A stretch of DNA of 57,569 nucleotides from the NCBI GenBank assembly GCA_017423025.1, contig JAFPGC010000066.1:1-57569 (forward strand), in the 5' to 3' direction. The DNA is from Bacteroidales bacterium (lineage in GTDB: Bacteria > Bacteroidota > Bacteroidia > Bacteroidales > UBA932). Positions 1 through 57,569 of this stretch are shown here, piece by piece. The translations under genes and the position numbers were made by a program. The notes beneath the pieces are model-generated. The model saw only the letters and a program-made list of their open reading frames with translations, searched no databases and was not told the DNA's origin. Within the stretch, counting starts at the first letter, position 1. The number at the start of each line of letters is the position of its first letter.

Positions 1-2
1 AA

Positions 3-740
3 GACTGGCGGGAGGTGGAAAACCTCACGCGGGAAGCATTCTGGAACGTATACCGGCCCGGATGCCAGGAGCACTTTGTACTCAATCAATACCGCAGCAA
101 TCCGGCTTTCATCCCGGAGCTGGACCTGGTGATGGAGGAGGATGGCCGAATTATAGGCCACGTCATGTTCTCCAAGTCCGAAATTACCCTAACCGACGGA
201 ACTTCGTTCCCTTCCTGGACTTTCGGCCCCATCAGCATCCATCCGGATTACAAACGTAAGGGCTATGGCCTCAAACTTTTGCAATATGCGCTGGAGAAGG
301 CCCGGGCAATGGGTATCGGCCTGTTGCAGATGGAAGGCAATATTGAGTTTTATAAGCACGCCGGCTTTGGCCTGGCCAGCAAACTGAAGATCCATTATCA
401 CGGCGAACCGGCTGAAAGTGAGGTGCCGTACTTCCTGGCGCAAGAACTAATCCCAGGATACTGGGGTAACCACGAGGGCACATATTGCCCGCCTTCCGGC
501 TACTTCGTGGCCGATGCCCAGTCGGAGGCCTTTGAAGTCTACGAAGCAGGCTTCCCTCCCAAGGAGAAGCATCTGGCCCCCGGTCAACTTCCCCAGTTCT
601 GCCAGAGCTGCGGCATGCCGCTTACTAAGGATGAAGACTGCGGCCGCAATGCCGACGGCAGCATCAACTTCGACTACTGTCAGTACTGTTTTCAAGGCGG
701 CAGGATTCACGCACACTGCATGCCACAAAGAGGATTATAA
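3..740 (+). CDS. GNAT N-acetyltransferase with C-terminal zinc ribbon (5' partial)
   Basis: Likely an acetyl-CoA-dependent N-acetyltransferase; the substrate is unknown. The frame is open to the window edge and the first codons read DWREVENLTREAFWN, the usual start region of this family, so the true start lies outside and the GTG at 15 is internal. The GNAT fold covers about residues 1-170, with the acetyl-CoA-binding loop near HPDYKRKGYGLKLLQ. The C-terminus carries four paired cysteines (CQSCGMPL, then DYCQYC), matching the short zinc-ribbon domain found at the end of some Bacteroidales and Firmicutes proteins. The next gene, after a 30 bp gap, is convergent. The family call is firm; the substrate is not. 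Confidence 0.85.
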   Translation, partial: DWREVENLTREAFWNVYRPGCQEHFVLNQYRSNPAFIPELDLVMEEDGRIIGHVMFSKSEITLTDGTSFPSWTFGPISIHPDYKRKGYGLKLLQYALEKARAMGIGLLQMEGNIEFYKHAGFGLASKLKIHYHGEPAESEVPYFLAQELIPGYWGNHEGTYCPPSGYFVADAQSEAFEVYEAGFPPKEKHLAPGQLPQFCQSCGMPLTKDEDCGRNADGSINFDYCQYCFQGGRIHAHCMPQRGL

Positions 741-770
741 GACACACAGAAGACAATAGAGACTTATAAA

Positions 771-1916
771 TCATGGCCGGAAGTGTTGAATGCTATTCGC
801 AAGAAAACGGGACAAGAAGACATTATAGACTGAGTACCCGGTTCCGTTTTCAGTAGTTGTCGCCAATACCAGCTCCTTGTCTATCAGGGCCTTGATGTTT
901 CTTAACGCTGTTGGCCCGGAAGAGATCTTGTACTTGGAAAGGAAAGCGGCGGAGGTAATCTGCGAGACGCTATCTTCCATGGCAATGGCCGCCAACATCT
1001 TCCATTGGGAGCGGGTAACCAGCCGGCGAATTTCCTGAAAGCGATCTCTCTCAGAGTCCAGAATCGTTTGGATGGCCGTCACGATATCTTTCCGGCCAAT
1101 GGCTTCCCCGGATAAGGAAAAGACCTCATTACACAAGCGTTGCGTATAATAAGTATGATCTTTGGTCCATTCAATAATAAAGCCGATGGAATCATCGTCG
1201 ATGGTTTTCCCTGCCAATGCGAATTTCTCCTTGATGAAAGCCGAATAAACCTGTATAGGCAACTTTGAAAGATATAAAAAGGCAGTACTTTCGTAGAACG
1301 GTTTCTTGGCGTTGGTAAACATATCGGTCATCGTGTGTTTCTTGCTTCCGCAAAAAATGAAACGGACATTATGCAGGTGCTGGATATGCTTCCGCAGAAT
1401 CGCTTCCATATTTACATCTCCGTATTCCCGGATTTGCTGGAACTCGTCGATGGCCAGCACGACCATCTGCGGATAACTCTCAAGGTAACCCAAGACCTCT
1501 TTAAGGGTACTTTGCTTTTGGTTATCATCCGCAAAAGTAAACGACACTTGAGGAGAACCGGTCAGCGGGTCGATGCCAAGCAAAGGACGGACGCTCTTCA
1601 GTGTCTTGAAAAAAGCTGTAATCTTCTGCTGTTTTCCGAGTCTGCCGACGACTGCTTCGGAAATCACCTTGATGAACGCTTCGATGGAAAGGGTATCGCT
1701 AATGTCGCAATAGATGGTTTCATAGGGCAGTTTTCTTTCTTTCATCTCATCAAACACCCGAAAAATGAGGCCGGTTTTTCCCAGTCTTCGGGGAGAGATA
1801 AGCGTCGTATTCCGCCCATTTGTAATATTGCGGATGATTTCCTCCGTTTCTTTCTCTCTGTCGCAGAAATAGGCCTTGGATTTAAAAGGTTCCAAGATGA
1901 AGGGATTCTCAAGCAT
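771..1916 (-). CDS. AAA-family ATP-binding protein (archaeal-type ATPase fold)
   Basis: An ATPase of the PF01637-like group that is widespread and uncharacterised in Bacteroidales. The Walker A region is SPRRLGKTGLI (about residues 41-51) and Walker B is VVLAIDEFQQI (about 150-160). A winged-helix-like C-terminal part (about 290-381) ends the protein. The 381-residue length is typical of the family. It stands alone, has its own promoter upstream (1933-1963), and lacks the GGCCGAT heptamer that is common elsewhere in the window. Its base composition is visibly more AT-rich than its neighbours, which suggests acquisition. Role unknown; some relatives are linked to mobile or defence loci, but nothing here shows that. 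Confidence 0.8.
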   Translation of the reverse strand: MLENPFILEPFKSKAYFCDREKETEEIIRNITNGRNTTLISPRRLGKTGLIFRVFDEMKERKLPYETIYCDISDTLSIEAFIKVISEAVVGRLGKQQKITAFFKTLKSVRPLLGIDPLTGSPQVSFTFADDNQKQSTLKEVLGYLESYPQMVVLAIDEFQQIREYGDVNMEAILRKHIQHLHNVRFIFCGSKKHTMTDMFTNAKKPFYESTAFLYLSKLPIQVYSAFIKEKFALAGKTIDDDSIGFIIEWTKDHTYYTQRLCNEVFSLSGEAIGRKDIVTAIQTILDSERDRFQEIRRLVTRSQWKMLAAIAMEDSVSQITSAAFLSKYKISSGPTALRNIKALIDKELVLATTTENGTGYSVYNVFLSRFLANSIQHFRP

Positions 1917-1932
1917 GGCCGTATCTTTTTCG

Positions 1933-1963
1933 CAAAGATAATTAACAATATGTTAATAACAAA
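1933..1963 (-). promoter_or_regulatory. Bacteroidota-type promoter for the AAA ATPase
   Basis: On the minus strand, TTTG (1960-1963) is followed 19 bp later by TATCTTTG (1933-1940), an excellent match to the Bacteroidota -33/-7 consensus. The ATG at 1916 lies 16 bp beyond the -7 box. Confidence 0.75.
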
Positions 1964-2064
1964 ATGTTAATCTCATTTTTCGCAATAATCTATAAACCTC
2001 TGAATCTCCAACGCCCCTTCCAGAAACCGGAGGTTCGAGATTCGGAGTGTTTGGTCTACTACAG

Positions 2065-2093
2065 CCGGAAAGTCGAAAGATTTTCCGGTTTTT
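2065..2093 (+). terminator. Terminator-like hairpin with T tract
   Basis: CCGGAAA (2065-2071) pairs with TTTCCGG (2082-2088), followed by a run of Ts. No plus-strand gene ends just upstream, so it is either orphaned by a deletion or not functional. Confidence 0.45.
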
Positions 2094-2515
2094 TCTTGCT
2101 CTGGGTTATTTACAGGCAGTTAAGATTGCTCGGTTAACCTCAAATACCTGGTTCGAGGAATTTTTTTCAAGACGCGATATTTCGATGTTCAACATCCGAC
2201 ACAATCTTTCCATATGCGAACGGTATTTCCATATGCCTTCTCTATTTTCGCACAACTAATAAAATTATATGATATAAACAACTATCATATCAAAGAGTCT
2301 TCCATCTCGTCTACCCTGATACAAATTGAAAACGACTCGGTTGGCTCCGGACTTTTTGCCGGTTTCATCCGATCCTCCTTGGAGAAATGGCATATTGTGG
2401 TTATCTTTACCAGAAACATCGAAAATTGTACGACTCGTTTAAACTGTTGTTATCATAAACCCAAAAATTGATAGGGCAATACACTTTTTAAGCAAAAGAA
2501 AAGGACGAATTAAAT

Positions 2516-3253
2516 ATGACCAACATCACAAAATCTATTTGCCTAGGGTTCTGCCTGTTTGCAGTTGCTTGCGGAAACCCGTCACAGAAAGCGTCTGACG
2601 CTGATTTTACCGACAGTGTTACCGAGGCACTCGCTAACGGCGGACAAATCGACCTTGACCAGATGCAGTGGACCCGCGAGCCTGCTGCCTGTGAAATCAA
2701 GGGCGATGTCATCTCCATTACTACGGCCCCTCATACGGACCTTTGGCAGCGTACATACTACCATTTTAGGAACGATAACGCCCCCGTGCTGCAGATGCAG
2801 ACCAAAGAGAAATTCTTCAGCTTTGTTGTGAAGACGGACTTCACCCAAAGCCACCAGCGTTTCGACCAGTGCGGCATAGTGATGTACCTGGACAGTGACA
2901 ACTGGCTCAAGGGTTCAGTTGAATTCGAGAATGAGGAGTTCCAGCACCTGGGCAGTGTGGCTACCAACAACGGCTATTCTGACTGGGCCACTACAGCTAT
3001 ATCGGCCGATGTCAAGACCATGTGGTACCGCTTCTCCCGTCGGGAGGATGATTTCTGCATCGAATGCTCTGCCGACGGGATAAATTTCAGCCAGATGCGT
3101 GTCTGCCATATGTATGCGGCCACGGACGCCATCTGTTTTGGCATCTATGCCTGCTCTCCGGAGGAGTCCTCTTTCACGGCTGTGTTCACGGATATGAAGA
3201 TTACCGAGTGCGCCTGGAAGGCCCATGACGGCCAGCAGCCGGATGAGAAGTAA
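2516..3253 (+). CDS. DUF1349-like concanavalin-fold lipoprotein
   Basis: Probably a surface or periplasmic lipoprotein with a beta-sandwich of the DUF1349 type, which is common in carbohydrate-related contexts; no catalytic activity is established. The N-terminus MTNITKSICLGFCLFAVAC ends in a lipobox with Cys19. The body has the family-typical run PHTDLWQRTYYHF, then FSFVVKTDF, CGIVMYLDSDNWLKGSVEF and WYRFSRREDDFCIECSADG. The length of 245 residues fits one domain plus signal. It lies 8 bp before an MFS transporter, so the two are probably co-transcribed and may act on the same ligand. The family call rests on pattern memory only. Confidence 0.7.
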   Translation: MTNITKSICLGFCLFAVACGNPSQKASDADFTDSVTEALANGGQIDLDQMQWTREPAACEIKGDVISITTAPHTDLWQRTYYHFRNDNAPVLQMQTKEKFFSFVVKTDFTQSHQRFDQCGIVMYLDSDNWLKGSVEFENEEFQHLGSVATNNGYSDWATTAISADVKTMWYRFSRREDDFCIECSADGINFSQMRVCHMYAATDAICFGIYACSPEESSFTAVFTDMKITECAWKAHDGQQPDEK

Positions 3254-3261
3254 AAGATAAA

Positions 3262-4443
3262 ATGATGGGTAGTGATATAAGTAATTACAGCAAAACAAAG
3301 GCGGCCTGTTATTTGGGATTTGTGACGCAAGCCATCGTGGCCAATTTCACTCCCTTACTCTTCATGGCCTTTCATCGCGAGTATGGCGTGCCTGTGGCCA
3401 GTCTCGCGCTCATTCCGGCCGTGTTCTATGTCGTACAATTGGTAACGGATTTCCTTTGCGCGAAGTTCAAGAATATCAACTACCGCCGCAGTATCATCAT
3501 CTCTGAAGTTACTTCGGCGTTGGGGCTGATGGGGCTCAGTTTTGTGCCGCAACTCTTTGCCAATCCGATGGTCGGTATCCTGCTCTGCGTCACGGTCTAT
3601 GCCGTTGGCAGTGGTCTCATCGAGGTGCTGTGCAGTCCCATTATCGAAGCCTGCCCGTTCCCGAACAAAGAGGGGATGATGAGTCTGCTGCACTCGTTCT
3701 ACTGCTGGGGTGCCGTTGGCGTTATCCTGGGTTCGACGCTGTTCTTCACGCTCTTTGGTCTCGACCATTGGCGTATCCTCGCCTGCCTTTGGGCGCTCAT
3801 TTCGCTCTATAATATCATCAATTTCGCCACCTGTCCCATCGAACCTATTGTGCCGGATACGGAGAGTATGAGTATGGGGGAACTTCTCCGCAACAAGACT
3901 TTCTGGCTCTTTCTGCTGCTGATGGTGGCCGCCGGAGCATCCGAGAGCACCATGGCGCAGTGGACATCGGCTTTTGCGGAGGCTTCGCTGGGCGTCAGCA
4001 AGACGCTCGGTGACCTGATTGGCCCGTGTGGATTTGCTTTCTGTATGGGCCTCGGTCGTCTTTGGTATGGTAAGCGTGGTCAGAACCTGGATCTGACCCG
4101 CTACATGATCGGTGCCGGAATGCTGTGTGCGGCTGCTTATCTGACTGCCTCGCTGGCGAATGTGCCGATGCTTTGTCTAGTGGGCTGTATGGTCAGCGGT
4201 CTGGCGGTGGGAATCATGTGGCCGGGCAGTATCAGCATTACATCGGCCCGTATCCCCAAAGGCGGTACCGCACTCTTTGCTCTCCTTGCTCTGTCCGGAG
4301 ATGCCGGCGGCACATTCGGCCCGTCGCTGGTAGGTCTTTGTGCTGGTTCCGGAGACATTCAGCATGGGCTTCTGGCTGCCACTGTTTTCCCCGTCATCCT
4401 GATTTTCTGTCTGGTGGGGATACGTAGGAAATCAAGCGTATAG
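3262..4443 (+). CDS. Major facilitator superfamily transporter
   Basis: An inner-membrane transporter, probably of a sugar or related small solute, with about 12 hydrophobic segments over 393 residues. Visible features are the first helix region YLGFVTQAIVANFTPLLFMA and a mid-protein charged loop near residue 190 (CPIEPIVPDTESMSMGELL) separating the two six-helix halves. The layout resembles fucose-permease-like MFS proteins. The start is an ATG-ATG pair at 3262; the second ATG could be used instead. It follows the DUF1349 lipoprotein by 8 bp. Substrate not deducible. Confidence 0.85.
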   Translation: MMGSDISNYSKTKAACYLGFVTQAIVANFTPLLFMAFHREYGVPVASLALIPAVFYVVQLVTDFLCAKFKNINYRRSIIISEVTSALGLMGLSFVPQLFANPMVGILLCVTVYAVGSGLIEVLCSPIIEACPFPNKEGMMSLLHSFYCWGAVGVILGSTLFFTLFGLDHWRILACLWALISLYNIINFATCPIEPIVPDTESMSMGELLRNKTFWLFLLLMVAAGASESTMAQWTSAFAEASLGVSKTLGDLIGPCGFAFCMGLGRLWYGKRGQNLDLTRYMIGAGMLCAAAYLTASLANVPMLCLVGCMVSGLAVGIMWPGSISITSARIPKGGTALFALLALSGDAGGTFGPSLVGLCAGSGDIQHGLLAATVFPVILIFCLVGIRRKSSV

Positions 4444-4493
4444 AATCTCCAGGAAGGTTGTTTATTTTATCTTTACACCGACAAAAAATCAAA

Positions 4494-4721
4494 ATGATGG
4501 ATAGAAAGATCTTTTTTGCATCATGCATGCTTGTAGTTGGCCTTTCGGCCTGTTAGAAGATGGAACCGGAAGTCGGTTACCGGGCCGGGTGGCCTCCGCA
4601 CAAGAGCGTGGAGGAGAGTCGGGAGATTATCCGGACTGTCTTCAGTGACGATACCTGCACCTGGGCTATCGTGTTGAAAGAAACCGGGGAACCCATCCGC
4701 GTTTTAAGGCTTGAACTGTAG
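4494..4721 (+). pseudogene. Chimeric remnant: lipoprotein signal, TAG stop, GNAT fragment
   Basis: From ATG 4494 the frame encodes a complete lipoprotein signal (MMDRKIFFASCMLVVGLSAC) and hits TAG at 4554-4556, exactly after the lipobox cysteine. The same frame then continues as [20 protein letters not shown] and ends [18 protein letters not shown], stopping at 4721. The second part is clearly the early-to-middle section of a RimJ/RimL-type acetyltransferase, a family that does not carry signal peptides. So two unrelated gene pieces appear joined and truncated. It ends 8 bp from the convergent hydE stop. Confidence 0.7.
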
Positions 4722-4729
4722 GGAGCCCG

Positions 4730-5758
4730 CTAATGTTTGGAGTCTCCCCAGCGGCCGTAGCCGATGGGGATGTCCCGGGAGGCAAGATCCTGCACATCGC
4801 TGGCGTTGAGCGTCTTGCGGTCGTACAGGTTGTATTTGACCATCTGCTCACGAGGTGTGATGTTGGGCATGATAACGTTGGCGCCGGAAAGAATCCCTTC
4901 TTCGCGTCCGCGGGGATCCAGAATCTCCAGGGCTGTAGCAGCGGCGATATTAATGTCCGGCATCAGCAGGCGCAGCAGGGCAATCATCTTGAGGCCCAGG
5001 GAAAAGCGTCTTCGGGCCGATGGATAAGGGGCGCCGGATAGCGTCAGCGGCGTCTCGGGATGGGGATTGTAAGGACCCATGCCCACCATCGGCGCATCAA
5101 ATTCCTTGTAGAAAAGCAGGTCATCGGCCAGGTCCTCCGCCGTCTGAAAAGGCAGGCCTATCATGGCTCCCGTTCCGGCCTGGTAACCTATTTCTTTCAA
5201 ATCGCACAGCGCCTTCAGCCTGCGGTCGTACGAATGGTCTTGAGGGTGAATCTTGTAGTACAGGTCGGGGTTCGAGGATTCGATGCGAAGCAGATAGCGA
5301 TGCGCCCCGGCATCGAACCATTCCTCATAGACCTCCCGGGGCTGTTCCCCCAGGGAAAGGGTAATCCCCAGCGGCGGGTCCTCCCCCGTGTCGATGGACT
5401 TGATCGCCTTGAGCAGGCGGGTAACCTTGCCGATAAATGCCGCATCGGCCCTCTCTCCGCCCTGGATAACTACGGAGCCATAGCGACGACGGGCCGCTAT
5501 CCTGGCCGTGGCCAGCACTTCTTCCTCCGAGAGTTCATAACGCTGGCAGCGGATGTCCCGGCGGATGCCGCAGTACAGGCAGTCCTTGACGCAGATATTG
5601 GAAATCTCGATGAGCCCCCGCAGGTAGACTTCCGGACCTACGGTGGCCACTTTGACCCTGTATGCCTCCTGGCAGAGCGCCTCTTCAAAAGCGGCGTCCT
5701 CGCAGGCAAGGGCGGCGGTCAGTCCTTTCCGGTCCAGGGTGAGCTCCGACAGATTCAT
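4730..5758 (-). CDS. hydE: Radical SAM maturase HydE-like protein
   Basis: HydE acts in assembly of the [FeFe]-hydrogenase H-cluster by radical S-adenosylmethionine chemistry. The radical SAM motif C-x3-C-x2-C is present at Cys56, Cys60 and Cys63 (CVKDCLYC). Other family features are RYELSEEEV, VVIQGGERAD, GITLSLGEQP and the TIM-barrel strand YLLRIESSNPDLYYKIHP. The length of 342 is standard. No hydF, hydG or hydrogenase gene is in the window, so the partners must be elsewhere if it works as HydE. The related methylornithine synthase PylB is less likely given length and motifs. The start overlaps the stop of the MATE gene (ATGA, 5755-5758), so the two are translationally coupled. Confidence 0.82.
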   Translation of the reverse strand: MNLSELTLDRKGLTAALACEDAAFEEALCQEAYRVKVATVGPEVYLRGLIEISNICVKDCLYCGIRRDIRCQRYELSEEEVLATARIAARRRYGSVVIQGGERADAAFIGKVTRLLKAIKSIDTGEDPPLGITLSLGEQPREVYEEWFDAGAHRYLLRIESSNPDLYYKIHPQDHSYDRRLKALCDLKEIGYQAGTGAMIGLPFQTAEDLADDLLFYKEFDAPMVGMGPYNPHPETPLTLSGAPYPSARRRFSLGLKMIALLRLLMPDINIAAATALEILDPRGREEGILSGANVIMPNITPREQMVKYNLYDRKTLNASDVQDLASRDIPIGYGRWGDSKH

Positions 5759-7539
5759 TGTGCCTTTTCAAAATTCAGGTACACGCAGTTGACACCACTG
5801 CCGTAGTGGTAGTGGACATCCCGGCAATAGCCCGCCACGATGAGCAGGCTCAGCGACTCCTGCTCTTGTTGGCCGTAAGCGAGCAGGGGATTGTAGGCTT
5901 TTCCGGCCGCCTTGACCAAAACCGTGAAGCGTTTGTCTCCGTCTACAATTCCCACGTCAAAGCTCCCCTTGAGCCCGCAGGAGAGGCCCATCTCCAGCTG
6001 GTGAAGCATCATCTCCTCCATACAGTGGGTGACGGCCGTGAGTTCCGCCGGGTTAAGGCGCATGGCCTCCAACTTGTCACAAAGAAGGCGGAACTTCTGC
6101 GACACGCTGTCCTGGTTATAGGCGGCGCTTACGGTGATGGAACTGGGATTGCTGCCCACCGGGGTGAGCCAAACCGGGTGCAGATGCTCCTTTTTTCGGG
6201 ACAGGAGGGCCGATGCCAGCAGTCCTCCCATCATAGGAAGGAGCATACCCAGCGGCAGGGCCACCCACAGGTTCCAGCGGGCCAGGGCCAGGGCGAGCGG
6301 CAGGGTGCACAGGACGATGCCGGCCTGAAGAAGGGCGGCCATCCGGCCCCGCTTGACCAGCAGGAAGGCATTGGCCTGGGTCATCAGCACGGTGGCCGGC
6401 AGGAAGACTCCGCTGAAGATGCGGAGCGGACGGGCCGATAGCTGGGCCAGGTGGACATCGGCCCCGAAGAGGGAGGCCACCGCGGTAGGGAAGGCCATCA
6501 GCAGGACGGAGGCAACCAGGGCCAGCCCCAGGGACAGTCTCAGGATGAGGGAAATGAGCCGGTTGACGCCGTCCCAGTCCTCTTCTCCGGAGAGGATGCC
6601 GCCCAGTCCCGTGATGGTGCCGCCCGTTGCGGTGAGGACCAGCATACAGATCATCAGCAGCTGCATGCAGATGCTCAGGGTGAACATTCCGTCGGCCCCC
6701 AGCGTACTGAGGACGAGGGTGTTGAGGCCCAGGTTGAGGAGGATCATGGATACGCCCGTCATGGCGGCGGGGGTGCCGCGGGACAGGACTTCCCGGAAAT
6801 GGCGGCGAAAATCGGCCCATCTGGACCAGCACAGGCGGTAGGGACGCGGTTCCCGGAGAAGGTAGGGGACCATCACCAGGAAGCCCAGGACCGCAGCTGC
6901 GGAAGTACCCGCCGCCGCTCCCCGGATGCCCATCTGCAGCACCCGTACAAAGAGGATGTCCAGGGCCAGGTTGAGTACGCCGAAGATGCCTACGAACCAG
7001 GTTACCAGCTTGGGCTGTCCGCTGATTTGGACAAACTGGCTGCCGGCACAGGCAAACAGGCCGAAGAAACTTCCTACAAAGGCAAAGGGCAGATATTCCT
7101 GCAGCATCGGCTGCAGGCGGATGTCCTGGGTTATGAACATGGAAACCGGCCCTGCAAAAACGGCCAGGAGGGCCGTGAAGACTCCGCTGATAAACAGGGA
7201 GGACGCCAGTCCCACCGTGAGGATGCGGTTCACCCGCGCATAGTCCTGGTTTCCGAAAGCCGGCGCAATCAGCAGGGAGGTTCCCATCAAGAGAATGGTG
7301 CCGGGAAGCATAAGGATATTCACCAGCGGCAGGGCCAGGATGATCACCGACACGGCATCGGCCCCGATGAACTGGCCGGCTACCATACTGTCGATGGTGC
7401 AGTTGAGCTGGATGATGATGCCGGCAAAAATGGCCGCCGCCAAGTAATGCCTCAGCGTATGGCGGATGATATGCGAGTTGCGGATCACGGTTATTAGCTT
7501 CCAGTTTCCTAAGTTACGGAAAAACCGGTAAAAACCCAA
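5755..7539 (-). CDS. MATE-family transporter fused to an ATPase-like (HATPase) C-terminal domain
   Basis: A 594-residue membrane protein. Residues about 30-450 are a MATE/polysaccharide-flippase fold with about 12 helices (LNCTIDSMVAGQFIGADAVS near the first helix, IAPAFGNQDYARVNRI after it). A soluble tail of about 135 residues follows, containing LTAVTHCMEEMMLHQLEMG and GIVDGDKRFTVLVK, resembling the RsbW-like HATPase_c_2 fold of anti-sigma kinases but with weak ATP-lid motifs. Ordinary MATE proteins stop at about 450 residues. The start is uncertain: 7539 is a TTG, and a GTG at 7488 (VIRNSHIIRHT) is an alternative. It overlaps hydE by four bases. The tail may bind nucleotide or regulate the transporter. 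Confidence 0.75.
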   Translation of the reverse strand: MGFYRFFRNLGNWKLITVIRNSHIIRHTLRHYLAAAIFAGIIIQLNCTIDSMVAGQFIGADAVSVIILALPLVNILMLPGTILLMGTSLLIAPAFGNQDYARVNRILTVGLASSLFISGVFTALLAVFAGPVSMFITQDIRLQPMLQEYLPFAFVGSFFGLFACAGSQFVQISGQPKLVTWFVGIFGVLNLALDILFVRVLQMGIRGAAAGTSAAAVLGFLVMVPYLLREPRPYRLCWSRWADFRRHFREVLSRGTPAAMTGVSMILLNLGLNTLVLSTLGADGMFTLSICMQLLMICMLVLTATGGTITGLGGILSGEEDWDGVNRLISLILRLSLGLALVASVLLMAFPTAVASLFGADVHLAQLSARPLRIFSGVFLPATVLMTQANAFLLVKRGRMAALLQAGIVLCTLPLALALARWNLWVALPLGMLLPMMGGLLASALLSRKKEHLHPVWLTPVGSNPSSITVSAAYNQDSVSQKFRLLCDKLEAMRLNPAELTAVTHCMEEMMLHQLEMGLSCGLKGSFDVGIVDGDKRFTVLVKAAGKAYNPLLAYGQQEQESLSLLIVAGYCRDVHYHYGSGVNCVYLNFEKAQ

Positions 7540-7572
7540 GAATCGGCCTTGTTAAAAATTTTTAAAATATTC

Positions 7573-7604
7573 CTTGTTAAAATATTTTAAAAAGCGTACC
7601 TTTG
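7573..7604 (+). promoter_or_regulatory. Bacteroidota-type promoter for the SulP gene
   Basis: CTTG (7573-7576) is followed 20 bp later by TACCTTTG (7597-7604). The sulP ATG is at 7633, giving a leader of about 20 nt. A GGCCGAT heptamer (7606-7612) overlaps the expected transcription start. Confidence 0.75.
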
Positions 7605-7632
7605 CGGCCGATTTTTTGACAAGACTGAAAGT

Positions 7633-9318
7633 ATGGGAATCAAAGGAGATTTCAGGCCGAAACTGTTTACTATCTTGAAGGAAGGTTACAGCAAGCAGAA
7701 CCTTGTACAGGACCTCCTCGCCGGCGTCATCGTGGGTATCGTGGCCCTGCCGCTGGCCATCGCCTTCGGCATTGCCTCGGGCGCTTCGCCGGAAGCCGGT
7801 ATCCTCACCGCCATCGTGGCCGGTTTCCTCATTTCGTTCTTCGGCGGCAGCAAGGTACAGATTGGAGGCCCCACCGGCGCCTTCATCGTCATCGTTTACG
7901 GCATCATCCAGGAGTACGGCATGAACGGCCTCATGATTGCCACCTTCATGGCCGGCGCCTTCCTCATCCTGATGGGCGTCCTGCACCTGGGTACCATTAT
8001 TAAATACATCCCCTACCCCATTGTAGTGGGCTTCACTTCCGGTATCGCGCTCACCATCTTCGCCACGCAGATCAAAGACCTCTTCGGCCTGCAGATCGAG
8101 AGCGTGCCGGCCGGATTCCTGGACAAGTGGGTGGTTTACGCGCAGAACTTAGGTTCCATCAACTGGTGGTCCCTGCTGGTGGGCCTCTGCAGCATCCTCA
8201 TCATTGTCTTTACCCCCAAGATAAGCCGCCGCATTCCCGGTTCCCTGGTGGCCATTATCCTCATGACCCTGGCTGCCCTCGGTCTGAAGGCCCTGGGCAT
8301 TGAAGGCATCGAGACCATTGGCGACCGCTTCTCCATTTCATCGGCCCTGCCCCAGCCGGAGGTTCCGCAGATTACCTGGGACAGCATCCGCCGCCTGGCT
8401 CAGCCGGCCATGATCATCGCCATGCTGGGCGCCATTGAGTCCCTGCTTTCCGCCGCCGTGGCCGATGGTGTCATCGGCGACCGCCACAACAGCAACCAGG
8501 AACTCGTCGCCCAGGGCATCGCCAACATGGTGTCTCCTCTCATCGGCGGCATCCCTGCCACCGGCGCCATCGCCCGTACCATGACCAATATCAACAACGG
8601 CGGCCGCACGCCCGTCGCGGGCATCGCCCACGCCATTGTCCTGGCCCTCATCTACCTCTTCCTGATGCCCCTGGTGAAGTACATTCCCATGTCCTGCCTG
8701 GCCGGTATCCTGGTGGTGGTGGCCTACAACATGAGTGAGTGGCGCAGCTTCCGGGCCATCCTGAGGAACCCCAAGTCGGATATCATCGTCCTGCTGGTGA
8801 CCTTCTTCCTCACCGTCATCTTCGACCTCACCATCGCCATCGAAGTGGGTGTACTCATCGCCTGCCTGCTGTGCATGAAGCGCATGGCCGAGACCACCAA
8901 CGTCTCCGTCCTCAGCGACGAGATCGACCCTACGGCCGATACCGATATCCAGGGCAACCTGGAGCACCTCATCATCCCCGAGGGCGTAAAGGTGTACGAG
9001 ATCAACGGTCCCTATTTCTTCGGAATCGGCAACAAGTTCGAGGAGATGATGGGAGACACCCCTGCAGGCGACCGCGCCAAGGTGCGCATCATCCGCATGC
9101 GAAAAGTCCCGTTCATTGACTCCACCGGCGTGCACAACCTGTCCAACATGTGCCGCATGTGCTCCCAGTTGGGTGTAAAGGTGGTTCTCTCCGGTGTGAA
9201 CCCCAATGTCATGAGGGTACTGGAGAAGGCCGGAATGGACGAGATTGTCGGGAAAGAGAATATTTGCAGCCACATTTCCCTGGCTCTGAAACGGGCCGAA
9301 GAAATCGTAGCAGCCTAA
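7633..9318 (+). CDS. SulP-family anion transporter with STAS domain
   Basis: An inner-membrane anion carrier of the SulP/SLC26 family; substrates in the family include sulfate, bicarbonate and dicarboxylates. The N-terminus has the SulP signature (DLLAGVIVGIVALPLAIAFG), and the second conserved region is KVQIGGPTGAFIVIVYG. About residues 430-555 form a cytoplasmic STAS domain with the loop FIDSTGVHNL, which holds the usual serine/threonine position. The length of 561 is normal. It has its own promoter and a strong terminator shared with the convergent protease gene. Confidence 0.92.
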   Translation: MGIKGDFRPKLFTILKEGYSKQNLVQDLLAGVIVGIVALPLAIAFGIASGASPEAGILTAIVAGFLISFFGGSKVQIGGPTGAFIVIVYGIIQEYGMNGLMIATFMAGAFLILMGVLHLGTIIKYIPYPIVVGFTSGIALTIFATQIKDLFGLQIESVPAGFLDKWVVYAQNLGSINWWSLLVGLCSILIIVFTPKISRRIPGSLVAIILMTLAALGLKALGIEGIETIGDRFSISSALPQPEVPQITWDSIRRLAQPAMIIAMLGAIESLLSAAVADGVIGDRHNSNQELVAQGIANMVSPLIGGIPATGAIARTMTNINNGGRTPVAGIAHAIVLALIYLFLMPLVKYIPMSCLAGILVVVAYNMSEWRSFRAILRNPKSDIIVLLVTFFLTVIFDLTIAIEVGVLIACLLCMKRMAETTNVSVLSDEIDPTADTDIQGNLEHLIIPEGVKVYEINGPYFFGIGNKFEEMMGDTPAGDRAKVRIIRMRKVPFIDSTGVHNLSNMCRMCSQLGVKVVLSGVNPNVMRVLEKAGMDEIVGKENICSHISLALKRAEEIVAA

Positions 9319-9342
9319 TAAAACCTAAACCTTATTTATGAA

Positions 9343-9374
9343 AAAAGGACCAGCCCGCGAGGACTGGTCCTTTT
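9343..9374. terminator. Bidirectional intrinsic terminator
   Basis: AAAAGGACCAG (9343-9353) pairs perfectly with CTGGTCCTTTT (9364-9374) around a 10-nt loop. A and T runs on both sides let it serve sulP on the plus strand and the S41 protease on the minus strand; the protease stop is at 9377. Confidence 0.85.
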
Positions 9375-9376
9375 CC

Positions 9377-11245
9377 TTATTTCTCCAGAAGGGATCGGAG
9401 GTAATCTATGTCGAAGAACTTGGTCATGTCCTTCACGGGAACGGGCTCTTCCCCGGCACCGGGAATCTGCACAGGGATCTCCACAGTCCCGTCCGTAGGG
9501 ATGGGCAGGTCCGGAATAACACCGGCGTCGATGTTCTGTCCGTCCAGCGTGTTGAGCCGGGCGCGGAAGGAAGAAATCTGGAAGCAGAAACCATCGGCTG
9601 TGCACATGGCCTGGATGGCGCAGGCACCGCCGCCGGAGGTGGCTCCCATCACGGGAACGCCGTTGTCCTTGAGGATGGACGGGAACAGGTTGCCGCAGGA
9701 GAAGGACATTCCGGAGGTAAGGACGGCGAAGTTCAGGTCGTAGTGGACTTTGGCATCGGCCTCGTCGAAGACGCCGTCGAAATTGCGGTCCACCTCGTAT
9801 TCCACCAGGGAATGCTGGCCCGTGAGGGGGTTGTCCTGGCTGATGTAGCTCTTGCCCAGGATGAGGGAAGTCATGGCCATCACGATGTCGGCGGAACCGC
9901 CGCCGTTGGCCGAGATATCAATGATGAGGTTCTTTACTTCCGGATCGGCCGCGGCCTTCTGGAGGGCGTCCAGGAAGATGACCATATCGTCCTCCTCCGT
10001 ATTCTCGAGGGTAGGCATCGGCCCCTTTCCGTCATAATAGTTGTTCCAGGCCTCTTCGTTGAGGTCATTGAAGGAATCGAAGATGCAGACGGCTGTGTCT
10101 CCCTTCTTGACATAAGTCACGCCCTCGCCATAGGATTGGGGACGGAGGGAGGCAATGGCCTGGTTATCCACAATCATGGACATCATGCCGCCCAGGGAAG
10201 ACATGGCGAAAGTGGTCACGGCCTCGTTCGCAGCCGCTGCAGCCCCGTATTCCGCATACAGTTCTGCATACTTCTCCCTATCTCCTTTCTGAATGGCGTT
10301 GCCGGTAATATCCATGGAAGTGTGTCCGTCAAAATAGACACCCAGCAGGCCTACCATTCCCACCATATAATCGGCCAGCCGGTCGGAAAGCAGGAGCTTC
10401 TTGATGGCGGGGCCGCACTCGATGTCCTCTTCCAGGGTCTTGTCCAGGCCCTTTTCCTTAAGCACCTCATTATACTGGACACGACCCGGGTAACCGTAGA
10501 AATGGTCCATGGCAAAGCACAGCTCCTTGTAGTTGAAGTCTGCCAGATCGGCCGGACGGGCGGACCTGGCCAGGAGGGGTGCATTGTAATCGGGGTCAAT
10601 TTCCGCGAGGCTCACCTCGTTCACGGAAGTATTGGCCACCACCTTCTCCCCGTTGAAGCCGGCGTGGTGATAGAAAAGGTCGCTGTACATATCGGCCAGC
10701 GTGGCGAAGGGGAAATAGACCGCTCCCTTGCCGTCGGCGTGGAGGTCAATCCCGTAGGCGCCAAAGTCCAGCGTCGTGGTCACCAGGGAAGGAGTATAGG
10801 TCACACTCTTGTAGCGGACGAAGGGCATGCCGTCATAATAGACATTGGCCATGCCGGCCTGCAGAAGGCCCATCTGGTTGGTGAAAGCCTCGAACTCGTT
10901 AGAGACAAAGATATCGGAGCCGATGTTGACCACGGCGGTGGCATCGGCGTTGGCCAGGGTGTACTCACCCACCCCGGTATGGGTCACCGTCATCACGGAG
11001 CCGGGCAGGACGATGGCCTGGAAATCGGCGGCCGATATGTAAGGAACGTTAGGCTGGGCATCGTAGAAGCGGAGGGTTACCTCAGAATCCGGGGCCACCT
11101 TGGTTACCACGGGCACCACCCTTTCGGTGTAAGAGCCACCGTCGGGCAGTTCATCGGCCACTTTGCTCTGGGCCTGGTACATCCTGGGGCCGCAACCCAC
11201 CACGACCAGGAGGGTCGCCAGAAGGGAAATAGTCTTAACTTTCAT
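9377..11245 (-). CDS. S41-family (tail-specific) protease lipoprotein
   Basis: A probable serine protease of the C-terminal processing peptidase family, anchored as a lipoprotein. The start chosen is ATG 11245, giving MKVKTISLLATLLVVVGCG with a lipobox; longer readings begin upstream of the promoter. The C-terminal half has the S41 core: NLIIDISANGGGSADIVMAM, then FAVLTSGMSFSCGNLFPSIL, where the Ser in GMSFSCGN is the expected nucleophile, and GATSGGGACAIQAM. The remaining N-terminal part is a family-specific helical and beta region typical of Bacteroidetes S41 proteins. Substrate unknown. It is monocistronic by its promoter and terminator. Confidence 0.85.
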   Translation of the reverse strand: MKVKTISLLATLLVVVGCGPRMYQAQSKVADELPDGGSYTERVVPVVTKVAPDSEVTLRFYDAQPNVPYISAADFQAIVLPGSVMTVTHTGVGEYTLANADATAVVNIGSDIFVSNEFEAFTNQMGLLQAGMANVYYDGMPFVRYKSVTYTPSLVTTTLDFGAYGIDLHADGKGAVYFPFATLADMYSDLFYHHAGFNGEKVVANTSVNEVSLAEIDPDYNAPLLARSARPADLADFNYKELCFAMDHFYGYPGRVQYNEVLKEKGLDKTLEEDIECGPAIKKLLLSDRLADYMVGMVGLLGVYFDGHTSMDITGNAIQKGDREKYAELYAEYGAAAAANEAVTTFAMSSLGGMMSMIVDNQAIASLRPQSYGEGVTYVKKGDTAVCIFDSFNDLNEEAWNNYYDGKGPMPTLENTEEDDMVIFLDALQKAAADPEVKNLIIDISANGGGSADIVMAMTSLILGKSYISQDNPLTGQHSLVEYEVDRNFDGVFDEADAKVHYDLNFAVLTSGMSFSCGNLFPSILKDNGVPVMGATSGGGACAIQAMCTADGFCFQISSFRARLNTLDGQNIDAGVIPDLPIPTDGTVEIPVQIPGAGEEPVPVKDMTKFFDIDYLRSLLEK

Positions 11246-11281
11246 AGTATCGTTTTTGTGTATTAGTTCAGTAGTACACGG

Positions 11282-11313
11282 CAAAGATAAGGGAGGTTTC
11301 TCAAATATGCAAG
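11282..11313 (-). promoter_or_regulatory. Promoter for the S41 protease gene
   Basis: On the minus strand, CTTG (11310-11313) and TATCTTTG (11282-11289) are spaced by 20 bp. The chosen start at 11245 lies 36 bp downstream, which rules out the longer open frame that begins upstream of this box. Confidence 0.7.
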
Positions 11314-11320
11314 AAAAACT

Positions 11321-11350
11321 TTTGAATTTCATCCAGACTTGTTAAATTTG
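11321..11350 (+). promoter_or_regulatory. Promoter for the AbrB-acyltransferase-GH2 operon
   Basis: TTTG (11321-11324) and TAAATTTG (11343-11350), spaced 18 bp, precede the ATG at 11377. The -7 region sits inside the direct motif AAATTT-n5-AAATTT (11344-11360), a possible binding site for the encoded AbrB-like protein (inference). Confidence 0.55.
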
Positions 11351-11376
11351 TGAGAAATTTCTAACTTTTCCTACAA

Positions 11377-11586
11377 ATGCAAGAAAAAGACGGCCGATAC
11401 ATCTTCGGTGTTGTGAAGGTGGGAGACAAGGGACAGATTGTGATTCCCAAGGATGCCCGCAAGATCTATAACGTCCAACCGGGCAACACCCTCATGCTGC
11501 TGGGAGACCAGAAGGGCATGGCCCTGCTCAAGACAGACATCTTCCAATCCATTCTGGACCAGGCCATGGAGGGCCTTACGAAATGA
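11377..11586 (+). CDS. AbrB/SpoVT-fold DNA-binding protein
   Basis: A 69-residue swapped-hairpin protein; such proteins bind DNA as dimers and act as transition-state regulators or antitoxins. The fold is marked by GVVKVGDKGQIVIPKDARK followed by YNVQPGNTLMLLGDQKGMALL. The N-terminus MQEKDGRYIFG fits small AbrB proteins of Bacteroidales and Clostridia. Its stop overlaps the start of the acyltransferase (ATGA, 11583-11586), which indicates translational coupling. No toxin gene is next to it, so a regulatory role for this operon is more likely than antitoxin function. Confidence 0.85.
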   Translation: MQEKDGRYIFGVVKVGDKGQIVIPKDARKIYNVQPGNTLMLLGDQKGMALLKTDIFQSILDQAMEGLTK

Positions 11587-12686
11587 GAAAACACTGGATG
11601 GACAACCTGCGCTGGGTTACGGTACTCCTGGTGCTGTTCTATCACGTCATCTACTTCTATAATAATAAGGGTGTCTTCGGCGGCATAGGAGGGTTCGGCA
11701 CCTATCCCGAATGCCCGCAGTACCAGGATGTGGTGATGTACATCCTGTACCCCTGGTTCATGCCCCTTCTGTTCATCCTGGCCGGCATCAGCGCCCGCTA
11801 TGCCCTGGAGAAGAAAAGTGCAAAAGAATGGTTCAAGGCCCGCACGCGGAAGTTGCTGGTACCGGGAACCATCGGCCTTTTCGTATTCCATTGGATGACA
11901 GGGTACTTCAACACCGCCGTAGGAAGAGGGCTGGGCGTTTTTGACGGCCTGCCCGCCGTGGCAAAATATGGACTCATGGCCATCAGCGGCACCGGACCGC
12001 TCTGGTTTGTGCAACTGCTGTGGCTCCTGAGCCTGGTTCTTCTGGCCATCCGCGCATGGGATAAAAAGGACAAGCTCTGGAACGCCTGCGGCAAACTCAA
12101 CATTGTCTGGATCATCCTGCTGGGGGTCCTGTTCTGGGCCAGCGCCCAAACCCTCATCAAGCACCCCCGCCCCGAGAGCGCCGACGGCCTTTTGAATCTG
12201 TATAAACCTGCCTTCTACCTGATCTCCTTCCTGCTGGGCTACTTTGTATTTTCCCACGAAGAAGTCCAACAGAAGATCAAGCAGGCGTGGATTCCCCTGC
12301 TGGGCTGCGCGGTGGTAGCCGGAACGGTGCTCATCGTCACAACCTTCGGACAGGACAACACCAGCGCCCTATACATGAGCAGCCCCCTCAACTGCCTCTA
12401 CGGCTGGCTGGCCTGCCTGGCCATGATGGCCTGGTTCCAGGCCAAGTTCGACTACACGGGTAAGTTCGCGGGCTATATGACGCGCACCAGTTTCGGCCTC
12501 TATGTAGTCCACTATCTGGTGGTGGCCAGCCTGGGCTACATGATGAAAATGTACACCCAGCTGCCTCCTGTAGCCATGTACGTGATCCTTACCCTAGCGG
12601 TCTTCACCCTCTCCCCTCTCCTTTACGAAATCCTGCACCGCATCCCGTTCATCCGTTGGTGCGTCCTGGGAGAGAAAAAACCCTGA
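11583..12686 (+). CDS. Membrane acyltransferase (Acyltransferase_3 family)
   Basis: An integral-membrane acyltransferase of the kind that modifies glycans or lipids with acyl groups. The early sequence MDNLRWVTVLLVLFYHVIYF carries the family-typical histidine in the first helix (FYH). About ten hydrophobic segments follow, with PWFMPLLFILAGISARYAL and RKLLVPGTIGLFVFHW as further conserved regions. The length of 367 is typical. It is coupled to the AbrB-like gene and followed after 6 bp by a GH2 glycosidase. The acyl acceptor is unknown. Confidence 0.85.
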   Translation: MRKHWMDNLRWVTVLLVLFYHVIYFYNNKGVFGGIGGFGTYPECPQYQDVVMYILYPWFMPLLFILAGISARYALEKKSAKEWFKARTRKLLVPGTIGLFVFHWMTGYFNTAVGRGLGVFDGLPAVAKYGLMAISGTGPLWFVQLLWLLSLVLLAIRAWDKKDKLWNACGKLNIVWIILLGVLFWASAQTLIKHPRPESADGLLNLYKPAFYLISFLLGYFVFSHEEVQQKIKQAWIPLLGCAVVAGTVLIVTTFGQDNTSALYMSSPLNCLYGWLACLAMMAWFQAKFDYTGKFAGYMTRTSFGLYVVHYLVVASLGYMMKMYTQLPPVAMYVILTLAVFTLSPLLYEILHRIPFIRWCVLGEKKP

Positions 12687-12692
12687 TGCCTT

Positions 12693-15158
12693 ATGAAGAG
12701 AATTTTCGCCCTGTTGCTGCTGGCAGGCAGCGTCATAGCATGCACCTCCACCGTGGACCTCTCCGGCACCTGGGAATTTACCCTGGATCCTGAAGGTACC
12801 ATCCAGGCCGATGCCCCCTTCGGGGAAACCATAGAGCTCCCGGGCACCACGGACCTGGCCGGGAAGGGAGTGGAGCCCGGCGCCGAAGTGGAAACTGCCC
12901 GCCTCACGCGGCGGCATTCCTACGCAGGCAAAGCCTGGTACCGCCGGACGGTGGACATCCCAAGGGCCTGGAAAGAAGAGGAGTTAATCCTGTTCCTGGA
13001 GCGTACCAAAGCCACCACTCTCTATCTGGACGGCGAACTCATAGCCTCCTGCAACGACGTCTCCACCCCGCAGCAGTATGCCCTGGGCCGTCTTAAGCCC
13101 GGCCAACACACAATCACCCTTTGCATAGACAACGCCGGCGGCGTACCGCAGGGCGTCATCCGCAGCTCACACCTGTATTCGGAAGACACGCAGACCAACT
13201 GGAACGGCATCATCGGCCGCATGGAAATAAGGCCCACAAAGGCCGAAGAAGAGCATCCCGCTTCCACCATGCCCCGCCTGGAAATAGTGAACGGCCAGTT
13301 CAGGGCCGACGGACATCCCGTCTTCCTCCGCGGCAAGCACGATGCCTGCGTATTCCCCCTCACGGGCCATACGCCCATGGACAAGGAATCCTGGCTCAAG
13401 TACTTCGGAACCTGTAGGGACTACGGCTTCAACCATGTCCGTTTCCACTCCTGGTGCCCTCCGGAGGCCGCTTTTGCCGCTGCCGACGAGCTGGGCATCT
13501 ACCTCCAGCCCGAGCTCCCGTTCTGGGGCACGCTGGAAGGGGAAGAGCTCATCTCCTTCCTCCGGAAAGAAGGCCTCAACATAGTTAAAACCTACGGCCA
13601 CCATCCTTCCTTCGCACTCTTCTCCCTGGGCAATGAACTGTCCGGTGAAGAATCCGTGATGCAGGACCTGGTGGAAACCTTCCGCGCCGCCGCGCCGCAA
13701 ATCCTCTATACCAACGGCACCAATGCTTACCTGGGCTACAAGGGCTATGTGGAGGGAATGGACTTCCTGGCTACCTGCCGCACCGCCGGAGAGGCCTATG
13801 GCAAGTTTAACACCCACGTACGCACCTCCTTTGCCTTCTGCGACGCCCTGGAAGGCGGCATCCTGAACCACTTCCATCCCGGAACCCGGATGGATTTCTC
13901 AGAGGCCCTCGAAGCCTCCCCGGTTCCCGTCATCAGCCACGAGACGGGGCAGTTCCAGTCCTATCCGGACTACGCGGAAATAGACAAATACAACAACAGC
14001 CCGCTGGTGCCCCGCAACCTGATGGAATTCCGCCGCAGGTTGGAGGAAGCCGGGATGGGCGACCAGGCGGAAGCCTTCCACCGCGCATCCGGAAAATGGG
14101 CCGCGCAGCTGTACAAGGCCGATATCGAAATGTGCCTCCGCACTCCGGGCCTGGGTGGCTTCCAGCTTCTGGACCTGCAGGACTATCCCGGGCAGGGATC
14201 GGCCTATGTGGGCATTCTGGACGCCTTTATGGACAACAAGGGCTATGTGTCGGCAGACGAGTGGCGGGACTGGTGCAGCGACATAGTCCCGCTGGCCCAG
14301 TTTGACAAATACTGCTGGAGTACCGACGAAACCTTCCGGGCCCATCTGGCCCTGGCCTGCTTCAGCCAGGAGCCCGTGACCGGCATCGAGTGGACCCTCT
14401 CGTCCGACCTTTCCGGACGGCTGGCCGGCCCGGCGGGCGAAGGACTGCTGGAGGCGGGAGACATCGAAATCGACCTTTCCGGCATAGACGCTCCTGCCCA
14501 GCTGGAGTTTACGGTGAAAGCCCTCACCCCCAAAGGCACCCGGCAAAACAGTTGGCCCATCTGGGTCTATCCGGCAGGCAACGAGCCCGACAAGAGCGGA
14601 ATACGCATTGTCCGAGAGCTGGACAAATCGGCCCTCCGGGCCCTTCAGGCAGGAGAATCCGTGCTGCTGATGCCTTCCGAGACCGCCAACACCGTGGGCG
14701 GCCTCTTCCAGACGGACTATTGGAACTACCGCATGTTCCGGGACATTTGTGTGAGCATGGACAAGCCCGTTTCCCCGGGTACGCTGGGGCTTCTGATGGA
14801 CCCGGCGCATCCGCTGTTCCGGGAGTTTCCTACTCAGGAGCATACCAACTGGCAGTGGTTCCCGGTGGTAAAGGCTTCGCATCCCTTGATCCTGGATGGT
14901 CTGAAAGGCTATCGGCCCCTTGTGCAGGTAATCGACAATGTGGAGCGGAACCATCGCCTGGGGCTGGTGTTTGAGTTCAAGGTGGGGAAAGGCCGCCTGA
15001 TGGTCTGCTGCGCCGACCTGGATCAGGTGACCCGGTGGCCGGAGGGACGCCAGTTCTACCGCGCCCTGCTGGATTACATGCGCTCCCCTGCCTTCGCTCC
15101 CGCCACGGAACTTACTCCGGATGACTTGACCGCTTTTTGCGTTTCCTCCAAAAATTGA
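12693..15158 (+). CDS. Glycoside hydrolase family 2-like lipoprotein
   Basis: A probable exported exo-glycosidase. The signal MKRIFALLLLAGSVIAC has a lipobox. Domain order: GH2 sugar-binding jelly roll (about 22-170; AWYRRTVDIP, TTLYLDGELI), a short immunoglobulin-like part, then the TIM barrel (about 200-530) with FLRGKHDACVFP, FNHVRFHSWCPPEAAF and YLQPELPFWG. Candidate catalytic residues are the Glu of SLGNELSGEE and the Glu of VISHETGQF. A further beta domain makes up the C-terminus, for 821 residues in all. The operon partner is an oxidoreductase often seen with glycan catabolism. The substrate cannot be read. Confidence 0.82.
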   Translation: MKRIFALLLLAGSVIACTSTVDLSGTWEFTLDPEGTIQADAPFGETIELPGTTDLAGKGVEPGAEVETARLTRRHSYAGKAWYRRTVDIPRAWKEEELILFLERTKATTLYLDGELIASCNDVSTPQQYALGRLKPGQHTITLCIDNAGGVPQGVIRSSHLYSEDTQTNWNGIIGRMEIRPTKAEEEHPASTMPRLEIVNGQFRADGHPVFLRGKHDACVFPLTGHTPMDKESWLKYFGTCRDYGFNHVRFHSWCPPEAAFAAADELGIYLQPELPFWGTLEGEELISFLRKEGLNIVKTYGHHPSFALFSLGNELSGEESVMQDLVETFRAAAPQILYTNGTNAYLGYKGYVEGMDFLATCRTAGEAYGKFNTHVRTSFAFCDALEGGILNHFHPGTRMDFSEALEASPVPVISHETGQFQSYPDYAEIDKYNNSPLVPRNLMEFRRRLEEAGMGDQAEAFHRASGKWAAQLYKADIEMCLRTPGLGGFQLLDLQDYPGQGSAYVGILDAFMDNKGYVSADEWRDWCSDIVPLAQFDKYCWSTDETFRAHLALACFSQEPVTGIEWTLSSDLSGRLAGPAGEGLLEAGDIEIDLSGIDAPAQLEFTVKALTPKGTRQNSWPIWVYPAGNEPDKSGIRIVRELDKSALRALQAGESVLLMPSETANTVGGLFQTDYWNYRMFRDICVSMDKPVSPGTLGLLMDPAHPLFREFPTQEHTNWQWFPVVKASHPLILDGLKGYRPLVQVIDNVERNHRLGLVFEFKVGKGRLMVCCADLDQVTRWPEGRQFYRALLDYMRSPAFAPATELTPDDLTAFCVSSKN

Positions 15159-15188
15159 CTAAATTAGAGGGCACAAAACTATTAACCT

Positions 15189-16535
15189 ATGCAAAGAAGA
15201 GATTTCCTCCGTTATTCCGCCCTGGGGGCAGCCGCCAGCGTGCTGCCTGTCAATGCCCTGGGCGCGGCGCCCGCGGCTGCCGGCAGTAAGAAGACATCGG
15301 CCAATGCCAAAATCCAGATGGGCTTTATCGGCCTGGGACAGCAGGCCATGTACCTTTTGAGCAGTTTCATGTCCATGGACGATGTCCGCGTGGTAGCCGG
15401 CTGCGACGTCTACGATGTCAAGCGGGACCGCTTCGTGCGCCGTGTCAAGGACTATTACGGCAAGAAGGGAGAAAAGAAGGTAAAGGTGGATGTCTATGAA
15501 GACTACCAGGATCTGCTGGCCCGGCCGGATATTGACGCCGTGGTCATCGCCACTCCGGACCACCAGCATGCCATCATAGCCATTGCCGCCTGCAAGGCCG
15601 GGAAGGATATCTACCTGGAGAAACCCGCCACGCTCACCGTATACGAGGGCCAGCAGCTGGTCAAGGCCGTGCGCAAATACAACCGCATCCTTCAGATGGG
15701 CTCCCAGCAGCGCTCCAGCGAAGAATTCATCCACGCGGCCAACCTGGCCCGGGAAGGAGAACTGGGACAGATCCGTAAACTCAAGGTATATGTGGGCCGC
15801 AACAATGTGAATCCCTATACCGCCGCCCCGGTTCCCTGCAAGCTTCCTCACATGGAAGTGCCGGCCGGCCTCAACTGGGACAAATGGCTGGGCCCTCTGC
15901 CGGAGAGTGTCTATTACCATTCAGACCTGGACCCCATCGTCAATGAAGAGCACGACGAGCAGCTCTGGGGTGCCTGGCGCTGGTATTCTCCTTCTGGCGG
16001 CGGCCTCATGACAGACTGGGGTGCCCACATGTTCGACGTGGCCCAGTGGGCCCTGGGCAAGGATGGAAGCGGCCCTGTGGAAATCATCCCTCCGGGATAC
16101 AGTTTCTACGACCATCTCACCTTCAAATATGACAACGGGGTTGTGGTATCGGAAGAGCCTTTCGACGGCACCACGCCCGGCGTACAGATCTATGGTGACG
16201 AAGGCTGGCTCAAGGTGAGCCGCGGCAAATTCGAGGCCTCCCATCCCAAGTTCAACCTTCCCGAATCAAAGGACGACGCCGACGTGCCTTATGAAATCAA
16301 GGCCGGCCACCACCGTAAGTTCATCGATGCCATCCGATCCAGGATTGACCCCAACGTTCCCATCGAGGTGGGTCATTCCTCCTGCACGGTGTGCAACCTG
16401 GGCAACATAGCCATGGCCCTGGGGCGTCCTTTCATTTGGAACCCCATTGTCCAGAAATGCATGCATGATGAGGAAGCCTCCCGCCTGCTGCATTACACCT
16501 ATCGCCCCGGCTACGAGAAGCTGCTGGAGGTCTAG
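15189..16535 (+). CDS. Gfo/Idh/MocA-family oxidoreductase with Tat signal
   Basis: A NAD(P)-binding oxidoreductase, exported folded: the N-terminus MQRRDFLRYSALGAAAS is a twin-arginine signal. The Rossmann region reads MGFIGLGQQAMYLLS, the catalytic-domain lysine lies in LEKPATLTVYEG, and MTDWGAHMFDVAQWALG is the conserved histidine region of the C-terminal fold. Length 448. Periplasmic members of this family act on sugars; GH109 N-acetylgalactosaminidases are one subgroup, so a glycosidase activity is possible. It follows the GH2 gene by 30 bp and is probably in the same operon. Confidence 0.88.
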   Translation: MQRRDFLRYSALGAAASVLPVNALGAAPAAAGSKKTSANAKIQMGFIGLGQQAMYLLSSFMSMDDVRVVAGCDVYDVKRDRFVRRVKDYYGKKGEKKVKVDVYEDYQDLLARPDIDAVVIATPDHQHAIIAIAACKAGKDIYLEKPATLTVYEGQQLVKAVRKYNRILQMGSQQRSSEEFIHAANLAREGELGQIRKLKVYVGRNNVNPYTAAPVPCKLPHMEVPAGLNWDKWLGPLPESVYYHSDLDPIVNEEHDEQLWGAWRWYSPSGGGLMTDWGAHMFDVAQWALGKDGSGPVEIIPPGYSFYDHLTFKYDNGVVVSEEPFDGTTPGVQIYGDEGWLKVSRGKFEASHPKFNLPESKDDADVPYEIKAGHHRKFIDAIRSRIDPNVPIEVGHSSCTVCNLGNIAMALGRPFIWNPIVQKCMHDEEASRLLHYTYRPGYEKLLEV

Positions 16536-16541
16536 GTACAG

Positions 16542-17915
16542 CTAGGAAAGAAAAGCCAATATCTCCTGCAAGGCGGAAACGGCAAAAGCCTTTTGCTCTC
16601 CGCTTTGCAGGTTTTTGATATTCACCGTTCCGGCCTCGATCTCCGAACTTCCGTTGATGGAGATGAAGGGGATGGCCTTCTTGTCGGCATAGTCGAACTG
16701 CTTCTTGAGCTTGGTGGCTTCCGGGTACACTTCCACAGCCACGCCGGCCCCGCGAAGGGCCTTGGCCACGGGCAGGACATAGCGGAGCTCATCGGCCCCC
16801 ATGACGGCGAAAAGGAGCGTGGTGGCCTGCTCCAGGTTGGCCGGGAAAAGCTCCAGGCCCACCAGCACGTCGTAAATGCGGTCAGCACCGAAGGAGATGC
16901 CCACGCCGGAGAGATCCGGAAGGCCGAAGATGCCGGTGAGGTTGTCGTAGCGGCCGCCTCCGCAGATGCTGCCGATTTCCCAGTCCAGGGCCTTCACTTC
17001 GAAGATGGCGCCGGTATAATAATTGAGGCCGCGGGCCAGGGAAAGATCCATCTCTACAGGGGCTGATATGCCGGCGGCGTCCATGAGGCCGAAGAGTTCT
17101 TCCAACTCCCCGAGGCCCTTGAGGCCGGTCTCTGACACCACGCCCGAAGCGCTGCCGCCGTTGAAGAGGGCCTTCATAGCGGCGAGTTTCTCCCCGAAGC
17201 TGCCGGAAAGGGAAAGGATCTGTTCGATGACGGCGATGCCGCCGGCTTCCAGGCCCTTATCGGCCATCTCTTCCTTCACCTTCTCCAGGCCGATTTTGTC
17301 CAGCTTGTCGATGGCTACGGTAATATCCACCACCTTGTCGGGGGCGCCGGCAATCTCTGCGAAGCCGGTGAGGACCTTTCTGTTATTGATGTGGATGCAC
17401 ACGCGCACACCCAGTTTGCCAAAGACGGTGTCTACCATCTGCACCAGTTCCAGTTCGTTCACCTGGGAGCGGCTGCCGATGACGTCTACGTCGCACTGGT
17501 AGAACTCACGGTAGCGGCCTTTCTGGGGACGGTCGGCCCTCCAGACCGGCTGGATCTGGAAGCGCTTGAAGGGAAAGGAAATCTCGCTCTGGTGCTGCAC
17601 CACGTAACGGGCGAAAGGCACGGTAAGGTCATATCTGAGACCCTTTTCGCACACCTGAGGGGTCAGGGGCTTGTCAAAGTCCACGCTGCCGAAGGCGTCG
17701 CCGGAATTGAGGATGCGGAACAGGAGCTTGTCCCCTTCCTCGCCGTACTTGCCCAGCAGGGTGGAGAGATTCTCCTGCGCCGGGGTCTGGATTTCCTGGT
17801 ATCCGTAAGTGCGGAAAACGCTGCGGATGGTATCGAATATATAGTTGCGGCGGGCCATTTCTTTCTGGCCGAAATCGCGGGTTCCCTTGGGGATGGAAGG
17901 CTTCTGAACAGACAT
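16542..17915 (-). CDS. hisS: Histidyl-tRNA synthetase
   Basis: Charges tRNA-His. Class II synthetase motifs are visible: [19 protein letters not shown] (motif 2), the histidine-specific [15 protein letters not shown], and [13 protein letters not shown] with [11 protein letters not shown] (motif 3 region). The anticodon-binding domain ends the protein. The start chosen is ATG 17915 ([15 protein letters not shown]); an ATG at 17933 lies inside the -7 promoter box and cannot be used from that promoter. About 457 residues, normal. It is divergent from the tRNA-Gly gene, with overlapping promoter regions. Confidence 0.95.
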
Positions 17916-17930
17916 CTTCAAAAATTTTTC

Positions 17931-17938
17931 CAAAGTTA
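17931..17938 (-). promoter_or_regulatory. hisS: -7 box of the hisS promoter
   Basis: TAACTTTG on the minus strand, 15 bp before the hisS start chosen. No good -33 element was seen; the upstream region is shared with the divergent tRNA promoter. Confidence 0.55.
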
Positions 17939-17950
17939 GTAAAAAAGTGT

Positions 17951-17958
17951 TACATTTG
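17951..17958 (+). promoter_or_regulatory. -7 box of the tRNA-Gly promoter
   Basis: TACATTTG on the plus strand, 10 bp before the mature 5' end of the tRNA, as expected for a stable-RNA promoter. It lies back to back with the hisS -7 box, 12 bp apart. Confidence 0.6.
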
Positions 17959-17968
17959 TAATCCTAAC

Positions 17969-18044
17969 GCGAGATTAGCTCAGTTGGTAGAGCGTTGGCT
18001 TCCCAAGCCGAAGGTCGCGAGTTCGAGACTCGTATCTCGCTCCA
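17969..18044 (+). tRNA. tRNA-Gly (anticodon CCC)
   Basis: A full cloverleaf. Acceptor arms GCGAGAT and ATCTCGC pair perfectly. The D-arm is GCTCAGTTGGTAGAGC. The anticodon arm is TTGGC-TTCCCAA-GCCGA, with CCC at positions 34-36. The T-arm is GCGAG-TTCGAGA-CTCGT. The discriminator T and an encoded CCA follow (18041-18044). Confidence 0.95.
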
Positions 18045-18047
18045 TAG

Positions 18048-18074
18048 CACTCCCCTTAACCCAGGGAGTGTTTT
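18048..18074 (+). terminator. Hairpin with short T run after tRNA-Gly
   Basis: CACTCCC (18048-18054) pairs with GGGAGTG (18064-18070), followed by TTTT. It ends only 19 bp before the glutamine synthetase ATG, so it may act as a leaky terminator or attenuator between the two genes. Confidence 0.7.
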
Positions 18075-18093
18075 GCATTAACCACAGATTAAC

Positions 18094-19608
18094 ATGGACA
18101 AAAGAATAGCACTGAACCCCAACGAGGTGGTGGCTTTCCTGGAAAAAGCCCCGGAAACCTTCACCCGTGAAGACATGCTCTCCTTCATCGAAGAGAAGGG
18201 CATCCGCATGATCGATTTCATGTACCCCGCCGAAGACGGCCGCGTCAAGACCCTCAACTTTACCGTAAACAGCCTGGCCTACGCAGAGACCATCCTCACC
18301 GAAGGCGAAAGGGTGGACGGCTCCAGCCTCTTCCCCTCCTTCATCGAGGCCGGCAACTCGGACCTTTATGTAATTCCGCGCTACCGGACGGCTTTCGTGG
18401 ACCCGTTCAACCAGATTCCCACCCTCTGCTTCCTCTGCGGCTTCTACGACAAGAGCGGCAAAGCTTTCGACTGCGCCCCGCACGCCACGCTCATGAGGGC
18501 CGAAAAGGCCTTCGAGGCCTCTACCGGCCTGCAGTTCGAGGCCATGGGAGAACTGGAGTACTACGTCATCTGCGAGGAAGACGACCTCTTCCCCGCCACG
18601 GACCAGAAAGGTTACCACGAGAGCGAACCCTTCGCCAAACTGAACGACTTCCGCCGCGAATGCATGGACCATGTAGCCAAGACGGGCGGCCAAATCAAAT
18701 ACGGGCACTCCGAGGTGGGCAACTTCACCCTGGACGGCAAAATCTACGAGCAGAACGAGATAGAGTTCCTCCCCTGCCCCCTGGACACCGCGGCAGACCA
18801 GCTCCTGCTGGCCAAATGGGTCATCCGCAACCTGGCTTACCGCAACGGCCTGGACGTCTCTTTCGCACCCAAAATCACCACGGGGAAGGCCGGCAGCGGC
18901 ATGCACATCCATATGCGCCTGATGCGTGACGGCCGCAACGCCACCCTGGGGGCCGATGGAAAGCTCTCCGAGGAAGCCCGCGCCGCCATAGCCGGGCTCA
19001 TGACCCTGGCACCGTCCATCACGGCCTTCGGCAACAAGAACCCTACCTCCTACTTCCGCCTGGTGCCGCACCAGGAAGCCCCCACCAATGTCTGCTGGGG
19101 AGACTGCAACCGCAGCGCCCTGGTGAGAGTCCCGCTGGGCTGGAGCTCGGGAACCGACATGTGCAGCGCCGCCAATCCGTTGGAAAAGCAGACCGATCAC
19201 GACACCACCGCCAAACAGACCTTCGAAATGCGCAGCCCCGACTGCTCGGCCGATATCTACCAGCTCATGGCCGGCCTGTGCGTAGCCGCCCGCAAGGGTC
19301 TGGAGATGCCCCGCGCCGAAGCCCTGAGGCTGGCACAGGAAACTTATGTTGATATGGATATCCACAAAAGTGAAAATGCCGCAAAGCTTTCCACTCTGCG
19401 CCAACTGCCCACCTGCTGCATGGAAAGTGCCGACTGTCTGGAGAAAGACCGGGCCGTCTATGAGGAGGCCGATGTGTTCCGTCCCCGCATGATTGACGGT
19501 ATTTTGAAGGCGCTGAGGGCCCACAACGACGCCAATCTGCACACCGAAGCCAGGGGCGACACTAAACTAATGAGGCGCCTTGTAACGCAGTATTTTTACT
19601 GCGGATAG
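18094..19608 (+). CDS. glnA: Glutamine synthetase family protein
   Basis: Catalyses ATP-dependent formation of glutamine from glutamate and ammonia. The 504-residue protein has the beta-grasp N-domain (MIDFMYPAEDGRVKTLNF) and the catalytic barrel: ATP-binding and metal residues in GKAGSGMHIHMRLM, and NRSALVRVPLGWSSG in the active-site flap region. The KPPS-like ATP motif of enteric GSI is replaced by FGNKNPTSYFRLVPHQEAP, typical of the Bacteroidales branch. This is not the about 730-residue GSIII. No separate promoter fits between the tRNA terminator hairpin and the ATG, so transcription probably reads through from tRNA-Gly. Confidence 0.9.
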   Translation: MDKRIALNPNEVVAFLEKAPETFTREDMLSFIEEKGIRMIDFMYPAEDGRVKTLNFTVNSLAYAETILTEGERVDGSSLFPSFIEAGNSDLYVIPRYRTAFVDPFNQIPTLCFLCGFYDKSGKAFDCAPHATLMRAEKAFEASTGLQFEAMGELEYYVICEEDDLFPATDQKGYHESEPFAKLNDFRRECMDHVAKTGGQIKYGHSEVGNFTLDGKIYEQNEIEFLPCPLDTAADQLLLAKWVIRNLAYRNGLDVSFAPKITTGKAGSGMHIHMRLMRDGRNATLGADGKLSEEARAAIAGLMTLAPSITAFGNKNPTSYFRLVPHQEAPTNVCWGDCNRSALVRVPLGWSSGTDMCSAANPLEKQTDHDTTAKQTFEMRSPDCSADIYQLMAGLCVAARKGLEMPRAEALRLAQETYVDMDIHKSENAAKLSTLRQLPTCCMESADCLEKDRAVYEEADVFRPRMIDGILKALRAHNDANLHTEARGDTKLMRRLVTQYFYCG

Positions 19609-19642
19609 GATTTTTTATTCCTATGCTATCGCTTAAGAATTC

Positions 19643-19675
19643 ACTGGCCGCCTGCAATCACTGCGGGCGGCCAGT
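19643..19675. terminator. Strong hairpin between glutamine synthetase and pcrA
   Basis: ACTGGCCGCC (19643-19652) pairs perfectly with GGCGGCCAGT (19666-19675). No T run follows on either strand, so it is a weak intrinsic terminator at best, or an mRNA end-protecting structure for the convergent genes. Confidence 0.5.
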
Positions 19676-19743
19676 TACTTAACCTAAACTTAAACTATGA
19701 AAAACTTCGCCACAAAAATAGCAAATGAAAACAATAAAAAAAA

Positions 19744-22191
19744 TTATTTGTGCCTAATTTTTGCAAATTTTAGCAACAAAAGTTTTTCACCGTACTTTTC
19801 AAAATCAATTCTAGCCTTTAAATCCGGAACCTGCCCGCTGATTTCAAGGACTTTTCCTGCCCCAAATCGATTGTGCTCTATCTGGTCTCCCACCCGGAAG
19901 CTGGACATGGGATCAGGGACGAAGTTGGCATCGATGATCGGAGGCTTGGGAGCCGATAACCGGTCGTTGCCGGTAGAGATGCGACGAACTGCCGGCTCGG
20001 AGGTTGGCTTGACCGGACGGGAGGGCATGGCGCCACCCGTCATTCCCGGCTTGACGCTTCCCGTCATTCCCGGCTTGACCGGGAATCTCTGACCGGACCA
20101 GCGGAAACCGCCTCCGCCAAAGTCCTCGTCGTCTATGGACGCGCGGGACTCGAAGTCTTCCTTGAGCAGCGGCTTGTCCAGATACTGCGGCGCCAGTTCC
20201 CGCAGGAAACGGCTGGGGGAATTGGATTCGTGCTTGCCGTTTCGCATGCGCGTTTGCGCGAAACTGAGTGACACCGACTCCTTGGCGCGCGTAAGGGCCA
20301 CGTAGAACAGCCGCCGTTCCTCTTCCAGGTCCTGCGGGGTGAGCATCCAGCCGCCGGACGGGAAGAGATTCTCCTCCATGCCCGCCACAAACACGTACGG
20401 AAACTCCAGGCCCTTGGCCGTGTGAACCGTCATGAGGGCCACCTTGTTGTTGGTCTCGTCATCGGCCACATCCACATTGGAGAGCAGCGATACGTTTTCC
20501 AGATAATCCGCCAGGGTTACCCGGGGCAGCTCGGAAACCGGCACTTCGGAGGCATCGGCCACAAAGCCCTCTTCCACCTGGGCGTTGCGGAAATCTCCCT
20601 GAACCTCTTCCACATACGCCTTCACGCTGTTCAGCAGCTCCTCCACGTTGGCGAAGCGGGACTGCCCCTCCACGGAATTATCGGCCTTGTAGAAAAGATA
20701 GAGGCCGCTTTCCGAGGCCAGCGACCTGGCCGTATCGTAGGCATCCCCTTCCAGAGCCTCCTGAGAGGCTTTTTCCATGAGGGTGCAGAATGCGCGGATT
20801 TTGCCGATGGCGGCAGCCTTGAGGCCGAACTTCTCCAAATCCGGCAGGGCGGCGGCCTTGAACAGGGAGACCTGCGCCTCGCGGGCGGCCAGGGTCAGGG
20901 CGTTCAGCGAGGTATCTCCAATGCCGCGGGCTGGCTTGTTCACCACCCGCTTGAAGGACTCGTCGTCGTTAAGGTTGACCGCCAACTTGAAATACGCCAT
21001 CATATCCTTTACCTCGGCCCTTTCGAAGAAGGAATTGCCGGAGTAAATCATGTAGGGAATGTTGCGGCGCCGCAGCTGCTCTTCCACCGCACGGGACTGC
21101 GAGTTGGTGCGGTACAGGACGGCGAAATCTTCGTATTCGGCCCCCGCCATGCGTACGCGGTTGAAGATGGCCGATGCAATCTGCATGGCCTCCTCCTGCT
21201 CCGTGAAGGAGCGGACGATATGGATCTTCTCCCCTTCCTCGCCCATGGAGACGCAGTTCTTCGGGATGCGGCCCTCGTTGTGGGCGATGAGGGAATTGGC
21301 GGCGTTCACGATGGTGCGGGTGCTGCGGTAATTGCGCTCCAGACGGAAGAGGCGGGCAGTGGGAAAGTCTTTCTGGAAATTGAGGATGTTCTGGATCTGG
21401 GCCCCGCGAAAGCCGTAGATGGACTGGGAATCGTCTCCCACCACGCACAGGTTCTGGTGCCCTGCAGCCAGTTTGCGCAGGATGAGGTACTGGGCCATGT
21501 TGGTGTCCTGATACTCATCCACCAGAATGTGGCTGAAGCGGCCCGCAATGGCCTCCAGGGCCTCGGGGCTTCGCTTGAACAGCACGTTCATGTAAAGGAG
21601 GATGTCGTCGAAGTCCATCACGCCCGCCTGCCGGCAGGTCTGGCAATAGAGGGTATAGATGCGATGGATCTCCGGCTTCTTGTGCTTGTTGTCCTCGTCC
21701 CGGTAACCGCCGGCTCCCTGCATATAGGGCGTAGGAGTTACGAGGTCGTTCTTGGCCTTGGAGATACGGGAGAGCACCTCCTTGGGTTTGTATACCTTGT
21801 CGTCCAGATTGAGCTGCTTGATGCAGGTCTTGATGCAGCTCACGGAATCCGTGGTGTCGTAGATGGTGAAAGTGGAAGGAAAGCCGATGGCGTCCGAGTA
21901 CTCCCGGAGGAAGCGGATGAACACGGAATGGAAAGTTCCCATCCACAGCCGGCGGGCCTGGCGCTCCCCTACCATGAGGGCAATGCGCTCCTTCATCTCG
22001 CCGGCCGCCTTCTTGGTGAAAGTAAGGGCAAGAATGCGCTCGGGGGGTACTCCCTGCTCAATCAGATAGGCTATCCGGGATGTGAGCACGCGGGTCTTTC
22101 CAGACCCTGCTCCAGCCACGATCAACATCGGCCCTTCCACACACTCGACAGCCTTTCGCTGCTCGGGATTCAAATCCTTCAAAATCTCCAT
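19744..22191 (-). CDS. pcrA: UvrD/PcrA-type superfamily 1 DNA helicase
   Basis: A 3'-5' DNA helicase of repair and replication restart. SF1A motifs in order: GAGSGKTRVLTSRIAYLI (motif I), ILVDEYQDTN (II), VVGDDSQSIYGFRGA (III), RLERNYRSTR (IV), VHTAKGLEFPYVFVAGMEE (V) and RRLFYVALTRAK (VI). The end carries the UvrD Tudor-like domain (FRVGDQIEHNRFGAGKV). A linker of about 60 residues before it contains PVKPGMTG twice, encoded by two tandem copies of a palindromic repeat (20036-20090). Total 815 residues, slightly long for the family. It is divergent from nqrA. Confidence 0.93.
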   Translation of the reverse strand: MEILKDLNPEQRKAVECVEGPMLIVAGAGSGKTRVLTSRIAYLIEQGVPPERILALTFTKKAAGEMKERIALMVGERQARRLWMGTFHSVFIRFLREYSDAIGFPSTFTIYDTTDSVSCIKTCIKQLNLDDKVYKPKEVLSRISKAKNDLVTPTPYMQGAGGYRDEDNKHKKPEIHRIYTLYCQTCRQAGVMDFDDILLYMNVLFKRSPEALEAIAGRFSHILVDEYQDTNMAQYLILRKLAAGHQNLCVVGDDSQSIYGFRGAQIQNILNFQKDFPTARLFRLERNYRSTRTIVNAANSLIAHNEGRIPKNCVSMGEEGEKIHIVRSFTEQEEAMQIASAIFNRVRMAGAEYEDFAVLYRTNSQSRAVEEQLRRRNIPYMIYSGNSFFERAEVKDMMAYFKLAVNLNDDESFKRVVNKPARGIGDTSLNALTLAAREAQVSLFKAAALPDLEKFGLKAAAIGKIRAFCTLMEKASQEALEGDAYDTARSLASESGLYLFYKADNSVEGQSRFANVEELLNSVKAYVEEVQGDFRNAQVEEGFVADASEVPVSELPRVTLADYLENVSLLSNVDVADDETNNKVALMTVHTAKGLEFPYVFVAGMEENLFPSGGWMLTPQDLEEERRLFYVALTRAKESVSLSFAQTRMRNGKHESNSPSRFLRELAPQYLDKPLLKEDFESRASIDDEDFGGGGFRWSGQRFPVKPGMTGSVKPGMTGGAMPSRPVKPTSEPAVRRISTGNDRLSAPKPPIIDANFVPDPMSSFRVGDQIEHNRFGAGKVLEISGQVPDLKARIDFEKYGEKLLLLKFAKIRHK
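20036..20090. repeat. Palindromic repeat inside pcrA: one partial and one full copy in tandem
   Basis: CCCGTCATTCCCGGCTTGAC (20036-20055) is repeated at 20060-20079, and the second copy continues to complete a palindrome ATTCCCGG-n5-CCGGGAAT (20066-20086). In the pcrA frame it encodes KPGMTG units within a disordered linker. The same element family occurs at 28163 and 35331. Confidence 0.85.
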
Positions 22192-22195
22192 TTCA

Positions 22196-22213
22196 GCACC
22201 AATTTATTGGTGC
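22196..22213. promoter_or_regulatory. Perfect 8-bp inverted repeat between pcrA and nqrA
   Basis: GCACCAAT-TT-ATTGGTGC starts 5 bp from the pcrA start codon in the 86 bp divergent intergenic region; TTTC and GAAA extend it imperfectly. Its size and symmetry suit a repressor operator. A TAACTTCG box (22233-22240) may be the nqrA -7 element. Confidence 0.5.
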
Positions 22214-22277
22214 GAAATTAGCAATTTTTTCGTAACTTCGCGGAGTATTTTTGGAAATACACAAAACCTCTTAAATA

Positions 22278-23612
22278 ATGTCAAACAATCTCGCTTTGAA
22301 AAAGGGTCTCAACATTCCTGTGAAGGGTGTTGCAGCCCCCGAGGTCATCAAAACCGTGGTTCCTGACATAGTAGCTGTAAAGCCCACCGACTTCAAGGGT
22401 CTGGTTCCCAGACTGCTGGTGAAGGAGGGTGATGCAGTGAAGGCAGGCTCCCCCGTGATGGCCGACAAACAGCGTCCCGAGATTCTGTTCACCTCCCCGG
22501 TCAGCGGCACCGTGTGCGGAATCGTCAGGGGCGACAAGAGAAAATTGCTGGCAGTTCTGGTAAAGGCCGACGCCAACCAGGAGTTTGTGGACTTCGGTGC
22601 CAAGGCTCCCGCATCGGCCCAGGAAACCAAGGACCTTCTTCTGAAGACCGGTCTCTGGGGTTCCCTCATCCAGCGTCCCTACGGCATCATGGCCGCTCCG
22701 GACACCACGCCCAAGGCAATTTTCGTTTCCTCCTTCAGCACGGCTCCCCTGGCAGCGGATGCAGACTTCACCCTGCGTGAAGCCCTCACCGACATCCAGG
22801 CCGGTATCGACGCCCTGGCCAAGATAGCCCCCGTGCACGTTTCCATCTGCAAGGAGCGCGCCTCCTCTACCCTTTTCCACCGCGTGGAAAACGCCATGGT
22901 ACACGAGGTCAGCGGTCCCCATCCGGCCGGCAACGTAGGTGTGCAGATCAGCCACATCGCCCCCATCCAGAAGGGCGAACTGGTGTGGACCATTTCTCCG
23001 CTGCACCTGGCTGCCATCGGCCACGTGGTCAAAACCGGCAAACTGGATCTTACCCGCAAGGTGGCTGTCACCGGTCCCGCCGCCAAGGCTACCGGTTACG
23101 TCGTAGCCCTTCCCGGTACTCCCGTCAAGTCCATCACCGAGGTTGAAGGCGACGTCCGCGTCATCGGCGGAGACGTCCTCACCGGCGAAACCCTGGGAGC
23201 CGATGGCTATCTGGGCTTCTTCAACGACCAGATCACCATCCTCACCGAAGGCCGCGAGCGCGAGTGGTTCGGCTGGGCAAAGCCCTTCCGTCCCAAGGTG
23301 CACAGCTCTTCCTGGTGCTACTTCTCCTGGCTTACCCCCAAGAAGGAGTACGACATGGACACCAACCTCCACGGCGGCCCCCGTGCCTTCGTAGAGACCA
23401 AGTGCTTCGAAGACGTTACTCCCATGGACATCTTCCCCATCTACCTCATCAAGGCCTGCCTGGCAGGAGACATTGAGAAGATGGAGAAGTTCGGCATTTA
23501 CGAAGTGCTGCCGGAGGATCTGGCCCTCTGCGACTATGTAGACCCTTCCAAGAACGATATCCAGGCCATTATCCAGAAGGGCATTGACCTGATGATCAAA
23601 GAAATGGCATAA
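22278..23612 (+). CDS. nqrA: Na+-translocating NADH:quinone reductase subunit A
   Basis: First gene of the six-gene Na+-NQR operon; NqrA is the cytoplasmic-side subunit that contacts quinone. The N-terminus MSNNLALKKGLNIPVKGVA and then GDAVKAGSPVMADKQRPEIL are the family's lipoyl-like domain. The centre (about 200-330) includes VVKTGKLDLTRKVAVTGPAA. The length of 444 matches the usual size. It is followed by nqrB after 3 bp. Confidence 0.95.
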   Translation: MSNNLALKKGLNIPVKGVAAPEVIKTVVPDIVAVKPTDFKGLVPRLLVKEGDAVKAGSPVMADKQRPEILFTSPVSGTVCGIVRGDKRKLLAVLVKADANQEFVDFGAKAPASAQETKDLLLKTGLWGSLIQRPYGIMAAPDTTPKAIFVSSFSTAPLAADADFTLREALTDIQAGIDALAKIAPVHVSICKERASSTLFHRVENAMVHEVSGPHPAGNVGVQISHIAPIQKGELVWTISPLHLAAIGHVVKTGKLDLTRKVAVTGPAAKATGYVVALPGTPVKSITEVEGDVRVIGGDVLTGETLGADGYLGFFNDQITILTEGREREWFGWAKPFRPKVHSSSWCYFSWLTPKKEYDMDTNLHGGPRAFVETKCFEDVTPMDIFPIYLIKACLAGDIEKMEKFGIYEVLPEDLALCDYVDPSKNDIQAIIQKGIDLMIKEMA

Positions 23613-23615
23613 GCT

Positions 23616-24770
23616 ATGGCAGAAGAAATGAAACCCGGCCTTTTTGAAAAAGGCGGCAAGCTATACTGGCTGCACTCTTCCATCGACGCTTTCGATACCT
23701 TCCTGCGGGTTCCCGGTACGGTAACCTCCAAGGGCGCCCACGTGCGTGACGGTATCGACCTCAAGCGTGTCATGATCATGGTGGTCATCGCCCTGGTACC
23801 GGCCGCTCTGTTCGGCATGTACAACGTGGGTCTTCAGACCTCCACTGTTTACGGCCTCGACTGGGGCTTCTGGCACATGTTCTGGTACGGACTGCTCCGG
23901 ATGCTTCCCCTGTTCGTGGTATCCTACGCCGTGGGTCTGGCCATCGAATTCGCATCGGCCCAAATCCGCGGCGAAGAAGTGAACGAGGGCTATCTCGTCA
24001 CCGGTTTCCTCATTCCCCTGATTGTTCCCGTGGACGTCCCCCTGTGGATGGTCGCCCTGGCCGTCGCCTTCTCCGTCATCTTCGTGAAGGAGGTCTTCGG
24101 CGGCACCGGTATGAACATCTGGAATCCCGCCCTGGTGGCCCGCGCCTTCCTCTTCTTCTCTTATCCTTCCTCCATGTCCGGCTCTGCCGTGTGGGTGTCC
24201 AAGACCTGGGTCCCCGCCCTCAAGGGTGTGGATGCCGTGTCGGCCGCCACTCCGCTGGCCATCGCCCATGACGGCGCCTTCGACGCCGCCACCGGTGCCG
24301 TGGGTCAGTACAGCTTCATGGACATGTTCTACGGCTTCATTCCCGGCTCTACCGGTGAAACCAGCGTGATCGCCATCCTCATCGGCGCCTTCATCCTCGT
24401 CTGGACGGGTGTCGCTTCCTGGAAGATCATGGTGAGTTCCATCGCCGGTGGTCTGCTGGTGGGCTGGCTGGGTCAGCTGGCCGGTGCCACGGTGGTTCCC
24501 TGCTACTATCAGATTGTCATGGGCGGCTTCCTCTTCGGTTCCGTCTTCATGGCTACGGACCCTGTCACCGCCGCTCAGACCGAGACCGGCAAATGGATTT
24601 ACGGCTTCCTGGTAGGAGCCCTCGCCGTTGTGGTACGCCTGTGGAACCCGGGTTACATGGAAGGCATGATGCTCGCCATCCTGCTCATGAACACCATGGC
24701 TCCGCTCATCGACCACTGCGTGGTATCTTCCCACACCGGCCGCCGTGCCAAGAAAGCATTAACCGCCTAA
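23616..24770 (+). CDS. nqrB: Na+-NQR subunit B
   Basis: A membrane subunit with about ten helices that carries covalently bound FMN and riboflavin and forms the Na+ path. The covalent FMN site is the threonine in DAVSAATPLAI (about residue 211). VKEVFGGTGMNIWNPALVA is another conserved stretch. The length of 384 is on the short side of the family but complete. It sits between nqrA and nqrC with minimal gaps. Confidence 0.95.
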   Translation: MAEEMKPGLFEKGGKLYWLHSSIDAFDTFLRVPGTVTSKGAHVRDGIDLKRVMIMVVIALVPAALFGMYNVGLQTSTVYGLDWGFWHMFWYGLLRMLPLFVVSYAVGLAIEFASAQIRGEEVNEGYLVTGFLIPLIVPVDVPLWMVALAVAFSVIFVKEVFGGTGMNIWNPALVARAFLFFSYPSSMSGSAVWVSKTWVPALKGVDAVSAATPLAIAHDGAFDAATGAVGQYSFMDMFYGFIPGSTGETSVIAILIGAFILVWTGVASWKIMVSSIAGGLLVGWLGQLAGATVVPCYYQIVMGGFLFGSVFMATDPVTAAQTETGKWIYGFLVGALAVVVRLWNPGYMEGMMLAILLMNTMAPLIDHCVVSSHTGRRAKKALTA

Positions 24771-24782
24771 AGGATAAGCGCT

Positions 24783-25640
24783 ATGAATACAAACAACAAC
24801 GTATATACCGTCATCTACACCACTGTAATCGTGGTGATAGTGGCAGCGCTTCTGGCCTTTGTATCCCAGAGCCTCAAGGCTAAACAGGATGCCAACGAAA
24901 AGGCGGAAACCATCTCCCAGATGCTCACCTCCGCCCAGTACGGGACCAAGGCCGAACTGGACAAGCTGGGCAACGCCGCCAAACTGGACAAGTATGCCGA
25001 GGAAATTGACAAGGCCTTTGTGATTGACCTGGATGGCAAAGTGCTCCGCGAGCTCAACACCAGCCGCGAGGATATCGAGGTCTACAGCCCCAAGCAGCTC
25101 AAGCGCCAGAATTACAACATCAAGGGCGGCGCCAACAAGACCGGTGAGCCCGAGCTTCCCGTGTTCGTGTTCAAGAACGGCCGTACGGTGGTTCCCATCT
25201 ACGGTGCCGGTCTGTGGGGCCCCATCTGGGGTTATATCTCCTTCGAACACAACAGCGCCACCATCGCCGGTGCCTACTTCGACCACGAGTCCGAGACCGC
25301 CGGCCTGGGTGCCAAGATCAAGGACGACCCTTCCTTCCAGAAAGAATTCGTGGGTGAAGTGGCCAACTTCGGCGAGTCCAACGTCGTTGACATCGTGAAG
25401 GGCGGCGCCCCCAAGGATGCCGAAGGCAAGTCCGTCGTGGATAACAAGGTAGACGCCATCACCGGTGCCACCATGACTTCCCAGGGCCTGGATGCCGCCA
25501 TCGACACCTGGCTGGAAGCCTACTCCAAGTACTTCCAGGCCAACACCAAGGCTTGCGAGGAAAACCACGATTGCTGCGAAGGCGAGCACGAGGAAGCCTG
25601 CGAAGGCGACTGTGAAAACCACAAAGCAAAGGAGGAATAA
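24783..25640 (+). CDS. nqrC: Na+-NQR subunit C with unusual Cys/His/Glu-rich tail
   Basis: Periplasmic-facing flavoprotein subunit with one N-terminal helix (TVIYTTVIVVIVAALLAFVS) and the covalent FMN threonine in AITGATMTSQGLD (about residues 224-236). The conserved GLWGPIWGYI and HESETAGLGAKI are present. The last 30 or so residues are atypical: five cysteines and three histidines among many glutamates (ACEENHDCCEGEHEEACEG and on). Usual NqrC proteins lack this tail. Its composition suggests metal binding, which is inference. Confidence 0.93.
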   Translation: MNTNNNVYTVIYTTVIVVIVAALLAFVSQSLKAKQDANEKAETISQMLTSAQYGTKAELDKLGNAAKLDKYAEEIDKAFVIDLDGKVLRELNTSREDIEVYSPKQLKRQNYNIKGGANKTGEPELPVFVFKNGRTVVPIYGAGLWGPIWGYISFEHNSATIAGAYFDHESETAGLGAKIKDDPSFQKEFVGEVANFGESNVVDIVKGGAPKDAEGKSVVDNKVDAITGATMTSQGLDAAIDTWLEAYSKYFQANTKACEENHDCCEGEHEEACEGDCENHKAKEE

Positions 25641-25643
25641 GCC

Positions 25644-26258
25644 ATGGATGCAAAACTCAAAGAAACCATTCTGAACCCCATCTTCAAGGGGAACCCGATT
25701 ACCGTTCTGGTGCTGGGCATCTGCTCTTCCCTGGCGGTAACCGTCACCCTGAAAGGTGCGCTGGTCATGGCCCTCTCCGTGATTGTGGTCTGCGGTATTT
25801 CCAGCCTCATCCTTTCCCTTCTGCGTAACACCATTCCCGGCCGCGTGCGTATCATCGTGCAGCTGGTGGTGGTAGCCATGATGGTTATCCTGGTGGACCA
25901 GGTGCTCAAGAGCTTCGAAGCCACCTATGCCATCGACAAGCAGCTGTCCGTTTACATCGGCCTCATCATTACCAACTGTATCGTGATGGGCCGCATCGAG
26001 GCTTTCGCCCTGGGCAACAAACCCTGGCCCAGCTTCCTGGACGGTGTAGCCAACGGCGCCGGTTACGGTCTCATCCTCATCGTCGTCGCCTTCTTCCGCG
26101 AGCTCCTGGGCAGCGGAACCCTGTTCGGCATCGACATCCTGAACCGTTTCGGCTATGTTCCCAACAACCTGGTCATCCTGCCGCCCTTCGCCCTCATCCT
26201 CCTGGGATGCATCGTGTGGGTGCAGCGCAGCATCCAGAAAGACTTGCAGGAAAAATAA
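25644..26258 (+). CDS. nqrD: Na+-NQR subunit D
   Basis: A six-helix membrane subunit, homologous to NqrE; together they hold the intramembrane iron centre. Conserved regions are NPITVLVLGICSSLAVT and YIGLIITNCIVMGRIEAFA, the latter with the cysteine expected to ligate iron. 204 residues, typical. It begins 3 bp after nqrC. Confidence 0.95.
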   Translation: MDAKLKETILNPIFKGNPITVLVLGICSSLAVTVTLKGALVMALSVIVVCGISSLILSLLRNTIPGRVRIIVQLVVVAMMVILVDQVLKSFEATYAIDKQLSVYIGLIITNCIVMGRIEAFALGNKPWPSFLDGVANGAGYGLILIVVAFFRELLGSGTLFGIDILNRFGYVPNNLVILPPFALILLGCIVWVQRSIQKDLQEK

Positions 26259-26270
26259 TTGTGACGCCTT

Positions 26271-26867
26271 ATGGAATATCTTAGCTTATTCGTCAAGTCC
26301 ATCTTTGTGGACAACATGATCTTCGCATACTTCCTGGGAATGTGCTCATTCCTGGCTGTATCGAAGAATGTGAAGACAGCTGCAGGCCTGGGTGTCGCGG
26401 TTATCTTCGTGTTGCTGGTCACTCTCCCCATCAACTACCTTCTCAATACTTATGTGCTGGCCCCCGACGCCCTCATGGAAGGGGTGGACCTGAGCTTCCT
26501 CAGCTTCATCGTCTTCATCGCCGTCATCGCCGCCATCGTGCAGATCGTAGAAATGGTGGTAGAGAAGTTCTCTCCCGAACTCTATTCTTCACTGGGTATC
26601 TTCCTCCCGCTCATCGCCGTGAACTGCGCCATTCTGGGTGGTTCCCTGTTCATGCAGCAGAAGGATTTCCTCAACATCGGGGAAGCCACGGTTTACTCCC
26701 TGGGCAGCGGTCTGGGCTGGTTCCTGGCCATCGTTTCCCTGGCAGCCATCCGTGAGAAGATGAGTTACTCCAACGTCCCTGCCGCCCTCAAGGGCCTGGG
26801 CATCACCTTCATCACCGTGGGTCTGATGGGCATCGCCTTCATGACCTTCATGGGCATTTCACTGTAA
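26271..26867 (+). CDS. nqrE: Na+-NQR subunit E
   Basis: A six-helix membrane subunit paired with NqrD. Conserved regions are [20 protein letters not shown] and [19 protein letters not shown], each with a cysteine in the position that binds the intramembrane iron. 198 residues, as expected. It starts 12 bp after nqrD. Confidence 0.95.
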
Positions 26868-26882
26868 AGGAGGACCAAGACT

Positions 26883-28157
26883 ATGGGAAATACAATCATT
26901 TTCTCCATCATCGTCATTACAGTAGTGACTTTGGTTCTGGTCGCCCTCCTGCTGGTGATCAAGGCAGCCGTCACCCCTTCCGGTACCGTTAAGATCAACA
27001 TCAACAACGGCACCAAGGAGCTGGAGGTTACCCCTGGCGGAGACGTCATGCACACATTGGCCGATCACGGCATCTTCCTTCCCTCCGCCTGCGGCGGCAA
27101 GGCCAACTGCGGCCAGTGCAAGCTTCAGGTCATCGAAGGCGGCGGCACCATCCTTCCCACCGAAACGGGTTTCTTCTCCCGCAAGCAGATCAAGGAAGGC
27201 TGGCGTCTGGGCTGCCAGGTGAAGGTGAAGGACAACATCCAGATCGCCGTTCCGGAGAGCGCCCTCAGCGTGAAGAAACTCGAATGCGAGGTTATCTCCA
27301 ACGAGAACGTGGCCACCTTCATCAAGGAATTCACCGTGCGCCTGCCCGAGGGCGAGCACATCGACTTCAAGTCCGGTGAATACATCCAGATCGACATTCC
27401 TGAATATGAGGCCGATTTCTCCGATATGGGCGTGGCCGATATTTACAAGGGTGACTGGGAAAAGTACGGCATCACTTCCCTGAAGTTCAAGAATACCGTT
27501 CCCACCATCCGTGCCTACTCCATGGCCTCGTATCCGGCCGAGAAGGACCTCATCAAGCTGAACGTGCGTATCGCAACCCCTCCGTTCGACCGCACCCAGC
27601 CCAAGGGCGTGTTCAAGTTCGTCCCCGGTGTTCCTCCGGGAATCGCTTCCACCTACGTGTTCTCCCGCAAGCCGGGTGACAAGGTGATGATTTCCGGCCC
27701 CTACGGAGAATTCCTCCTCCCGAAGGACGATCCCGACAGCCAGGAATACGTATTCGTAGGCGGCGGCGCCGGTATGGCCCCTCTCCGCAGCCACATCATG
27801 CACCTGTTCAAGACCCTCAAGACCAAGAAGGAAGTGCACTTCTTCTACGGCGCCCGCGCCCTGGTGGAAGCCTTCTATCTGGAGGATTTCGCCGAAATCG
27901 AGAAGGATTTCCCGAACTTCCACTTCCACCTGGCCCTGGACCGTCCCGATCCCGCAGCCGATGCTGCCGGCGTGAAGTACACGGCTGGTTTTGTACACAA
28001 CGTGATGAACGAAACCTATCTGAAGGACCACGAGGCTCCCGAAGACATCAAGTACTTCATGTGCGGTCCGCCCATGATGACCAAGTGTGTCTGCGACCTC
28101 CTGGATTCCCTGGGCGTGGCTCCCGAGAGCATCCTCTTCGACAACTTCGGCGGTTAA
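26883..28157 (+). CDS. nqrF: Na+-NQR subunit F (NADH dehydrogenase, 2Fe-2S and FAD)
   Basis: Electron entry subunit: oxidises NADH through FAD and a 2Fe-2S cluster. After one N-terminal helix come the ferredoxin cysteines in SACGGKANCGQCKLQV and LGCQVKV, the FAD-binding RAYSMASYPAEKD, and the NADH region FVGGGAGMAPLRSH, FFYGAR and MCGPPMM. 424 residues. It is the last gene of the operon, followed by a palindromic repeat and a terminator. Confidence 0.96.
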   Translation: MGNTIIFSIIVITVVTLVLVALLLVIKAAVTPSGTVKININNGTKELEVTPGGDVMHTLADHGIFLPSACGGKANCGQCKLQVIEGGGTILPTETGFFSRKQIKEGWRLGCQVKVKDNIQIAVPESALSVKKLECEVISNENVATFIKEFTVRLPEGEHIDFKSGEYIQIDIPEYEADFSDMGVADIYKGDWEKYGITSLKFKNTVPTIRAYSMASYPAEKDLIKLNVRIATPPFDRTQPKGVFKFVPGVPPGIASTYVFSRKPGDKVMISGPYGEFLLPKDDPDSQEYVFVGGGAGMAPLRSHIMHLFKTLKTKKEVHFFYGARALVEAFYLEDFAEIEKDFPNFHFHLALDRPDPAADAAGVKYTAGFVHNVMNETYLKDHEAPEDIKYFMCGPPMMTKCVCDLLDSLGVAPESILFDNFGG

Positions 28158-28162
28158 TATCC

Positions 28163-28188
28163 GTCATGCCCGGCTGGACCGGGCATCT
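28163..28188. repeat. Palindromic repeat after nqrF
   Basis: ATGCCCGG-CTGGA-CCGGGCAT (28166-28186), preceded by CGTC and followed by CT as in the copies inside pcrA and uvrA. Located 5 bp after the nqrF stop, before the terminator. Confidence 0.8.
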
Positions 28189-28197
28189 GAATCCTCA

Positions 28198-28229
28198 AAA
28201 AAAACCGGCTCTTTCGAGTCGGTTTTTTT
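28198..28229. terminator. Bidirectional terminator after the nqr operon
   Basis: An A tract plus ACCGGCT (28204-28210) pairs with AGTCGGT (28217-28223, one G-T pair) and a T tract. It serves nqrF on the plus strand and the convergent DUF47 gene, whose stop is at 28231. Confidence 0.85.
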
Positions 28230-28230
28230 G

Positions 28231-28872
28231 TTAGTTGTCGTAACGCATGAGCGTTATCCGGATACAGTCCGAGACACGTTTCTCCGTGTCCGTGGCTTTC
28301 TCATAAAGCTCTGCGAGATTCTTGTACTTGGTCATCTCCCGCAGGTCGGGCTCTTCCGAGAAGATGTAGCCCACATAGGCCTCGTAGGCTTCGTCGGCGT
28401 CATGCTCCAGTTCCGTCACGCGGTCTGTCTGGAGAAGGATGGCCGATGCATTCTTGCGGATGTCCGACAGAAGGGGGAAAACCTGCTCCAGGGCGCGGGC
28501 CTCTTCCACGATAATGCGGGTGAGCTCCTGAAGCTGAGGGTCGATCTTGGCGGGATTGTAGATATTCATGGCGTTGGAAGCGTCCTTGATTACGTCCAGG
28601 GCGTCATCCAGGGCCATGGCAATGGTACTCAGTTCCCGACGCAGGCCCGTTCCAAGCGGAAGTTTACGCAGCGCCTCCCGGAATTCCGTAAGCATGGCAT
28701 CTCCCTGATGCTCGTTGTTGCGGATGTCGTAGAACGCCTGTCTCCAACGGGAAGGATCCAGGGTCTGCTGCATCTCACAAAGGAGCTGGGCGCTCTCTTT
28801 CAGCAGGCTCGCCTGCTTTTCAAAGATGGGGACGAGCTCCCGCATGGGGTGAAAAAATCTCGCAAGATTCAT
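28231..28872 (-). CDS. DUF47 (PhoU-like) protein
   Basis: An all-helical PhoU-like protein of about 213 residues. The family is usually linked to Pit-type phosphate transporters and thought to regulate phosphate uptake. The start chosen is ATG 28872 (MNLARFFHPMRELVPIFEKQ), which matches the family's beginning; a longer frame has a low-complexity, unconserved extension. Family features include NNEHQGDAMLTEFREAL, MALDDALDVIKDASNAM and VTELEHDADEAYEAYV. No transporter gene is adjacent, unlike the usual DUF47-pit pair. Confidence 0.88.
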   Translation of the reverse strand: MNLARFFHPMRELVPIFEKQASLLKESAQLLCEMQQTLDPSRWRQAFYDIRNNEHQGDAMLTEFREALRKLPLGTGLRRELSTIAMALDDALDVIKDASNAMNIYNPAKIDPQLQELTRIIVEEARALEQVFPLLSDIRKNASAILLQTDRVTELEHDADEAYEAYVGYIFSEEPDLREMTKYKNLAELYEKATDTEKRVSDCIRITLMRYDN

Positions 28873-28962
28873 AAGAAAAAAATATTTTTCAACCGACTTT
28901 TCGGTTAAAACAAAAAAAACATCAACCGATTCGGTGGAAACAGCAATACTTTTTTTACGATG

Positions 28963-28995
28963 CTTGCAATTGTGCATCCCGTATGCGTAGCTTTG
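28963..28995 (+). promoter_or_regulatory. Promoter for the fimbria-related gene pair
   Basis: CTTG (28963-28966), 21 bp, TAGCTTTG (28988-28995). The next in-frame ATG is 29019, which sets the start of the downstream gene. Confidence 0.6.
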
Positions 28996-29018
28996 CCCAG
29001 GACCAAAAACTGCAAACC

Positions 29019-30056
29019 ATGTCACGAAGAAAACTCATAGGCCGGACATCTACCCAATTACACCCGTACATTCTGCACTCATCCGCTGGCTACACCTCTG
29101 TAGCAATCATTACTGCCTTCCTGCAGGTTCCGGCCTTATTTTCTTCGTGCGAACGCGTATCCAACAGTACGGAAGTTCACACCGAGGCACAAATTTATAT
29201 ACAATGGACAAAAAATACAACCCCGAAAGCCATCGATTTATTCTTTTTTGACACCCTGGGCGCCCAGAAACTGGACACCTATCAGCAGATCCTGGATGTC
29301 CCGGGACGCTCCCGCCAGTACGGAGTTTCTGGTCCGGGAGCCAAACGGCTGGTAGCCCTTTCCGGAACGGCGGGGCTCACGGATCCCTGGCTGGACATTC
29401 GGAATTACGGCAGTATCTGCAAAAAGACCTACCGCTTGGAAGAAGAGGATCTGGACGCTCCCCAACTGGTTGCCGAAACCCTGCTGGACAGCAGTTCCTC
29501 CCGGATAACCCTTCTGAACCTGCAACCCATGCTGTCCCAAATCCGGATCAACTCCGTCTCCTGCGACTTCAGCGGCAGGCCCTACGCCGGCAAGTTCTTT
29601 TCCAATAGTAAGCTTTACCTCACCTACGCCGGTACCGAATACAAACCGCTGGGGCCGGGAGGCGGACATCCGGTTTCCTGGATCAACGCCGGAGCGCTGG
29701 ACAGCCTGGCCACCCTGGCCCTTCCCCATCCGGAGATAATGCTCAAGGAGGGGCTGGGCGATATCGGCCCTCAACGCCAGTATCCGGAACTGAGCTTTTT
29801 CTGTTACGCCAACCCCGGGCGGCAGGAAGGCATTCCCCGCACGCGGCTGGTCCTGGAAGGCACGCTGGACGGGCACCTGTGCTATTATCCCATTGAGATT
29901 CCCCACCTGGAGGCCGCCCAGGTGTACAGTTTTGACATTACCCTGCGCCGCATGGGCTCCCCCGATCCGGACATCCCCGTTTCCAGCGACGCCGCCCTGG
30001 TAGAAACCCTCACCGTTCCCTGGCAGAACCGGGAACCCACCACCGTCAGTTTCTGA
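29019..30056 (+). CDS. Putative fimbria-associated lipoprotein (DUF5119-like)
   Basis: An exported protein of about 345 residues, not firmly recognised. A hydrophobic stretch (SVAIITAFLQVPALFSSC, about residues 27-45) ends in a cysteine that could be a lipobox, though the N-terminal extension is unusually long. The body resembles the beta-rich proteins that precede fimbrillin-type genes in Bacteroidales (AQIYIQWTKNTTPKAIDLFF, then YSFDITLRRMGSPDPDIPV). The following gene starts 2 bp after the stop, so the two form an operon. Family assignment is tentative. Confidence 0.5.
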   Translation: MSRRKLIGRTSTQLHPYILHSSAGYTSVAIITAFLQVPALFSSCERVSNSTEVHTEAQIYIQWTKNTTPKAIDLFFFDTLGAQKLDTYQQILDVPGRSRQYGVSGPGAKRLVALSGTAGLTDPWLDIRNYGSICKKTYRLEEEDLDAPQLVAETLLDSSSSRITLLNLQPMLSQIRINSVSCDFSGRPYAGKFFSNSKLYLTYAGTEYKPLGPGGGHPVSWINAGALDSLATLALPHPEIMLKEGLGDIGPQRQYPELSFFCYANPGRQEGIPRTRLVLEGTLDGHLCYYPIEIPHLEAAQVYSFDITLRRMGSPDPDIPVSSDAALVETLTVPWQNREPTTVSF

Positions 30057-30058
30057 AT

Positions 30059-31045
30059 ATGAAAAAGATTCTCCTTTCCTTCCTCGTCGTTCTGGCCGCC
30101 TGCTCACGGGAGCAGGAGCCCTTGGTATCTCTCGCTGTCATCCTAAACTCGCAAGGGGCCTTCGCCACCCGTGCAGGCGACCCGGACGATACCCGTATCT
30201 CGGACTACAACCTCTATATCTTCAATGCCTTCGGCATCCTGGAAGAGAGGGTCTTCGTCCCCTACCGTTCCCTCAAACTGGTGGACGGGAAGGTCCAGTA
30301 CAACACCAAGCTGCTGCGGGATGTTCCCTACACCATCCTGGCTGCAGCCAACCTGGGCTACGAACTTCCTTTCCGCACCCTGGAAGAGGCACGGGCATAC
30401 CGGTACCACATGGCCTACCCGGACGAATTCTCCCAGGGCCTTCCCATGGCCGCCTTCCTGGAGGAGGTCACCCTGGGGGACGACGGCGTTCTGGAAGTTC
30501 CTCTGGAGCGCCTGATGGCCCGCATCGAGCTCAGCATCGACCGCAGTCAGTTGCAGGCCGATGTCCAGTTCAAGGTCACCGACGTACGGGTGGGGGCCTG
30601 TCCCTCCTCGGTTCAGTTGATAGGCCCCAGCAAGGTGCATGGCCGGCAGGAAACCTTCAATCTGGGCTATGGAAAAACCGGGACACAGGTAAGCGCCCTC
30701 AACGAAGGCTCTAACGCCGGCCTCAGCCGCAGCGTGAACGTGTACCTGCTGGAAAACTGCCAGGGAGACCTCCTGGACAATGTCATCACGGACAGCGGCA
30801 AGGTGTTCGCTGAAGGCATCTACCAGGAAATCTGCTCCTATATAGAATTAAAGGCCGAATACCATTCCCCCACCTGGCACACCCGCGCTGGCGACAAGAT
30901 CATCTACCGCTTCTACCTGGGGGAGTCGCTGAACAACTTCGATGTGTTCCGGAACACCTGGTACCGGATTACGGTCTGTCCCAGGGGGGACGGCCTGGGA
31001 GAAGACAGCTGGAGGGTTAACAAAGAGGCTCTGACAGGTTCCTGA
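30059..31045 (+). CDS. Fimbrillin-related lipoprotein (DUF4906-like)
   Basis: A lipoprotein (MKKILLSFLVVLAAC) of 328 residues that probably joins or anchors surface fimbriae. The motif FATRAGDPDDTRISDYNLYI resembles the arginine-following maturation region and first strand of Bacteroidales fimbrial subunits, and YRFYLGESLNNFDVFRNTWY is a stretch shared by DUF4906 and FimB/Mfa2-like proteins. Its 3' end overlaps the convergent rfbD by 29 bp. Whether it is a shaft, tip or anchor subunit is unclear. Confidence 0.65.
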   Translation: MKKILLSFLVVLAACSREQEPLVSLAVILNSQGAFATRAGDPDDTRISDYNLYIFNAFGILEERVFVPYRSLKLVDGKVQYNTKLLRDVPYTILAAANLGYELPFRTLEEARAYRYHMAYPDEFSQGLPMAAFLEEVTLGDDGVLEVPLERLMARIELSIDRSQLQADVQFKVTDVRVGACPSSVQLIGPSKVHGRQETFNLGYGKTGTQVSALNEGSNAGLSRSVNVYLLENCQGDLLDNVITDSGKVFAEGIYQEICSYIELKAEYHSPTWHTRAGDKIIYRFYLGESLNNFDVFRNTWYRITVCPRGDGLGEDSWRVNKEALTGS

Positions 31046-31910
31046 TGCACTTTTTCAGGGAGTCCGTCCAATAGGGAATGACCAGGCCGAAGGTCTCCTT
31101 GATCTTGGTCTTGTCCAGGACGGAATAGGAAGGCCGATGCACCTTCGAAGGGAACTCGTCGCTATGGCAGGGCCGGATGTCACAGGCCGATTGCCCCGCA
31201 TACTCCGCAATGGCCTTGGCAAAGTCATACCAGGAGCATACGCCTTCGTTGGAGAAGTGATAGATCCGGGGCATAACATCGCCGGCCTGACCGGTCATCT
31301 CCAGGATCCTGACGAGGGCCTCGGCGAGGTCTCCTGCATACGTGGGGGTGCCCACCTGGTCGAAGACCACCTTGAGGGAGGGCTTTTCGGCCGTCAGACG
31401 AAGAATGGTCTTGACGAAGTTCTTGCCGTACTCGCTGTAGAGCCAGCTGGTACGGATGATCAGATGCCGCACGCCGGAGCGCAGGATGGCCTGCTCCCCA
31501 TGCAGTTTGGTACGGCCGTAGGCACCGGTAGGGGTGCCGGTCATATCTTCCCGGCAAGGGGTATTGTAAGACTCCCCGCCAAAGACATAGTCCGTAGAAA
31601 TATGCACCAGCAGGCCGTTCACTTCCTTCATGGCCACGGCCAGATTCTCCACTGCCTTGGCGTTCAGAAGCTCCGCCAGGGCTTCGTTGTCCTCGGCCGC
31701 GTCCACATTGGTATAAGCGGCGCAGTTGATGATGGTGTCAATCTGATGCTCTGCCACCATCGCCTTAATAGCTTCAAGGCTGGTGATATCCAGATGCAGC
31801 GTATCCGGGGCATCCATCACGTCCGTGAAGAGCCAGGATGCCTTAACATCGGCCATCTTTCTCAGGCTCATGCCCAGTTGGCCGCAGCCGCCGGTTACCA
31901 GGATCTTCAT
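31017..31910 (-). CDS. rfbD: dTDP-4-dehydrorhamnose reductase
   Basis: Last step of dTDP-L-rhamnose synthesis, NAD(P)H-dependent. Short-chain dehydrogenase features: the glycine-rich VTGGCGQLGMSL at the start, ISTDYVFGG, the YGRTKLHGE catalytic Tyr-Lys, and FSNEGVCSWYDFA near the substrate site. 297 residues. A segment EMTGQAGDVMPR (encoded by 31281-31301 and flanks) sits where relatives have a shorter loop and resembles the palindromic repeat seen elsewhere. It overlaps rfbC by four bases. The rfbA and rfbB genes are not in the window. Confidence 0.93.
   Translation of the reverse strand: MKILVTGGCGQLGMSLRKMADVKASWLFTDVMDAPDTLHLDITSLEAIKAMVAEHQIDTIINCAAYTNVDAAEDNEALAELLNAKAVENLAVAMKEVNGLLVHISTDYVFGGESYNTPCREDMTGTPTGAYGRTKLHGEQAILRSGVRHLIIRTSWLYSEYGKNFVKTILRLTAEKPSLKVVFDQVGTPTYAGDLAEALVRILEMTGQAGDVMPRIYHFSNEGVCSWYDFAKAIAEYAGQSACDIRPCHSDEFPSKVHRPSYSVLDKTKIKETFGLVIPYWTDSLKKCIRNLSEPLC
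31281..31301. repeat. Possible diverged palindromic-repeat copy in rfbD
   Basis: GCCGGCCTGACCGGTCATCTC matches the uvrA repeat copy at all but about two positions and retains CCGG-n5-CCGG. It encodes the TGQAGD segment, close to the PGQAGHD segment encoded by the copy in uvrA. Confidence 0.5.
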
Positions 31911-32485
31911 TCTGCGTAATAATCTATGGAGTAGTCAAACAGATCCGTCGCCTGGGCCAGCAGCGGATGGTGCTTATCCTTTTCCGAGAGCAGGATATCC
32001 GCCTCCGGAATGCCCCAATCAATGCCCAGGGCGGGGTCGTTCCAAGCGATGGCGCCCTCGGCCTCCGGGGTATAGGGATAATCGCATTTGTATTGGAAAA
32101 CCGCCTCCTCGCTGAGAACGACGAATCCGTGCGCAAAACCGCGGGGAATGAAGAACTGCCTGTGATTCTCACCCGTCAGTTCACAGGCCACGTATTGGCC
32201 GAACCAGGGCGAACCGCGGCGGATATCCACCGCTACATCCAGTACGCGGCCACTTACCACCCGCACCAGCTTGCCCTGGGAACAGGCTCCGGTCTGGTAA
32301 TGCAGGCCCCGGAGCACGCCGTAGCGGCTCTTGCTCTCATTGTCCTGGACAAAACGGAGGGGACGCACGGCGGCATCGAAATCCCGCTGGTTCCAGCTCT
32401 CCATGAAATAACCCCTCTCGTCTCCGAACACCTTGGGTTCGATGATGAGGAGGTCTGGGATAGCAGTCTTGATCACGTTAATCAT
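31907..32485 (-). CDS. rfbC: dTDP-4-dehydrorhamnose 3,5-epimerase
   Basis: Epimerises the 4-keto sugar intermediate of dTDP-L-rhamnose synthesis. A cupin fold of 192 residues with FGDERGYFMESWNQRDFDA, the catalytic histidine region RGLHYQTG, and IPRGFAHGFVVLSEEAVFQYK. The start chosen is ATG 32485, downstream of a -7 box at 32494-32501; the longer open frame has an unconserved extension. It is coupled to rfbD (ATGA). Confidence 0.95.
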   Translation of the reverse strand: MINVIKTAIPDLLIIEPKVFGDERGYFMESWNQRDFDAAVRPLRFVQDNESKSRYGVLRGLHYQTGACSQGKLVRVVSGRVLDVAVDIRRGSPWFGQYVACELTGENHRQFFIPRGFAHGFVVLSEEAVFQYKCDYPYTPEAEGAIAWNDPALGIDWGIPEADILLSEKDKHHPLLAQATDLFDYSIDYYAE

Positions 32486-32493
32486 ATAGTATA

Positions 32494-32501
32494 CAAAAGT
32501 A
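32494..32501 (-). promoter_or_regulatory. -7 box of the rfbCD promoter
   Basis: TACTTTTG on the minus strand with only 8 bp to the rfbC ATG, implying a very short leader. No clear -33 element was seen. Confidence 0.45.
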
Positions 32502-32533
32502 CAGATTATTTCCGAGAATGAAAAAAAACGACC

Positions 32534-32541
32534 TATCTTTG
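32534..32541 (+). promoter_or_regulatory. -7 box of the glycosyltransferase promoter, 4 bp from the ATG
   Basis: TATCTTTG is separated from the ATG at 32546 by only CAAT. If used, transcription would begin at or next to the start codon, giving a leaderless mRNA. Confidence 0.5.
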
Positions 32542-32545
32542 CAAT

Positions 32546-33430
32546 ATGATCACCGTGTCCATCATCATTCCGGCACACAATGTGGAAAAAGTTCTTCCCC
32601 GATGCCTGGACAGCCTCCTGGCCCAGACCTGCCCGGACTGGGAGGCCCTGGTAGTGGATGACGGCAGTACGGATGCCACGGCCGCCCTCCTGGACGCCTA
32701 TGCCGCCAAGGACAACCGCATCGTGGCCATTCACCAGCCCAACCAGGGCGTCAGCATGGCCCGCAACCATGCCCTGGAGCAAGCCCGTGGAGAATATGTC
32801 CTATTCGTAGACGGGGACGATTTCATCCACCCCAAGACCCTGGAGATTTGTCTGAATCTGGCCCGGAAGGATAACTCCGACCTGGTTACCTTTACCTATA
32901 ACCGCTCCTATCGCACCCGGCTCATCATCCGGCATCTCCTTCACTTAAAGGAGCCCCGCCGCATTCAATTCCCGGATTTCCGGGATTTCCCCACCCAGGT
33001 CACGGACAGCATCTTCGACTGGGCCACCGAGTATTCCCATCCCCAGGAGAAACTGGCCACCAAACACTGCCAGCCCTGGCGCGGCCTCTACCGCAGAAGC
33101 ATCCTGGAGGGCATCACCTTTATACCGGGAATCATGTACGAGGACTTCCCCTGGTGGAGCGAGGTTCTGCTCCATGTTAAGAGAGCCACCCTTACCATCC
33201 TTCCTCTCTACTACTATTATCCTTCCCCGGGAGGATACATCTTCTCTTCTAAAGAGGCCTACCGGATCCGGAGCCTGAAGACCGCCATTGCGGCAGCCAA
33301 GGAGCTCTACGCTACGGCAGAGCCCGACATTAGAGAGAAATGGGAAAAGAATTTCCTCCGGCCTTTCGAGGACAAGCTGGCGGCCAAACTCAAACGATAT
33401 CCCGAAAACGGTCCGGAATCCGCACAATGA
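32546..33430 (+). CDS. Family 2 glycosyltransferase
   Basis: An inverting sugar transferase of GT-A fold. The N-terminus MITVSIIIPAHNVEKVLPRC is the textbook GT2 beginning, which supports this start despite the promoter box 4 bp upstream. The nucleotide-binding VVDDGSTDAT and the metal-binding FVDGDDFIHP (DxD) are intact. 294 residues. Its 3' end overlaps the convergent neighbour by 41 bp. The sugar and acceptor are unknown; adjacency to rfbCD points to surface polysaccharide synthesis. Confidence 0.9.
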   Translation: MITVSIIIPAHNVEKVLPRCLDSLLAQTCPDWEALVVDDGSTDATAALLDAYAAKDNRIVAIHQPNQGVSMARNHALEQARGEYVLFVDGDDFIHPKTLEICLNLARKDNSDLVTFTYNRSYRTRLIIRHLLHLKEPRRIQFPDFRDFPTQVTDSIFDWATEYSHPQEKLATKHCQPWRGLYRRSILEGITFIPGIMYEDFPWWSEVLLHVKRATLTILPLYYYYPSPGGYIFSSKEAYRIRSLKTAIAAAKELYATAEPDIREKWEKNFLRPFEDKLAAKLKRYPENGPESAQ

Positions 33431-34229
33431 TGCGAAGACCCAGCATGCCCGGCTTGTTCCAGGCATAGGGCGGGCGCAGGATGTGCTGGCATAGGCGGGC
33501 TATGCGCGTCCATCGGGCAAAGTCCCGGGCCCTGAGCCCCGTCACCAGCCGGATGGTGCGGGAGCGCTTTCGCATGTGCCTCTCCCAGCCCTGTTCCAGA
33601 CGGGACTTGTCCTGGAAACGCGCCTCAATGCGGCCCATGTCAAAGTAGCCAAAATGCAGCAGGTATAAATCCTTGACAATGTGAAAATTGCGCCCTTTCA
33701 CCCGGTGGAAGCCGCTTCCCCATTGCAGGGGTTTCGACAGGATGGAAGCCTTGGTGTAACGGGTGCCCAGCTGGGCATAATGCCGCTGCTGCAGGAAAGG
33801 AAGGGTTTCATCAATGGGGCCTTCCTCCCCCAGCTTCTGACCGAAGTCCAGGCCCAAGCCCGAAGCGCAGCCCTTAACCGGAATGCCGTCCAGGAAAGCA
33901 GCCAGGCCCTTTCCCAGTGCCGGATCGGCCACCAGGAATTCGTCACAGTCCGTGCCGATGACGAGGTCATACCCCTGGGCAAAAAGGTCGGCGGCCTTGG
34001 CGCTCATCACCGCCACGCGGCCCTTGTCGTTGGACACCACGTCGGTGCCTATCTTGGGCAGTTTCTCTGAATGGGTTCCTTCACAGAAGGCAGGAATCTC
34101 CTGATCCAGGCCATCGAAATAGATATACAGATACTCCTTCCCGCCCAGTTCACGGCCGTAGTACTCCACCCACTTGCGCAGGTAGAAGTCGTCGTTGCGG
34201 ACCATGGTGAGGACGGCTATCTTTTTCAT
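33390..34229 (-). CDS. Glycosyltransferase of the Glyco_tranf_2_4 type
   Basis: A GT-A-like enzyme of 279 residues. It begins MKKIAVLTMVRNDDFYLRKW, the family start, and has VIGTDCDEFLVAD as the DxD-like metal site. RVKGRNFHIVKDLYLLHFGY is the conserved late region. The start overlaps the end of uvrA by four bases, so it is translated downstream of the NusG-uvrA transcript. The last 25 residues (NKPGMLGLRI) are encoded across a sequence resembling the palindromic repeat. Confidence 0.82.
   Translation of the reverse strand: MKKIAVLTMVRNDDFYLRKWVEYYGRELGGKEYLYIYFDGLDQEIPAFCEGTHSEKLPKIGTDVVSNDKGRVAVMSAKAADLFAQGYDLVIGTDCDEFLVADPALGKGLAAFLDGIPVKGCASGLGLDFGQKLGEEGPIDETLPFLQQRHYAQLGTRYTKASILSKPLQWGSGFHRVKGRNFHIVKDLYLLHFGYFDMGRIEARFQDKSRLEQGWERHMRKRSRTIRLVTGLRARDFARWTRIARLCQHILRPPYAWNKPGMLGLRIIVRIPDRFRDIV
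33444..33466. repeat. Possible diverged palindromic-repeat copy in a glycosyltransferase
   Basis: CATGCCCGGCTTG followed by TTCCAGGCAT keeps the outer arms (ATGCC and GGCAT) and the CCCGGCTTG core of the repeat but has lost the inner symmetry. It encodes KPGM, as the pcrA copies do. Confidence 0.35.
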
Positions 34230-37102
34230 AGGTATTGGGCAGTAAAGGTCTTCCCCTGCTTCTTCAGATCTTCGGGCGTTCCGGCAAACACCACTTCCCC
34301 GCCCCGGTCACCGGCATCGGGGCCCAGGTCTATTACCCAGTCCGCGCTGCGGATTACATCTACGTTATGCTCCACCACAATGACGGTATGGCCTTTGCCG
34401 ATGAGCACGTCAAACGCTTTCAGGAGCTTCTCCACATCGTAGAAATGGAGGCCCGTGGTGGGCTCGTCAAAGATAAAGAGGATGCGCTCGCGCCCGCCGG
34501 CCGCCAGGGACAGGAAGTAAGCCAGCTTGATACGCTGGCTCTCGCCGCCGGAAAGCGTGCTGGACGGCTGGCCCAGCTTGATATAGCCCAGGCCCACGTC
34601 CACCAGCGGCTGCAGCTTGGTGGCAATGTTGCGCGCCGCATCTTCCTTCTGAGCACCGAAGAAGGCAATGGCCTGCTCTACGCTCAGGTTCAGGATGTCG
34701 TCTACATTGAGTCCCTGGTAGCGGACTTCCAGGATATCGGGTTTGAAGCGCTTTCCGCCGCAGCTTTCGCACACCATGGTCACATCGGCCATGAACTGCA
34801 TGCCTATCTTCACGAAGCCGTCGCCCTGGCACTCCGGGCATCGGCCTCCCTCCTGGTTGAAGGAGAAGAAGGACGGCGTATACCCGTTGATGCGGGCGTA
34901 TTGCTGGTCCGAGAGGAGTTTGCGGATGTCGTCGTATACTTTGAGGTAAGTGACCGCGTTGGAACGGGAGCTTTTGCCGATGGGATTCTGGTCCACGTAT
35001 TCCACGCGGGTAATGCGGCTCAGGTCTCCCGAGAGGCCCTTGAAGGTGCCGGGGAGGTCGCCCGTCTCGTTGATGCGCCGGTGCAGCGCCGGATACAGGA
35101 TGTCCCCCACCAGCGAGCTCTTGCCGCTGCCGGACACGCCGGAAACCACGGTGAACACATTCAGCGGGAACTGGACGTCAATGTCCTTGAGGTTGTTCTG
35201 CATGGCCCCCTGCACGGTAATGCTGTACCGCCAGGGATTCTTCTCCCGAACATAGGGCTTCCGGATACCGGCCAGGTATTGCAGGGTCAGAGATGGCCGA
35301 TCGGAGTCGGCCATGACGGAAGCCTTCGCGTCATGCCCGGCCTGACCGGGCATCTCGGGGGCACCCATATAGACTATCTCTCCCCCATTGATTCCCGCCT
35401 TGGGGCCCAGGTCTATGAGGCAATCTGCCGCACGGATAATCTCCGGATCATGCTCTACCACCACCACCGTGTTACCGATATCCCGCAAGCGCTTGAGGAC
35501 GGCAATGAGCCGCTCCGTATCGCGGGGATGCAGACCGATGGAAGGTTCATCCAGGATGTACATGGAGCCCACCAGCGAACTGCCCAGCGCCGTCACCAGA
35601 TTCACCCGCTGGCTCTCACCGCCGGACAGCGTATTCATGGTCCGGCTCAATGTCAGATATCCCAGTCCCACGTCCTGGATGCATTGCAGGCGGTACTGGA
35701 TTTCCTCCATCGCCTTCCCGGCCACCTCCAGATCCCTGTCTGCGAAGGGCGTCTCCTGGAACCATTTCAGGAGCTCCTCCACCGTCATGCTCAGCAGGTC
35801 GTGGATGGTCTTTCCGGCCACCTTCACGTACAGGGCCTCCTTGCGCAGGCGGCTGCCTCCGCAGGCATGGCAGGTGGTGCGGCCGCTGTAGCGGCTCAGC
35901 ATGTATTTGTACTGAATCTTATATCGGTTACTCTCTACCCACTCGAAGAACTGGTCCAGGCCGCAGTAGGCATCGGGGTCTTCATAGTCTCCCCGATAGG
36001 TCCAGATAATGTGTTTCTGCTCTTCGGTAAGTTTGGCATAAGGCTCGAAGATGGGAATTCCCAGCCGCTCGGCATTCTTGATGAGCTGGTCCTTGAACCA
36101 ACTCATCTTCTCTCCCCTCCAGCAGGCAATGGCCCCGTCGTAAATGCTCTTGGTCTTGTCCGGCACCACCAGGTCCTCGCTGATCCCCACAATCTTTCCC
36201 AGACCCCCGCAAACCGGGCAGGCCCCCAGCGGGCTGTTGAAACTGAACAGATACTCATCCGGCTGCCGGAAAACAATCCCGTCCCTCTCAAACCTGGAGC
36301 AGAAGCGAACTATGCCGTTGGAGGGGGTGGAGGTTCCCGAATCCGTAGCCACCCTCGGCTCCGACGGCTTTTCCCACAGCGCCATGTCGCCCTCTCCCTT
36401 GTCGAAAGCCGACTGGATGGAAGAGTTCAGACGGGTGCGCAGGTCGTCGTCCAGGGTTCCGGACGTCTTCACGCGGTCCACAAGAAGCAGGAGGCCGGCG
36501 GGGTACTTCCCGTCCAGCTTCATCACGTCTTCTATCTGGAGAATACTGCCGTCGTCCGGCTGGAACAGGCGGCCGAAGCCCTCCTCCTTGAGGGCCAGCA
36601 TCAGTTCCACCTTGTCTTCCCGGGCATCCCACTTGATATCGGCCAGGATATACAGGGCGTGCGCCTTACCGTCGTTAATATACTCCAGGACATCCTTGAC
36701 CGTGTGGGCCTTCACCTCTTCTCCGCTTACGGGGGAATAAGTGCGGCCGATGCGGGCAAACAGCAGGCGCAGGTAGTCGTAAATCTCTGTGGTAGTCGCC
36801 ACCGTGGAGCGGGGGTTCTTGATATTGACCTTCTGCTCGATGGCAATGGCCGGCGGAATGCCGTCGATGGCCTCCACGTCGGGTTTTGCCATTCGGCCCA
36901 GGAACTGGCGGGCATAGGAGGAAAGGCTCTCGGCAAAGCGGCGCTGCCCCTCGGCAAACAAAGTATCGAAAGCCAGGGAACTCTTGCCGCTGCCGGAAAC
37001 GCCCGTCACCACCACCAGGCGGTTACGGGGAATCTCCACCGTAATGTCCTTGAGGTTGTTGACCCGGGCATGCCGGATGACTATGTTTCCTTCGGCCGGC
37101 AT
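34226..37102 (-). CDS. uvrA: Excinuclease ABC subunit A
   Basis: The damage-recognition ATPase of nucleotide excision repair. Two ABC cassettes are visible: Walker A GVSGSGKSSLAFDTLFAEG (about residue 35) and GVSGSGKSSLVGDILYPAL, signatures TLSGGESQRV and TLSGGESQRIKLA, and Walker B ILDEPSIGLH and IFDEPTTGLH. Zinc-finger pairs are CPVCGGLG/CHACGG and CPECQGDGF/CESCGG. 958 residues, slightly long: a segment of about 13 residues (EMPGQAGHDAKASVMADSD) between GGEIVYMGAP and LTLQYLAG is encoded by a palindromic repeat. The start overlaps the NusG-like stop by one base (TAATG). Confidence 0.96.
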   Translation of the reverse strand: MPAEGNIVIRHARVNNLKDITVEIPRNRLVVVTGVSGSGKSSLAFDTLFAEGQRRFAESLSSYARQFLGRMAKPDVEAIDGIPPAIAIEQKVNIKNPRSTVATTTEIYDYLRLLFARIGRTYSPVSGEEVKAHTVKDVLEYINDGKAHALYILADIKWDAREDKVELMLALKEEGFGRLFQPDDGSILQIEDVMKLDGKYPAGLLLLVDRVKTSGTLDDDLRTRLNSSIQSAFDKGEGDMALWEKPSEPRVATDSGTSTPSNGIVRFCSRFERDGIVFRQPDEYLFSFNSPLGACPVCGGLGKIVGISEDLVVPDKTKSIYDGAIACWRGEKMSWFKDQLIKNAERLGIPIFEPYAKLTEEQKHIIWTYRGDYEDPDAYCGLDQFFEWVESNRYKIQYKYMLSRYSGRTTCHACGGSRLRKEALYVKVAGKTIHDLLSMTVEELLKWFQETPFADRDLEVAGKAMEEIQYRLQCIQDVGLGYLTLSRTMNTLSGGESQRVNLVTALGSSLVGSMYILDEPSIGLHPRDTERLIAVLKRLRDIGNTVVVVEHDPEIIRAADCLIDLGPKAGINGGEIVYMGAPEMPGQAGHDAKASVMADSDRPSLTLQYLAGIRKPYVREKNPWRYSITVQGAMQNNLKDIDVQFPLNVFTVVSGVSGSGKSSLVGDILYPALHRRINETGDLPGTFKGLSGDLSRITRVEYVDQNPIGKSSRSNAVTYLKVYDDIRKLLSDQQYARINGYTPSFFSFNQEGGRCPECQGDGFVKIGMQFMADVTMVCESCGGKRFKPDILEVRYQGLNVDDILNLSVEQAIAFFGAQKEDAARNIATKLQPLVDVGLGYIKLGQPSSTLSGGESQRIKLAYFLSLAAGGRERILFIFDEPTTGLHFYDVEKLLKAFDVLIGKGHTVIVVEHNVDVIRSADWVIDLGPDAGDRGGEVVFAGTPEDLKKQGKTFTAQYL
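35293..35314. repeat. Inverted repeat containing two heptamers, inside uvrA
   Basis: ATGGCCGA (35293-35300) and TCGGCCAT (35307-35314) are perfect inverted arms around TCGGAG. It lies directly beside the palindromic element in the same inserted segment and includes one GGCCGAT heptamer. Confidence 0.6.
35331..35355. repeat. Palindromic repeat inserted in frame in uvrA
   Basis: ATGCCCGG-CCTGA-CCGGGCAT (35333-35353), flanked by GTC and CTC as in the other copies. It encodes PGQAGHD on the uvrA strand, in a loop where UvrA proteins normally have about 14 residues and this one has about 27. Confidence 0.8.
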
Positions 37103-37746
37103 TATTCTTCCGTTATTTTTTCCAACAGTTCATTGGGAATATACGAGGTGGCAACCGCGATGACACCCTCCACGCATACCAGCAGACGCTGGTCCTTGCG
37201 GATGCGCTTGATGTAGCCCTCAGCCCCTTTGAGCGGGCCTCCGGTCACACGCACGCGGTCTCCCGTGCTGAACTGGATCATCTCATCGGCCGAGAAGAAA
37301 TTCAAGCCGGTCTGACCCGATTCGGTGACCAGTCGGAAAGAGGTCATCTGGATCTCCGGGATGGTGGCGTAGTCCTTGAAATCGGCCTTCTTGTAGATAA
37401 ATCCCAGGGGCTTGTCGCCGGGAGCGTCATCCTTCAGGCGCTGCTCCACTTCCTTGATTTGCGGGAGGGTGGCCTTCACGAAGATGAGGGAGGTCACCAG
37501 AGGCTTGCGTTCGTAGATGACCGGGCCTTCCTGGATGTAGCGGGCATCGGCCCTGTGGCCCGGCTCCACCGAAGCCAGCTTGCGGGCAGCCAGCATGTGT
37601 TCGGCCCCTTTTAACTGGACCTTCTGGACGGCCAGGTAGGTCTCCAGGCCCATGTCAAACAGGATGTCCTCCATTCCGAACACCTTGTTGTAGAACACCT
37701 TGATGGCATACCAGGACTCCTTGTTTTGCTGCTCGCCCTTATCCAT
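37102..37746 (-). CDS. NusG-family specialised antiterminator (UpxY/RfaH-like)
   Basis: Probably modulates elongation of a particular transcript. An NGN domain (SWYAIKVFYNKVFGMEDIL through KPLVTSLIFVKATL) is followed by a KOW domain (GDRVRVTGGPLKGAEGYIKR). The start chosen is ATG 37746 (MDKGEQQNKESWYAI), since a longer frame would begin upstream of the promoter. About 214 residues. Such paralogues usually head surface-polysaccharide loci in Bacteroides; here the first downstream gene is uvrA, then a glycosyltransferase. It is distinct from the housekeeping NusG, which lies beside secE. Confidence 0.85.
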   Translation of the reverse strand: MDKGEQQNKESWYAIKVFYNKVFGMEDILFDMGLETYLAVQKVQLKGAEHMLAARKLASVEPGHRADARYIQEGPVIYERKPLVTSLIFVKATLPQIKEVEQRLKDDAPGDKPLGFIYKKADFKDYATIPEIQMTSFRLVTESGQTGLNFFSADEMIQFSTGDRVRVTGGPLKGAEGYIKRIRKDQRLLVCVEGVIAVATSYIPNELLEKITEE

Positions 37747-37768
37747 TCGTTTTCCTAATGATAGAAAG

Positions 37769-37800
37769 CAAAGGTACAACTATTTTCGGGAACCCGCAAA
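37769..37800 (-). promoter_or_regulatory. Promoter for the NusG-like-uvrA operon
   Basis: TTTG (37797-37800), 20 bp, TACCTTTG (37769-37776) on the minus strand: a near-perfect Bacteroidota promoter. It fixes the NusG-like start at 37746. Confidence 0.8.
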
Positions 37801-37811
37801 ATACGCCATTT

Positions 37812-37850
37812 TGACAGTAATTTTTGCCATTATGGCAGGACAACCTGTCA
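37812..37850. promoter_or_regulatory. Nested inverted repeats upstream of hsp20
   Basis: TGACAG (37812-37817) and CTGTCA (37845-37850) are perfect inverted arms. Between them lies TGCCAT-T-ATGGCA (37825-37837), also perfect. They sit 31-69 bp upstream of a sigma-54-like promoter, a plausible place for an activator site. Confidence 0.5.
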
Positions 37851-37880
37851 TTTTGTCTACCTTTTGAACAATTTTTAGCA

Positions 37881-37897
37881 TTGGCCCCACGTTTGCC
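37881..37897 (+). promoter_or_regulatory. Sigma-54-like -24/-12 promoter for hsp20
   Basis: TTGGCCCCACGTTTGCC has GG and GC dinucleotides exactly 12 bp apart inside TTGGC and TTTGC, matching the -24/-12 consensus except at the A of GCA. It lies 82 bp before the hsp20 ATG. No TAnnTTTG promoter was seen in this gap on the plus strand. Confidence 0.55.
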
Positions 37898-37978
37898 ATA
37901 GTACCGGTCGAACGCGCCTCACAAAGCCGCTCAATAAGAAAAAAAGTTAAACATAAATACTGATAGGAGATTAAAACC

Positions 37979-38407
37979 ATGTTACCTGCAAGAAGAAACA
38001 ACCCCGTTTGGGTTCCGGACCTGTTCAACGATTTCTTTGACAACAGCTGGATGGAGCGTCCCAAGGCTACCTGCCCCGCCATCAACGTATTAGAAACCCC
38101 CGAGCAGTACCAGTTGGAACTGGCCGCTCCCGGAATGACCAAGGCCGATTTTGACATCCACCTGGATGAAGACGGAGACCTGGTGATCAAGATGGAGAAG
38201 AAGCAGGATGCGAACGAGCAGAAGAAGGGCCATTATGTGCGCCGCGAGTTCTCTTACACCAAGTTCCAGCAGACCATGCTCCTGCCCGAAGACACCGACC
38301 GTGAGGCCATCAACGCCAAGGTAGAAAACGGCGTGCTGGTGGTGAACATGCCCAAGGTCAAGAAGGTGGAAATCGAGAAGGCCAAGAAGCAGATTACCAT
38401 CGAGTAA
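37979..38407 (+). CDS. Small heat-shock protein, Hsp20/alpha-crystallin family
   Basis: An ATP-independent holdase chaperone of 142 residues. The short N-terminal arm includes NDFFDNSW; the alpha-crystallin domain runs from NVLETPEQYQLELAAPGMTK to VENGVLVVNMPKV. The C-terminus KKQITIE carries the I-x-I motif used for oligomer assembly. It is monocistronic as far as can be seen. Upstream lie a sigma-54-like promoter and inverted repeats; downstream is a long perfect hairpin. Confidence 0.93.
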   Translation: MLPARRNNPVWVPDLFNDFFDNSWMERPKATCPAINVLETPEQYQLELAAPGMTKADFDIHLDEDGDLVIKMEKKQDANEQKKGHYVRREFSYTKFQQTMLLPEDTDREAINAKVENGVLVVNMPKVKKVEIEKAKKQITIE

Positions 38408-38437
38408 GCTCCGGCCCTCACTCATTTAGCAGACTGG

Positions 38438-38477
38438 TTTCATCCCCAAGTGCAAATGCTTGCATTTGGGGATGAAA
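38438..38477. terminator. 18-bp perfect hairpin after hsp20
   Basis: TTTCATCCCCAAGTGCAA (38438-38455) pairs with TTGCATTTGGGGATGAAA (38460-38477), one pair being G-T, around ATGC. There is no T tract, so it is not a standard intrinsic terminator. It may stabilise the hsp20 mRNA, encode a small RNA, or be a mobile-element remnant. Confidence 0.55.
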
Positions 38478-38682
38478 TGCTTTCGCAGGTGTTGTTGTAG
38501 AAGGCGCCGAAGAGGTGGTGGGCCAGGTTCCACCAAGGGACTCTTCGGCATAATCAAAGATAGCGCCCAGAAAATCTTCAAGAAAGGCGAGAAGTAAACT
38601 GGGCTCCCACGCCCGCATTGTGAATGCCCGGAACTTCGGCAAGCTGTATCCGGAGTCTCCGGTCGAGTTTTCCTGAAATCAA
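38478..38682 (+). other. Possible decayed coding sequence
   Basis: About 200 bp without an intact gene. The plus strand contains protein-like runs in different frames: GAEEVVGQVP, then KGLFGIIKDSAQKIFKKGEK ending at a stop near 38597, then ARIVNARNFGKLYPESPVEF ending near 38676. Their amphipathic look suggests frameshifted gene tails, but I recognise no family. Confidence 0.3.
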
Positions 38683-39300
38683 CTACGGAATCCAACGGTC
38701 CGAGCTGAATTGCATGGGAGGTACCGCTTCGTTGCGGTAGGAACCGCCGTAACTGCGGACCATGCTTCTCTCCAAGTCCTCCCATTGGACCATTACCTGC
38801 CGATAGGTGCCGGAACGGAAATCATACTCCGTGCGGATGCTTTGGGGGAATGCGTCGGTTGAATAAGGAGAGAAATAAGGGGCTCCGCCCGGAGGATACA
38901 CATAAACGAAGGGATTTGATGCGTTCATCAGGGGGACGGCCCCCTGGGGGAAACTGTAGGGACTGGTAAGAAAGAGTTTGCCGATGGAAAGAAGCACCAT
39001 CTCCGTTGTGGAAAGTTTCCGGGGCTTGACTCCCTCCAGATTCTGCCGCACGGAAGCCATGACACGGTTGTAGGTCTCCTGATTAATGCGAGCAGCCCTC
39101 TCCTCCTTGCTTTCCACCGCCCCGGGCGTAGGGAAAAGGAAGATGGGGGGCCGATGGACAGAAAAGGCCGGAGGATCCGTCACCGGAAGCGGCCGCGGCT
39201 TGACCACCACCGTATCGGCCTTGTCCACATACTCCTGCGCCTGCAGGCCCGTAGCGCCCGCCAGCAGCAATACCAATGTAAAAAGCCACATTCGTCTCAT
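38683..39300 (-). CDS. Secreted protein of unknown function
   Basis: A protein of about 205 residues with a signal peptide (MRRMWLFTLVLLLAGATG, cleavage near LQAQE). The start chosen is ATG 39300; the longer frame starts with TTG. The mature part is proline-rich (VVKPRPLPVTDPPAF), then has a helical stretch with RINQETYNRVMASVRQN, and ends in an aromatic, glycine-containing region (YVYPPGGAPYFSPY). No catalytic motif is seen. It follows the GH106 gene by 53 bp in the same direction and may be co-transcribed with it. Family not recognised. Confidence 0.6.
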   Translation of the reverse strand: MRRMWLFTLVLLLAGATGLQAQEYVDKADTVVVKPRPLPVTDPPAFSVHRPPIFLFPTPGAVESKEERAARINQETYNRVMASVRQNLEGVKPRKLSTTEMVLLSIGKLFLTSPYSFPQGAVPLMNASNPFVYVYPPGGAPYFSPYSTDAFPQSIRTEYDFRSGTYRQVMVQWEDLERSMVRSYGGSYRNEAVPPMQFSSDRWIP

Positions 39301-39353
39301 ACCAACCCGCTTCTTACTCAAGAATTATGCCGCATGGGGTATGAGAATTATAC

Positions 39354-42300
39354 TCAAGGTTTTCCGTAGCCGGTCAGGACCACCGGGCCCAGCAGGCCGG
39401 AAGGCTGGAGCTTATCCCCCGCCTCGTAAAAGCGGCGGATACGGGTCACCGGCTCCACGTTCTTCTGCCGGTCCCCTATCATCCGGTTCACCCACAGATT
39501 GGTCACGTAGACTTCCAGTTTGTTGTCGCCCTTCTTCAGATAAGGAAGGATATCGGCCGATACGAAAGGTGCTCGCCACAGGACGCCGGCCGGGTGCCCG
39601 TTGATCACCAGTTCCGCCATAACATTCACCTCTCCCAGGTCTATCCGGGCCTGGTCAAGCCCCTTCAAACTGTCCATGGTAAAATGGGTGGTGTAATGTG
39701 CCGTGCCGGAGAAATATTTCACCACAGGGTCGCTGTTGGTGGTCCAGTCGTTCAGCACGGAGAAAGTCTCCAGCGCCCGCTCTCCCCCTTTCTGCACAAA
39801 TTCCACATCCCAGTAGCGCTCCAGCTTTTGGGCCGATACCACCGCCCCGGTCTTTCGGGGGGCCGATACGCCCAGCGGGGCATTGGAAAGCACATAGAAC
39901 AGGGCATCGCCGGGAGCCAGGGAGAAAGGCACGGCCGTATAGCCGTCGCCCGCCCCGGAGCATTCCAGGGCCGATGTCTCCCCCGTCTCGGGGTTGAAGA
40001 GGGCGGCGAAACGGGCTTCTGCGCGGAAGCGCACGGTGCCGCATTGCTTCTGCCCGGTAAAGTTGCCCAGCCAGTAAATATCGGCCTTGCCGGGCACTTC
40101 GCGATGGACGAACTGGATGCCCACGAGGGAAGCCTCGTGCCCCCGCTTGTTGACGGGAATGGCCGAGGTGGGGTCGCCGAACATCCGCACCGGGACGCTT
40201 CCTTCGGGGAAGACGACATCGGCCTTCATATCCTGCGGGAAGGCGTCCTTTTCGTCCACCACGCGCACTCCGGCAGCGCGGAACGCTTCAATCCTGTTTT
40301 TAAGGTCTTCCGAGACCACTTTGGCGCTGCGGCCTAGCATGAGCATGCTGTACTTCTGGCCGCTGTCAGTGACCAGGCAGCCGTCCTTCACGCGCACCCG
40401 GTTGAGCAGTACATCCGGGTTGGCGTAATCGAAGTTGAAGCCCGTGGGAATGTCCGGCAGGAAGCGGAAGGACTCTCCCCCATAGACGGCCGTGGCATTG
40501 GTGTCTTCGCCGTAGAAGAGGAGGATGTCGGCCACGTTCCGGCCCATCTGCATCATCTGGCTGCTGCGCGCCAGATAGTCTGTCCAGACCTTGGCATAGG
40601 AAGCCCAGGTCTCGTTGCGGTGGAACCACTGGCCGTATTTGAAGAGCCCCAGGCCGGGCAGGAAGTCGTCCGAGGGCTGCGAGGCCGAGTCGTGGATGAT
40701 GAAGCGGTTGAGGCCGCTGGCCAAGGCCATATCGGCCACCGGCTTGATATTGCCGGGATGGTAGGTGTAGGCCCTCTTGTCGTCACCCGAGACGGTGAAG
40801 GACTCTGCAGCTGCGATGTTCTGTCCGTAGATATGGGCCACGGAGGCGCTTTCGCGGATGTCCGTGATGGAGGCCGGGAGCATGGAACCGGAGGGGCTGT
40901 CCGTCATCCAGATGGCGGCCATGGGCACCGAGGCGGCCCGTTTGGCATCCATTCCGTCGCCCACGAAGGCGCGGCCGGACTCGTGGGACTCGATGTAGGT
41001 TCCCTTCATTCCGTATTCCTTGACGAACTCGCCAATGCGGGCATAGTTCTCCGTAAACAGTTCTCCCAGGGTCTTGCGCCAGTCAAAGAGGAACTTTTCA
41101 CTGGTGGCGGCGTCGCCTATGATCTCACCGGCCAGCACCGGCATCCAGGGGATGAGGTCGTAGCCGCGGCGCTTCAGGAATTCTTGCGGCAGGGAGGGCG
41201 TCCAGGTTTCGGATTTGGCCTCGAAACTGTCTACCAGGATATGGGTAACGCCCCTGGGGCCCAGCATGCCACCCGCCGCGCCCCTGTACATGTCCAGATA
41301 GGTATGGAAATAGCGGCTCCAGGCCTCTTTGTTCAGTTTATCTACCTCCAGGCCGGTGGCATTGGGAGATGCAGGGTGGTTCATCTTGCCGGTGAGCGAA
41401 GCCCCGAAGCGGTAAATCCTCCACTTCCCTTCCGGCAGGCGGCAGGCAAGCCTTCCTTCCGGGGACATGCGTCCCGTTAGGATGACAATGTCATCGGCCT
41501 TTATGCATTTTTCGTTCTGGATCTGCTCTGTGGGGAAACGGTTGAAATCGTAGGGGAAGCAGTAGCCGGCCTTTTCCTCGAACATCTCTATCTTGCGCAC
41601 GCCGTTGAGTTGGAGGTCCTTGATGGCGCTTCCCGTGACGCGGAAATACTTCGCCTTGGTGGCCGGGATGTTCATGGTCACATAATCGAACGGGGACTTC
41701 CTAACGCGGCAGACGGTTTTCCAGGTTTTTCCGTCCTGGCTGCACTGCAATTCGGAATCCGTGTAAATCTCCCCTTCCCGGGGGCGGAAGCCGCTCTGGG
41801 TCCGCTTCACGGTGAAGGACTGAATGGTGCGGGCGCGCGGGAAACTGACGGTGAAGGCTGTTGCGTCCTTGGTTAGTTCCGCCCCCATTTCCTCCATGCT
41901 CAGGTCTCCTTCCGGCAGTTTGACGGCCACAACGGCCACATCGTAGCCAAAGTCTTCCACCTTGACATGCTCCACATCGGCCGGCAAATCCTTATACTGG
42001 CCCGTTATCTTGGTGAGCGGCGGGAGTACCACGTCAATGTCCCCGCCCTGTACGTCCAGCGTCTGCCATTCCAGCTTTTTCATGGCATCTTCCGGCTTTA
42101 CCCAGGGCCCTCCCGTGCTGCTCCAGCCCGGGGCGCTGGCCACCGTCACTTCCATTCCCAGGGAATCGGCCAAGGCTATGGCGTAACGGTACGCCTCCTT
42201 CCAACTATCGGACAGATAAGGCCTTTTAAAGGCCGCCGCCTTGGGCATGTTCACCCCGCCGGCATCGAACTGATGGAAGCCTGCCACCCCCACGCCGTCC

Positions 42301-42476
42301 ATCCACAAAAGGTCTTTCCGGATGCCGTCCAGGCTCACTTCCCCGTCCATCCAATGCCACCACACGTAAGGCCTCGCGGCGCGGGAGGGGTTCTGAAATG
42401 CCTGAACCAGGCTGTCCGGCTCCTGCACGGGAGAGGCAGCCGAAAAAAGTAAAGAAAGAAGCAGGGATGTGAACAT
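39354..42476 (-). CDS. Glycoside hydrolase family 106-like (alpha-L-rhamnosidase-like)
   Basis: A large exported enzyme (1040 residues, signal MFTSLLLSLLFSAASPVQ) that probably removes rhamnose from plant or microbial glycans. The opening RPYVWWHWMDGEVSLDGI with VAGFHQFDAGG is the GH106 signature region, and YIESHESGRAFVGDGMDAKR is in the barrel. The end (about 900-1030) has a beta-sandwich with LGEVNVMAELVINGHPAGVLW and TNLWVNRMIGD, also family-typical. It contains a dense cluster of the ATCGGCC heptamer. Divergent from an AraC-type regulator, which could control it. Confidence 0.85.
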   Translation of the reverse strand: MFTSLLLSLLFSAASPVQEPDSLVQAFQNPSRAARPYVWWHWMDGEVSLDGIRKDLLWMDGVGVAGFHQFDAGGVNMPKAAAFKRPYLSDSWKEAYRYAIALADSLGMEVTVASAPGWSSTGGPWVKPEDAMKKLEWQTLDVQGGDIDVVLPPLTKITGQYKDLPADVEHVKVEDFGYDVAVVAVKLPEGDLSMEEMGAELTKDATAFTVSFPRARTIQSFTVKRTQSGFRPREGEIYTDSELQCSQDGKTWKTVCRVRKSPFDYVTMNIPATKAKYFRVTGSAIKDLQLNGVRKIEMFEEKAGYCFPYDFNRFPTEQIQNEKCIKADDIVILTGRMSPEGRLACRLPEGKWRIYRFGASLTGKMNHPASPNATGLEVDKLNKEAWSRYFHTYLDMYRGAAGGMLGPRGVTHILVDSFEAKSETWTPSLPQEFLKRRGYDLIPWMPVLAGEIIGDAATSEKFLFDWRKTLGELFTENYARIGEFVKEYGMKGTYIESHESGRAFVGDGMDAKRAASVPMAAIWMTDSPSGSMLPASITDIRESASVAHIYGQNIAAAESFTVSGDDKRAYTYHPGNIKPVADMALASGLNRFIIHDSASQPSDDFLPGLGLFKYGQWFHRNETWASYAKVWTDYLARSSQMMQMGRNVADILLFYGEDTNATAVYGGESFRFLPDIPTGFNFDYANPDVLLNRVRVKDGCLVTDSGQKYSMLMLGRSAKVVSEDLKNRIEAFRAAGVRVVDEKDAFPQDMKADVVFPEGSVPVRMFGDPTSAIPVNKRGHEASLVGIQFVHREVPGKADIYWLGNFTGQKQCGTVRFRAEARFAALFNPETGETSALECSGAGDGYTAVPFSLAPGDALFYVLSNAPLGVSAPRKTGAVVSAQKLERYWDVEFVQKGGERALETFSVLNDWTTNSDPVVKYFSGTAHYTTHFTMDSLKGLDQARIDLGEVNVMAELVINGHPAGVLWRAPFVSADILPYLKKGDNKLEVYVTNLWVNRMIGDRQKNVEPVTRIRRFYEAGDKLQPSGLLGPVVLTGYGKP

Positions 42477-42584
42477 AGTCTATTGGTCTGTATTATTTCC
42501 ACATAGCGTGGGAACCTATCGTTTTATGGCCTTTTAGCGGTACTAATATAAGAAAAAAATGCTTCCCCTCTCCTAATTTTGCAG

Positions 42585-42592
42585 TAACTTTG
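42585..42592 (+). promoter_or_regulatory. -7 box 5 bp before the AraC-type regulator
   Basis: TAACTTTG followed by CGCTG and then ATG at 42598. As with the glycosyltransferase at 32546, the predicted transcript would be leaderless or nearly so. Confidence 0.5.
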
Positions 42593-42597
42593 CGCTG

Positions 42598-44277
42598 ATG
42601 AAACGTATTTACTACACATTATTTGCGATTCTGGCCATCCTGACGGCGGGCTGTGCAAAGCCCGACCGCACGGAGGAGGTCAACAAACTGAAGCTCCGGA
42701 TCCAGGACAAAATGTTCTCGGACCCAACCCCCGACGAGGCCATTGCGCTGGTAGACAGTGCCGAGCTGGCCGGCGTATTTTCGTCCACAACGGCCAACCT
42801 GATCCGCACCAATGTTTATGGTCAAATGGGCCATACGCGGCTGTCCATTTTCTACGGTGAGCAAATCAAGCCCAGTCCCGAGCTCCGGAGCGAAGGCATC
42901 AACTATTATTCGGCCATGCTCCATCTTATGTCTCTGCTGAACAATAGCGGCGAATGGGGGAAGGCCCTCCATCTGGCCGATGAGATGATTGCCGACGTGG
43001 ACCAGGGAGGCATGGACGAGCAGATAGCCATGCGGATCAAGAGCCGCGCACTCACCGTCAAAGGCGATTGTGAGAAGGGAATGGGGCATATGGAAGAAGC
43101 CGAACGCTATTATCTGGAAGGCCTCAACATAATGATGGACGGCGTCGTACACCCCCGTAGTTACTGGGTGTTGGATGCCCTGTTCGTGGCCGTAACGGAG
43201 ACCACAGAATTCTATCTGGAGTGGGAAAAGCCCCTAAAGGCCCTGCCCCTCATAGCAGCGGGCGATACAACCTTGGCCCGTTTAGTGCGGTGTCCCGACA
43301 TGCCGGAGGCCATCCTAAATTTACGCAGCAACAACATCACCATCAACCAGGCCCTCAACTATGCCTCCAATGGCATATTCGACAAGGCCGAAGCCCTTTA
43401 CCAGAAGCATCGGCAGGCCCCCAGCCTGTCGCCCTATGACCTGGTAGCCGAGGCCCGCTATCTGACCATCGTCGGTCGCTATGACGAGGCCATCCGCCTG
43501 TTCCGCCAGACCGACTCCCTCTACCTGGCCCGGGGCAGCGCCATCGACAACTCCTACATCAATAACTACATGATGAGCCAGTACAAGGCCCTGAAAAAGG
43601 CCGGACGTACGGACGAAGCCATGGCATACGCCGACCGCATGCGCCACCTGAGCGACTCCATCCACCTGGTGGAGCGGAAGATGGATATGGAGCAGCAGGA
43701 GGTCATCCGTCAGAAGGAGGCCGAAATTACCAGCCGCCGCCATTCGCTGGCCATCCACCGCATCATCCTCCTTTCGGCCATCATTATTATCCTGCTCATT
43801 GGCTACCTTCTGGTACGCGCCCGCATCTACAACAAGGCGCTGGAGGAGAAAAACCGCAGCCTCTATCAGGAGATCCAACAGAGGGAAAAGGCCGAAAACG
43901 AAGAACGCCTGGCCCTGCAGGCTCAGCCCGAAGAAACTCTCTCGCAGAATCAGCAGCTCTACCGACGGCTCTGCAAGCTGATGCAGGACCCCGAGGTCTT
44001 CACCAATCCCGAGACCAACCAGGATACGCTGGCCAGCCTGGCAGGCACCAACCGCACTTACGTCTACGATGCCCTGCGCGAATGCGCCGGGAAGACGCCC
44101 GTCGACTTCATCAACGGATACCGTCTTCGCTATGCAGCCAATCTGCTGGCCACATCCAAAGACTCAGTATCCCTTATTGCCGAACTCTGCGGCCTCTCCC
44201 GCCGCACCTTCTACCGTCTCTTTGAGGACGCTTATTCCATGTCGCCATCAGACTACCGGAAAGTGGCAAAAAAGTAG
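42598..44277 (+). CDS. Lipoprotein-type TPR sensor fused to an AraC-family DNA-binding domain
   Basis: A 559-residue one-protein regulator. The N-terminus MKRIYYTLFAILAILTAGC reads as a lipobox or export signal; residues about 25-380 are helical repeats (TPR-like, e.g. FDKAEALYQKHRQAPSLSPY); a transmembrane helix IILLSAIIIILLIGYLLV lies near 387-404; a coiled coil follows; and residues about 455-559 are an AraC HTH with LIAELCGLSRRTFYRLF. So an outside sensor would signal to an inside DNA-binding domain. It faces the peptide-fimbrillin-GLUG operon and is divergent from GH106; either could be its target. A collapsed relative occurs at 56866. Confidence 0.85.
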   Translation: MKRIYYTLFAILAILTAGCAKPDRTEEVNKLKLRIQDKMFSDPTPDEAIALVDSAELAGVFSSTTANLIRTNVYGQMGHTRLSIFYGEQIKPSPELRSEGINYYSAMLHLMSLLNNSGEWGKALHLADEMIADVDQGGMDEQIAMRIKSRALTVKGDCEKGMGHMEEAERYYLEGLNIMMDGVVHPRSYWVLDALFVAVTETTEFYLEWEKPLKALPLIAAGDTTLARLVRCPDMPEAILNLRSNNITINQALNYASNGIFDKAEALYQKHRQAPSLSPYDLVAEARYLTIVGRYDEAIRLFRQTDSLYLARGSAIDNSYINNYMMSQYKALKKAGRTDEAMAYADRMRHLSDSIHLVERKMDMEQQEVIRQKEAEITSRRHSLAIHRIILLSAIIIILLIGYLLVRARIYNKALEEKNRSLYQEIQQREKAENEERLALQAQPEETLSQNQQLYRRLCKLMQDPEVFTNPETNQDTLASLAGTNRTYVYDALRECAGKTPVDFINGYRLRYAANLLATSKDSVSLIAELCGLSRRTFYRLFEDAYSMSPSDYRKVAKK

Positions 44278-44312
44278 AAATGGCAGGATGGACTCACTGA
44301 CCCCATTTCATC

Positions 44313-47300
44313 TTATTTTACCTTGATGTACGCCCTGAAGGCCTTGATGTTACCATTGGCGTCCGGGTAGGACAGCGAGCCATCGCCGGCGATGAAGAGC
44401 ACGCTCTCGTCGCTTCCTGCCAGGCTGGTGTCGATGGTGGTGCCGTTATCGGGTATAATGCCGAACACCGGCACGAAGTTGGCTGCCGTGCCAACCGTTG
44501 TGACAGTTTCTTTATTAATGGTAACAGAGCCAAAGTTGGGATTCACCACATTCGATGAATTGCCTATCATAATCAGGTAAGGATGGCCGGCAGTAATCGA
44601 GGTGACGGTGGAGAAATTCAGTATCAGTATGCCCGATTCGCCGTTGAAGGTGGCAGTATTGAGTGCCTTGACAACCGTCCCTTCTCCGAACACAGCAGTA
44701 ATCTGTCCCGCAGTCAAACTGAATGGCGCACAGAAACTGTTCCAGACACCCGCAAGCATCGTGCGGTTCATCGTGACGACACTGGAGGTCGTATGCGCTC
44801 CCGTCAGGACCTCCGTATTGTCGCGGTCCTCATAGAGGGTGATGGTGCCGAAATTGGCCTGGATGGTTACATCGGCGTTGTGGAAGGTAAGGGTGTAAGG
44901 GCTCCCGTCGCCGGAGAGGCGAGCACTATCTTCACCGTCCTTGCCAATGAAGGCCGAATAGGAATCGCTGGTGATATTAAGCTGAATCGAACCTCCTCCC
45001 GAGCCATAGATCACACCCTCATGCACGAAGCAGCGGCTGTCGTACAGGGTGATTCCGGCCACATCATAAACGGTCGAAGTACCATAGGGTTCGATATTCA
45101 CATGATCAGAGCCCACTCTGACGGCACAGGCGTGCAGGGTACCGGCGTCGAATCCGTGTTTGGGATCTATTCCATCCTGGCTGTAGGCTACATGGTTATA
45201 GTATGCACGGGATATCGTGACATAAGATCTGGAGACATCACCGCTGACCAGCAAATAATTAGATGCCGGAGTGCTTCCCGCTTTCGCATGGAAAGTCGCA
45301 GGCGCAAAGACACAGTCGGTCAGGTTCACCCGGGTACTAGGTCCGCTTCTTGCCCATCCTACCATGCCGCCACCCTCGTAAGCTCCGTTCGTATACTCGA
45401 CGGTTCCGGTAAACACACAAGCCGTCAGGCTGATGCTAGCATTGGACTCGACTGTCCCTACAAAAGCGCCGCCATCCACATCCCCATTGCGTGATGAAGA
45501 AATGGCCACACTGCTCCGGCAATTCAAAATGGTATTGGTACTATTATACCGTACAAAGCCCACCAGGCCGGAGGGCCGCATACCGGTGGTGCTCACGCTG
45601 CCGGTGAGTACCAGGTTGCTCAGGTGTGCATCCCGGATGTAGCCAAAGGGGGCCGTATAGTCAGCATTCGTAGTCGTGAGATCCAGGTTCAGCGTATGTC
45701 CATCTCCGTCAAAATGATGGTTGAAGGGCTTTTCTTCTAGGGCTCCCGCCGGAGTAGTGACGGTAATGTCCGCCGTCAGTTTGAAATAGCATCCGGCAGG
45801 GAAGGGTGATTCGCCCGTATTTTTGGTCTCCATCATGGCCCAGTCTGCTGCGGAGGTAATCAGGTAAGGGTCTGCCTGGGTGCCTTTCCCGGCAAAATCC
45901 GACATCTCAGTATGCTTGAGAACCGCCTTGCCGCCGACTTCCTCCCAATTGGCTCCCAGCTGGCTGACCAGCGCGGCGGCGGTCATCCCGGAAGCATCGC
46001 TTCCCTGATTGCCGGCCCCCCAGGAGGTAATGTAATAGGTTTGGTTGAAAATGGGATTGGCTCCGCTGTCATAACGGACTATCTTTTGGGAACCACTGGT
46101 CCCTATCGTCACCGTTTCCGGGTTAAACAGGCAGTTGGTAAAAGTGACCGGGGTGTACGCCCAACCTATCAGACCGCCACAGTGGGTGGTAGTGACATTG
46201 TCATTGGGGTTTTTGGTACTCTTCCCCTGATGGAATTTGCCGTCAAACAGCACATCGGTGAGTGTAATGGAGGTAGCCGTATTCGCGACGCGGGAGATAA
46301 GGCCGCCGTGGGTGCCGTCTCCGTTAATACGGGTGTCTATCTTGACGCTGCTCCAACATTGGTTCAGGGAAAGGAATCCGTTTGCCAGGCCTACCAGGCC
46401 GGACGCATCCATGCGGTTTGTGTAGACGGTGCCTTCGATGCGGATATCCCTAATGCTCGCATCTTTTACATAGCGGAACGGGGCGCAGTAATCGGCCGCA
46501 CTGGTGCGGGTAAAGGTAAGGGTGCGTCCCTTGCCGTCGAAGTGGCCGGAGAAAGGGTGGGAAACATCGCTGCCCAGCTGGAGGTTCACCGCCAGGTCGG
46601 ACAACAACTGGAAGTACTTCCCGCTGAAGGATTCTCCGTTCTGGATCCGGAATGCCAGCGCATTCCAATGATCCACGGAAGCAATCAGATAAGGACTCTC
46701 CTGCGTGCCGGCACCCACCAAATCGGCGTAGATATTAAAGAAATTCGGGACGACCGTGTTACCTTCCCTATGCCATCCGCCACCCAGGCCTCGAAGGAGA
46801 TCAGTATCCGACATGGTCCTCGCATCAATGGCCCCGTGGTCGGTCTGGGGCGTATCGCCCCAAATCATCTTATAGTAGCAATTGGCCAATATGGCCGAAG
46901 CGCTGGTTTTTTTGCGGAAGAAAGTGTTGCTGCTATCGTCACCTTTCAGCTCCGTTGGCGCAAAAAGGCTGTTCAGAATATACAGGTGTGAATCGGAAGC
47001 GGCCCAACCTACAAAGCCGCCGCTTTCATCGGGGTCGTCTGAAATAATGCCGTCGAACAGGCAATTGATGATCTCTGTCGTTCCGTCGTCTTGAACACGG
47101 CCCACGAAGCCACCGATATTTTTGACATCATGAGCATCGAGTCGTAAACTGCTACGGCAATTGATAATCCGGTTATATCCTTTGGCCCGGCCAATCACTC
47201 CGCCCGAAGTGCTAACATCCTTTGCATCTATTTCCCCTTTGACATGAAGATTCATGATGGTGGCATCCTCCGCATAGCGGAAAGGTGCTACATAGTCGTT

Positions 47301-47627
47301 CCAGCTATGATCAGAAACCTGTCTGGCCTTATAGTTCAAGGTTATGGAATGACCGTTCCCATCAAAAATACCTTTAAAAGACGAGTAATGATCTATTTCG
47401 CCGTCATCAACGAATTGTGTGACCGTGATGTCGGCCATCAGTCTTATATACTTCCCCTTGTAGCTTGTCTCCCCGTCGGTAAGATTCTCAATGAAGGTAT
47501 TCCACTGGCCCTTGCTCGAAATCGTGTACGGGTTTTTCAATGTACCGCCACCCGGGAGTTCATCGGCATAAGCCGAAAGGGTTGCAAAGGCCAGCAGGGC
47601 CGTGAGTATGATACGTATCTTTTTCAT
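44313..47627 (-). CDS. Large repetitive surface protein with three GLUG-type repeats
   Basis: A 1104-residue secreted protein (signal MKKIRIILTALLAFATLSAYA). It has three tandem units of about 250-290 residues, each reading as NPYxISS..W, GKYxxLxADITV, FDGxGHxLTL, YxAPFxYxxDAxIxNL, then GGLVG and CxSSVxI blocks, as in GLUG-motif adhesins that form right-handed beta-helices. A different C-terminal part of about 250 residues (WNSFCAPFSLTAGQITAVFG) resembles Bacteroidales domains at the ends of such proteins. It overlaps the preceding lipoprotein gene by four bases. Only one ATCGGCC heptamer is inside, unlike the rest of the window. Probable adhesin or matrix protein. Confidence 0.8.
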   Translation of the reverse strand: MKKIRIILTALLAFATLSAYADELPGGGTLKNPYTISSKGQWNTFIENLTDGETSYKGKYIRLMADITVTQFVDDGEIDHYSSFKGIFDGNGHSITLNYKARQVSDHSWNDYVAPFRYAEDATIMNLHVKGEIDAKDVSTSGGVIGRAKGYNRIINCRSSLRLDAHDVKNIGGFVGRVQDDGTTEIINCLFDGIISDDPDESGGFVGWAASDSHLYILNSLFAPTELKGDDSSNTFFRKKTSASAILANCYYKMIWGDTPQTDHGAIDARTMSDTDLLRGLGGGWHREGNTVVPNFFNIYADLVGAGTQESPYLIASVDHWNALAFRIQNGESFSGKYFQLLSDLAVNLQLGSDVSHPFSGHFDGKGRTLTFTRTSAADYCAPFRYVKDASIRDIRIEGTVYTNRMDASGLVGLANGFLSLNQCWSSVKIDTRINGDGTHGGLISRVANTATSITLTDVLFDGKFHQGKSTKNPNDNVTTTHCGGLIGWAYTPVTFTNCLFNPETVTIGTSGSQKIVRYDSGANPIFNQTYYITSWGAGNQGSDASGMTAAALVSQLGANWEEVGGKAVLKHTEMSDFAGKGTQADPYLITSAADWAMMETKNTGESPFPAGCYFKLTADITVTTPAGALEEKPFNHHFDGDGHTLNLDLTTTNADYTAPFGYIRDAHLSNLVLTGSVSTTGMRPSGLVGFVRYNSTNTILNCRSSVAISSSRNGDVDGGAFVGTVESNASISLTACVFTGTVEYTNGAYEGGGMVGWARSGPSTRVNLTDCVFAPATFHAKAGSTPASNYLLVSGDVSRSYVTISRAYYNHVAYSQDGIDPKHGFDAGTLHACAVRVGSDHVNIEPYGTSTVYDVAGITLYDSRCFVHEGVIYGSGGGSIQLNITSDSYSAFIGKDGEDSARLSGDGSPYTLTFHNADVTIQANFGTITLYEDRDNTEVLTGAHTTSSVVTMNRTMLAGVWNSFCAPFSLTAGQITAVFGEGTVVKALNTATFNGESGILILNFSTVTSITAGHPYLIMIGNSSNVVNPNFGSVTINKETVTTVGTAANFVPVFGIIPDNGTTIDTSLAGSDESVLFIAGDGSLSYPDANGNIKAFRAYIKVK

Positions 47628-48490
47628 CTTGCTTCCTCCACTTTTTTACCGCCAAGAACATAGGTAGGGACCAGCGAAGCAGCGGTGCCCAGGTTGGTGA
47701 TGGTCACGCTCTGGATCTTGGCCTTGTTCATAGATGCGTTAACCTGATAGAACTTGCCCTTCTCCAGGAGGGCGTCGTTGCGGGTTAAAGTATAATTCTT
47801 GTTGTCGGATCCCTTGGCCGTGAGGCTGATATTCTTTCCGGTATGAGCATCATCTCCTCCTGTCGTGTTAAAGTGTTCGGGGATGGCGACATAGAGTACA
47901 TTTGTTGCGGCCGCGGGTGTAACCACGAGTGTTTGGTTGCCAAGCCCCACATAAAAGGGTTTCACAGGTAAGGGATTATCAGAGTCGCTCTTGTTCGTAA
48001 GCGTAAACTTCACAATGGACTGCTGACTCGTGAAGACAGCAGGGTTTTCTACCCGGACGGTTTTTCCGGAAACGCCGGAGACCCTTACCGTTGCCGTGCA
48101 GTAATCACAAGTGGCGGCGATGGTGCTCAGCAGACCATCCTGCTGCCCATAATCTCCCGTGCGGCAACTCAGCAGCAATTCGTCATCGGCCTGAGGAGGG
48201 TAGCTCAATTCTCCGGAGAGCGTGGTGGATTCACCGCTGCTCTGGGCCGTGAGCGTCCCCAGCAGGTTTTCCCCGCTATATACGCTTACCACATCTCCGG
48301 CCGTCCATCTGGACCAAAGCGTCCCGTTGCCGGCGTCCGACAACGCTTTGGTCATTTCGTTCATCTTGGTGGCCGGAATCGTGAGCGTGTAGGGGCCGGT
48401 TGTTTCCGGCACAAGCTCCGCCGGCTCCGCCATGCAGCCTGCAAGGACGGCAAGCAGCACAGCCATTCCCAAATATCGATTGATTTTCAT
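47624..48490 (-). CDS. Fimbrillin-like lipoprotein B
   Basis: A 288-residue lipoprotein (MKINRYLGMAVLLAVLAGC) with the layout of Bacteroidales fimbrillin-family (Mfa_like) proteins: an N-terminal domain with WTAGDVVSVYSGENLLGTL and a C-terminal domain with VLYVAIPEHF and KGKFYQVNASM. It is clearly paralogous to the partial lipoprotein at 57141 (shared VSVY, LLGTLTAQ, STTL and CDY segments). It lies 15 bp after fimbrillin-like A and overlaps the GLUG gene. Likely a structural subunit or anchor for the surface protein. Confidence 0.78.
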   Translation of the reverse strand: MKINRYLGMAVLLAVLAGCMAEPAELVPETTGPYTLTIPATKMNEMTKALSDAGNGTLWSRWTAGDVVSVYSGENLLGTLTAQSSGESTTLSGELSYPPQADDELLLSCRTGDYGQQDGLLSTIAATCDYCTATVRVSGVSGKTVRVENPAVFTSQQSIVKFTLTNKSDSDNPLPVKPFYVGLGNQTLVVTPAAATNVLYVAIPEHFNTTGGDDAHTGKNISLTAKGSDNKNYTLTRNDALLEKGKFYQVNASMNKAKIQSVTITNLGTAASLVPTYVLGGKKVEEAR

Positions 48491-48505
48491 ATTGTTCTGA
48501 TCTTA

Positions 48506-49402
48506 TTACCAATTCAACGTTCCACCACTGCTGTAATCTGCGATGGTGAAGAACACTTCATTCAGCGAATCGCCGCCTGTACCGGCCCCGCTAATCTGGA
48601 CCGTTCCTATATAGAAATGTCCGGATATGGGATTCAAGTCGCGCTCAATGCTGTATTCTTCACTGCCGATCACGGCCTTGAAGTGGTATGTATTCGATGC
48701 TCCGTTCTCGTCCCGAAGCGCAAAGAAAAGCTGACCCGTTGCGCTGGCCGGGGCAATCGTGAGCGGCAAAACTTCTGTCGCATACGTCGCGTCTGAGCCC
48801 AGGGGCCTGGTCAACACCACTTTCCCGCCATCGGCATAAATGCTCAGACGCTCAAGCAGAAGTGGATTATTGTCCTTGTCCACAAAACGCAGTTGAAAAA
48901 AGGCCTGCCGGTGGGTGAAGGCGGCATCGCTCATCTTGAGGAAGCCGCCTTGGGCGTCCACTTCCTTCACGCTGGAACTGGCTTCCATAAAGCTGTAACT
49001 GGCCGAGACACAGTTCACGGTGCCGTTCTGGCCGGTATAGTCCAGACTCGCCTCGTGATAATAGAGAGAAAGGACATCTCCAACGGAGAATGTTCCCGTC
49101 AGCGTGCCGGTCAGGGTGGCATAGGCCGTATTACCGGCGCTCACATCGGCACTCAACTGCTCCAACGCCGTTCCGTCACTCTTAACCACCCGAACCAGAT
49201 CTCCCTGGTCCCAGTTGGTGTACAGCGTTTTGCCATCGTTGCCGCCCACGCTGACAGCCCTTGTTTCCGAGGCCGGGCCGGCGTTGACGGATACCTTCCA
49301 CACACGCGATGCGGGGGCCTCCATCTGGGTGCAGGAAACAAGGTTTCCAAGCAGCAGGACAGCCATGCTTCCTGCCAACATCTTTCCAATCAAGTGTGTC
49401 AT
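48506..49402 (-). CDS. Fimbrillin-like lipoprotein A
   Basis: A lipoprotein of about 298 residues. The start chosen is ATG 49402 (MTHLIGKMLAGSMAVLLLGNL, lipobox LVSC); the longer frame adds an arginine-rich unconserved leader that overlaps the peptide gene in another frame. The mature part has YTNWDQGDLVRVVKSDG and FSVGDVLSLYYHEAS, typical of fimbrillin-family N-terminal domains, and ISGHFYIGTVQI near the end. It comes 28 bp after the peptide gene and 15 bp before fimbrillin-like B. Confidence 0.78.
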   Translation of the reverse strand: MTHLIGKMLAGSMAVLLLGNLVSCTQMEAPASRVWKVSVNAGPASETRAVSVGGNDGKTLYTNWDQGDLVRVVKSDGTALEQLSADVSAGNTAYATLTGTLTGTFSVGDVLSLYYHEASLDYTGQNGTVNCVSASYSFMEASSSVKEVDAQGGFLKMSDAAFTHRQAFFQLRFVDKDNNPLLLERLSIYADGGKVVLTRPLGSDATYATEVLPLTIAPASATGQLFFALRDENGASNTYHFKAVIGSEEYSIERDLNPISGHFYIGTVQISGAGTGGDSLNEVFFTIADYSSGGTLNW

Positions 49403-49430
49403 AGCATTAAAAAATGTCACCGAAAATGCT

Positions 49431-49592
49431 TTAGAAGATAATCTCCTCGCCAGATTGACCGCCGGGCAAGCCGCCGCCGCCCTTGTCACTGCCCTGAAGC
49501 AGGGTCTGAGTACTTTGGAGACGGATAATCTCCACCTCTGGGGCCTGGTAATCAAATTTACGACTAACTCCTAAACTCATCCTTTCTTGCAT
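49431..49592 (-). CDS. Short peptide with Y-x-A-P-E pattern, heading the fimbrillin operon
   Basis: A 53-residue product if ATG 49592 is used (49 if ATG 49580). It reads KFDYQAPEVEIIRLQSTQTL, then LLQGSDKGGGG and an end with PGGQSGEEIIF. No signal peptide or membrane helix is seen. The Y-x-A-P-E-x5-L-x-S pattern matches a second peptide at 57023 without gaps. Small proteins of this look occur beside fimbrillin genes in many Bacteroidales, but no function is known to me. It is 28 bp upstream of fimbrillin-like A in the same direction. Confidence 0.65.
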   Translation of the reverse strand: MQERMSLGVSRKFDYQAPEVEIIRLQSTQTLLQGSDKGGGGLPGGQSGEEIIF

Positions 49593-49603
49593 GTTACGAA
49601 TTA

Positions 49604-49616
49604 TTAAACAGTTTAA
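49604..49616. promoter_or_regulatory. Palindrome before the peptide-fimbrillin operon
   Basis: TTAAAC-A-GTTTAA, perfect arms, 12 bp upstream of the peptide ATG in the 74 bp gap behind the nitroreductase gene. A candidate operator; no TAnnTTTG box was found here. Confidence 0.35.
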
Positions 49617-49666
49617 CTCTGTCACGTTATTTAATATAAACATTTTATGCCATCGCCACGCGAGGG

Positions 49667-50341
49667 CTAGACCCATTCGAAATTGTCTTTTCCGGCGGCC
49701 AGCTCAAAGTGGCACTTGGCTATACCCAGATCTATCTGCGTATAGCCCCAAATCGAGGCAAAGGTCTTCGTCTCCACCCTGTTCCCTTCATGGAGGATAA
49801 ACTTGAACTTCTGCTGGTTCACGGCGGTAGGTGCCAGAAGAGCAGCCTCCAGGCCATCTGCGAACCATTCCGGAACAGGACCGTGCGGCTCAAAAAACTT
49901 GTCCAGCGACTTCAGGGAATGCTGTTTTCCCTGATTGGCACCATAGCCCAGCGCTATCACGCAATGGATGACCTCCCCTTCCCTCAGCGAGTAGGTGCCG
50001 GGGACTTTCTTATATGTCAAGCCTACCCAGCAGGTATTGAGCCCCAGGGTCTGCGCAAAAAGGACAATCTTTTCTCCGAAATATCCTATCTTTTCTTCCC
50101 ATTCCGGGCCCTTGGGACCGGCCATCACCAGGTAGTTCCTCACTCCGGAGAACTGCCCGTAGGTGACCAGCTTGCTGGCAAAGGCCTTGGGTTCGTCCAG
50201 AACCAGCTGGATGTTAAGCCCGCTCTCCTCGTTGCAGCGCTCAATATACTTTCCAAGTGCAGCCCTGGTATCGTCGTCAATGGGCCTGCCCGTATACCGC
50301 CGGACCGAATGTCTGTAATGAATGGCTTCCTTGAGTTCCAT
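49667..50341 (-). CDS. Nitroreductase-family protein
   Basis: A flavin-dependent oxidoreductase of the nitroreductase fold, 224 residues. It starts MELKEAIHYRHSVRRYTGRP, where the RHSVRRY motif binds FMN phosphate. IVLFAQTLGLNTCWVGLTYK and LEAALLAPTAVNQQKFKFIL are further conserved regions of the putative TM-nitroreductase subgroup. Physiological substrate unknown. A pair of direct repeats lies upstream (50421-50466) and may be its operator. Confidence 0.9.
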   Translation of the reverse strand: MELKEAIHYRHSVRRYTGRPIDDDTRAALGKYIERCNEESGLNIQLVLDEPKAFASKLVTYGQFSGVRNYLVMAGPKGPEWEEKIGYFGEKIVLFAQTLGLNTCWVGLTYKKVPGTYSLREGEVIHCVIALGYGANQGKQHSLKSLDKFFEPHGPVPEWFADGLEAALLAPTAVNQQKFKFILHEGNRVETKTFASIWGYTQIDLGIAKCHFELAAGKDNFEWV

Positions 50342-50420
50342 GGTTTTCTCCTTTCAAGAAGTTGAATTTACAGATTATTTATTTTTCAGGCAACAGGTAA
50401 TACGACGGCCAGACCAATTT

Positions 50421-50466
50421 TTGACGCAGAGTCAAGAAATCGGCGCAAAAATTTACGCAGAATCAA
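50421..50466. promoter_or_regulatory. Two 15-bp direct repeats upstream of the nitroreductase gene
   Basis: TTGACGCAGAGTCAA (50421-50435) and TTTACGCAGAATCAA (50452-50466) agree at 13 of 15 positions and start 31 bp apart, about three helix turns. The first copy is itself an inverted repeat (TTGAC-n5-GTCAA). They fit a regulator binding two faces of the same site. Confidence 0.45.
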
Positions 50467-50483
50467 ATTTGGGACGAAAAAAC

Positions 50484-51422
50484 CTACTCCGATTCCAGCT
50501 TGGGCAGGCGAAGGGGCAGGGCTCCGGGCAGGATTTTGAGGTGGAACCGGGAGCCGGGAAGCTGCTCACCGTCCAGATAGAGGTCGATGAGATCCTTGCT
50601 GCTGATGACCACCTCGCGGGCCTGGCGGTAGAGGACCCGGTTCTTGCCGGGGCGGCTGCCGATATGTTCTCCACTGCGGTAAAGGGGAATCAGCAGCAGG
50701 AGCCTCAGGAGGCTCATGGCGCGGAAATAGCACACATCCATAAGTCCGTCGTCCAGCTTGGCATTGGGGGCGCAGTTGAACTCGCCGCCCACGCGCCGTC
50801 CATTGGCCACGGTGCAAAGCACCATCGGTCCCCTGGCGATGCGCTCTCCATCGGCCGTAATCTTGATGCGGTTGAAACGGCTGGTGAGAATGGCATTGAT
50901 TACGCCTCTCGTGTAGGCCTCGTGGGCCGATTTTCCCTTGGCGACGAGCTCGTTGGCCCGGGAGGCAACTGTGGAGTTAAAGCCGACGTTACAAACGTTG
51001 AGGCAGTAGCTGTCGTTGACCTGGATGACATCGATGGGGGTAACGGCGCCGGCCAGCATTTCCTTTACGCTGGTGAAGTTGCGGCCGGGGAAGTTGATGA
51101 TAAAGTCCTGCGTAGCACCGCCGAAATACAGGATGGCGATGGTTTTGTTATCGCATTCACTGGCCACCGGGTCTCCGGAATTCATATAGCCCACCAGACC
51201 GGAGGCCACGCCGTTGATGATGCCGTTGCCGCCGCAGGCCACAAAGCAGACCTCCTCCTCGGGATGGAGGTCGCAGTAGAGGCGCACATAGCGGGTGGCA
51301 TCGCCCTCTCCCATGGTGGTATATACCTCGTGCGGATGCGGATTCTCCTTAAGCTGCTTGTAGAAATCCTCGTATTTCGCCGCCTTATCGGCCCTTCCGT
51401 TTATTATATAGATGTATTTCAT
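50484..51422 (-). CDS. Diacylglycerol-kinase-like lipid kinase
   Basis: A member of the DAGK/sphingosine kinase catalytic family, 312 residues. MKYIYIINGRADKAAKYEDF is the N-terminal strand; the nucleotide loop normally written GGDGT is here ACGGNGIINGVASGL, as in several Bacteroidales members. NVCNVGFNSTVAS and DDGLMDVCYFRAMSLLRLL are the other family blocks. It may phosphorylate a membrane lipid. It is coupled to the SpoIIE-like gene upstream through an ATGA overlap, suggesting control by, or a shared pathway with, that phosphatase. Confidence 0.85.
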   Translation of the reverse strand: MKYIYIINGRADKAAKYEDFYKQLKENPHPHEVYTTMGEGDATRYVRLYCDLHPEEEVCFVACGGNGIINGVASGLVGYMNSGDPVASECDNKTIAILYFGGATQDFIINFPGRNFTSVKEMLAGAVTPIDVIQVNDSYCLNVCNVGFNSTVASRANELVAKGKSAHEAYTRGVINAILTSRFNRIKITADGERIARGPMVLCTVANGRRVGGEFNCAPNAKLDDGLMDVCYFRAMSLLRLLLLIPLYRSGEHIGSRPGKNRVLYRQAREVVISSKDLIDLYLDGEQLPGSRFHLKILPGALPLRLPKLESE

Positions 51423-52540
51423 ACTTTCAAACTCATGATGGTGATGTCGTCGCTCTGCGGGTGCTTTCCGGTGAAGGACTTCACGGACTGGTAGATGGTT
51501 TTCACAACGGTTTCCTCGTCCATATCGGGCTTCAGTTGCTGGATAGCCTCAACGAGCCGGTCTTCTCCGTACAACTCAAAGCTGCTGTTTTCGGCTTCCG
51601 TGACGCCGTCGGTGTAGGCCACCAGGCGGGTGCCCGGTTCAAGGTCGATGGACTCGTCCTGGTAAGGGAACTGTTCCATGAGGCCGGCCGCCAGATTACT
51701 CTTGACCGGGAGGAAACGAGGCTCGCCGTTGGGCGAAATAATGACCGGCGGGTTGTGACCGGCGTTGCAGTAATCCATCCGAAGCGTCTTCAGATTAATT
51801 CGGCCGATGAACAGGGTGACAAACATATCGTTGCTGTTGGTATCGGCCACGCTGTTGTTGATACGGCTCACGGACTCGTTCAGCGGCAGGTCCAGGGTGG
51901 CCACGAAGTGAAGCATGGCACGGGTGATGGACATCACCAGCGAGGCCGGAACGCCTTTACCGCTCACATCGCCCACCGCGAAATGGAGCATGTCGCCCTT
52001 CTGGATGAAGTCGTAAAGGTCTCCGCCCACCTCCTTGGCGGGTTTGAGCAGCGCGTGAAGCTGTGTAGGGAAGTCGGTGCTGAGCATGCCCATCTGGATG
52101 GTACGGGCCACGTTGAGTTCCGACTCCATGCGCTCGTTGTCGCTCTTGGTAGTCTTCAGCTGGCCGATGTAATCCGAAATAGAGTTCTGCAAATAGACGA
52201 AACTGTCCCTCAGGCGCAGCATCTCATCCTTGCTGTCAATCTCCGGCAGCTTGGCCTTGAAATTGCCTTGGCCCATATTCAGGGCCGATACCGAGAGTTC
52301 CGTGATGGGACGGGTCATCCGACGAATCTCGCGACGGCACATGAAATACACAATGACAAGTCCCACTGCGCCCACGAGCAGCAGGAACAAAAACAGCATC
52401 AGCGGGCTCGCACTTGCCGTTTCATTGGTAATGACATACTGGGTACCCAGTCCAATGGCAATGAAAATAGCCAGGAAGATGACCGAAACGATGCCGATGA
52501 TTCTCCTGCTCAACCTACTTGTAAACGATCTATTATTCAC
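51419..52540 (-). CDS. Membrane SpoIIE-type PP2C phosphatase with HAMP domain
   Basis: A signalling phosphatase of 373 residues. Two helices (IGIVSVIFLAIFIAIGLG and MLFLFLLLVGAVGLVIVYFM) are followed by a HAMP linker (RPITELSVSALNMGQG), a short coiled coil, and the PP2C core with metal aspartates in EVGGDLYDF, AVGDVSGKGVPASLVM, AYTDGVTEAE and HPQSDDITIM. The region between the helices is too short for a sensor domain. The start codon is GTG at 52540. Such enzymes usually dephosphorylate an STAS antagonist; no such partner is adjacent. Confidence 0.9.
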   Translation of the reverse strand: MNNRSFTSRLSRRIIGIVSVIFLAIFIAIGLGTQYVITNETASASPLMLFLFLLLVGAVGLVIVYFMCRREIRRMTRPITELSVSALNMGQGNFKAKLPEIDSKDEMLRLRDSFVYLQNSISDYIGQLKTTKSDNERMESELNVARTIQMGMLSTDFPTQLHALLKPAKEVGGDLYDFIQKGDMLHFAVGDVSGKGVPASLVMSITRAMLHFVATLDLPLNESVSRINNSVADTNSNDMFVTLFIGRINLKTLRMDYCNAGHNPPVIISPNGEPRFLPVKSNLAAGLMEQFPYQDESIDLEPGTRLVAYTDGVTEAENSSFELYGEDRLVEAIQQLKPDMDEETVVKTIYQSVKSFTGKHPQSDDITIMSLKV

Positions 52541-52609
52541 GCGGTATAGATTAGTATTAGTTTTAAATTGTAAAAATAAGAAAAGATTGGGCGAAAAACA
52601 AAACAGCGG

Positions 52610-54952
52610 CTAACGAAGACATTGAATAGTCCCCTTGCTGGCGTTCATCACTATGTGGTCGCCGTCCTTCAGCAGTTTGGTAGCGCCCTTTACGTTCACG
52701 ATGGTGGGCAGGCCGTATTCCCTGGCCACTACAGCGCCGTGAGACAAGGAAGAGCCAATCTCGGTAATCAGTCCGTTTACGATGGAATAATAGGGAGTCC
52801 AGCCAATGTCGGTGAATCGGGCCACCATAATCTCTCCCTTCTGCAACTTGTTGGCGTCATCGGCCGAATTCACGATGCGCACGATCCCCTCGCATTCGCC
52901 GTTGGAGACCGGCACGCCGGTGATTACACCGTCATTTTGACCGGCATCAAAGACATCGGCAACAGGCTTGCCAAGATAGATGTCGTCGAACGACAACTCC
53001 TCCTGGATGGCATGGGCTTTCCGTCTTCTGGCGGCAAGGGGGACAAGGCTGGAGTCTCCTTCTATCAGTCTGCCTATTTCTTCGTGCGTCAGGAAATAGA
53101 TGAGATCGGTGTCTGGCAACAGGCTCCCGTCCACGAGCAGACGGGCCAGGCGCGCATACTGCGTTTTGAAAAGGTCGATGATCTCTATCAGGCGTGATTT
53201 GGTGTATTCACGGTCCACAACGGCCTGCCGGGCCTTTTTAGCGTAGGAGATGGAGGCCGCTTTCAACAGCGGATTCCTGATAAAGGCGAACTCCTTCCTG
53301 TAATCGATTGTCTCTTCCCCGTGGGAAAGGCTCATGGGCGATCTCACGATGCTAAGAAGATAGTTCATCAGCGGAATCTCATCCTCTCTCCAGGGCTTGT
53401 TCCTGAGCTCGGCCTCCTTTATGCACCGATGGCCGTGGTGGGCCAGGAAATCTTCGTATTTCGCGTTGATTTCCGTATCGCCTTTTATGAATGCCAGCAG
53501 CTCATCGGCACTGAAATCTTTCGCCCCGGGCGCCTTCCCTTTGATGCAAAGGGCCATGTCCTGAAGGCGGGAAAGGATATCGGCACTCTCAATATTGGGA
53601 ATGCTGCTAAGCAAATGCGACAGGAAAGACTGGTACACCTTTTTATCGGGGAAATACTTGTCCACCATTTGGTAAAGGGTACTTGTCGCACTGCCGGAAT
53701 AGGCCGATGAAGCATAATGGTAAATGAGGCTCTCATCCAGAAGGGCCAGATTCTCATCTATGCTTTTGTATAACTCCCGGTAAGACGATGTTTCCTGGAA
53801 ATGCACTCTGGTGAGCAGTTCGTCAAACTTTCCCATGGCCTTGTGGCCGGAGAAAACATACTTCAGGAATTTTATGGAATTGACGGTCCTTACAAACAAA
53901 TTGGCATACGGAGCGGTGACAGGAGGATAGTCATGGTACTCTCCCATTATGGACAGATTCATATCCTGGGGCCTGGCAACGCCCACCTTCGCATGCATGT
54001 TGTAAAGCAGGTTCATATCGAAGAACAGGTGTCCCGATATGGATGAGATCAGACGCAGCGGCTGTTCTTCGTGAGGCGAATCATAAACACCCGCCAGCCA
54101 GAGCATGTAACGCATGCCATAGTCAATGGCTTTGGCCGATGTGCTCAACGTGAGGGGCGTTACGGCCCCCGGCATCATTTCGCCCACATTCCTTTTGGTA
54201 AAGAGGTGGCCGCTGAGGTCATCGTCCCTATCAAACTCCTCAATATCAATGATCTCCGTAGTGATGGGCCTCATCTGAAGCAGGTAAAGCTTTCCATCCT
54301 TCATCGCCCACTCTATGTCTTCTTCTTCCCCGAATACGGCCCTTATTTTTTTCGCTGTGTCATAAAGCAGTTTGATTTCGGCCTCACTCAGCAAATCATC
54401 GCCGCAGGGACGATAGCACTTGCGCGATATTTCATATCGGCGCGCCGACACCAGCCCCGAAACAAGGTTCTCCCCCTGCCCATTCACGGCTTCTATCAGG
54501 ATGGCCGATCCATTATTGGGACCGGCGGTAAACAGCACGCCTGCCTTATCACTGTCAATCATTTCCTGAACCACGATGTTCATGGAAGCCTTGCCCAGGT
54601 CAAAGTGCCGCGCATAGTCCTGGACTCTGGCCGCATCCAAAGAGGCCAGGCATTTCCTGACGCACTCCATCAGATGGGCGCGGTCAACAAACAGGCAGGT
54701 CTCATATTGGCCGGCATTGGAGGCGTTTGCCTGGTCTTCGTTCGAGGCCGATGAACGCACCGAAACCAGATTCACATGCAAGGCATCAAAAGCCTGATAG
54801 ACAGCTTCTTCATCCAAGCTGTCCAGATCGGCTATTACAAAACCTTTGGGTACGGGAAACTGATTCCTGGCCAATAAATCCAAACCCCTCGCTTTGCCTC
54901 CTACTGCCTGATAGACAGACTCGGGCAATTGTCCTAATCTATATATTGTCAT
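52610..54952 (-). CDS. PEP-synthase/rifampin-phosphotransferase-like dikinase
   Basis: A three-domain phosphotransferase of 780 residues. The N-terminal ATP-grasp region has GGKARGLDLLARNQFPVPKG, LVSVRSSASNEDQ and IEWAMKDGKLYLLQMRPI. A variable middle domain (about 260-650) is where rifampin phosphotransferases bind the drug. The C-terminal swivelling domain has SSLSHGAVVAREYGLPTIV with the phosphate-carrying histidine. The lack of a PEP/pyruvate barrel separates it from PEP synthase. It is coupled to the upstream gene by an ATGA overlap. Substrate unknown; a PigC-like condensation role is also possible. Confidence 0.8.
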   Translation of the reverse strand: MTIYRLGQLPESVYQAVGGKARGLDLLARNQFPVPKGFVIADLDSLDEEAVYQAFDALHVNLVSVRSSASNEDQANASNAGQYETCLFVDRAHLMECVRKCLASLDAARVQDYARHFDLGKASMNIVVQEMIDSDKAGVLFTAGPNNGSAILIEAVNGQGENLVSGLVSARRYEISRKCYRPCGDDLLSEAEIKLLYDTAKKIRAVFGEEEDIEWAMKDGKLYLLQMRPITTEIIDIEEFDRDDDLSGHLFTKRNVGEMMPGAVTPLTLSTSAKAIDYGMRYMLWLAGVYDSPHEEQPLRLISSISGHLFFDMNLLYNMHAKVGVARPQDMNLSIMGEYHDYPPVTAPYANLFVRTVNSIKFLKYVFSGHKAMGKFDELLTRVHFQETSSYRELYKSIDENLALLDESLIYHYASSAYSGSATSTLYQMVDKYFPDKKVYQSFLSHLLSSIPNIESADILSRLQDMALCIKGKAPGAKDFSADELLAFIKGDTEINAKYEDFLAHHGHRCIKEAELRNKPWREDEIPLMNYLLSIVRSPMSLSHGEETIDYRKEFAFIRNPLLKAASISYAKKARQAVVDREYTKSRLIEIIDLFKTQYARLARLLVDGSLLPDTDLIYFLTHEEIGRLIEGDSSLVPLAARRRKAHAIQEELSFDDIYLGKPVADVFDAGQNDGVITGVPVSNGECEGIVRIVNSADDANKLQKGEIMVARFTDIGWTPYYSIVNGLITEIGSSLSHGAVVAREYGLPTIVNVKGATKLLKDGDHIVMNASKGTIQCLR

Positions 54953-55965
54953 CGTTTGATTCCGTTCAGATCCCTTCCGTTAAAGAATCGCTCGCTCTGG
55001 CTGTTGAAGCCAATCTCCAGGATGCCCCGGCATACCTGCCCGTCTATCCTGAATTCGGCTATATTCTCATGCAGGATATACTGGCCATTCTTGAAATGAT
55101 AGGTAATGCCCGTAAGCACTTCAGCCTGCACTTTAATTTTCTGCCTGTTGTACAGCAGGACCGTGAAGGACAGTTCCCGGGGGATGCTGCCCTTGCCCAC
55201 TTGCCGGAAGTCCAAATCGGCCTGCATCATATAGTGCATGCCCGACTCATTCCTGTAGTTCCCCACTTCCAGCGCAGTGATAACGGGGTAGGAAACCAGA
55301 GAATAGTTAAACTGTCTGGAGGAGGATACCGCCATCAACCACAAGTGGTTGTTCATGTAATTCCAATCCCTTTTTCCAAACGAGTGGTCCCGGACACAGG
55401 GCAAACTGAAATCCATGGTTTTACCGTTTAAGGTCAATTGTCCTTCCAGGACACCCTCCTGCTCATAATGGCATTGCCCGCTTACGTTCTGAAGCCCGTT
55501 GAAAAACTCCCTGCTCCATTTCTCATTGGCTATGGCACCGGCCATTCTCTCCGGGGGCATATTGCTTGTGAAGTCAATGGGCGCTTGTTTGGGGGTAAAT
55601 GTTGCAACAAACGACACCTGGTCCTTCTCATTCAGCACTCCCCGGAAAGAGAGGGTCCATTTGTCGCCGTCCTTTTCCACGATAAGAGGAGACTCGCCGC
55701 TCCGAAAAAACTCCTGCTTAAGCGAGTACAGTTTCCCTTCCAAAAACAGCGCAAACCAGGTCTCATCTTCATGGACCCTTTTGCCAAGCCGCGCGAAAAA
55801 CGACATTTCGCCGCTATGGGCCGAAAAATAATAGGAATTATTCAGGAGTGTATCCGTTTCACCGTCCAGCGTGAAATTCTCGGCATAGGAATAATCGAAA
55901 GGCTTTTCCTTGTTCCTTTTCTCCAGAGCCCGGAACATCAACCCCTTCTTGAGCCTATAAAACAT
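54949..55965 (-). CDS. Beta-rich partner of the dikinase (DUF7064/7065-like)
   Basis: A protein of about 338 residues without signal or helices. The start chosen is ATG 55965 (MFYRLKKGLMFRALEKRNKE); the longer reading starts at TTG. Its most distinctive stretch is CVRDHSFGKRDWNYMNNHLW, an R-D-H-S-x-G-x-R-x-W motif found in lipocalin-like carotenoid-hydratase-related proteins and, as I recall, in the N-terminal part of some eukaryotic dikinase-like proteins. Coupling with the dikinase (ATGA, 54949-54952) argues that the two work as a pair. Function not known. Confidence 0.6.
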   Translation of the reverse strand: MFYRLKKGLMFRALEKRNKEKPFDYSYAENFTLDGETDTLLNNSYYFSAHSGEMSFFARLGKRVHEDETWFALFLEGKLYSLKQEFFRSGESPLIVEKDGDKWTLSFRGVLNEKDQVSFVATFTPKQAPIDFTSNMPPERMAGAIANEKWSREFFNGLQNVSGQCHYEQEGVLEGQLTLNGKTMDFSLPCVRDHSFGKRDWNYMNNHLWLMAVSSSRQFNYSLVSYPVITALEVGNYRNESGMHYMMQADLDFRQVGKGSIPRELSFTVLLYNRQKIKVQAEVLTGITYHFKNGQYILHENIAEFRIDGQVCRGILEIGFNSQSERFFNGRDLNGIKR

Positions 55966-55995
55966 AGTTTTTCCAGTCAAAAAGTTTTAAGTGTA

Positions 55996-56003
55996 CAAAG
56001 ATA
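55996..56003 (-). promoter_or_regulatory. -7 box for the dikinase gene pair
   Basis: TATCTTTG on the minus strand, 30 bp before ATG 55965. No good -33 match was seen. Confidence 0.5.
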
Positions 56004-56053
56004 CCACTTTTTCTTTTTCTGGTACTGCGGGGCTGAGGGATTAGAAGAAAAGT

Positions 56054-56085
56054 ATTGATTATCTTGCCTTTTGTTGATACATTTG
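56054..56085 (+). promoter_or_regulatory. Promoter for the PHP-like lipoprotein
   Basis: ATTG (56054-56057), 20 bp, TACATTTG (56078-56085). It places the start at ATG 56113, where a lipoprotein signal begins. Confidence 0.6.
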
Positions 56086-56112
56086 TACCATCCACTGTTA
56101 TCCTGCCCGCTT

Positions 56113-56685
56113 ATGAAACTCCACATCATCCCCTTATTGCTCCTTGCCGGATGTACGGCCATTCCCTCTAAAATGACGCTCCGGGAAGGAGAGAACTGGG
56201 CCTCCTCTAAGGAATATGCCAACTTTGAACTCTGCGGCCAGGCCCGTACGGAGGCCGATGCGCAGGCGCTCGTGCGTTTCTGCCAGGCCGACGGCCGGGA
56301 AGGCTACGAAGTGCTGCTTCACAATGGGCCGGCTGATATCTTTGCCAACCCCACCTTCCTGCCGGATGAGCTGCAAGGCGAATATGACCAGCTATGGACG
56401 CCGGAGCGCGTGGACCGGGTGCTGGACGTGATGGAGAAGTACCAGATTGCCCTGGAAATCAATCCCCGCTACTGCATCCCCAGTTTCGACATCATCCGTC
56501 GGGCCAAGGACCGCGGCATTAAGTTCACCTTCGGCACCAACAATGTAGATTCCCATTTTGGCCGGCTCGAATACGCCCTGGAAGCCATCGAGGCCTGCGG
56601 TCTGCAGCCCTCCGACCTCTGGTTCCCTTCTATGAGCATCCGCTCCTCCCGCCCCGTGGTTATCTACAACCACTTCGAAGAATAA
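56113..56685 (+). CDS. PHP-domain lipoprotein lacking its N-terminal half
   Basis: Residues about 60-190 match the C-terminal half of PHP-fold metal-dependent phosphoesterases: GPADIFANPTFLPDELQ, ALEINPRYCIPSFDIIRRAK, GIKFTFGTNNVDSHFGRLEY. The usual N-terminal H-x-H metal site is absent, and the 190 residues compare with about 300 in full-length relatives. Instead, a lipoprotein signal (MKLHIIPLLLLAGC) and about 40 unrelated residues come first. Either an internal deletion joined the signal to the second half, or it is a degenerate non-enzymatic form. The promoter looks intact. Confidence 0.65.
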   Translation: MKLHIIPLLLLAGCTAIPSKMTLREGENWASSKEYANFELCGQARTEADAQALVRFCQADGREGYEVLLHNGPADIFANPTFLPDELQGEYDQLWTPERVDRVLDVMEKYQIALEINPRYCIPSFDIIRRAKDRGIKFTFGTNNVDSHFGRLEYALEAIEACGLQPSDLWFPSMSIRSSRPVVIYNHFEE

Positions 56686-56762
56686 GGCCGAAACTCAAAC
56701 CAGCATCATAACGGCCACAAGGATAGTTATTTTCATAGTTAATTGTTTTAGCAACTGCGAAG

Positions 56763-56797
56763 TGTGCATTTATGCACAGATTTGGGCCGAGACCAAA
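56763..56797. promoter_or_regulatory. Two adjacent inverted repeats in the right-hand intergenic region
   Basis: TGTGCAT-TT-ATGCACA (56763-56778) and TTTGG-n7-CCAAA (56781-56797) are both perfect. They lie 70-100 bp before the broken regulator and its promoter, suitable for a regulator site. The rest of 56686-56837 shows nothing else. Confidence 0.45.
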
Positions 56798-56837
56798 TGC
56801 GTGCATAGGTTTTTTAAATATATTTGCATACATATTT

Positions 56838-56845
56838 TATATTTG
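56838..56845 (+). promoter_or_regulatory. -7 box before the broken regulator and peptide operon
   Basis: TATATTTG, 20 bp before ATG 56866, in a strongly AT-rich stretch. A second TATATTTG lies at 56819-56826. Either could drive the downstream peptide and lipoprotein genes. Confidence 0.5.
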
Positions 56846-56865
56846 TATAAATATAATCGAACTTT

Positions 56866-57010
56866 ATGCTTAACAAGATTCTCCTATTCTTTTGTGGAAT
56901 CCTTACTGTGATAGGTTGCGGCCGGTCCTTAAAGGCCCCGGCACGCCTTCCGGGAGCAGTTTAAAAAGGAGTATGGGATGACCCCCACAGAATATCGTCA
57001 GAATATATAA
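56866..57010 (+). pseudogene. Collapsed lipoprotein-AraC regulator (internal deletion)
   Basis: The first 18 codons encode a lipoprotein signal (MLNKILLFFCGILTVIGC); that frame ends at TAA 56962-56964. In the frame one base later, the sequence reads FREQFKKEYGMTPTEYRQ and stops at 57010, which is the last helix of an AraC HTH domain. The intact regulator at 42598 also begins with a lipoprotein signal and ends FYRLFEDAYSMSPSDYRK. So this is such a regulator with everything between signal and HTH tail lost, plus a frame change. Confidence 0.75.
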
Positions 57011-57022
57011 AACAACAAGAAT

Positions 57023-57169
57023 ATGAACACTAGAATGAAAGAAAACTACGTCGCACCGGAGACCATTTCCGTCGAATTGGTTTCTGAGAGTTTTATCTGC
57101 GACAGCGAAATCACCGGAATTGACAGCGAACGGATAGACTATGGTAACCCTCAGGACCTTACTTGGTAG
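57023..57169 (+). CDS. Short peptide with Y-x-A-P-E pattern, second copy
   Basis: A 48-residue product from ATG 57023 (ATG 57035 is an alternative start). It reads MKENYVAPETISVELVSESF, then ICDSEITGIDSERIDYG and an end QDLTW. Aligned with the peptide at 49431 it shares Y, A, P, E, L and S at the same spacing without gaps, while the C-terminal halves differ. No signal peptide. Its end overlaps the following lipoprotein gene by 29 bp in another frame, so translation is probably coupled. Function unknown. Confidence 0.65.
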   Translation: MNTRMKENYVAPETISVELVSESFICDSEITGIDSERIDYGNPQDLTW

Positions 57170-57569
57170 TCTGCTGGCGTGCGGACTCCTCCTCTCCTGC
57201 GCAAAGGAGACGGAGCAGCCTATGCTGCCCGTTCAGGAAGACGGAACGTATACCCTTACCGTTAATGCGGGAAAGGGCGAACGGCCGGATACCAAGGCAC
57301 TGATATTTGTCGGGACCAAGTTAAAAGCCTTATGGTCCCAAGGTGAGGAGGTGTCGGTATACAAGGCCGATGCCCTTTTGGGTACGCTTACAGCCCAAAA
57401 TGACGGGAGCAGCACCACGCTCAAGGGAGAGATTTCCGGAAATCTTGCGAAGGACGATGAGCTCACCCTCAAGTTCCTGAGCCCGGATTACGCCAGCCAG
57501 GACGGCTCCATTGAATATATCTCCGCCCACTGTGACTACGCTGTGGCAAACGTCACGGTGACAGACGTG
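57141..57569 (+). CDS. Fimbrillin-like lipoprotein (3' partial)
   Basis: An open frame of 143 codons running off the window. The signal MVTLRTLLGSLLACGLLLSC ends in a lipobox. The mature part resembles the fimbrillin-like lipoprotein at 47624: here LWSQGEEVSVYKADALLGTL, there SRWTAGDVVSVYSGENLLGT, and both continue TAQ-STTL and later CDY-A-V. It is the second example of a peptide gene directly followed by a fimbrillin-like gene. Confidence 0.75.
   Translation, partial: MVTLRTLLGSLLACGLLLSCAKETEQPMLPVQEDGTYTLTVNAGKGERPDTKALIFVGTKLKALWSQGEEVSVYKADALLGTLTAQNDGSSTTLKGEISGNLAKDDELTLKFLSPDYASQDGSIEYISAHCDYAVANVTVTDV

Follow-up and report, generated by a model that had tools for sequence, protein, structure and literature searches.

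Short DNA uptake words are established in the Neisseriaceae (DUS) and the Pasteurellaceae (USS), where pilins read them or are thought to read them. These words tend to gather in spacers. The Chi sequence, another short recognition word, is strand-polar. According to excerpts of two reports, DUS and USS occur as thousands of non-palindromic copies making up about 1% of the genome, are spaced at random without genome-wide orientation bias, and vary between species around a fixed core (PMC3630211, PMC2346458). In the same excerpts, DUS dialects share a core, intergenic regions are permissive for DUS (PMC3630211), and a gene-end bias of uptake words is reported in the Pasteurellaceae (PMC2346458). 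HIP1 and the alternate HIPs of cyanobacteria are highly iterated, on the order of 1 copy per kb; relatives may have lost them or carry variants in their place, and they are palindromes with matching methyltransferases (PMC4390886). Riemerella belongs to the Bacteroidota, like the genome studied here, yet to another class (Flavobacteria). Its transformation involves, according to PMC8459023, ComEC, DprA and ComF together with proteins unlike the known transformation machinery. An excerpt of PMC7965970 reports that in R. columbina own DNA is a stronger competitor than foreign DNA; the frequent Riemerella words in its Table 3, whose counts were set against base composition, are A/T-rich runs untested as uptake words. 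In the open-access library that was searched we recognised no published report of the word ATCGGCC, or of uptake or iterated words in Bacteroidetes or Bacteroidales.

Here we describe the word ATCGGCC (GGCCGAT on the opposite strand) in the draft genome of a Bacteroidales bacterium. The window is the whole analysed contig of 57,569 nucleotides. The word resembles DUS and USS in its thousands of non-palindromic copies, which make up about 1% of the genome, in the lack of genome-wide orientation bias, in random spacing and in variants around a fixed core among related species. It is shorter (7–8 bp) and denser than they are and shows no preference for spacers or gene ends, and the pilus ATPase was not found in 18 word-rich genomes. 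It is iterated, lost and replaced by variants much as the HIPs are, but it is non-palindromic, and none of the tested methylase families occurs in all 18 rich genomes. Like Chi it is short and over-represented, but it is not strand-polar.

Results

Abundance of the word

An exact count gave 101 copies in the window, 58 as ATCGGCC and 43 as GGCCGAT on the plus strand (Table 1). The initial annotation had counted about 57 and 42 by eye, far above the 10 or so that it predicted. In 100 dinucleotide shuffles the mean was 13.2 and the maximum 24, and none attained 101. Its remark that GGCCGAC was seen only a handful of times also held: the window has 10 occurrences when both strands are counted, and at 4 of these it is the plus strand that reads GGCCGAC. 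The copy that it placed outside genes, at 7606, indeed lies outside the called genes, as does another at 7542.

Table 1. Coordinates of the features in the window
Feature	Position	Strand	Remark
101 ATCGGCC copies, total span	315..57371	58 on +, 43 on -	exact count; last copy 57365-57371
Overlapping opposite ATCGGCC copies, ATCGGCCGAT	3001..3010	.	exact count
ATCGGCC copy outside called genes	7542..7548	+	exact count and gene calls
ATCGGCC copy outside called genes	7606..7612	-	exact count and gene calls
Glutamine synthetase gene	18094..19608	+	marker for finding named relatives; outside the system
uvrA-type gene	34226..37102	-	marker for the tree of rich and poor species; outside the system
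Second ATCGGCCGAT	39552..39561	.	exact count

The excess is genome-wide. The 2.39 Mb draft genome contains 4066 copies of ATCGGCC (1.7 per kb) and 318 of the reversed word, and the density of the word is about 1 per 540–590 bp. For tests within this genome a sample of 457,569 of its 2,388,874 bases was used. Order-2, shuffle and codon nulls were applied to ATCGGCC. The codon-shuffled null predicted 160 copies against 786 observed, so that it does not explain the excess, and against this null ATCGGCC ranks first among all heptamers. A maximal-order Markov score hides the word because its own sub-words bear the excess.

Form of the word

We have shown that the best form of the word is (C/T)ATCGGCC. 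The first core position tolerates T and the last tolerates A (WTCGGCM), while the TCG-C core is strict; the overall pattern is roughly YATCGGC(C>A). The earlier statement that the word has no fixed flanks was right only in part, since a pyrimidine precedes 77% of the copies in the 457 kb sample (C 53%, T 24%). The two full palindromes ATCGGCCGAT noted before are exactly the two present in the window. In the 457 kb sample ATCGGCCGAT was counted 32 times over both strands, that is at 16 places, with 32.7 expected from overlapping 9-mers; the whole genome has 67 places. It is only as common as the chance overlap of two copies, and the palindrome was ruled out as the unit.

Several lineages share the core with a graded flank preference; TCG-C is fixed and the differences are modest. 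Genomes G081 and G276, taken together, prefer ATCGGCA (70 vs 16 expected; ATCGGCC there 52 vs 16). In the small sample from L034, TTCGGCC is about as strong as ATCGGCC. A supposed CATCGAC dialect in G255, G172 and G061 reached only 1.7–1.8 times the codon null, a level also seen in Prevotella, and was discarded. Words containing CATTG were noticed in the word-poor genome G030.

Codon choice

The initial annotation had stated that genes accept codons within the word that they otherwise avoid, and the counts bear this out. The serine codon TCG was chosen between xxA and GCC in 181 of 214 cases (85%), against 784 of 7874 (10%) elsewhere. For GAT following xxG GCC the counts were 395/496 vs 2215/7446, and for CGA between GGC and T they were 31/70 vs 159/6464. 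The same three contexts in six pooled word-poor genomes gave 6/24 for TCG, 13/37 for GAT and 0/35 for CGA. Synonymous choice in the word context is nearly saturated. The rare codons TCG, CGA and CGG are used for the word, and most reading frames and both strands are affected. We have shown that the word is determined at the DNA level and not at that of protein or translation.

Distribution along the genome

The two strands carry 1980 and 2086 copies genome-wide. Because GC skew in our sample tracks the coding strand, parity within contigs is the better test of polarity. The strand imbalance was not significant in any of the 10 contigs sampled (20–100 kb; p 0.13 to 1.0). Spacing is exponential (KS p 0.58), the variance/mean ratio of 2-kb bins is 1.02, and word-free bins show no surplus (7/228 vs 6.5 expected); neither regular spacing nor clustering was found in the own-genome sample. 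Counts per gene are even (chi2/df 1.08), and a test for gene-end bias revealed none. Most copies lie in genes (1.86 per kb vs 0.71 in spacers), and the fold enrichment is similar in both, with 24 copies in spacers against 3.9–5.0 expected. Adjacent non-overlapping copies in our sample were mildly more often in opposite than in the same orientation (434 vs 343, p 0.0012), with 35 vs 15 for those 7–50 bp apart; in four other rich sets the excess was not significant (66/57, 33/28, 156/132 and 82/78).

Word-rich and word-poor relatives

More than 1000 copies were counted by eye in 51 of 300 genomes of the same genus, and the distribution is patchy. The word-poor congeners sampled sit at the codon null. 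Of three genomes counted as rich (more than 1600 copies each), G255 and G172 are weakly enriched, at 1.9 and 2.2 times the codon null, and G061 stands at 3.0 times. An order-level relative (G053) may have a raised count (13 copies vs 3.0 codon-shuffled, in just 40 kb of sequence).

Conservation and single-step differences were assessed with 29 loci from rich genomes and a list of 45 from poor ones, some of which do not align; 11 UvrA-region loci of rich-counted genomes (L141-L143, L145, L146, L152-L157) were left out. Rich relatives retained most word codons better than they did identical codons outside the word (GAT 112/173 in the word vs 339/837, GGC 46/50 vs 1823/2636), with p values that are too small because one site of our genome may be counted again in each of several relatives. 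CGA was no better kept (5/22 vs 29/98). The poor relatives did not keep the word (GAT 23/62 in it vs 123/234 elsewhere). As judged from these alignments, we have shown that the word is kept in place in related rich species. Where poor relatives differ from the word by a single step, the changes were of varied kinds, and 24 of 32 were transversions, with sites recurring among relatives. Among rich relatives such differences were mostly transitions (43/68 and 29/47), many of them G<->A at the first position.

In the glutamine synthetase tree, the word-poor L030, L032, L033, L035 and L038 sit among rich relatives. This suggests that the word has been lost, as read from a single gene that was possibly transferred. 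UvrA was searched in 61 genomes, and G003, G088, G148, G225, G244 and G247 were left out of the tree. In this tree, made by a quick method without bootstrap from genomes that we chose, a single clade unites 27 of the 32 rich rows; G097, G098 with G087, G100 and G133 are found among the poor, with long branches leading to G097, G100 and G133.

Candidate machinery and mobile DNA

We searched 38 genomes for the type IV pilus/T2S ATPase (T2SSE). It was over the cut-off in three, all word-poor, and in none of the 18 rich genomes, whose drafts are 87–99% complete. The ComEC domain was found in all 25 genus genomes searched, 4 of them rich; poor species thus carry it too. ComEC of this species has only 360 aa; among the 15 matching genomes from other families, 9 have a protein of about 700 aa. 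The methylase families were over the cut-off in the following numbers of the 18 rich and 20 poor genomes: C5 in 9 and 9, N6_N4 in 4 and 10, D12 in 5 and 10, Eco57I in 11 and 14. None of the four was over the cut-off in G000 or G241. Since no family is present in all 18 rich genomes, these methylases were rejected as the common partner. When single protein families were compared, no gene was shown to track the word.

A contig with phage genes, binned with the rich genome G312, has 5 copies in 20 kb vs 3.7 expected, i.e. no excess. Its phage relatives (424.9 kb) contain 88 copies vs 86.7 expected, and the nearest ones 32 vs 16.6; the total leaves out L234 (5 vs 1.1 alone) and L242, which overlaps L236. 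Around relaxases word counts are lowered and not zero, and low GC may account for part of this.

Discussion

We suppose that ATCGGCC serves as a self-DNA recognition word working like DUS and USS, and give this reading a probability of about 0.4. A sequence-specific activity reading double-stranded DNA would be shared among rich species and be lost or weak elsewhere, and it would raise the odds that word-bearing DNA is inherited. The likeliest such activity would be biased DNA uptake or processing during natural transformation. Word-bearing fragments would be preferentially taken in and recombined, and resident DNA would gather words until synonymous sites are nearly saturated. Uptake had been proposed in the initial annotation. 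It agrees with the non-palindromic form, the lack of strand bias, the random spacing, the patchy occurrence, the graded core and one phage without excess; the missing T2S/type IV pilus ATPase in the rich genomes and spacers that are not over-filled speak against it. The putative reader must differ from a type IV minor pilin because the pilus ATPase was not found. In a fuller and more doubtful version, the word may be a self-DNA code peculiar to a large genus of gut Bacteroidales, with a strict TCG-C core and tunable flanks, whose putative pilus-independent reader would decide on DNA intake or retention and would have been repeatedly switched off or down among hundreds of sister species.

A process confined to the cell is an unlikely but serious competitor. 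A DNA-binding protein of the nucleoid, of break repair or of a word-sparing defence nuclease could favour dense copies on both strands as a self-marker or architectural site, without any uptake. Random copies at this density without strand bias, the lack of preference for gene ends or spacers, the phage contig at background and the missing pilus ATPase would all fit. In our judgement, however, near-saturated synonymous preference and species-wise gain and loss resemble a transmission bias. Regular spacing, which architecture might require, is absent, and no candidate reader was identified.

It is rather improbable that a bias in mutation or in mismatch repair (whether Vsr-like or not) converts near-words to the word without selection for the latter. 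Such a context-only process predicts the Poisson uniformity and the similar enrichment of genes and spacers; if slow, it would leave phage unenriched, and transitions do prevail among the rich relatives. But the transversions that separate the word from poor relatives mean that no single mismatch type feeds it, the absence of a C5 methylase from half of the rich genomes means that an m5C/Vsr system is not needed, and the excess is specific to a pattern of 7–8 bp.

The probability is low that a cognate DNA methyltransferase makes or uses the word, as for HIP1. The density is of the order of that of HIP1, and patchy loss and variants among relatives recall cyanobacteria, as far as described in the excerpt of PMC4390886. 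The word is nevertheless non-palindromic, and neither the HIP1-like nor the methylation-site proposal of the initial annotation gains support from the four methylase families searched. Its proposal of a segregation or recombination signal fares worse. A Chi, KOPS or other strand-polar replication signal would be short, GC-rich, non-palindromic and very frequent, as this word is, but the balanced strand counts, overall and in every sampled contig, already contradict it, and we consider it very improbable. Least probable of all is a codon or codon-pair preference in translation, already contradicted by spacers enriched by a similar fold, by rare codons in most frames and on both strands and by poor congeners at the codon null, even though most copies are in genes, Ala-Asp shows a mild excess in two rich genomes (1.21 and 1.24 vs 0.96–1.05 in four poor ones), and poor genomes, too, somewhat favour Ile ATC in front of GGC C (odds ratio 2.5 vs 3.8 in G000).

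In the absence of a pilus ATPase, so dense a word in Bacteroidales would imply either a DNA-uptake receptor of a new kind or a new cause of word build-up. Rich and poor species number in the hundreds in this genus, a natural experiment in which comparison could reveal the reader. The self-recognition word would account for the unusual codons chosen in these genomes, and it could guide the making of genetic tools for uncultured rumen bacteria.

Abundance of the Word and Codon Choice

The initial annotation had estimated about 100 copies of ATCGGCC/GGCCGAT in the window. An exact count gives 101 (58 on the plus and 43 on the minus strand), and 100 dinucleotide shuffles give a mean of 13.2 and a maximum of 24. 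The draft genome to which the window belongs, as contig C71, has 2,388,874 bases (88 contigs, 87% complete). The genome-wide enrichment on which the initial annotation had made its claim depend was found: the genome carries 4066 copies (1980 + 2086) versus 318 for the word read backwards. In a sample consisting of the window and 20 stretches of 20 kb (457,569 bases, the own sample), ATCGGCC is the highest-scoring 7-mer by an order-2 score, with 814 copies versus 134 expected.

A codon-pair-aware null had been named as a test that could refute the word. We called 374 genes with our own simple caller, covering 93% of the own sample, and shuffled synonymous codons within genes in 40 rounds. The genes contain 786 copies versus 160 expected (z 49), which rules out codon usage as the source of the word. 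This z tops all heptamers; the best word not sharing its letters reaches about 11. Inflation is largest in frames requiring rare codons: xxA TCG GCC occurs 181 times versus 6.9 expected and GGC CGA T 31 versus 2.7, and GG CCG AT is barely inflated (6 versus 4.2). Intergenic copies number 24, where a dinucleotide null predicts 3.9 and an order-2 null 5.0; the fold enrichment is similar to that in genes. It turned out that Ser TCG before GCC and Asp GAT after GCC are indeed accepted despite their avoidance. TCG makes up 181 of 214 Ser codons in the word context and 784 of 7874 elsewhere; for GAT, these values are 395/496 and 2215/7446 of Asp codons, and for CGG 18/23 and 1023/6511 of Arg codons. 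In six pooled genomes poor in the word, the TCG, GAT and CGA preferences are absent (6/24, 13/37 and 0/35), CGG in the word context has zero cases, and ATC before GGC C is mildly preferred there too. Protein sequence is barely touched. Among the dipeptides concerned, Ala-Asp alone is more frequent in each of the two rich genomes tested (1.21, 1.24); Ser-Ala shows an excess in G019 (1.32) but not in the window's genome, G000 (1.01). It is almost certain that the word is real and acts at the DNA level, without a codon explanation.

Shape of the Word and Its Distribution among Relatives

The claim that the word has no fixed flanks holds only in part: the 5' base is C in 53% or T in 24% of cases. 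The excess around CATCGGCC in G000 is 397. At position 1 it falls in the order C, T, A (397, 183, 96), at position 2 from A (397) to T (129), and at position 8 from C (397) to A (108); no substitution within positions 3-7 leaves an excess above 25. The rich sets compared with codon-shuffled nulls share a pattern: ATCGGCC is 3.2 to 7.6 times the null (2.5 in G098+G087), TTCGGCC about 2 times in many sets, ATCGGCA up to 4.3 times (maximum in G081+G276), and GTCGGCC and CTCGGCC at most 1.6 times. In L034, a small sample, TTCGGCC (18 versus 3.4) and ATCGGCC (7 versus 1.2) are about equal in strength. G061, G172 and G255 are rich by copies, yet reach only 3.0, 2.2 and 1.9 times the null.

In a draw of 300 same-genus genomes from a larger group, 51, G000 included, carry more than 1000 copies (table counted by eye) and are called rich. 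The genus may be Cryptobacteroides of GTDB. G000 has the most copies of the 300, but its density is not the highest. Sampled poor genomes lie at the codon null (54 versus 50.2 in 19 pooled; 1.1, 0.9, 0.7 and 1.2 times in four others), and no excess was seen in five named poor relatives pooled (12 versus 15.6). The named relatives, found through glutamine synthetase, are mostly Bacteroidales MAGs, many of ruminant-gut origin. In pooled loci from Prevotella, Bacteroides, Parabacteroides, Muribaculaceae, Alistipes and Bacteroidaceae, the word stands at 0.6 to 2.0 times the codon null.

Several other observations were made. G056, of the same order, has strand-skewed ATCGGCC (224 versus 383 genome-wide), and the copies listed from its contig C1 are mostly one-stranded. 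G053 (L230, L231; GC 0.40), which belongs to the order but to a different family, has ATCGGCC 13 times versus 3.0 after codon shuffling in 40 kb, with the palindrome TCGGCCGA as top 8-mer; this is possibly a related word. In the word-poor L048 and L161 (G285), ATATTCAT-type words are raised (12 versus 1 in 13.7 kb; 14 versus 2.2 in 20 kb), a possible different iterated word. G030 (L172, L123, L124) has CATTGAC 35 and CATTGCC 40 times versus about 9-10 expected in 60 kb, which could reflect a protein rich in repeats or a further word.

Conservation and Arrangement of the Copies

Using blastn, we aligned the own sample to 29 loci of rich genomes and to loci of poor ones. Of the 337 word sites aligned to rich loci, 152 are unchanged in the relative, where same-phase heptamers predict 87; at poor loci, the figures are 9 of 115 versus 13.9. 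A cleaner test set codons within the word against identical codons elsewhere, the amino acid being the same. In rich relatives, better retained inside are GAT (112/173 versus 339/837), GGC (46/50 versus 1823/2636), ATC (47/50 versus 1912/2488), GCC in G GCC GAT (148/162 versus 2322/2964) and TCG (17/28 versus 103/263); CGA is not (5/22 versus 29/98). In the 5 closest loci alone, p is below 0.05 for GAT and TCG only. In poor relatives, word codons are not significantly better kept, and GAT and one GCC set are even less kept. Single differences are transversions in 24 of 32 cases against poor relatives and mostly transitions between rich species (43/68 and 29/47).

The 793 gaps between neighbours (mean 542) fit an exponential (KS p 0.58), the shortest being distorted by overlapping copies. 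When the sample is binned at 2 kb, the counts are Poisson, with a variance/mean of 1.02 and 7 of 228 bins empty versus 6.5 expected; per-gene counts are nearly so (chi2/df 1.08, 305 genes). Density climbs with local GC, from 1.4 per 2 kb below 50% to 4.7 above 60%. Strand imbalance is not significant in any of ten contigs (69/67, 79/100, 35/41, 33/38, 36/39, 17/16, 29/31, 23/21, 18/21, 58/43). Neither orientation prefers a gene half (165/177; 205/210), and spacer types do not clearly differ (converging 5 in 6.1 kb, diverging 8 in 8.0 kb, tandem 10 in 17.2 kb). As a mild departure, adjacent non-overlapping copies in the own sample are more often opposite than same (434 versus 343, p 0.0012). 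The excess is strongest for pairs 7-50 bp apart (35 to 15), and in four other rich sets it has the same direction without being significant.

Coordinates of individual features
Feature	Location	Observation
Longest stretch of the window without the word	window, 42974-46490	3.5 kb, GC 0.56; fits the range of random spacing
ComEC homologue of G000	L009:15434-16516 (G000:C55)	360 aa
Phage-type genes in rich genome G312	G312:C80, first 20 kb	terminase, portal, protease, capsid; may be a binned phage; 5 word copies versus 3.7 expected; G312 averages 15 per 10 kb

Candidate Machinery

Families were searched in 18 rich and 20 poor genomes, counting matches above the cut-off. T2SSE, the pilus/T2S ATPase, was found in none of the 18 rich genomes and only in G016, G065 and G124, all poor. 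The methylase matches are C5 in 9 rich and 9 poor genomes, N6_N4 in 4 and 10, Eco57I in 11 and 14, D12 in 5 and 10, and none of the four in G000 and G241. Thus, the word is explained neither by a type IV pilus nor by a single methylase, from these four families, common to the rich genomes; absence from rich drafts 87-99% complete is no proof. A ComEC domain occurs in 40 of 41 genomes of the genus and order and in 25/25 within the genus, among which G000, G003, G005 and G019 are rich. The genus homologue is shortened to about 400 aa or less, in rich and poor genomes alike; the homologues of 9 of 15 other-family genomes have about 700 aa.

GATC is under-represented in G000 (0.52 of the maximal-order expectation in the own sample; in the window too), in ten other rich genomes (0.30-0.65) and in four poor ones (0.40-0.86). 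Of the 25 heptamers with the strongest depletion under the codon null, 12 contain it, although none of the four methylase families was found in G000.

Phage, Mobile DNA and Possible Role

A portal-family match was found in one of 21 rich genomes, on G312:C80. IMG/VR phage relatives with unknown hosts contain 88 copies versus 86.7 expected in 424.9 kb; the 8 nearest relatives counted contain 32 versus 16.6. Ten stretches around relaxases (3 to 20 kb) carry 2.9 to 13 copies per 10 kb, each under its own genome's average, with runs without the word up to 8 kb, mostly where GC is lower. The phage-contig and relaxase-stretch counts suggest that the word mainly belongs to resident DNA, gained slowly or via transmission.

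We tentatively prefer, at a probability of about 0.4, that ATCGGCC may be a pilus-independent self-recognition word. A reader of the word inside the cell ranks below this and seems unlikely; mutation bias is still less probable, and a methylase the least probable of the four. The word was not classed as a DUS, because the pilus and spacer features tested for were not found. Riemerella, of the Bacteroidota, is reported to be transformable via machinery unlike the known kinds (PMC8459023; PMC7965970). Together with the traits shared with DUS/USS, this is the basis of our preference for self-recognition: in Neisseriaceae and Pasteurellaceae, uptake-driven accumulation gives a dense, strand-neutral, species-tunable DNA-level word kept at synonymous cost, as here, and a comparable process may act in these bacteria.
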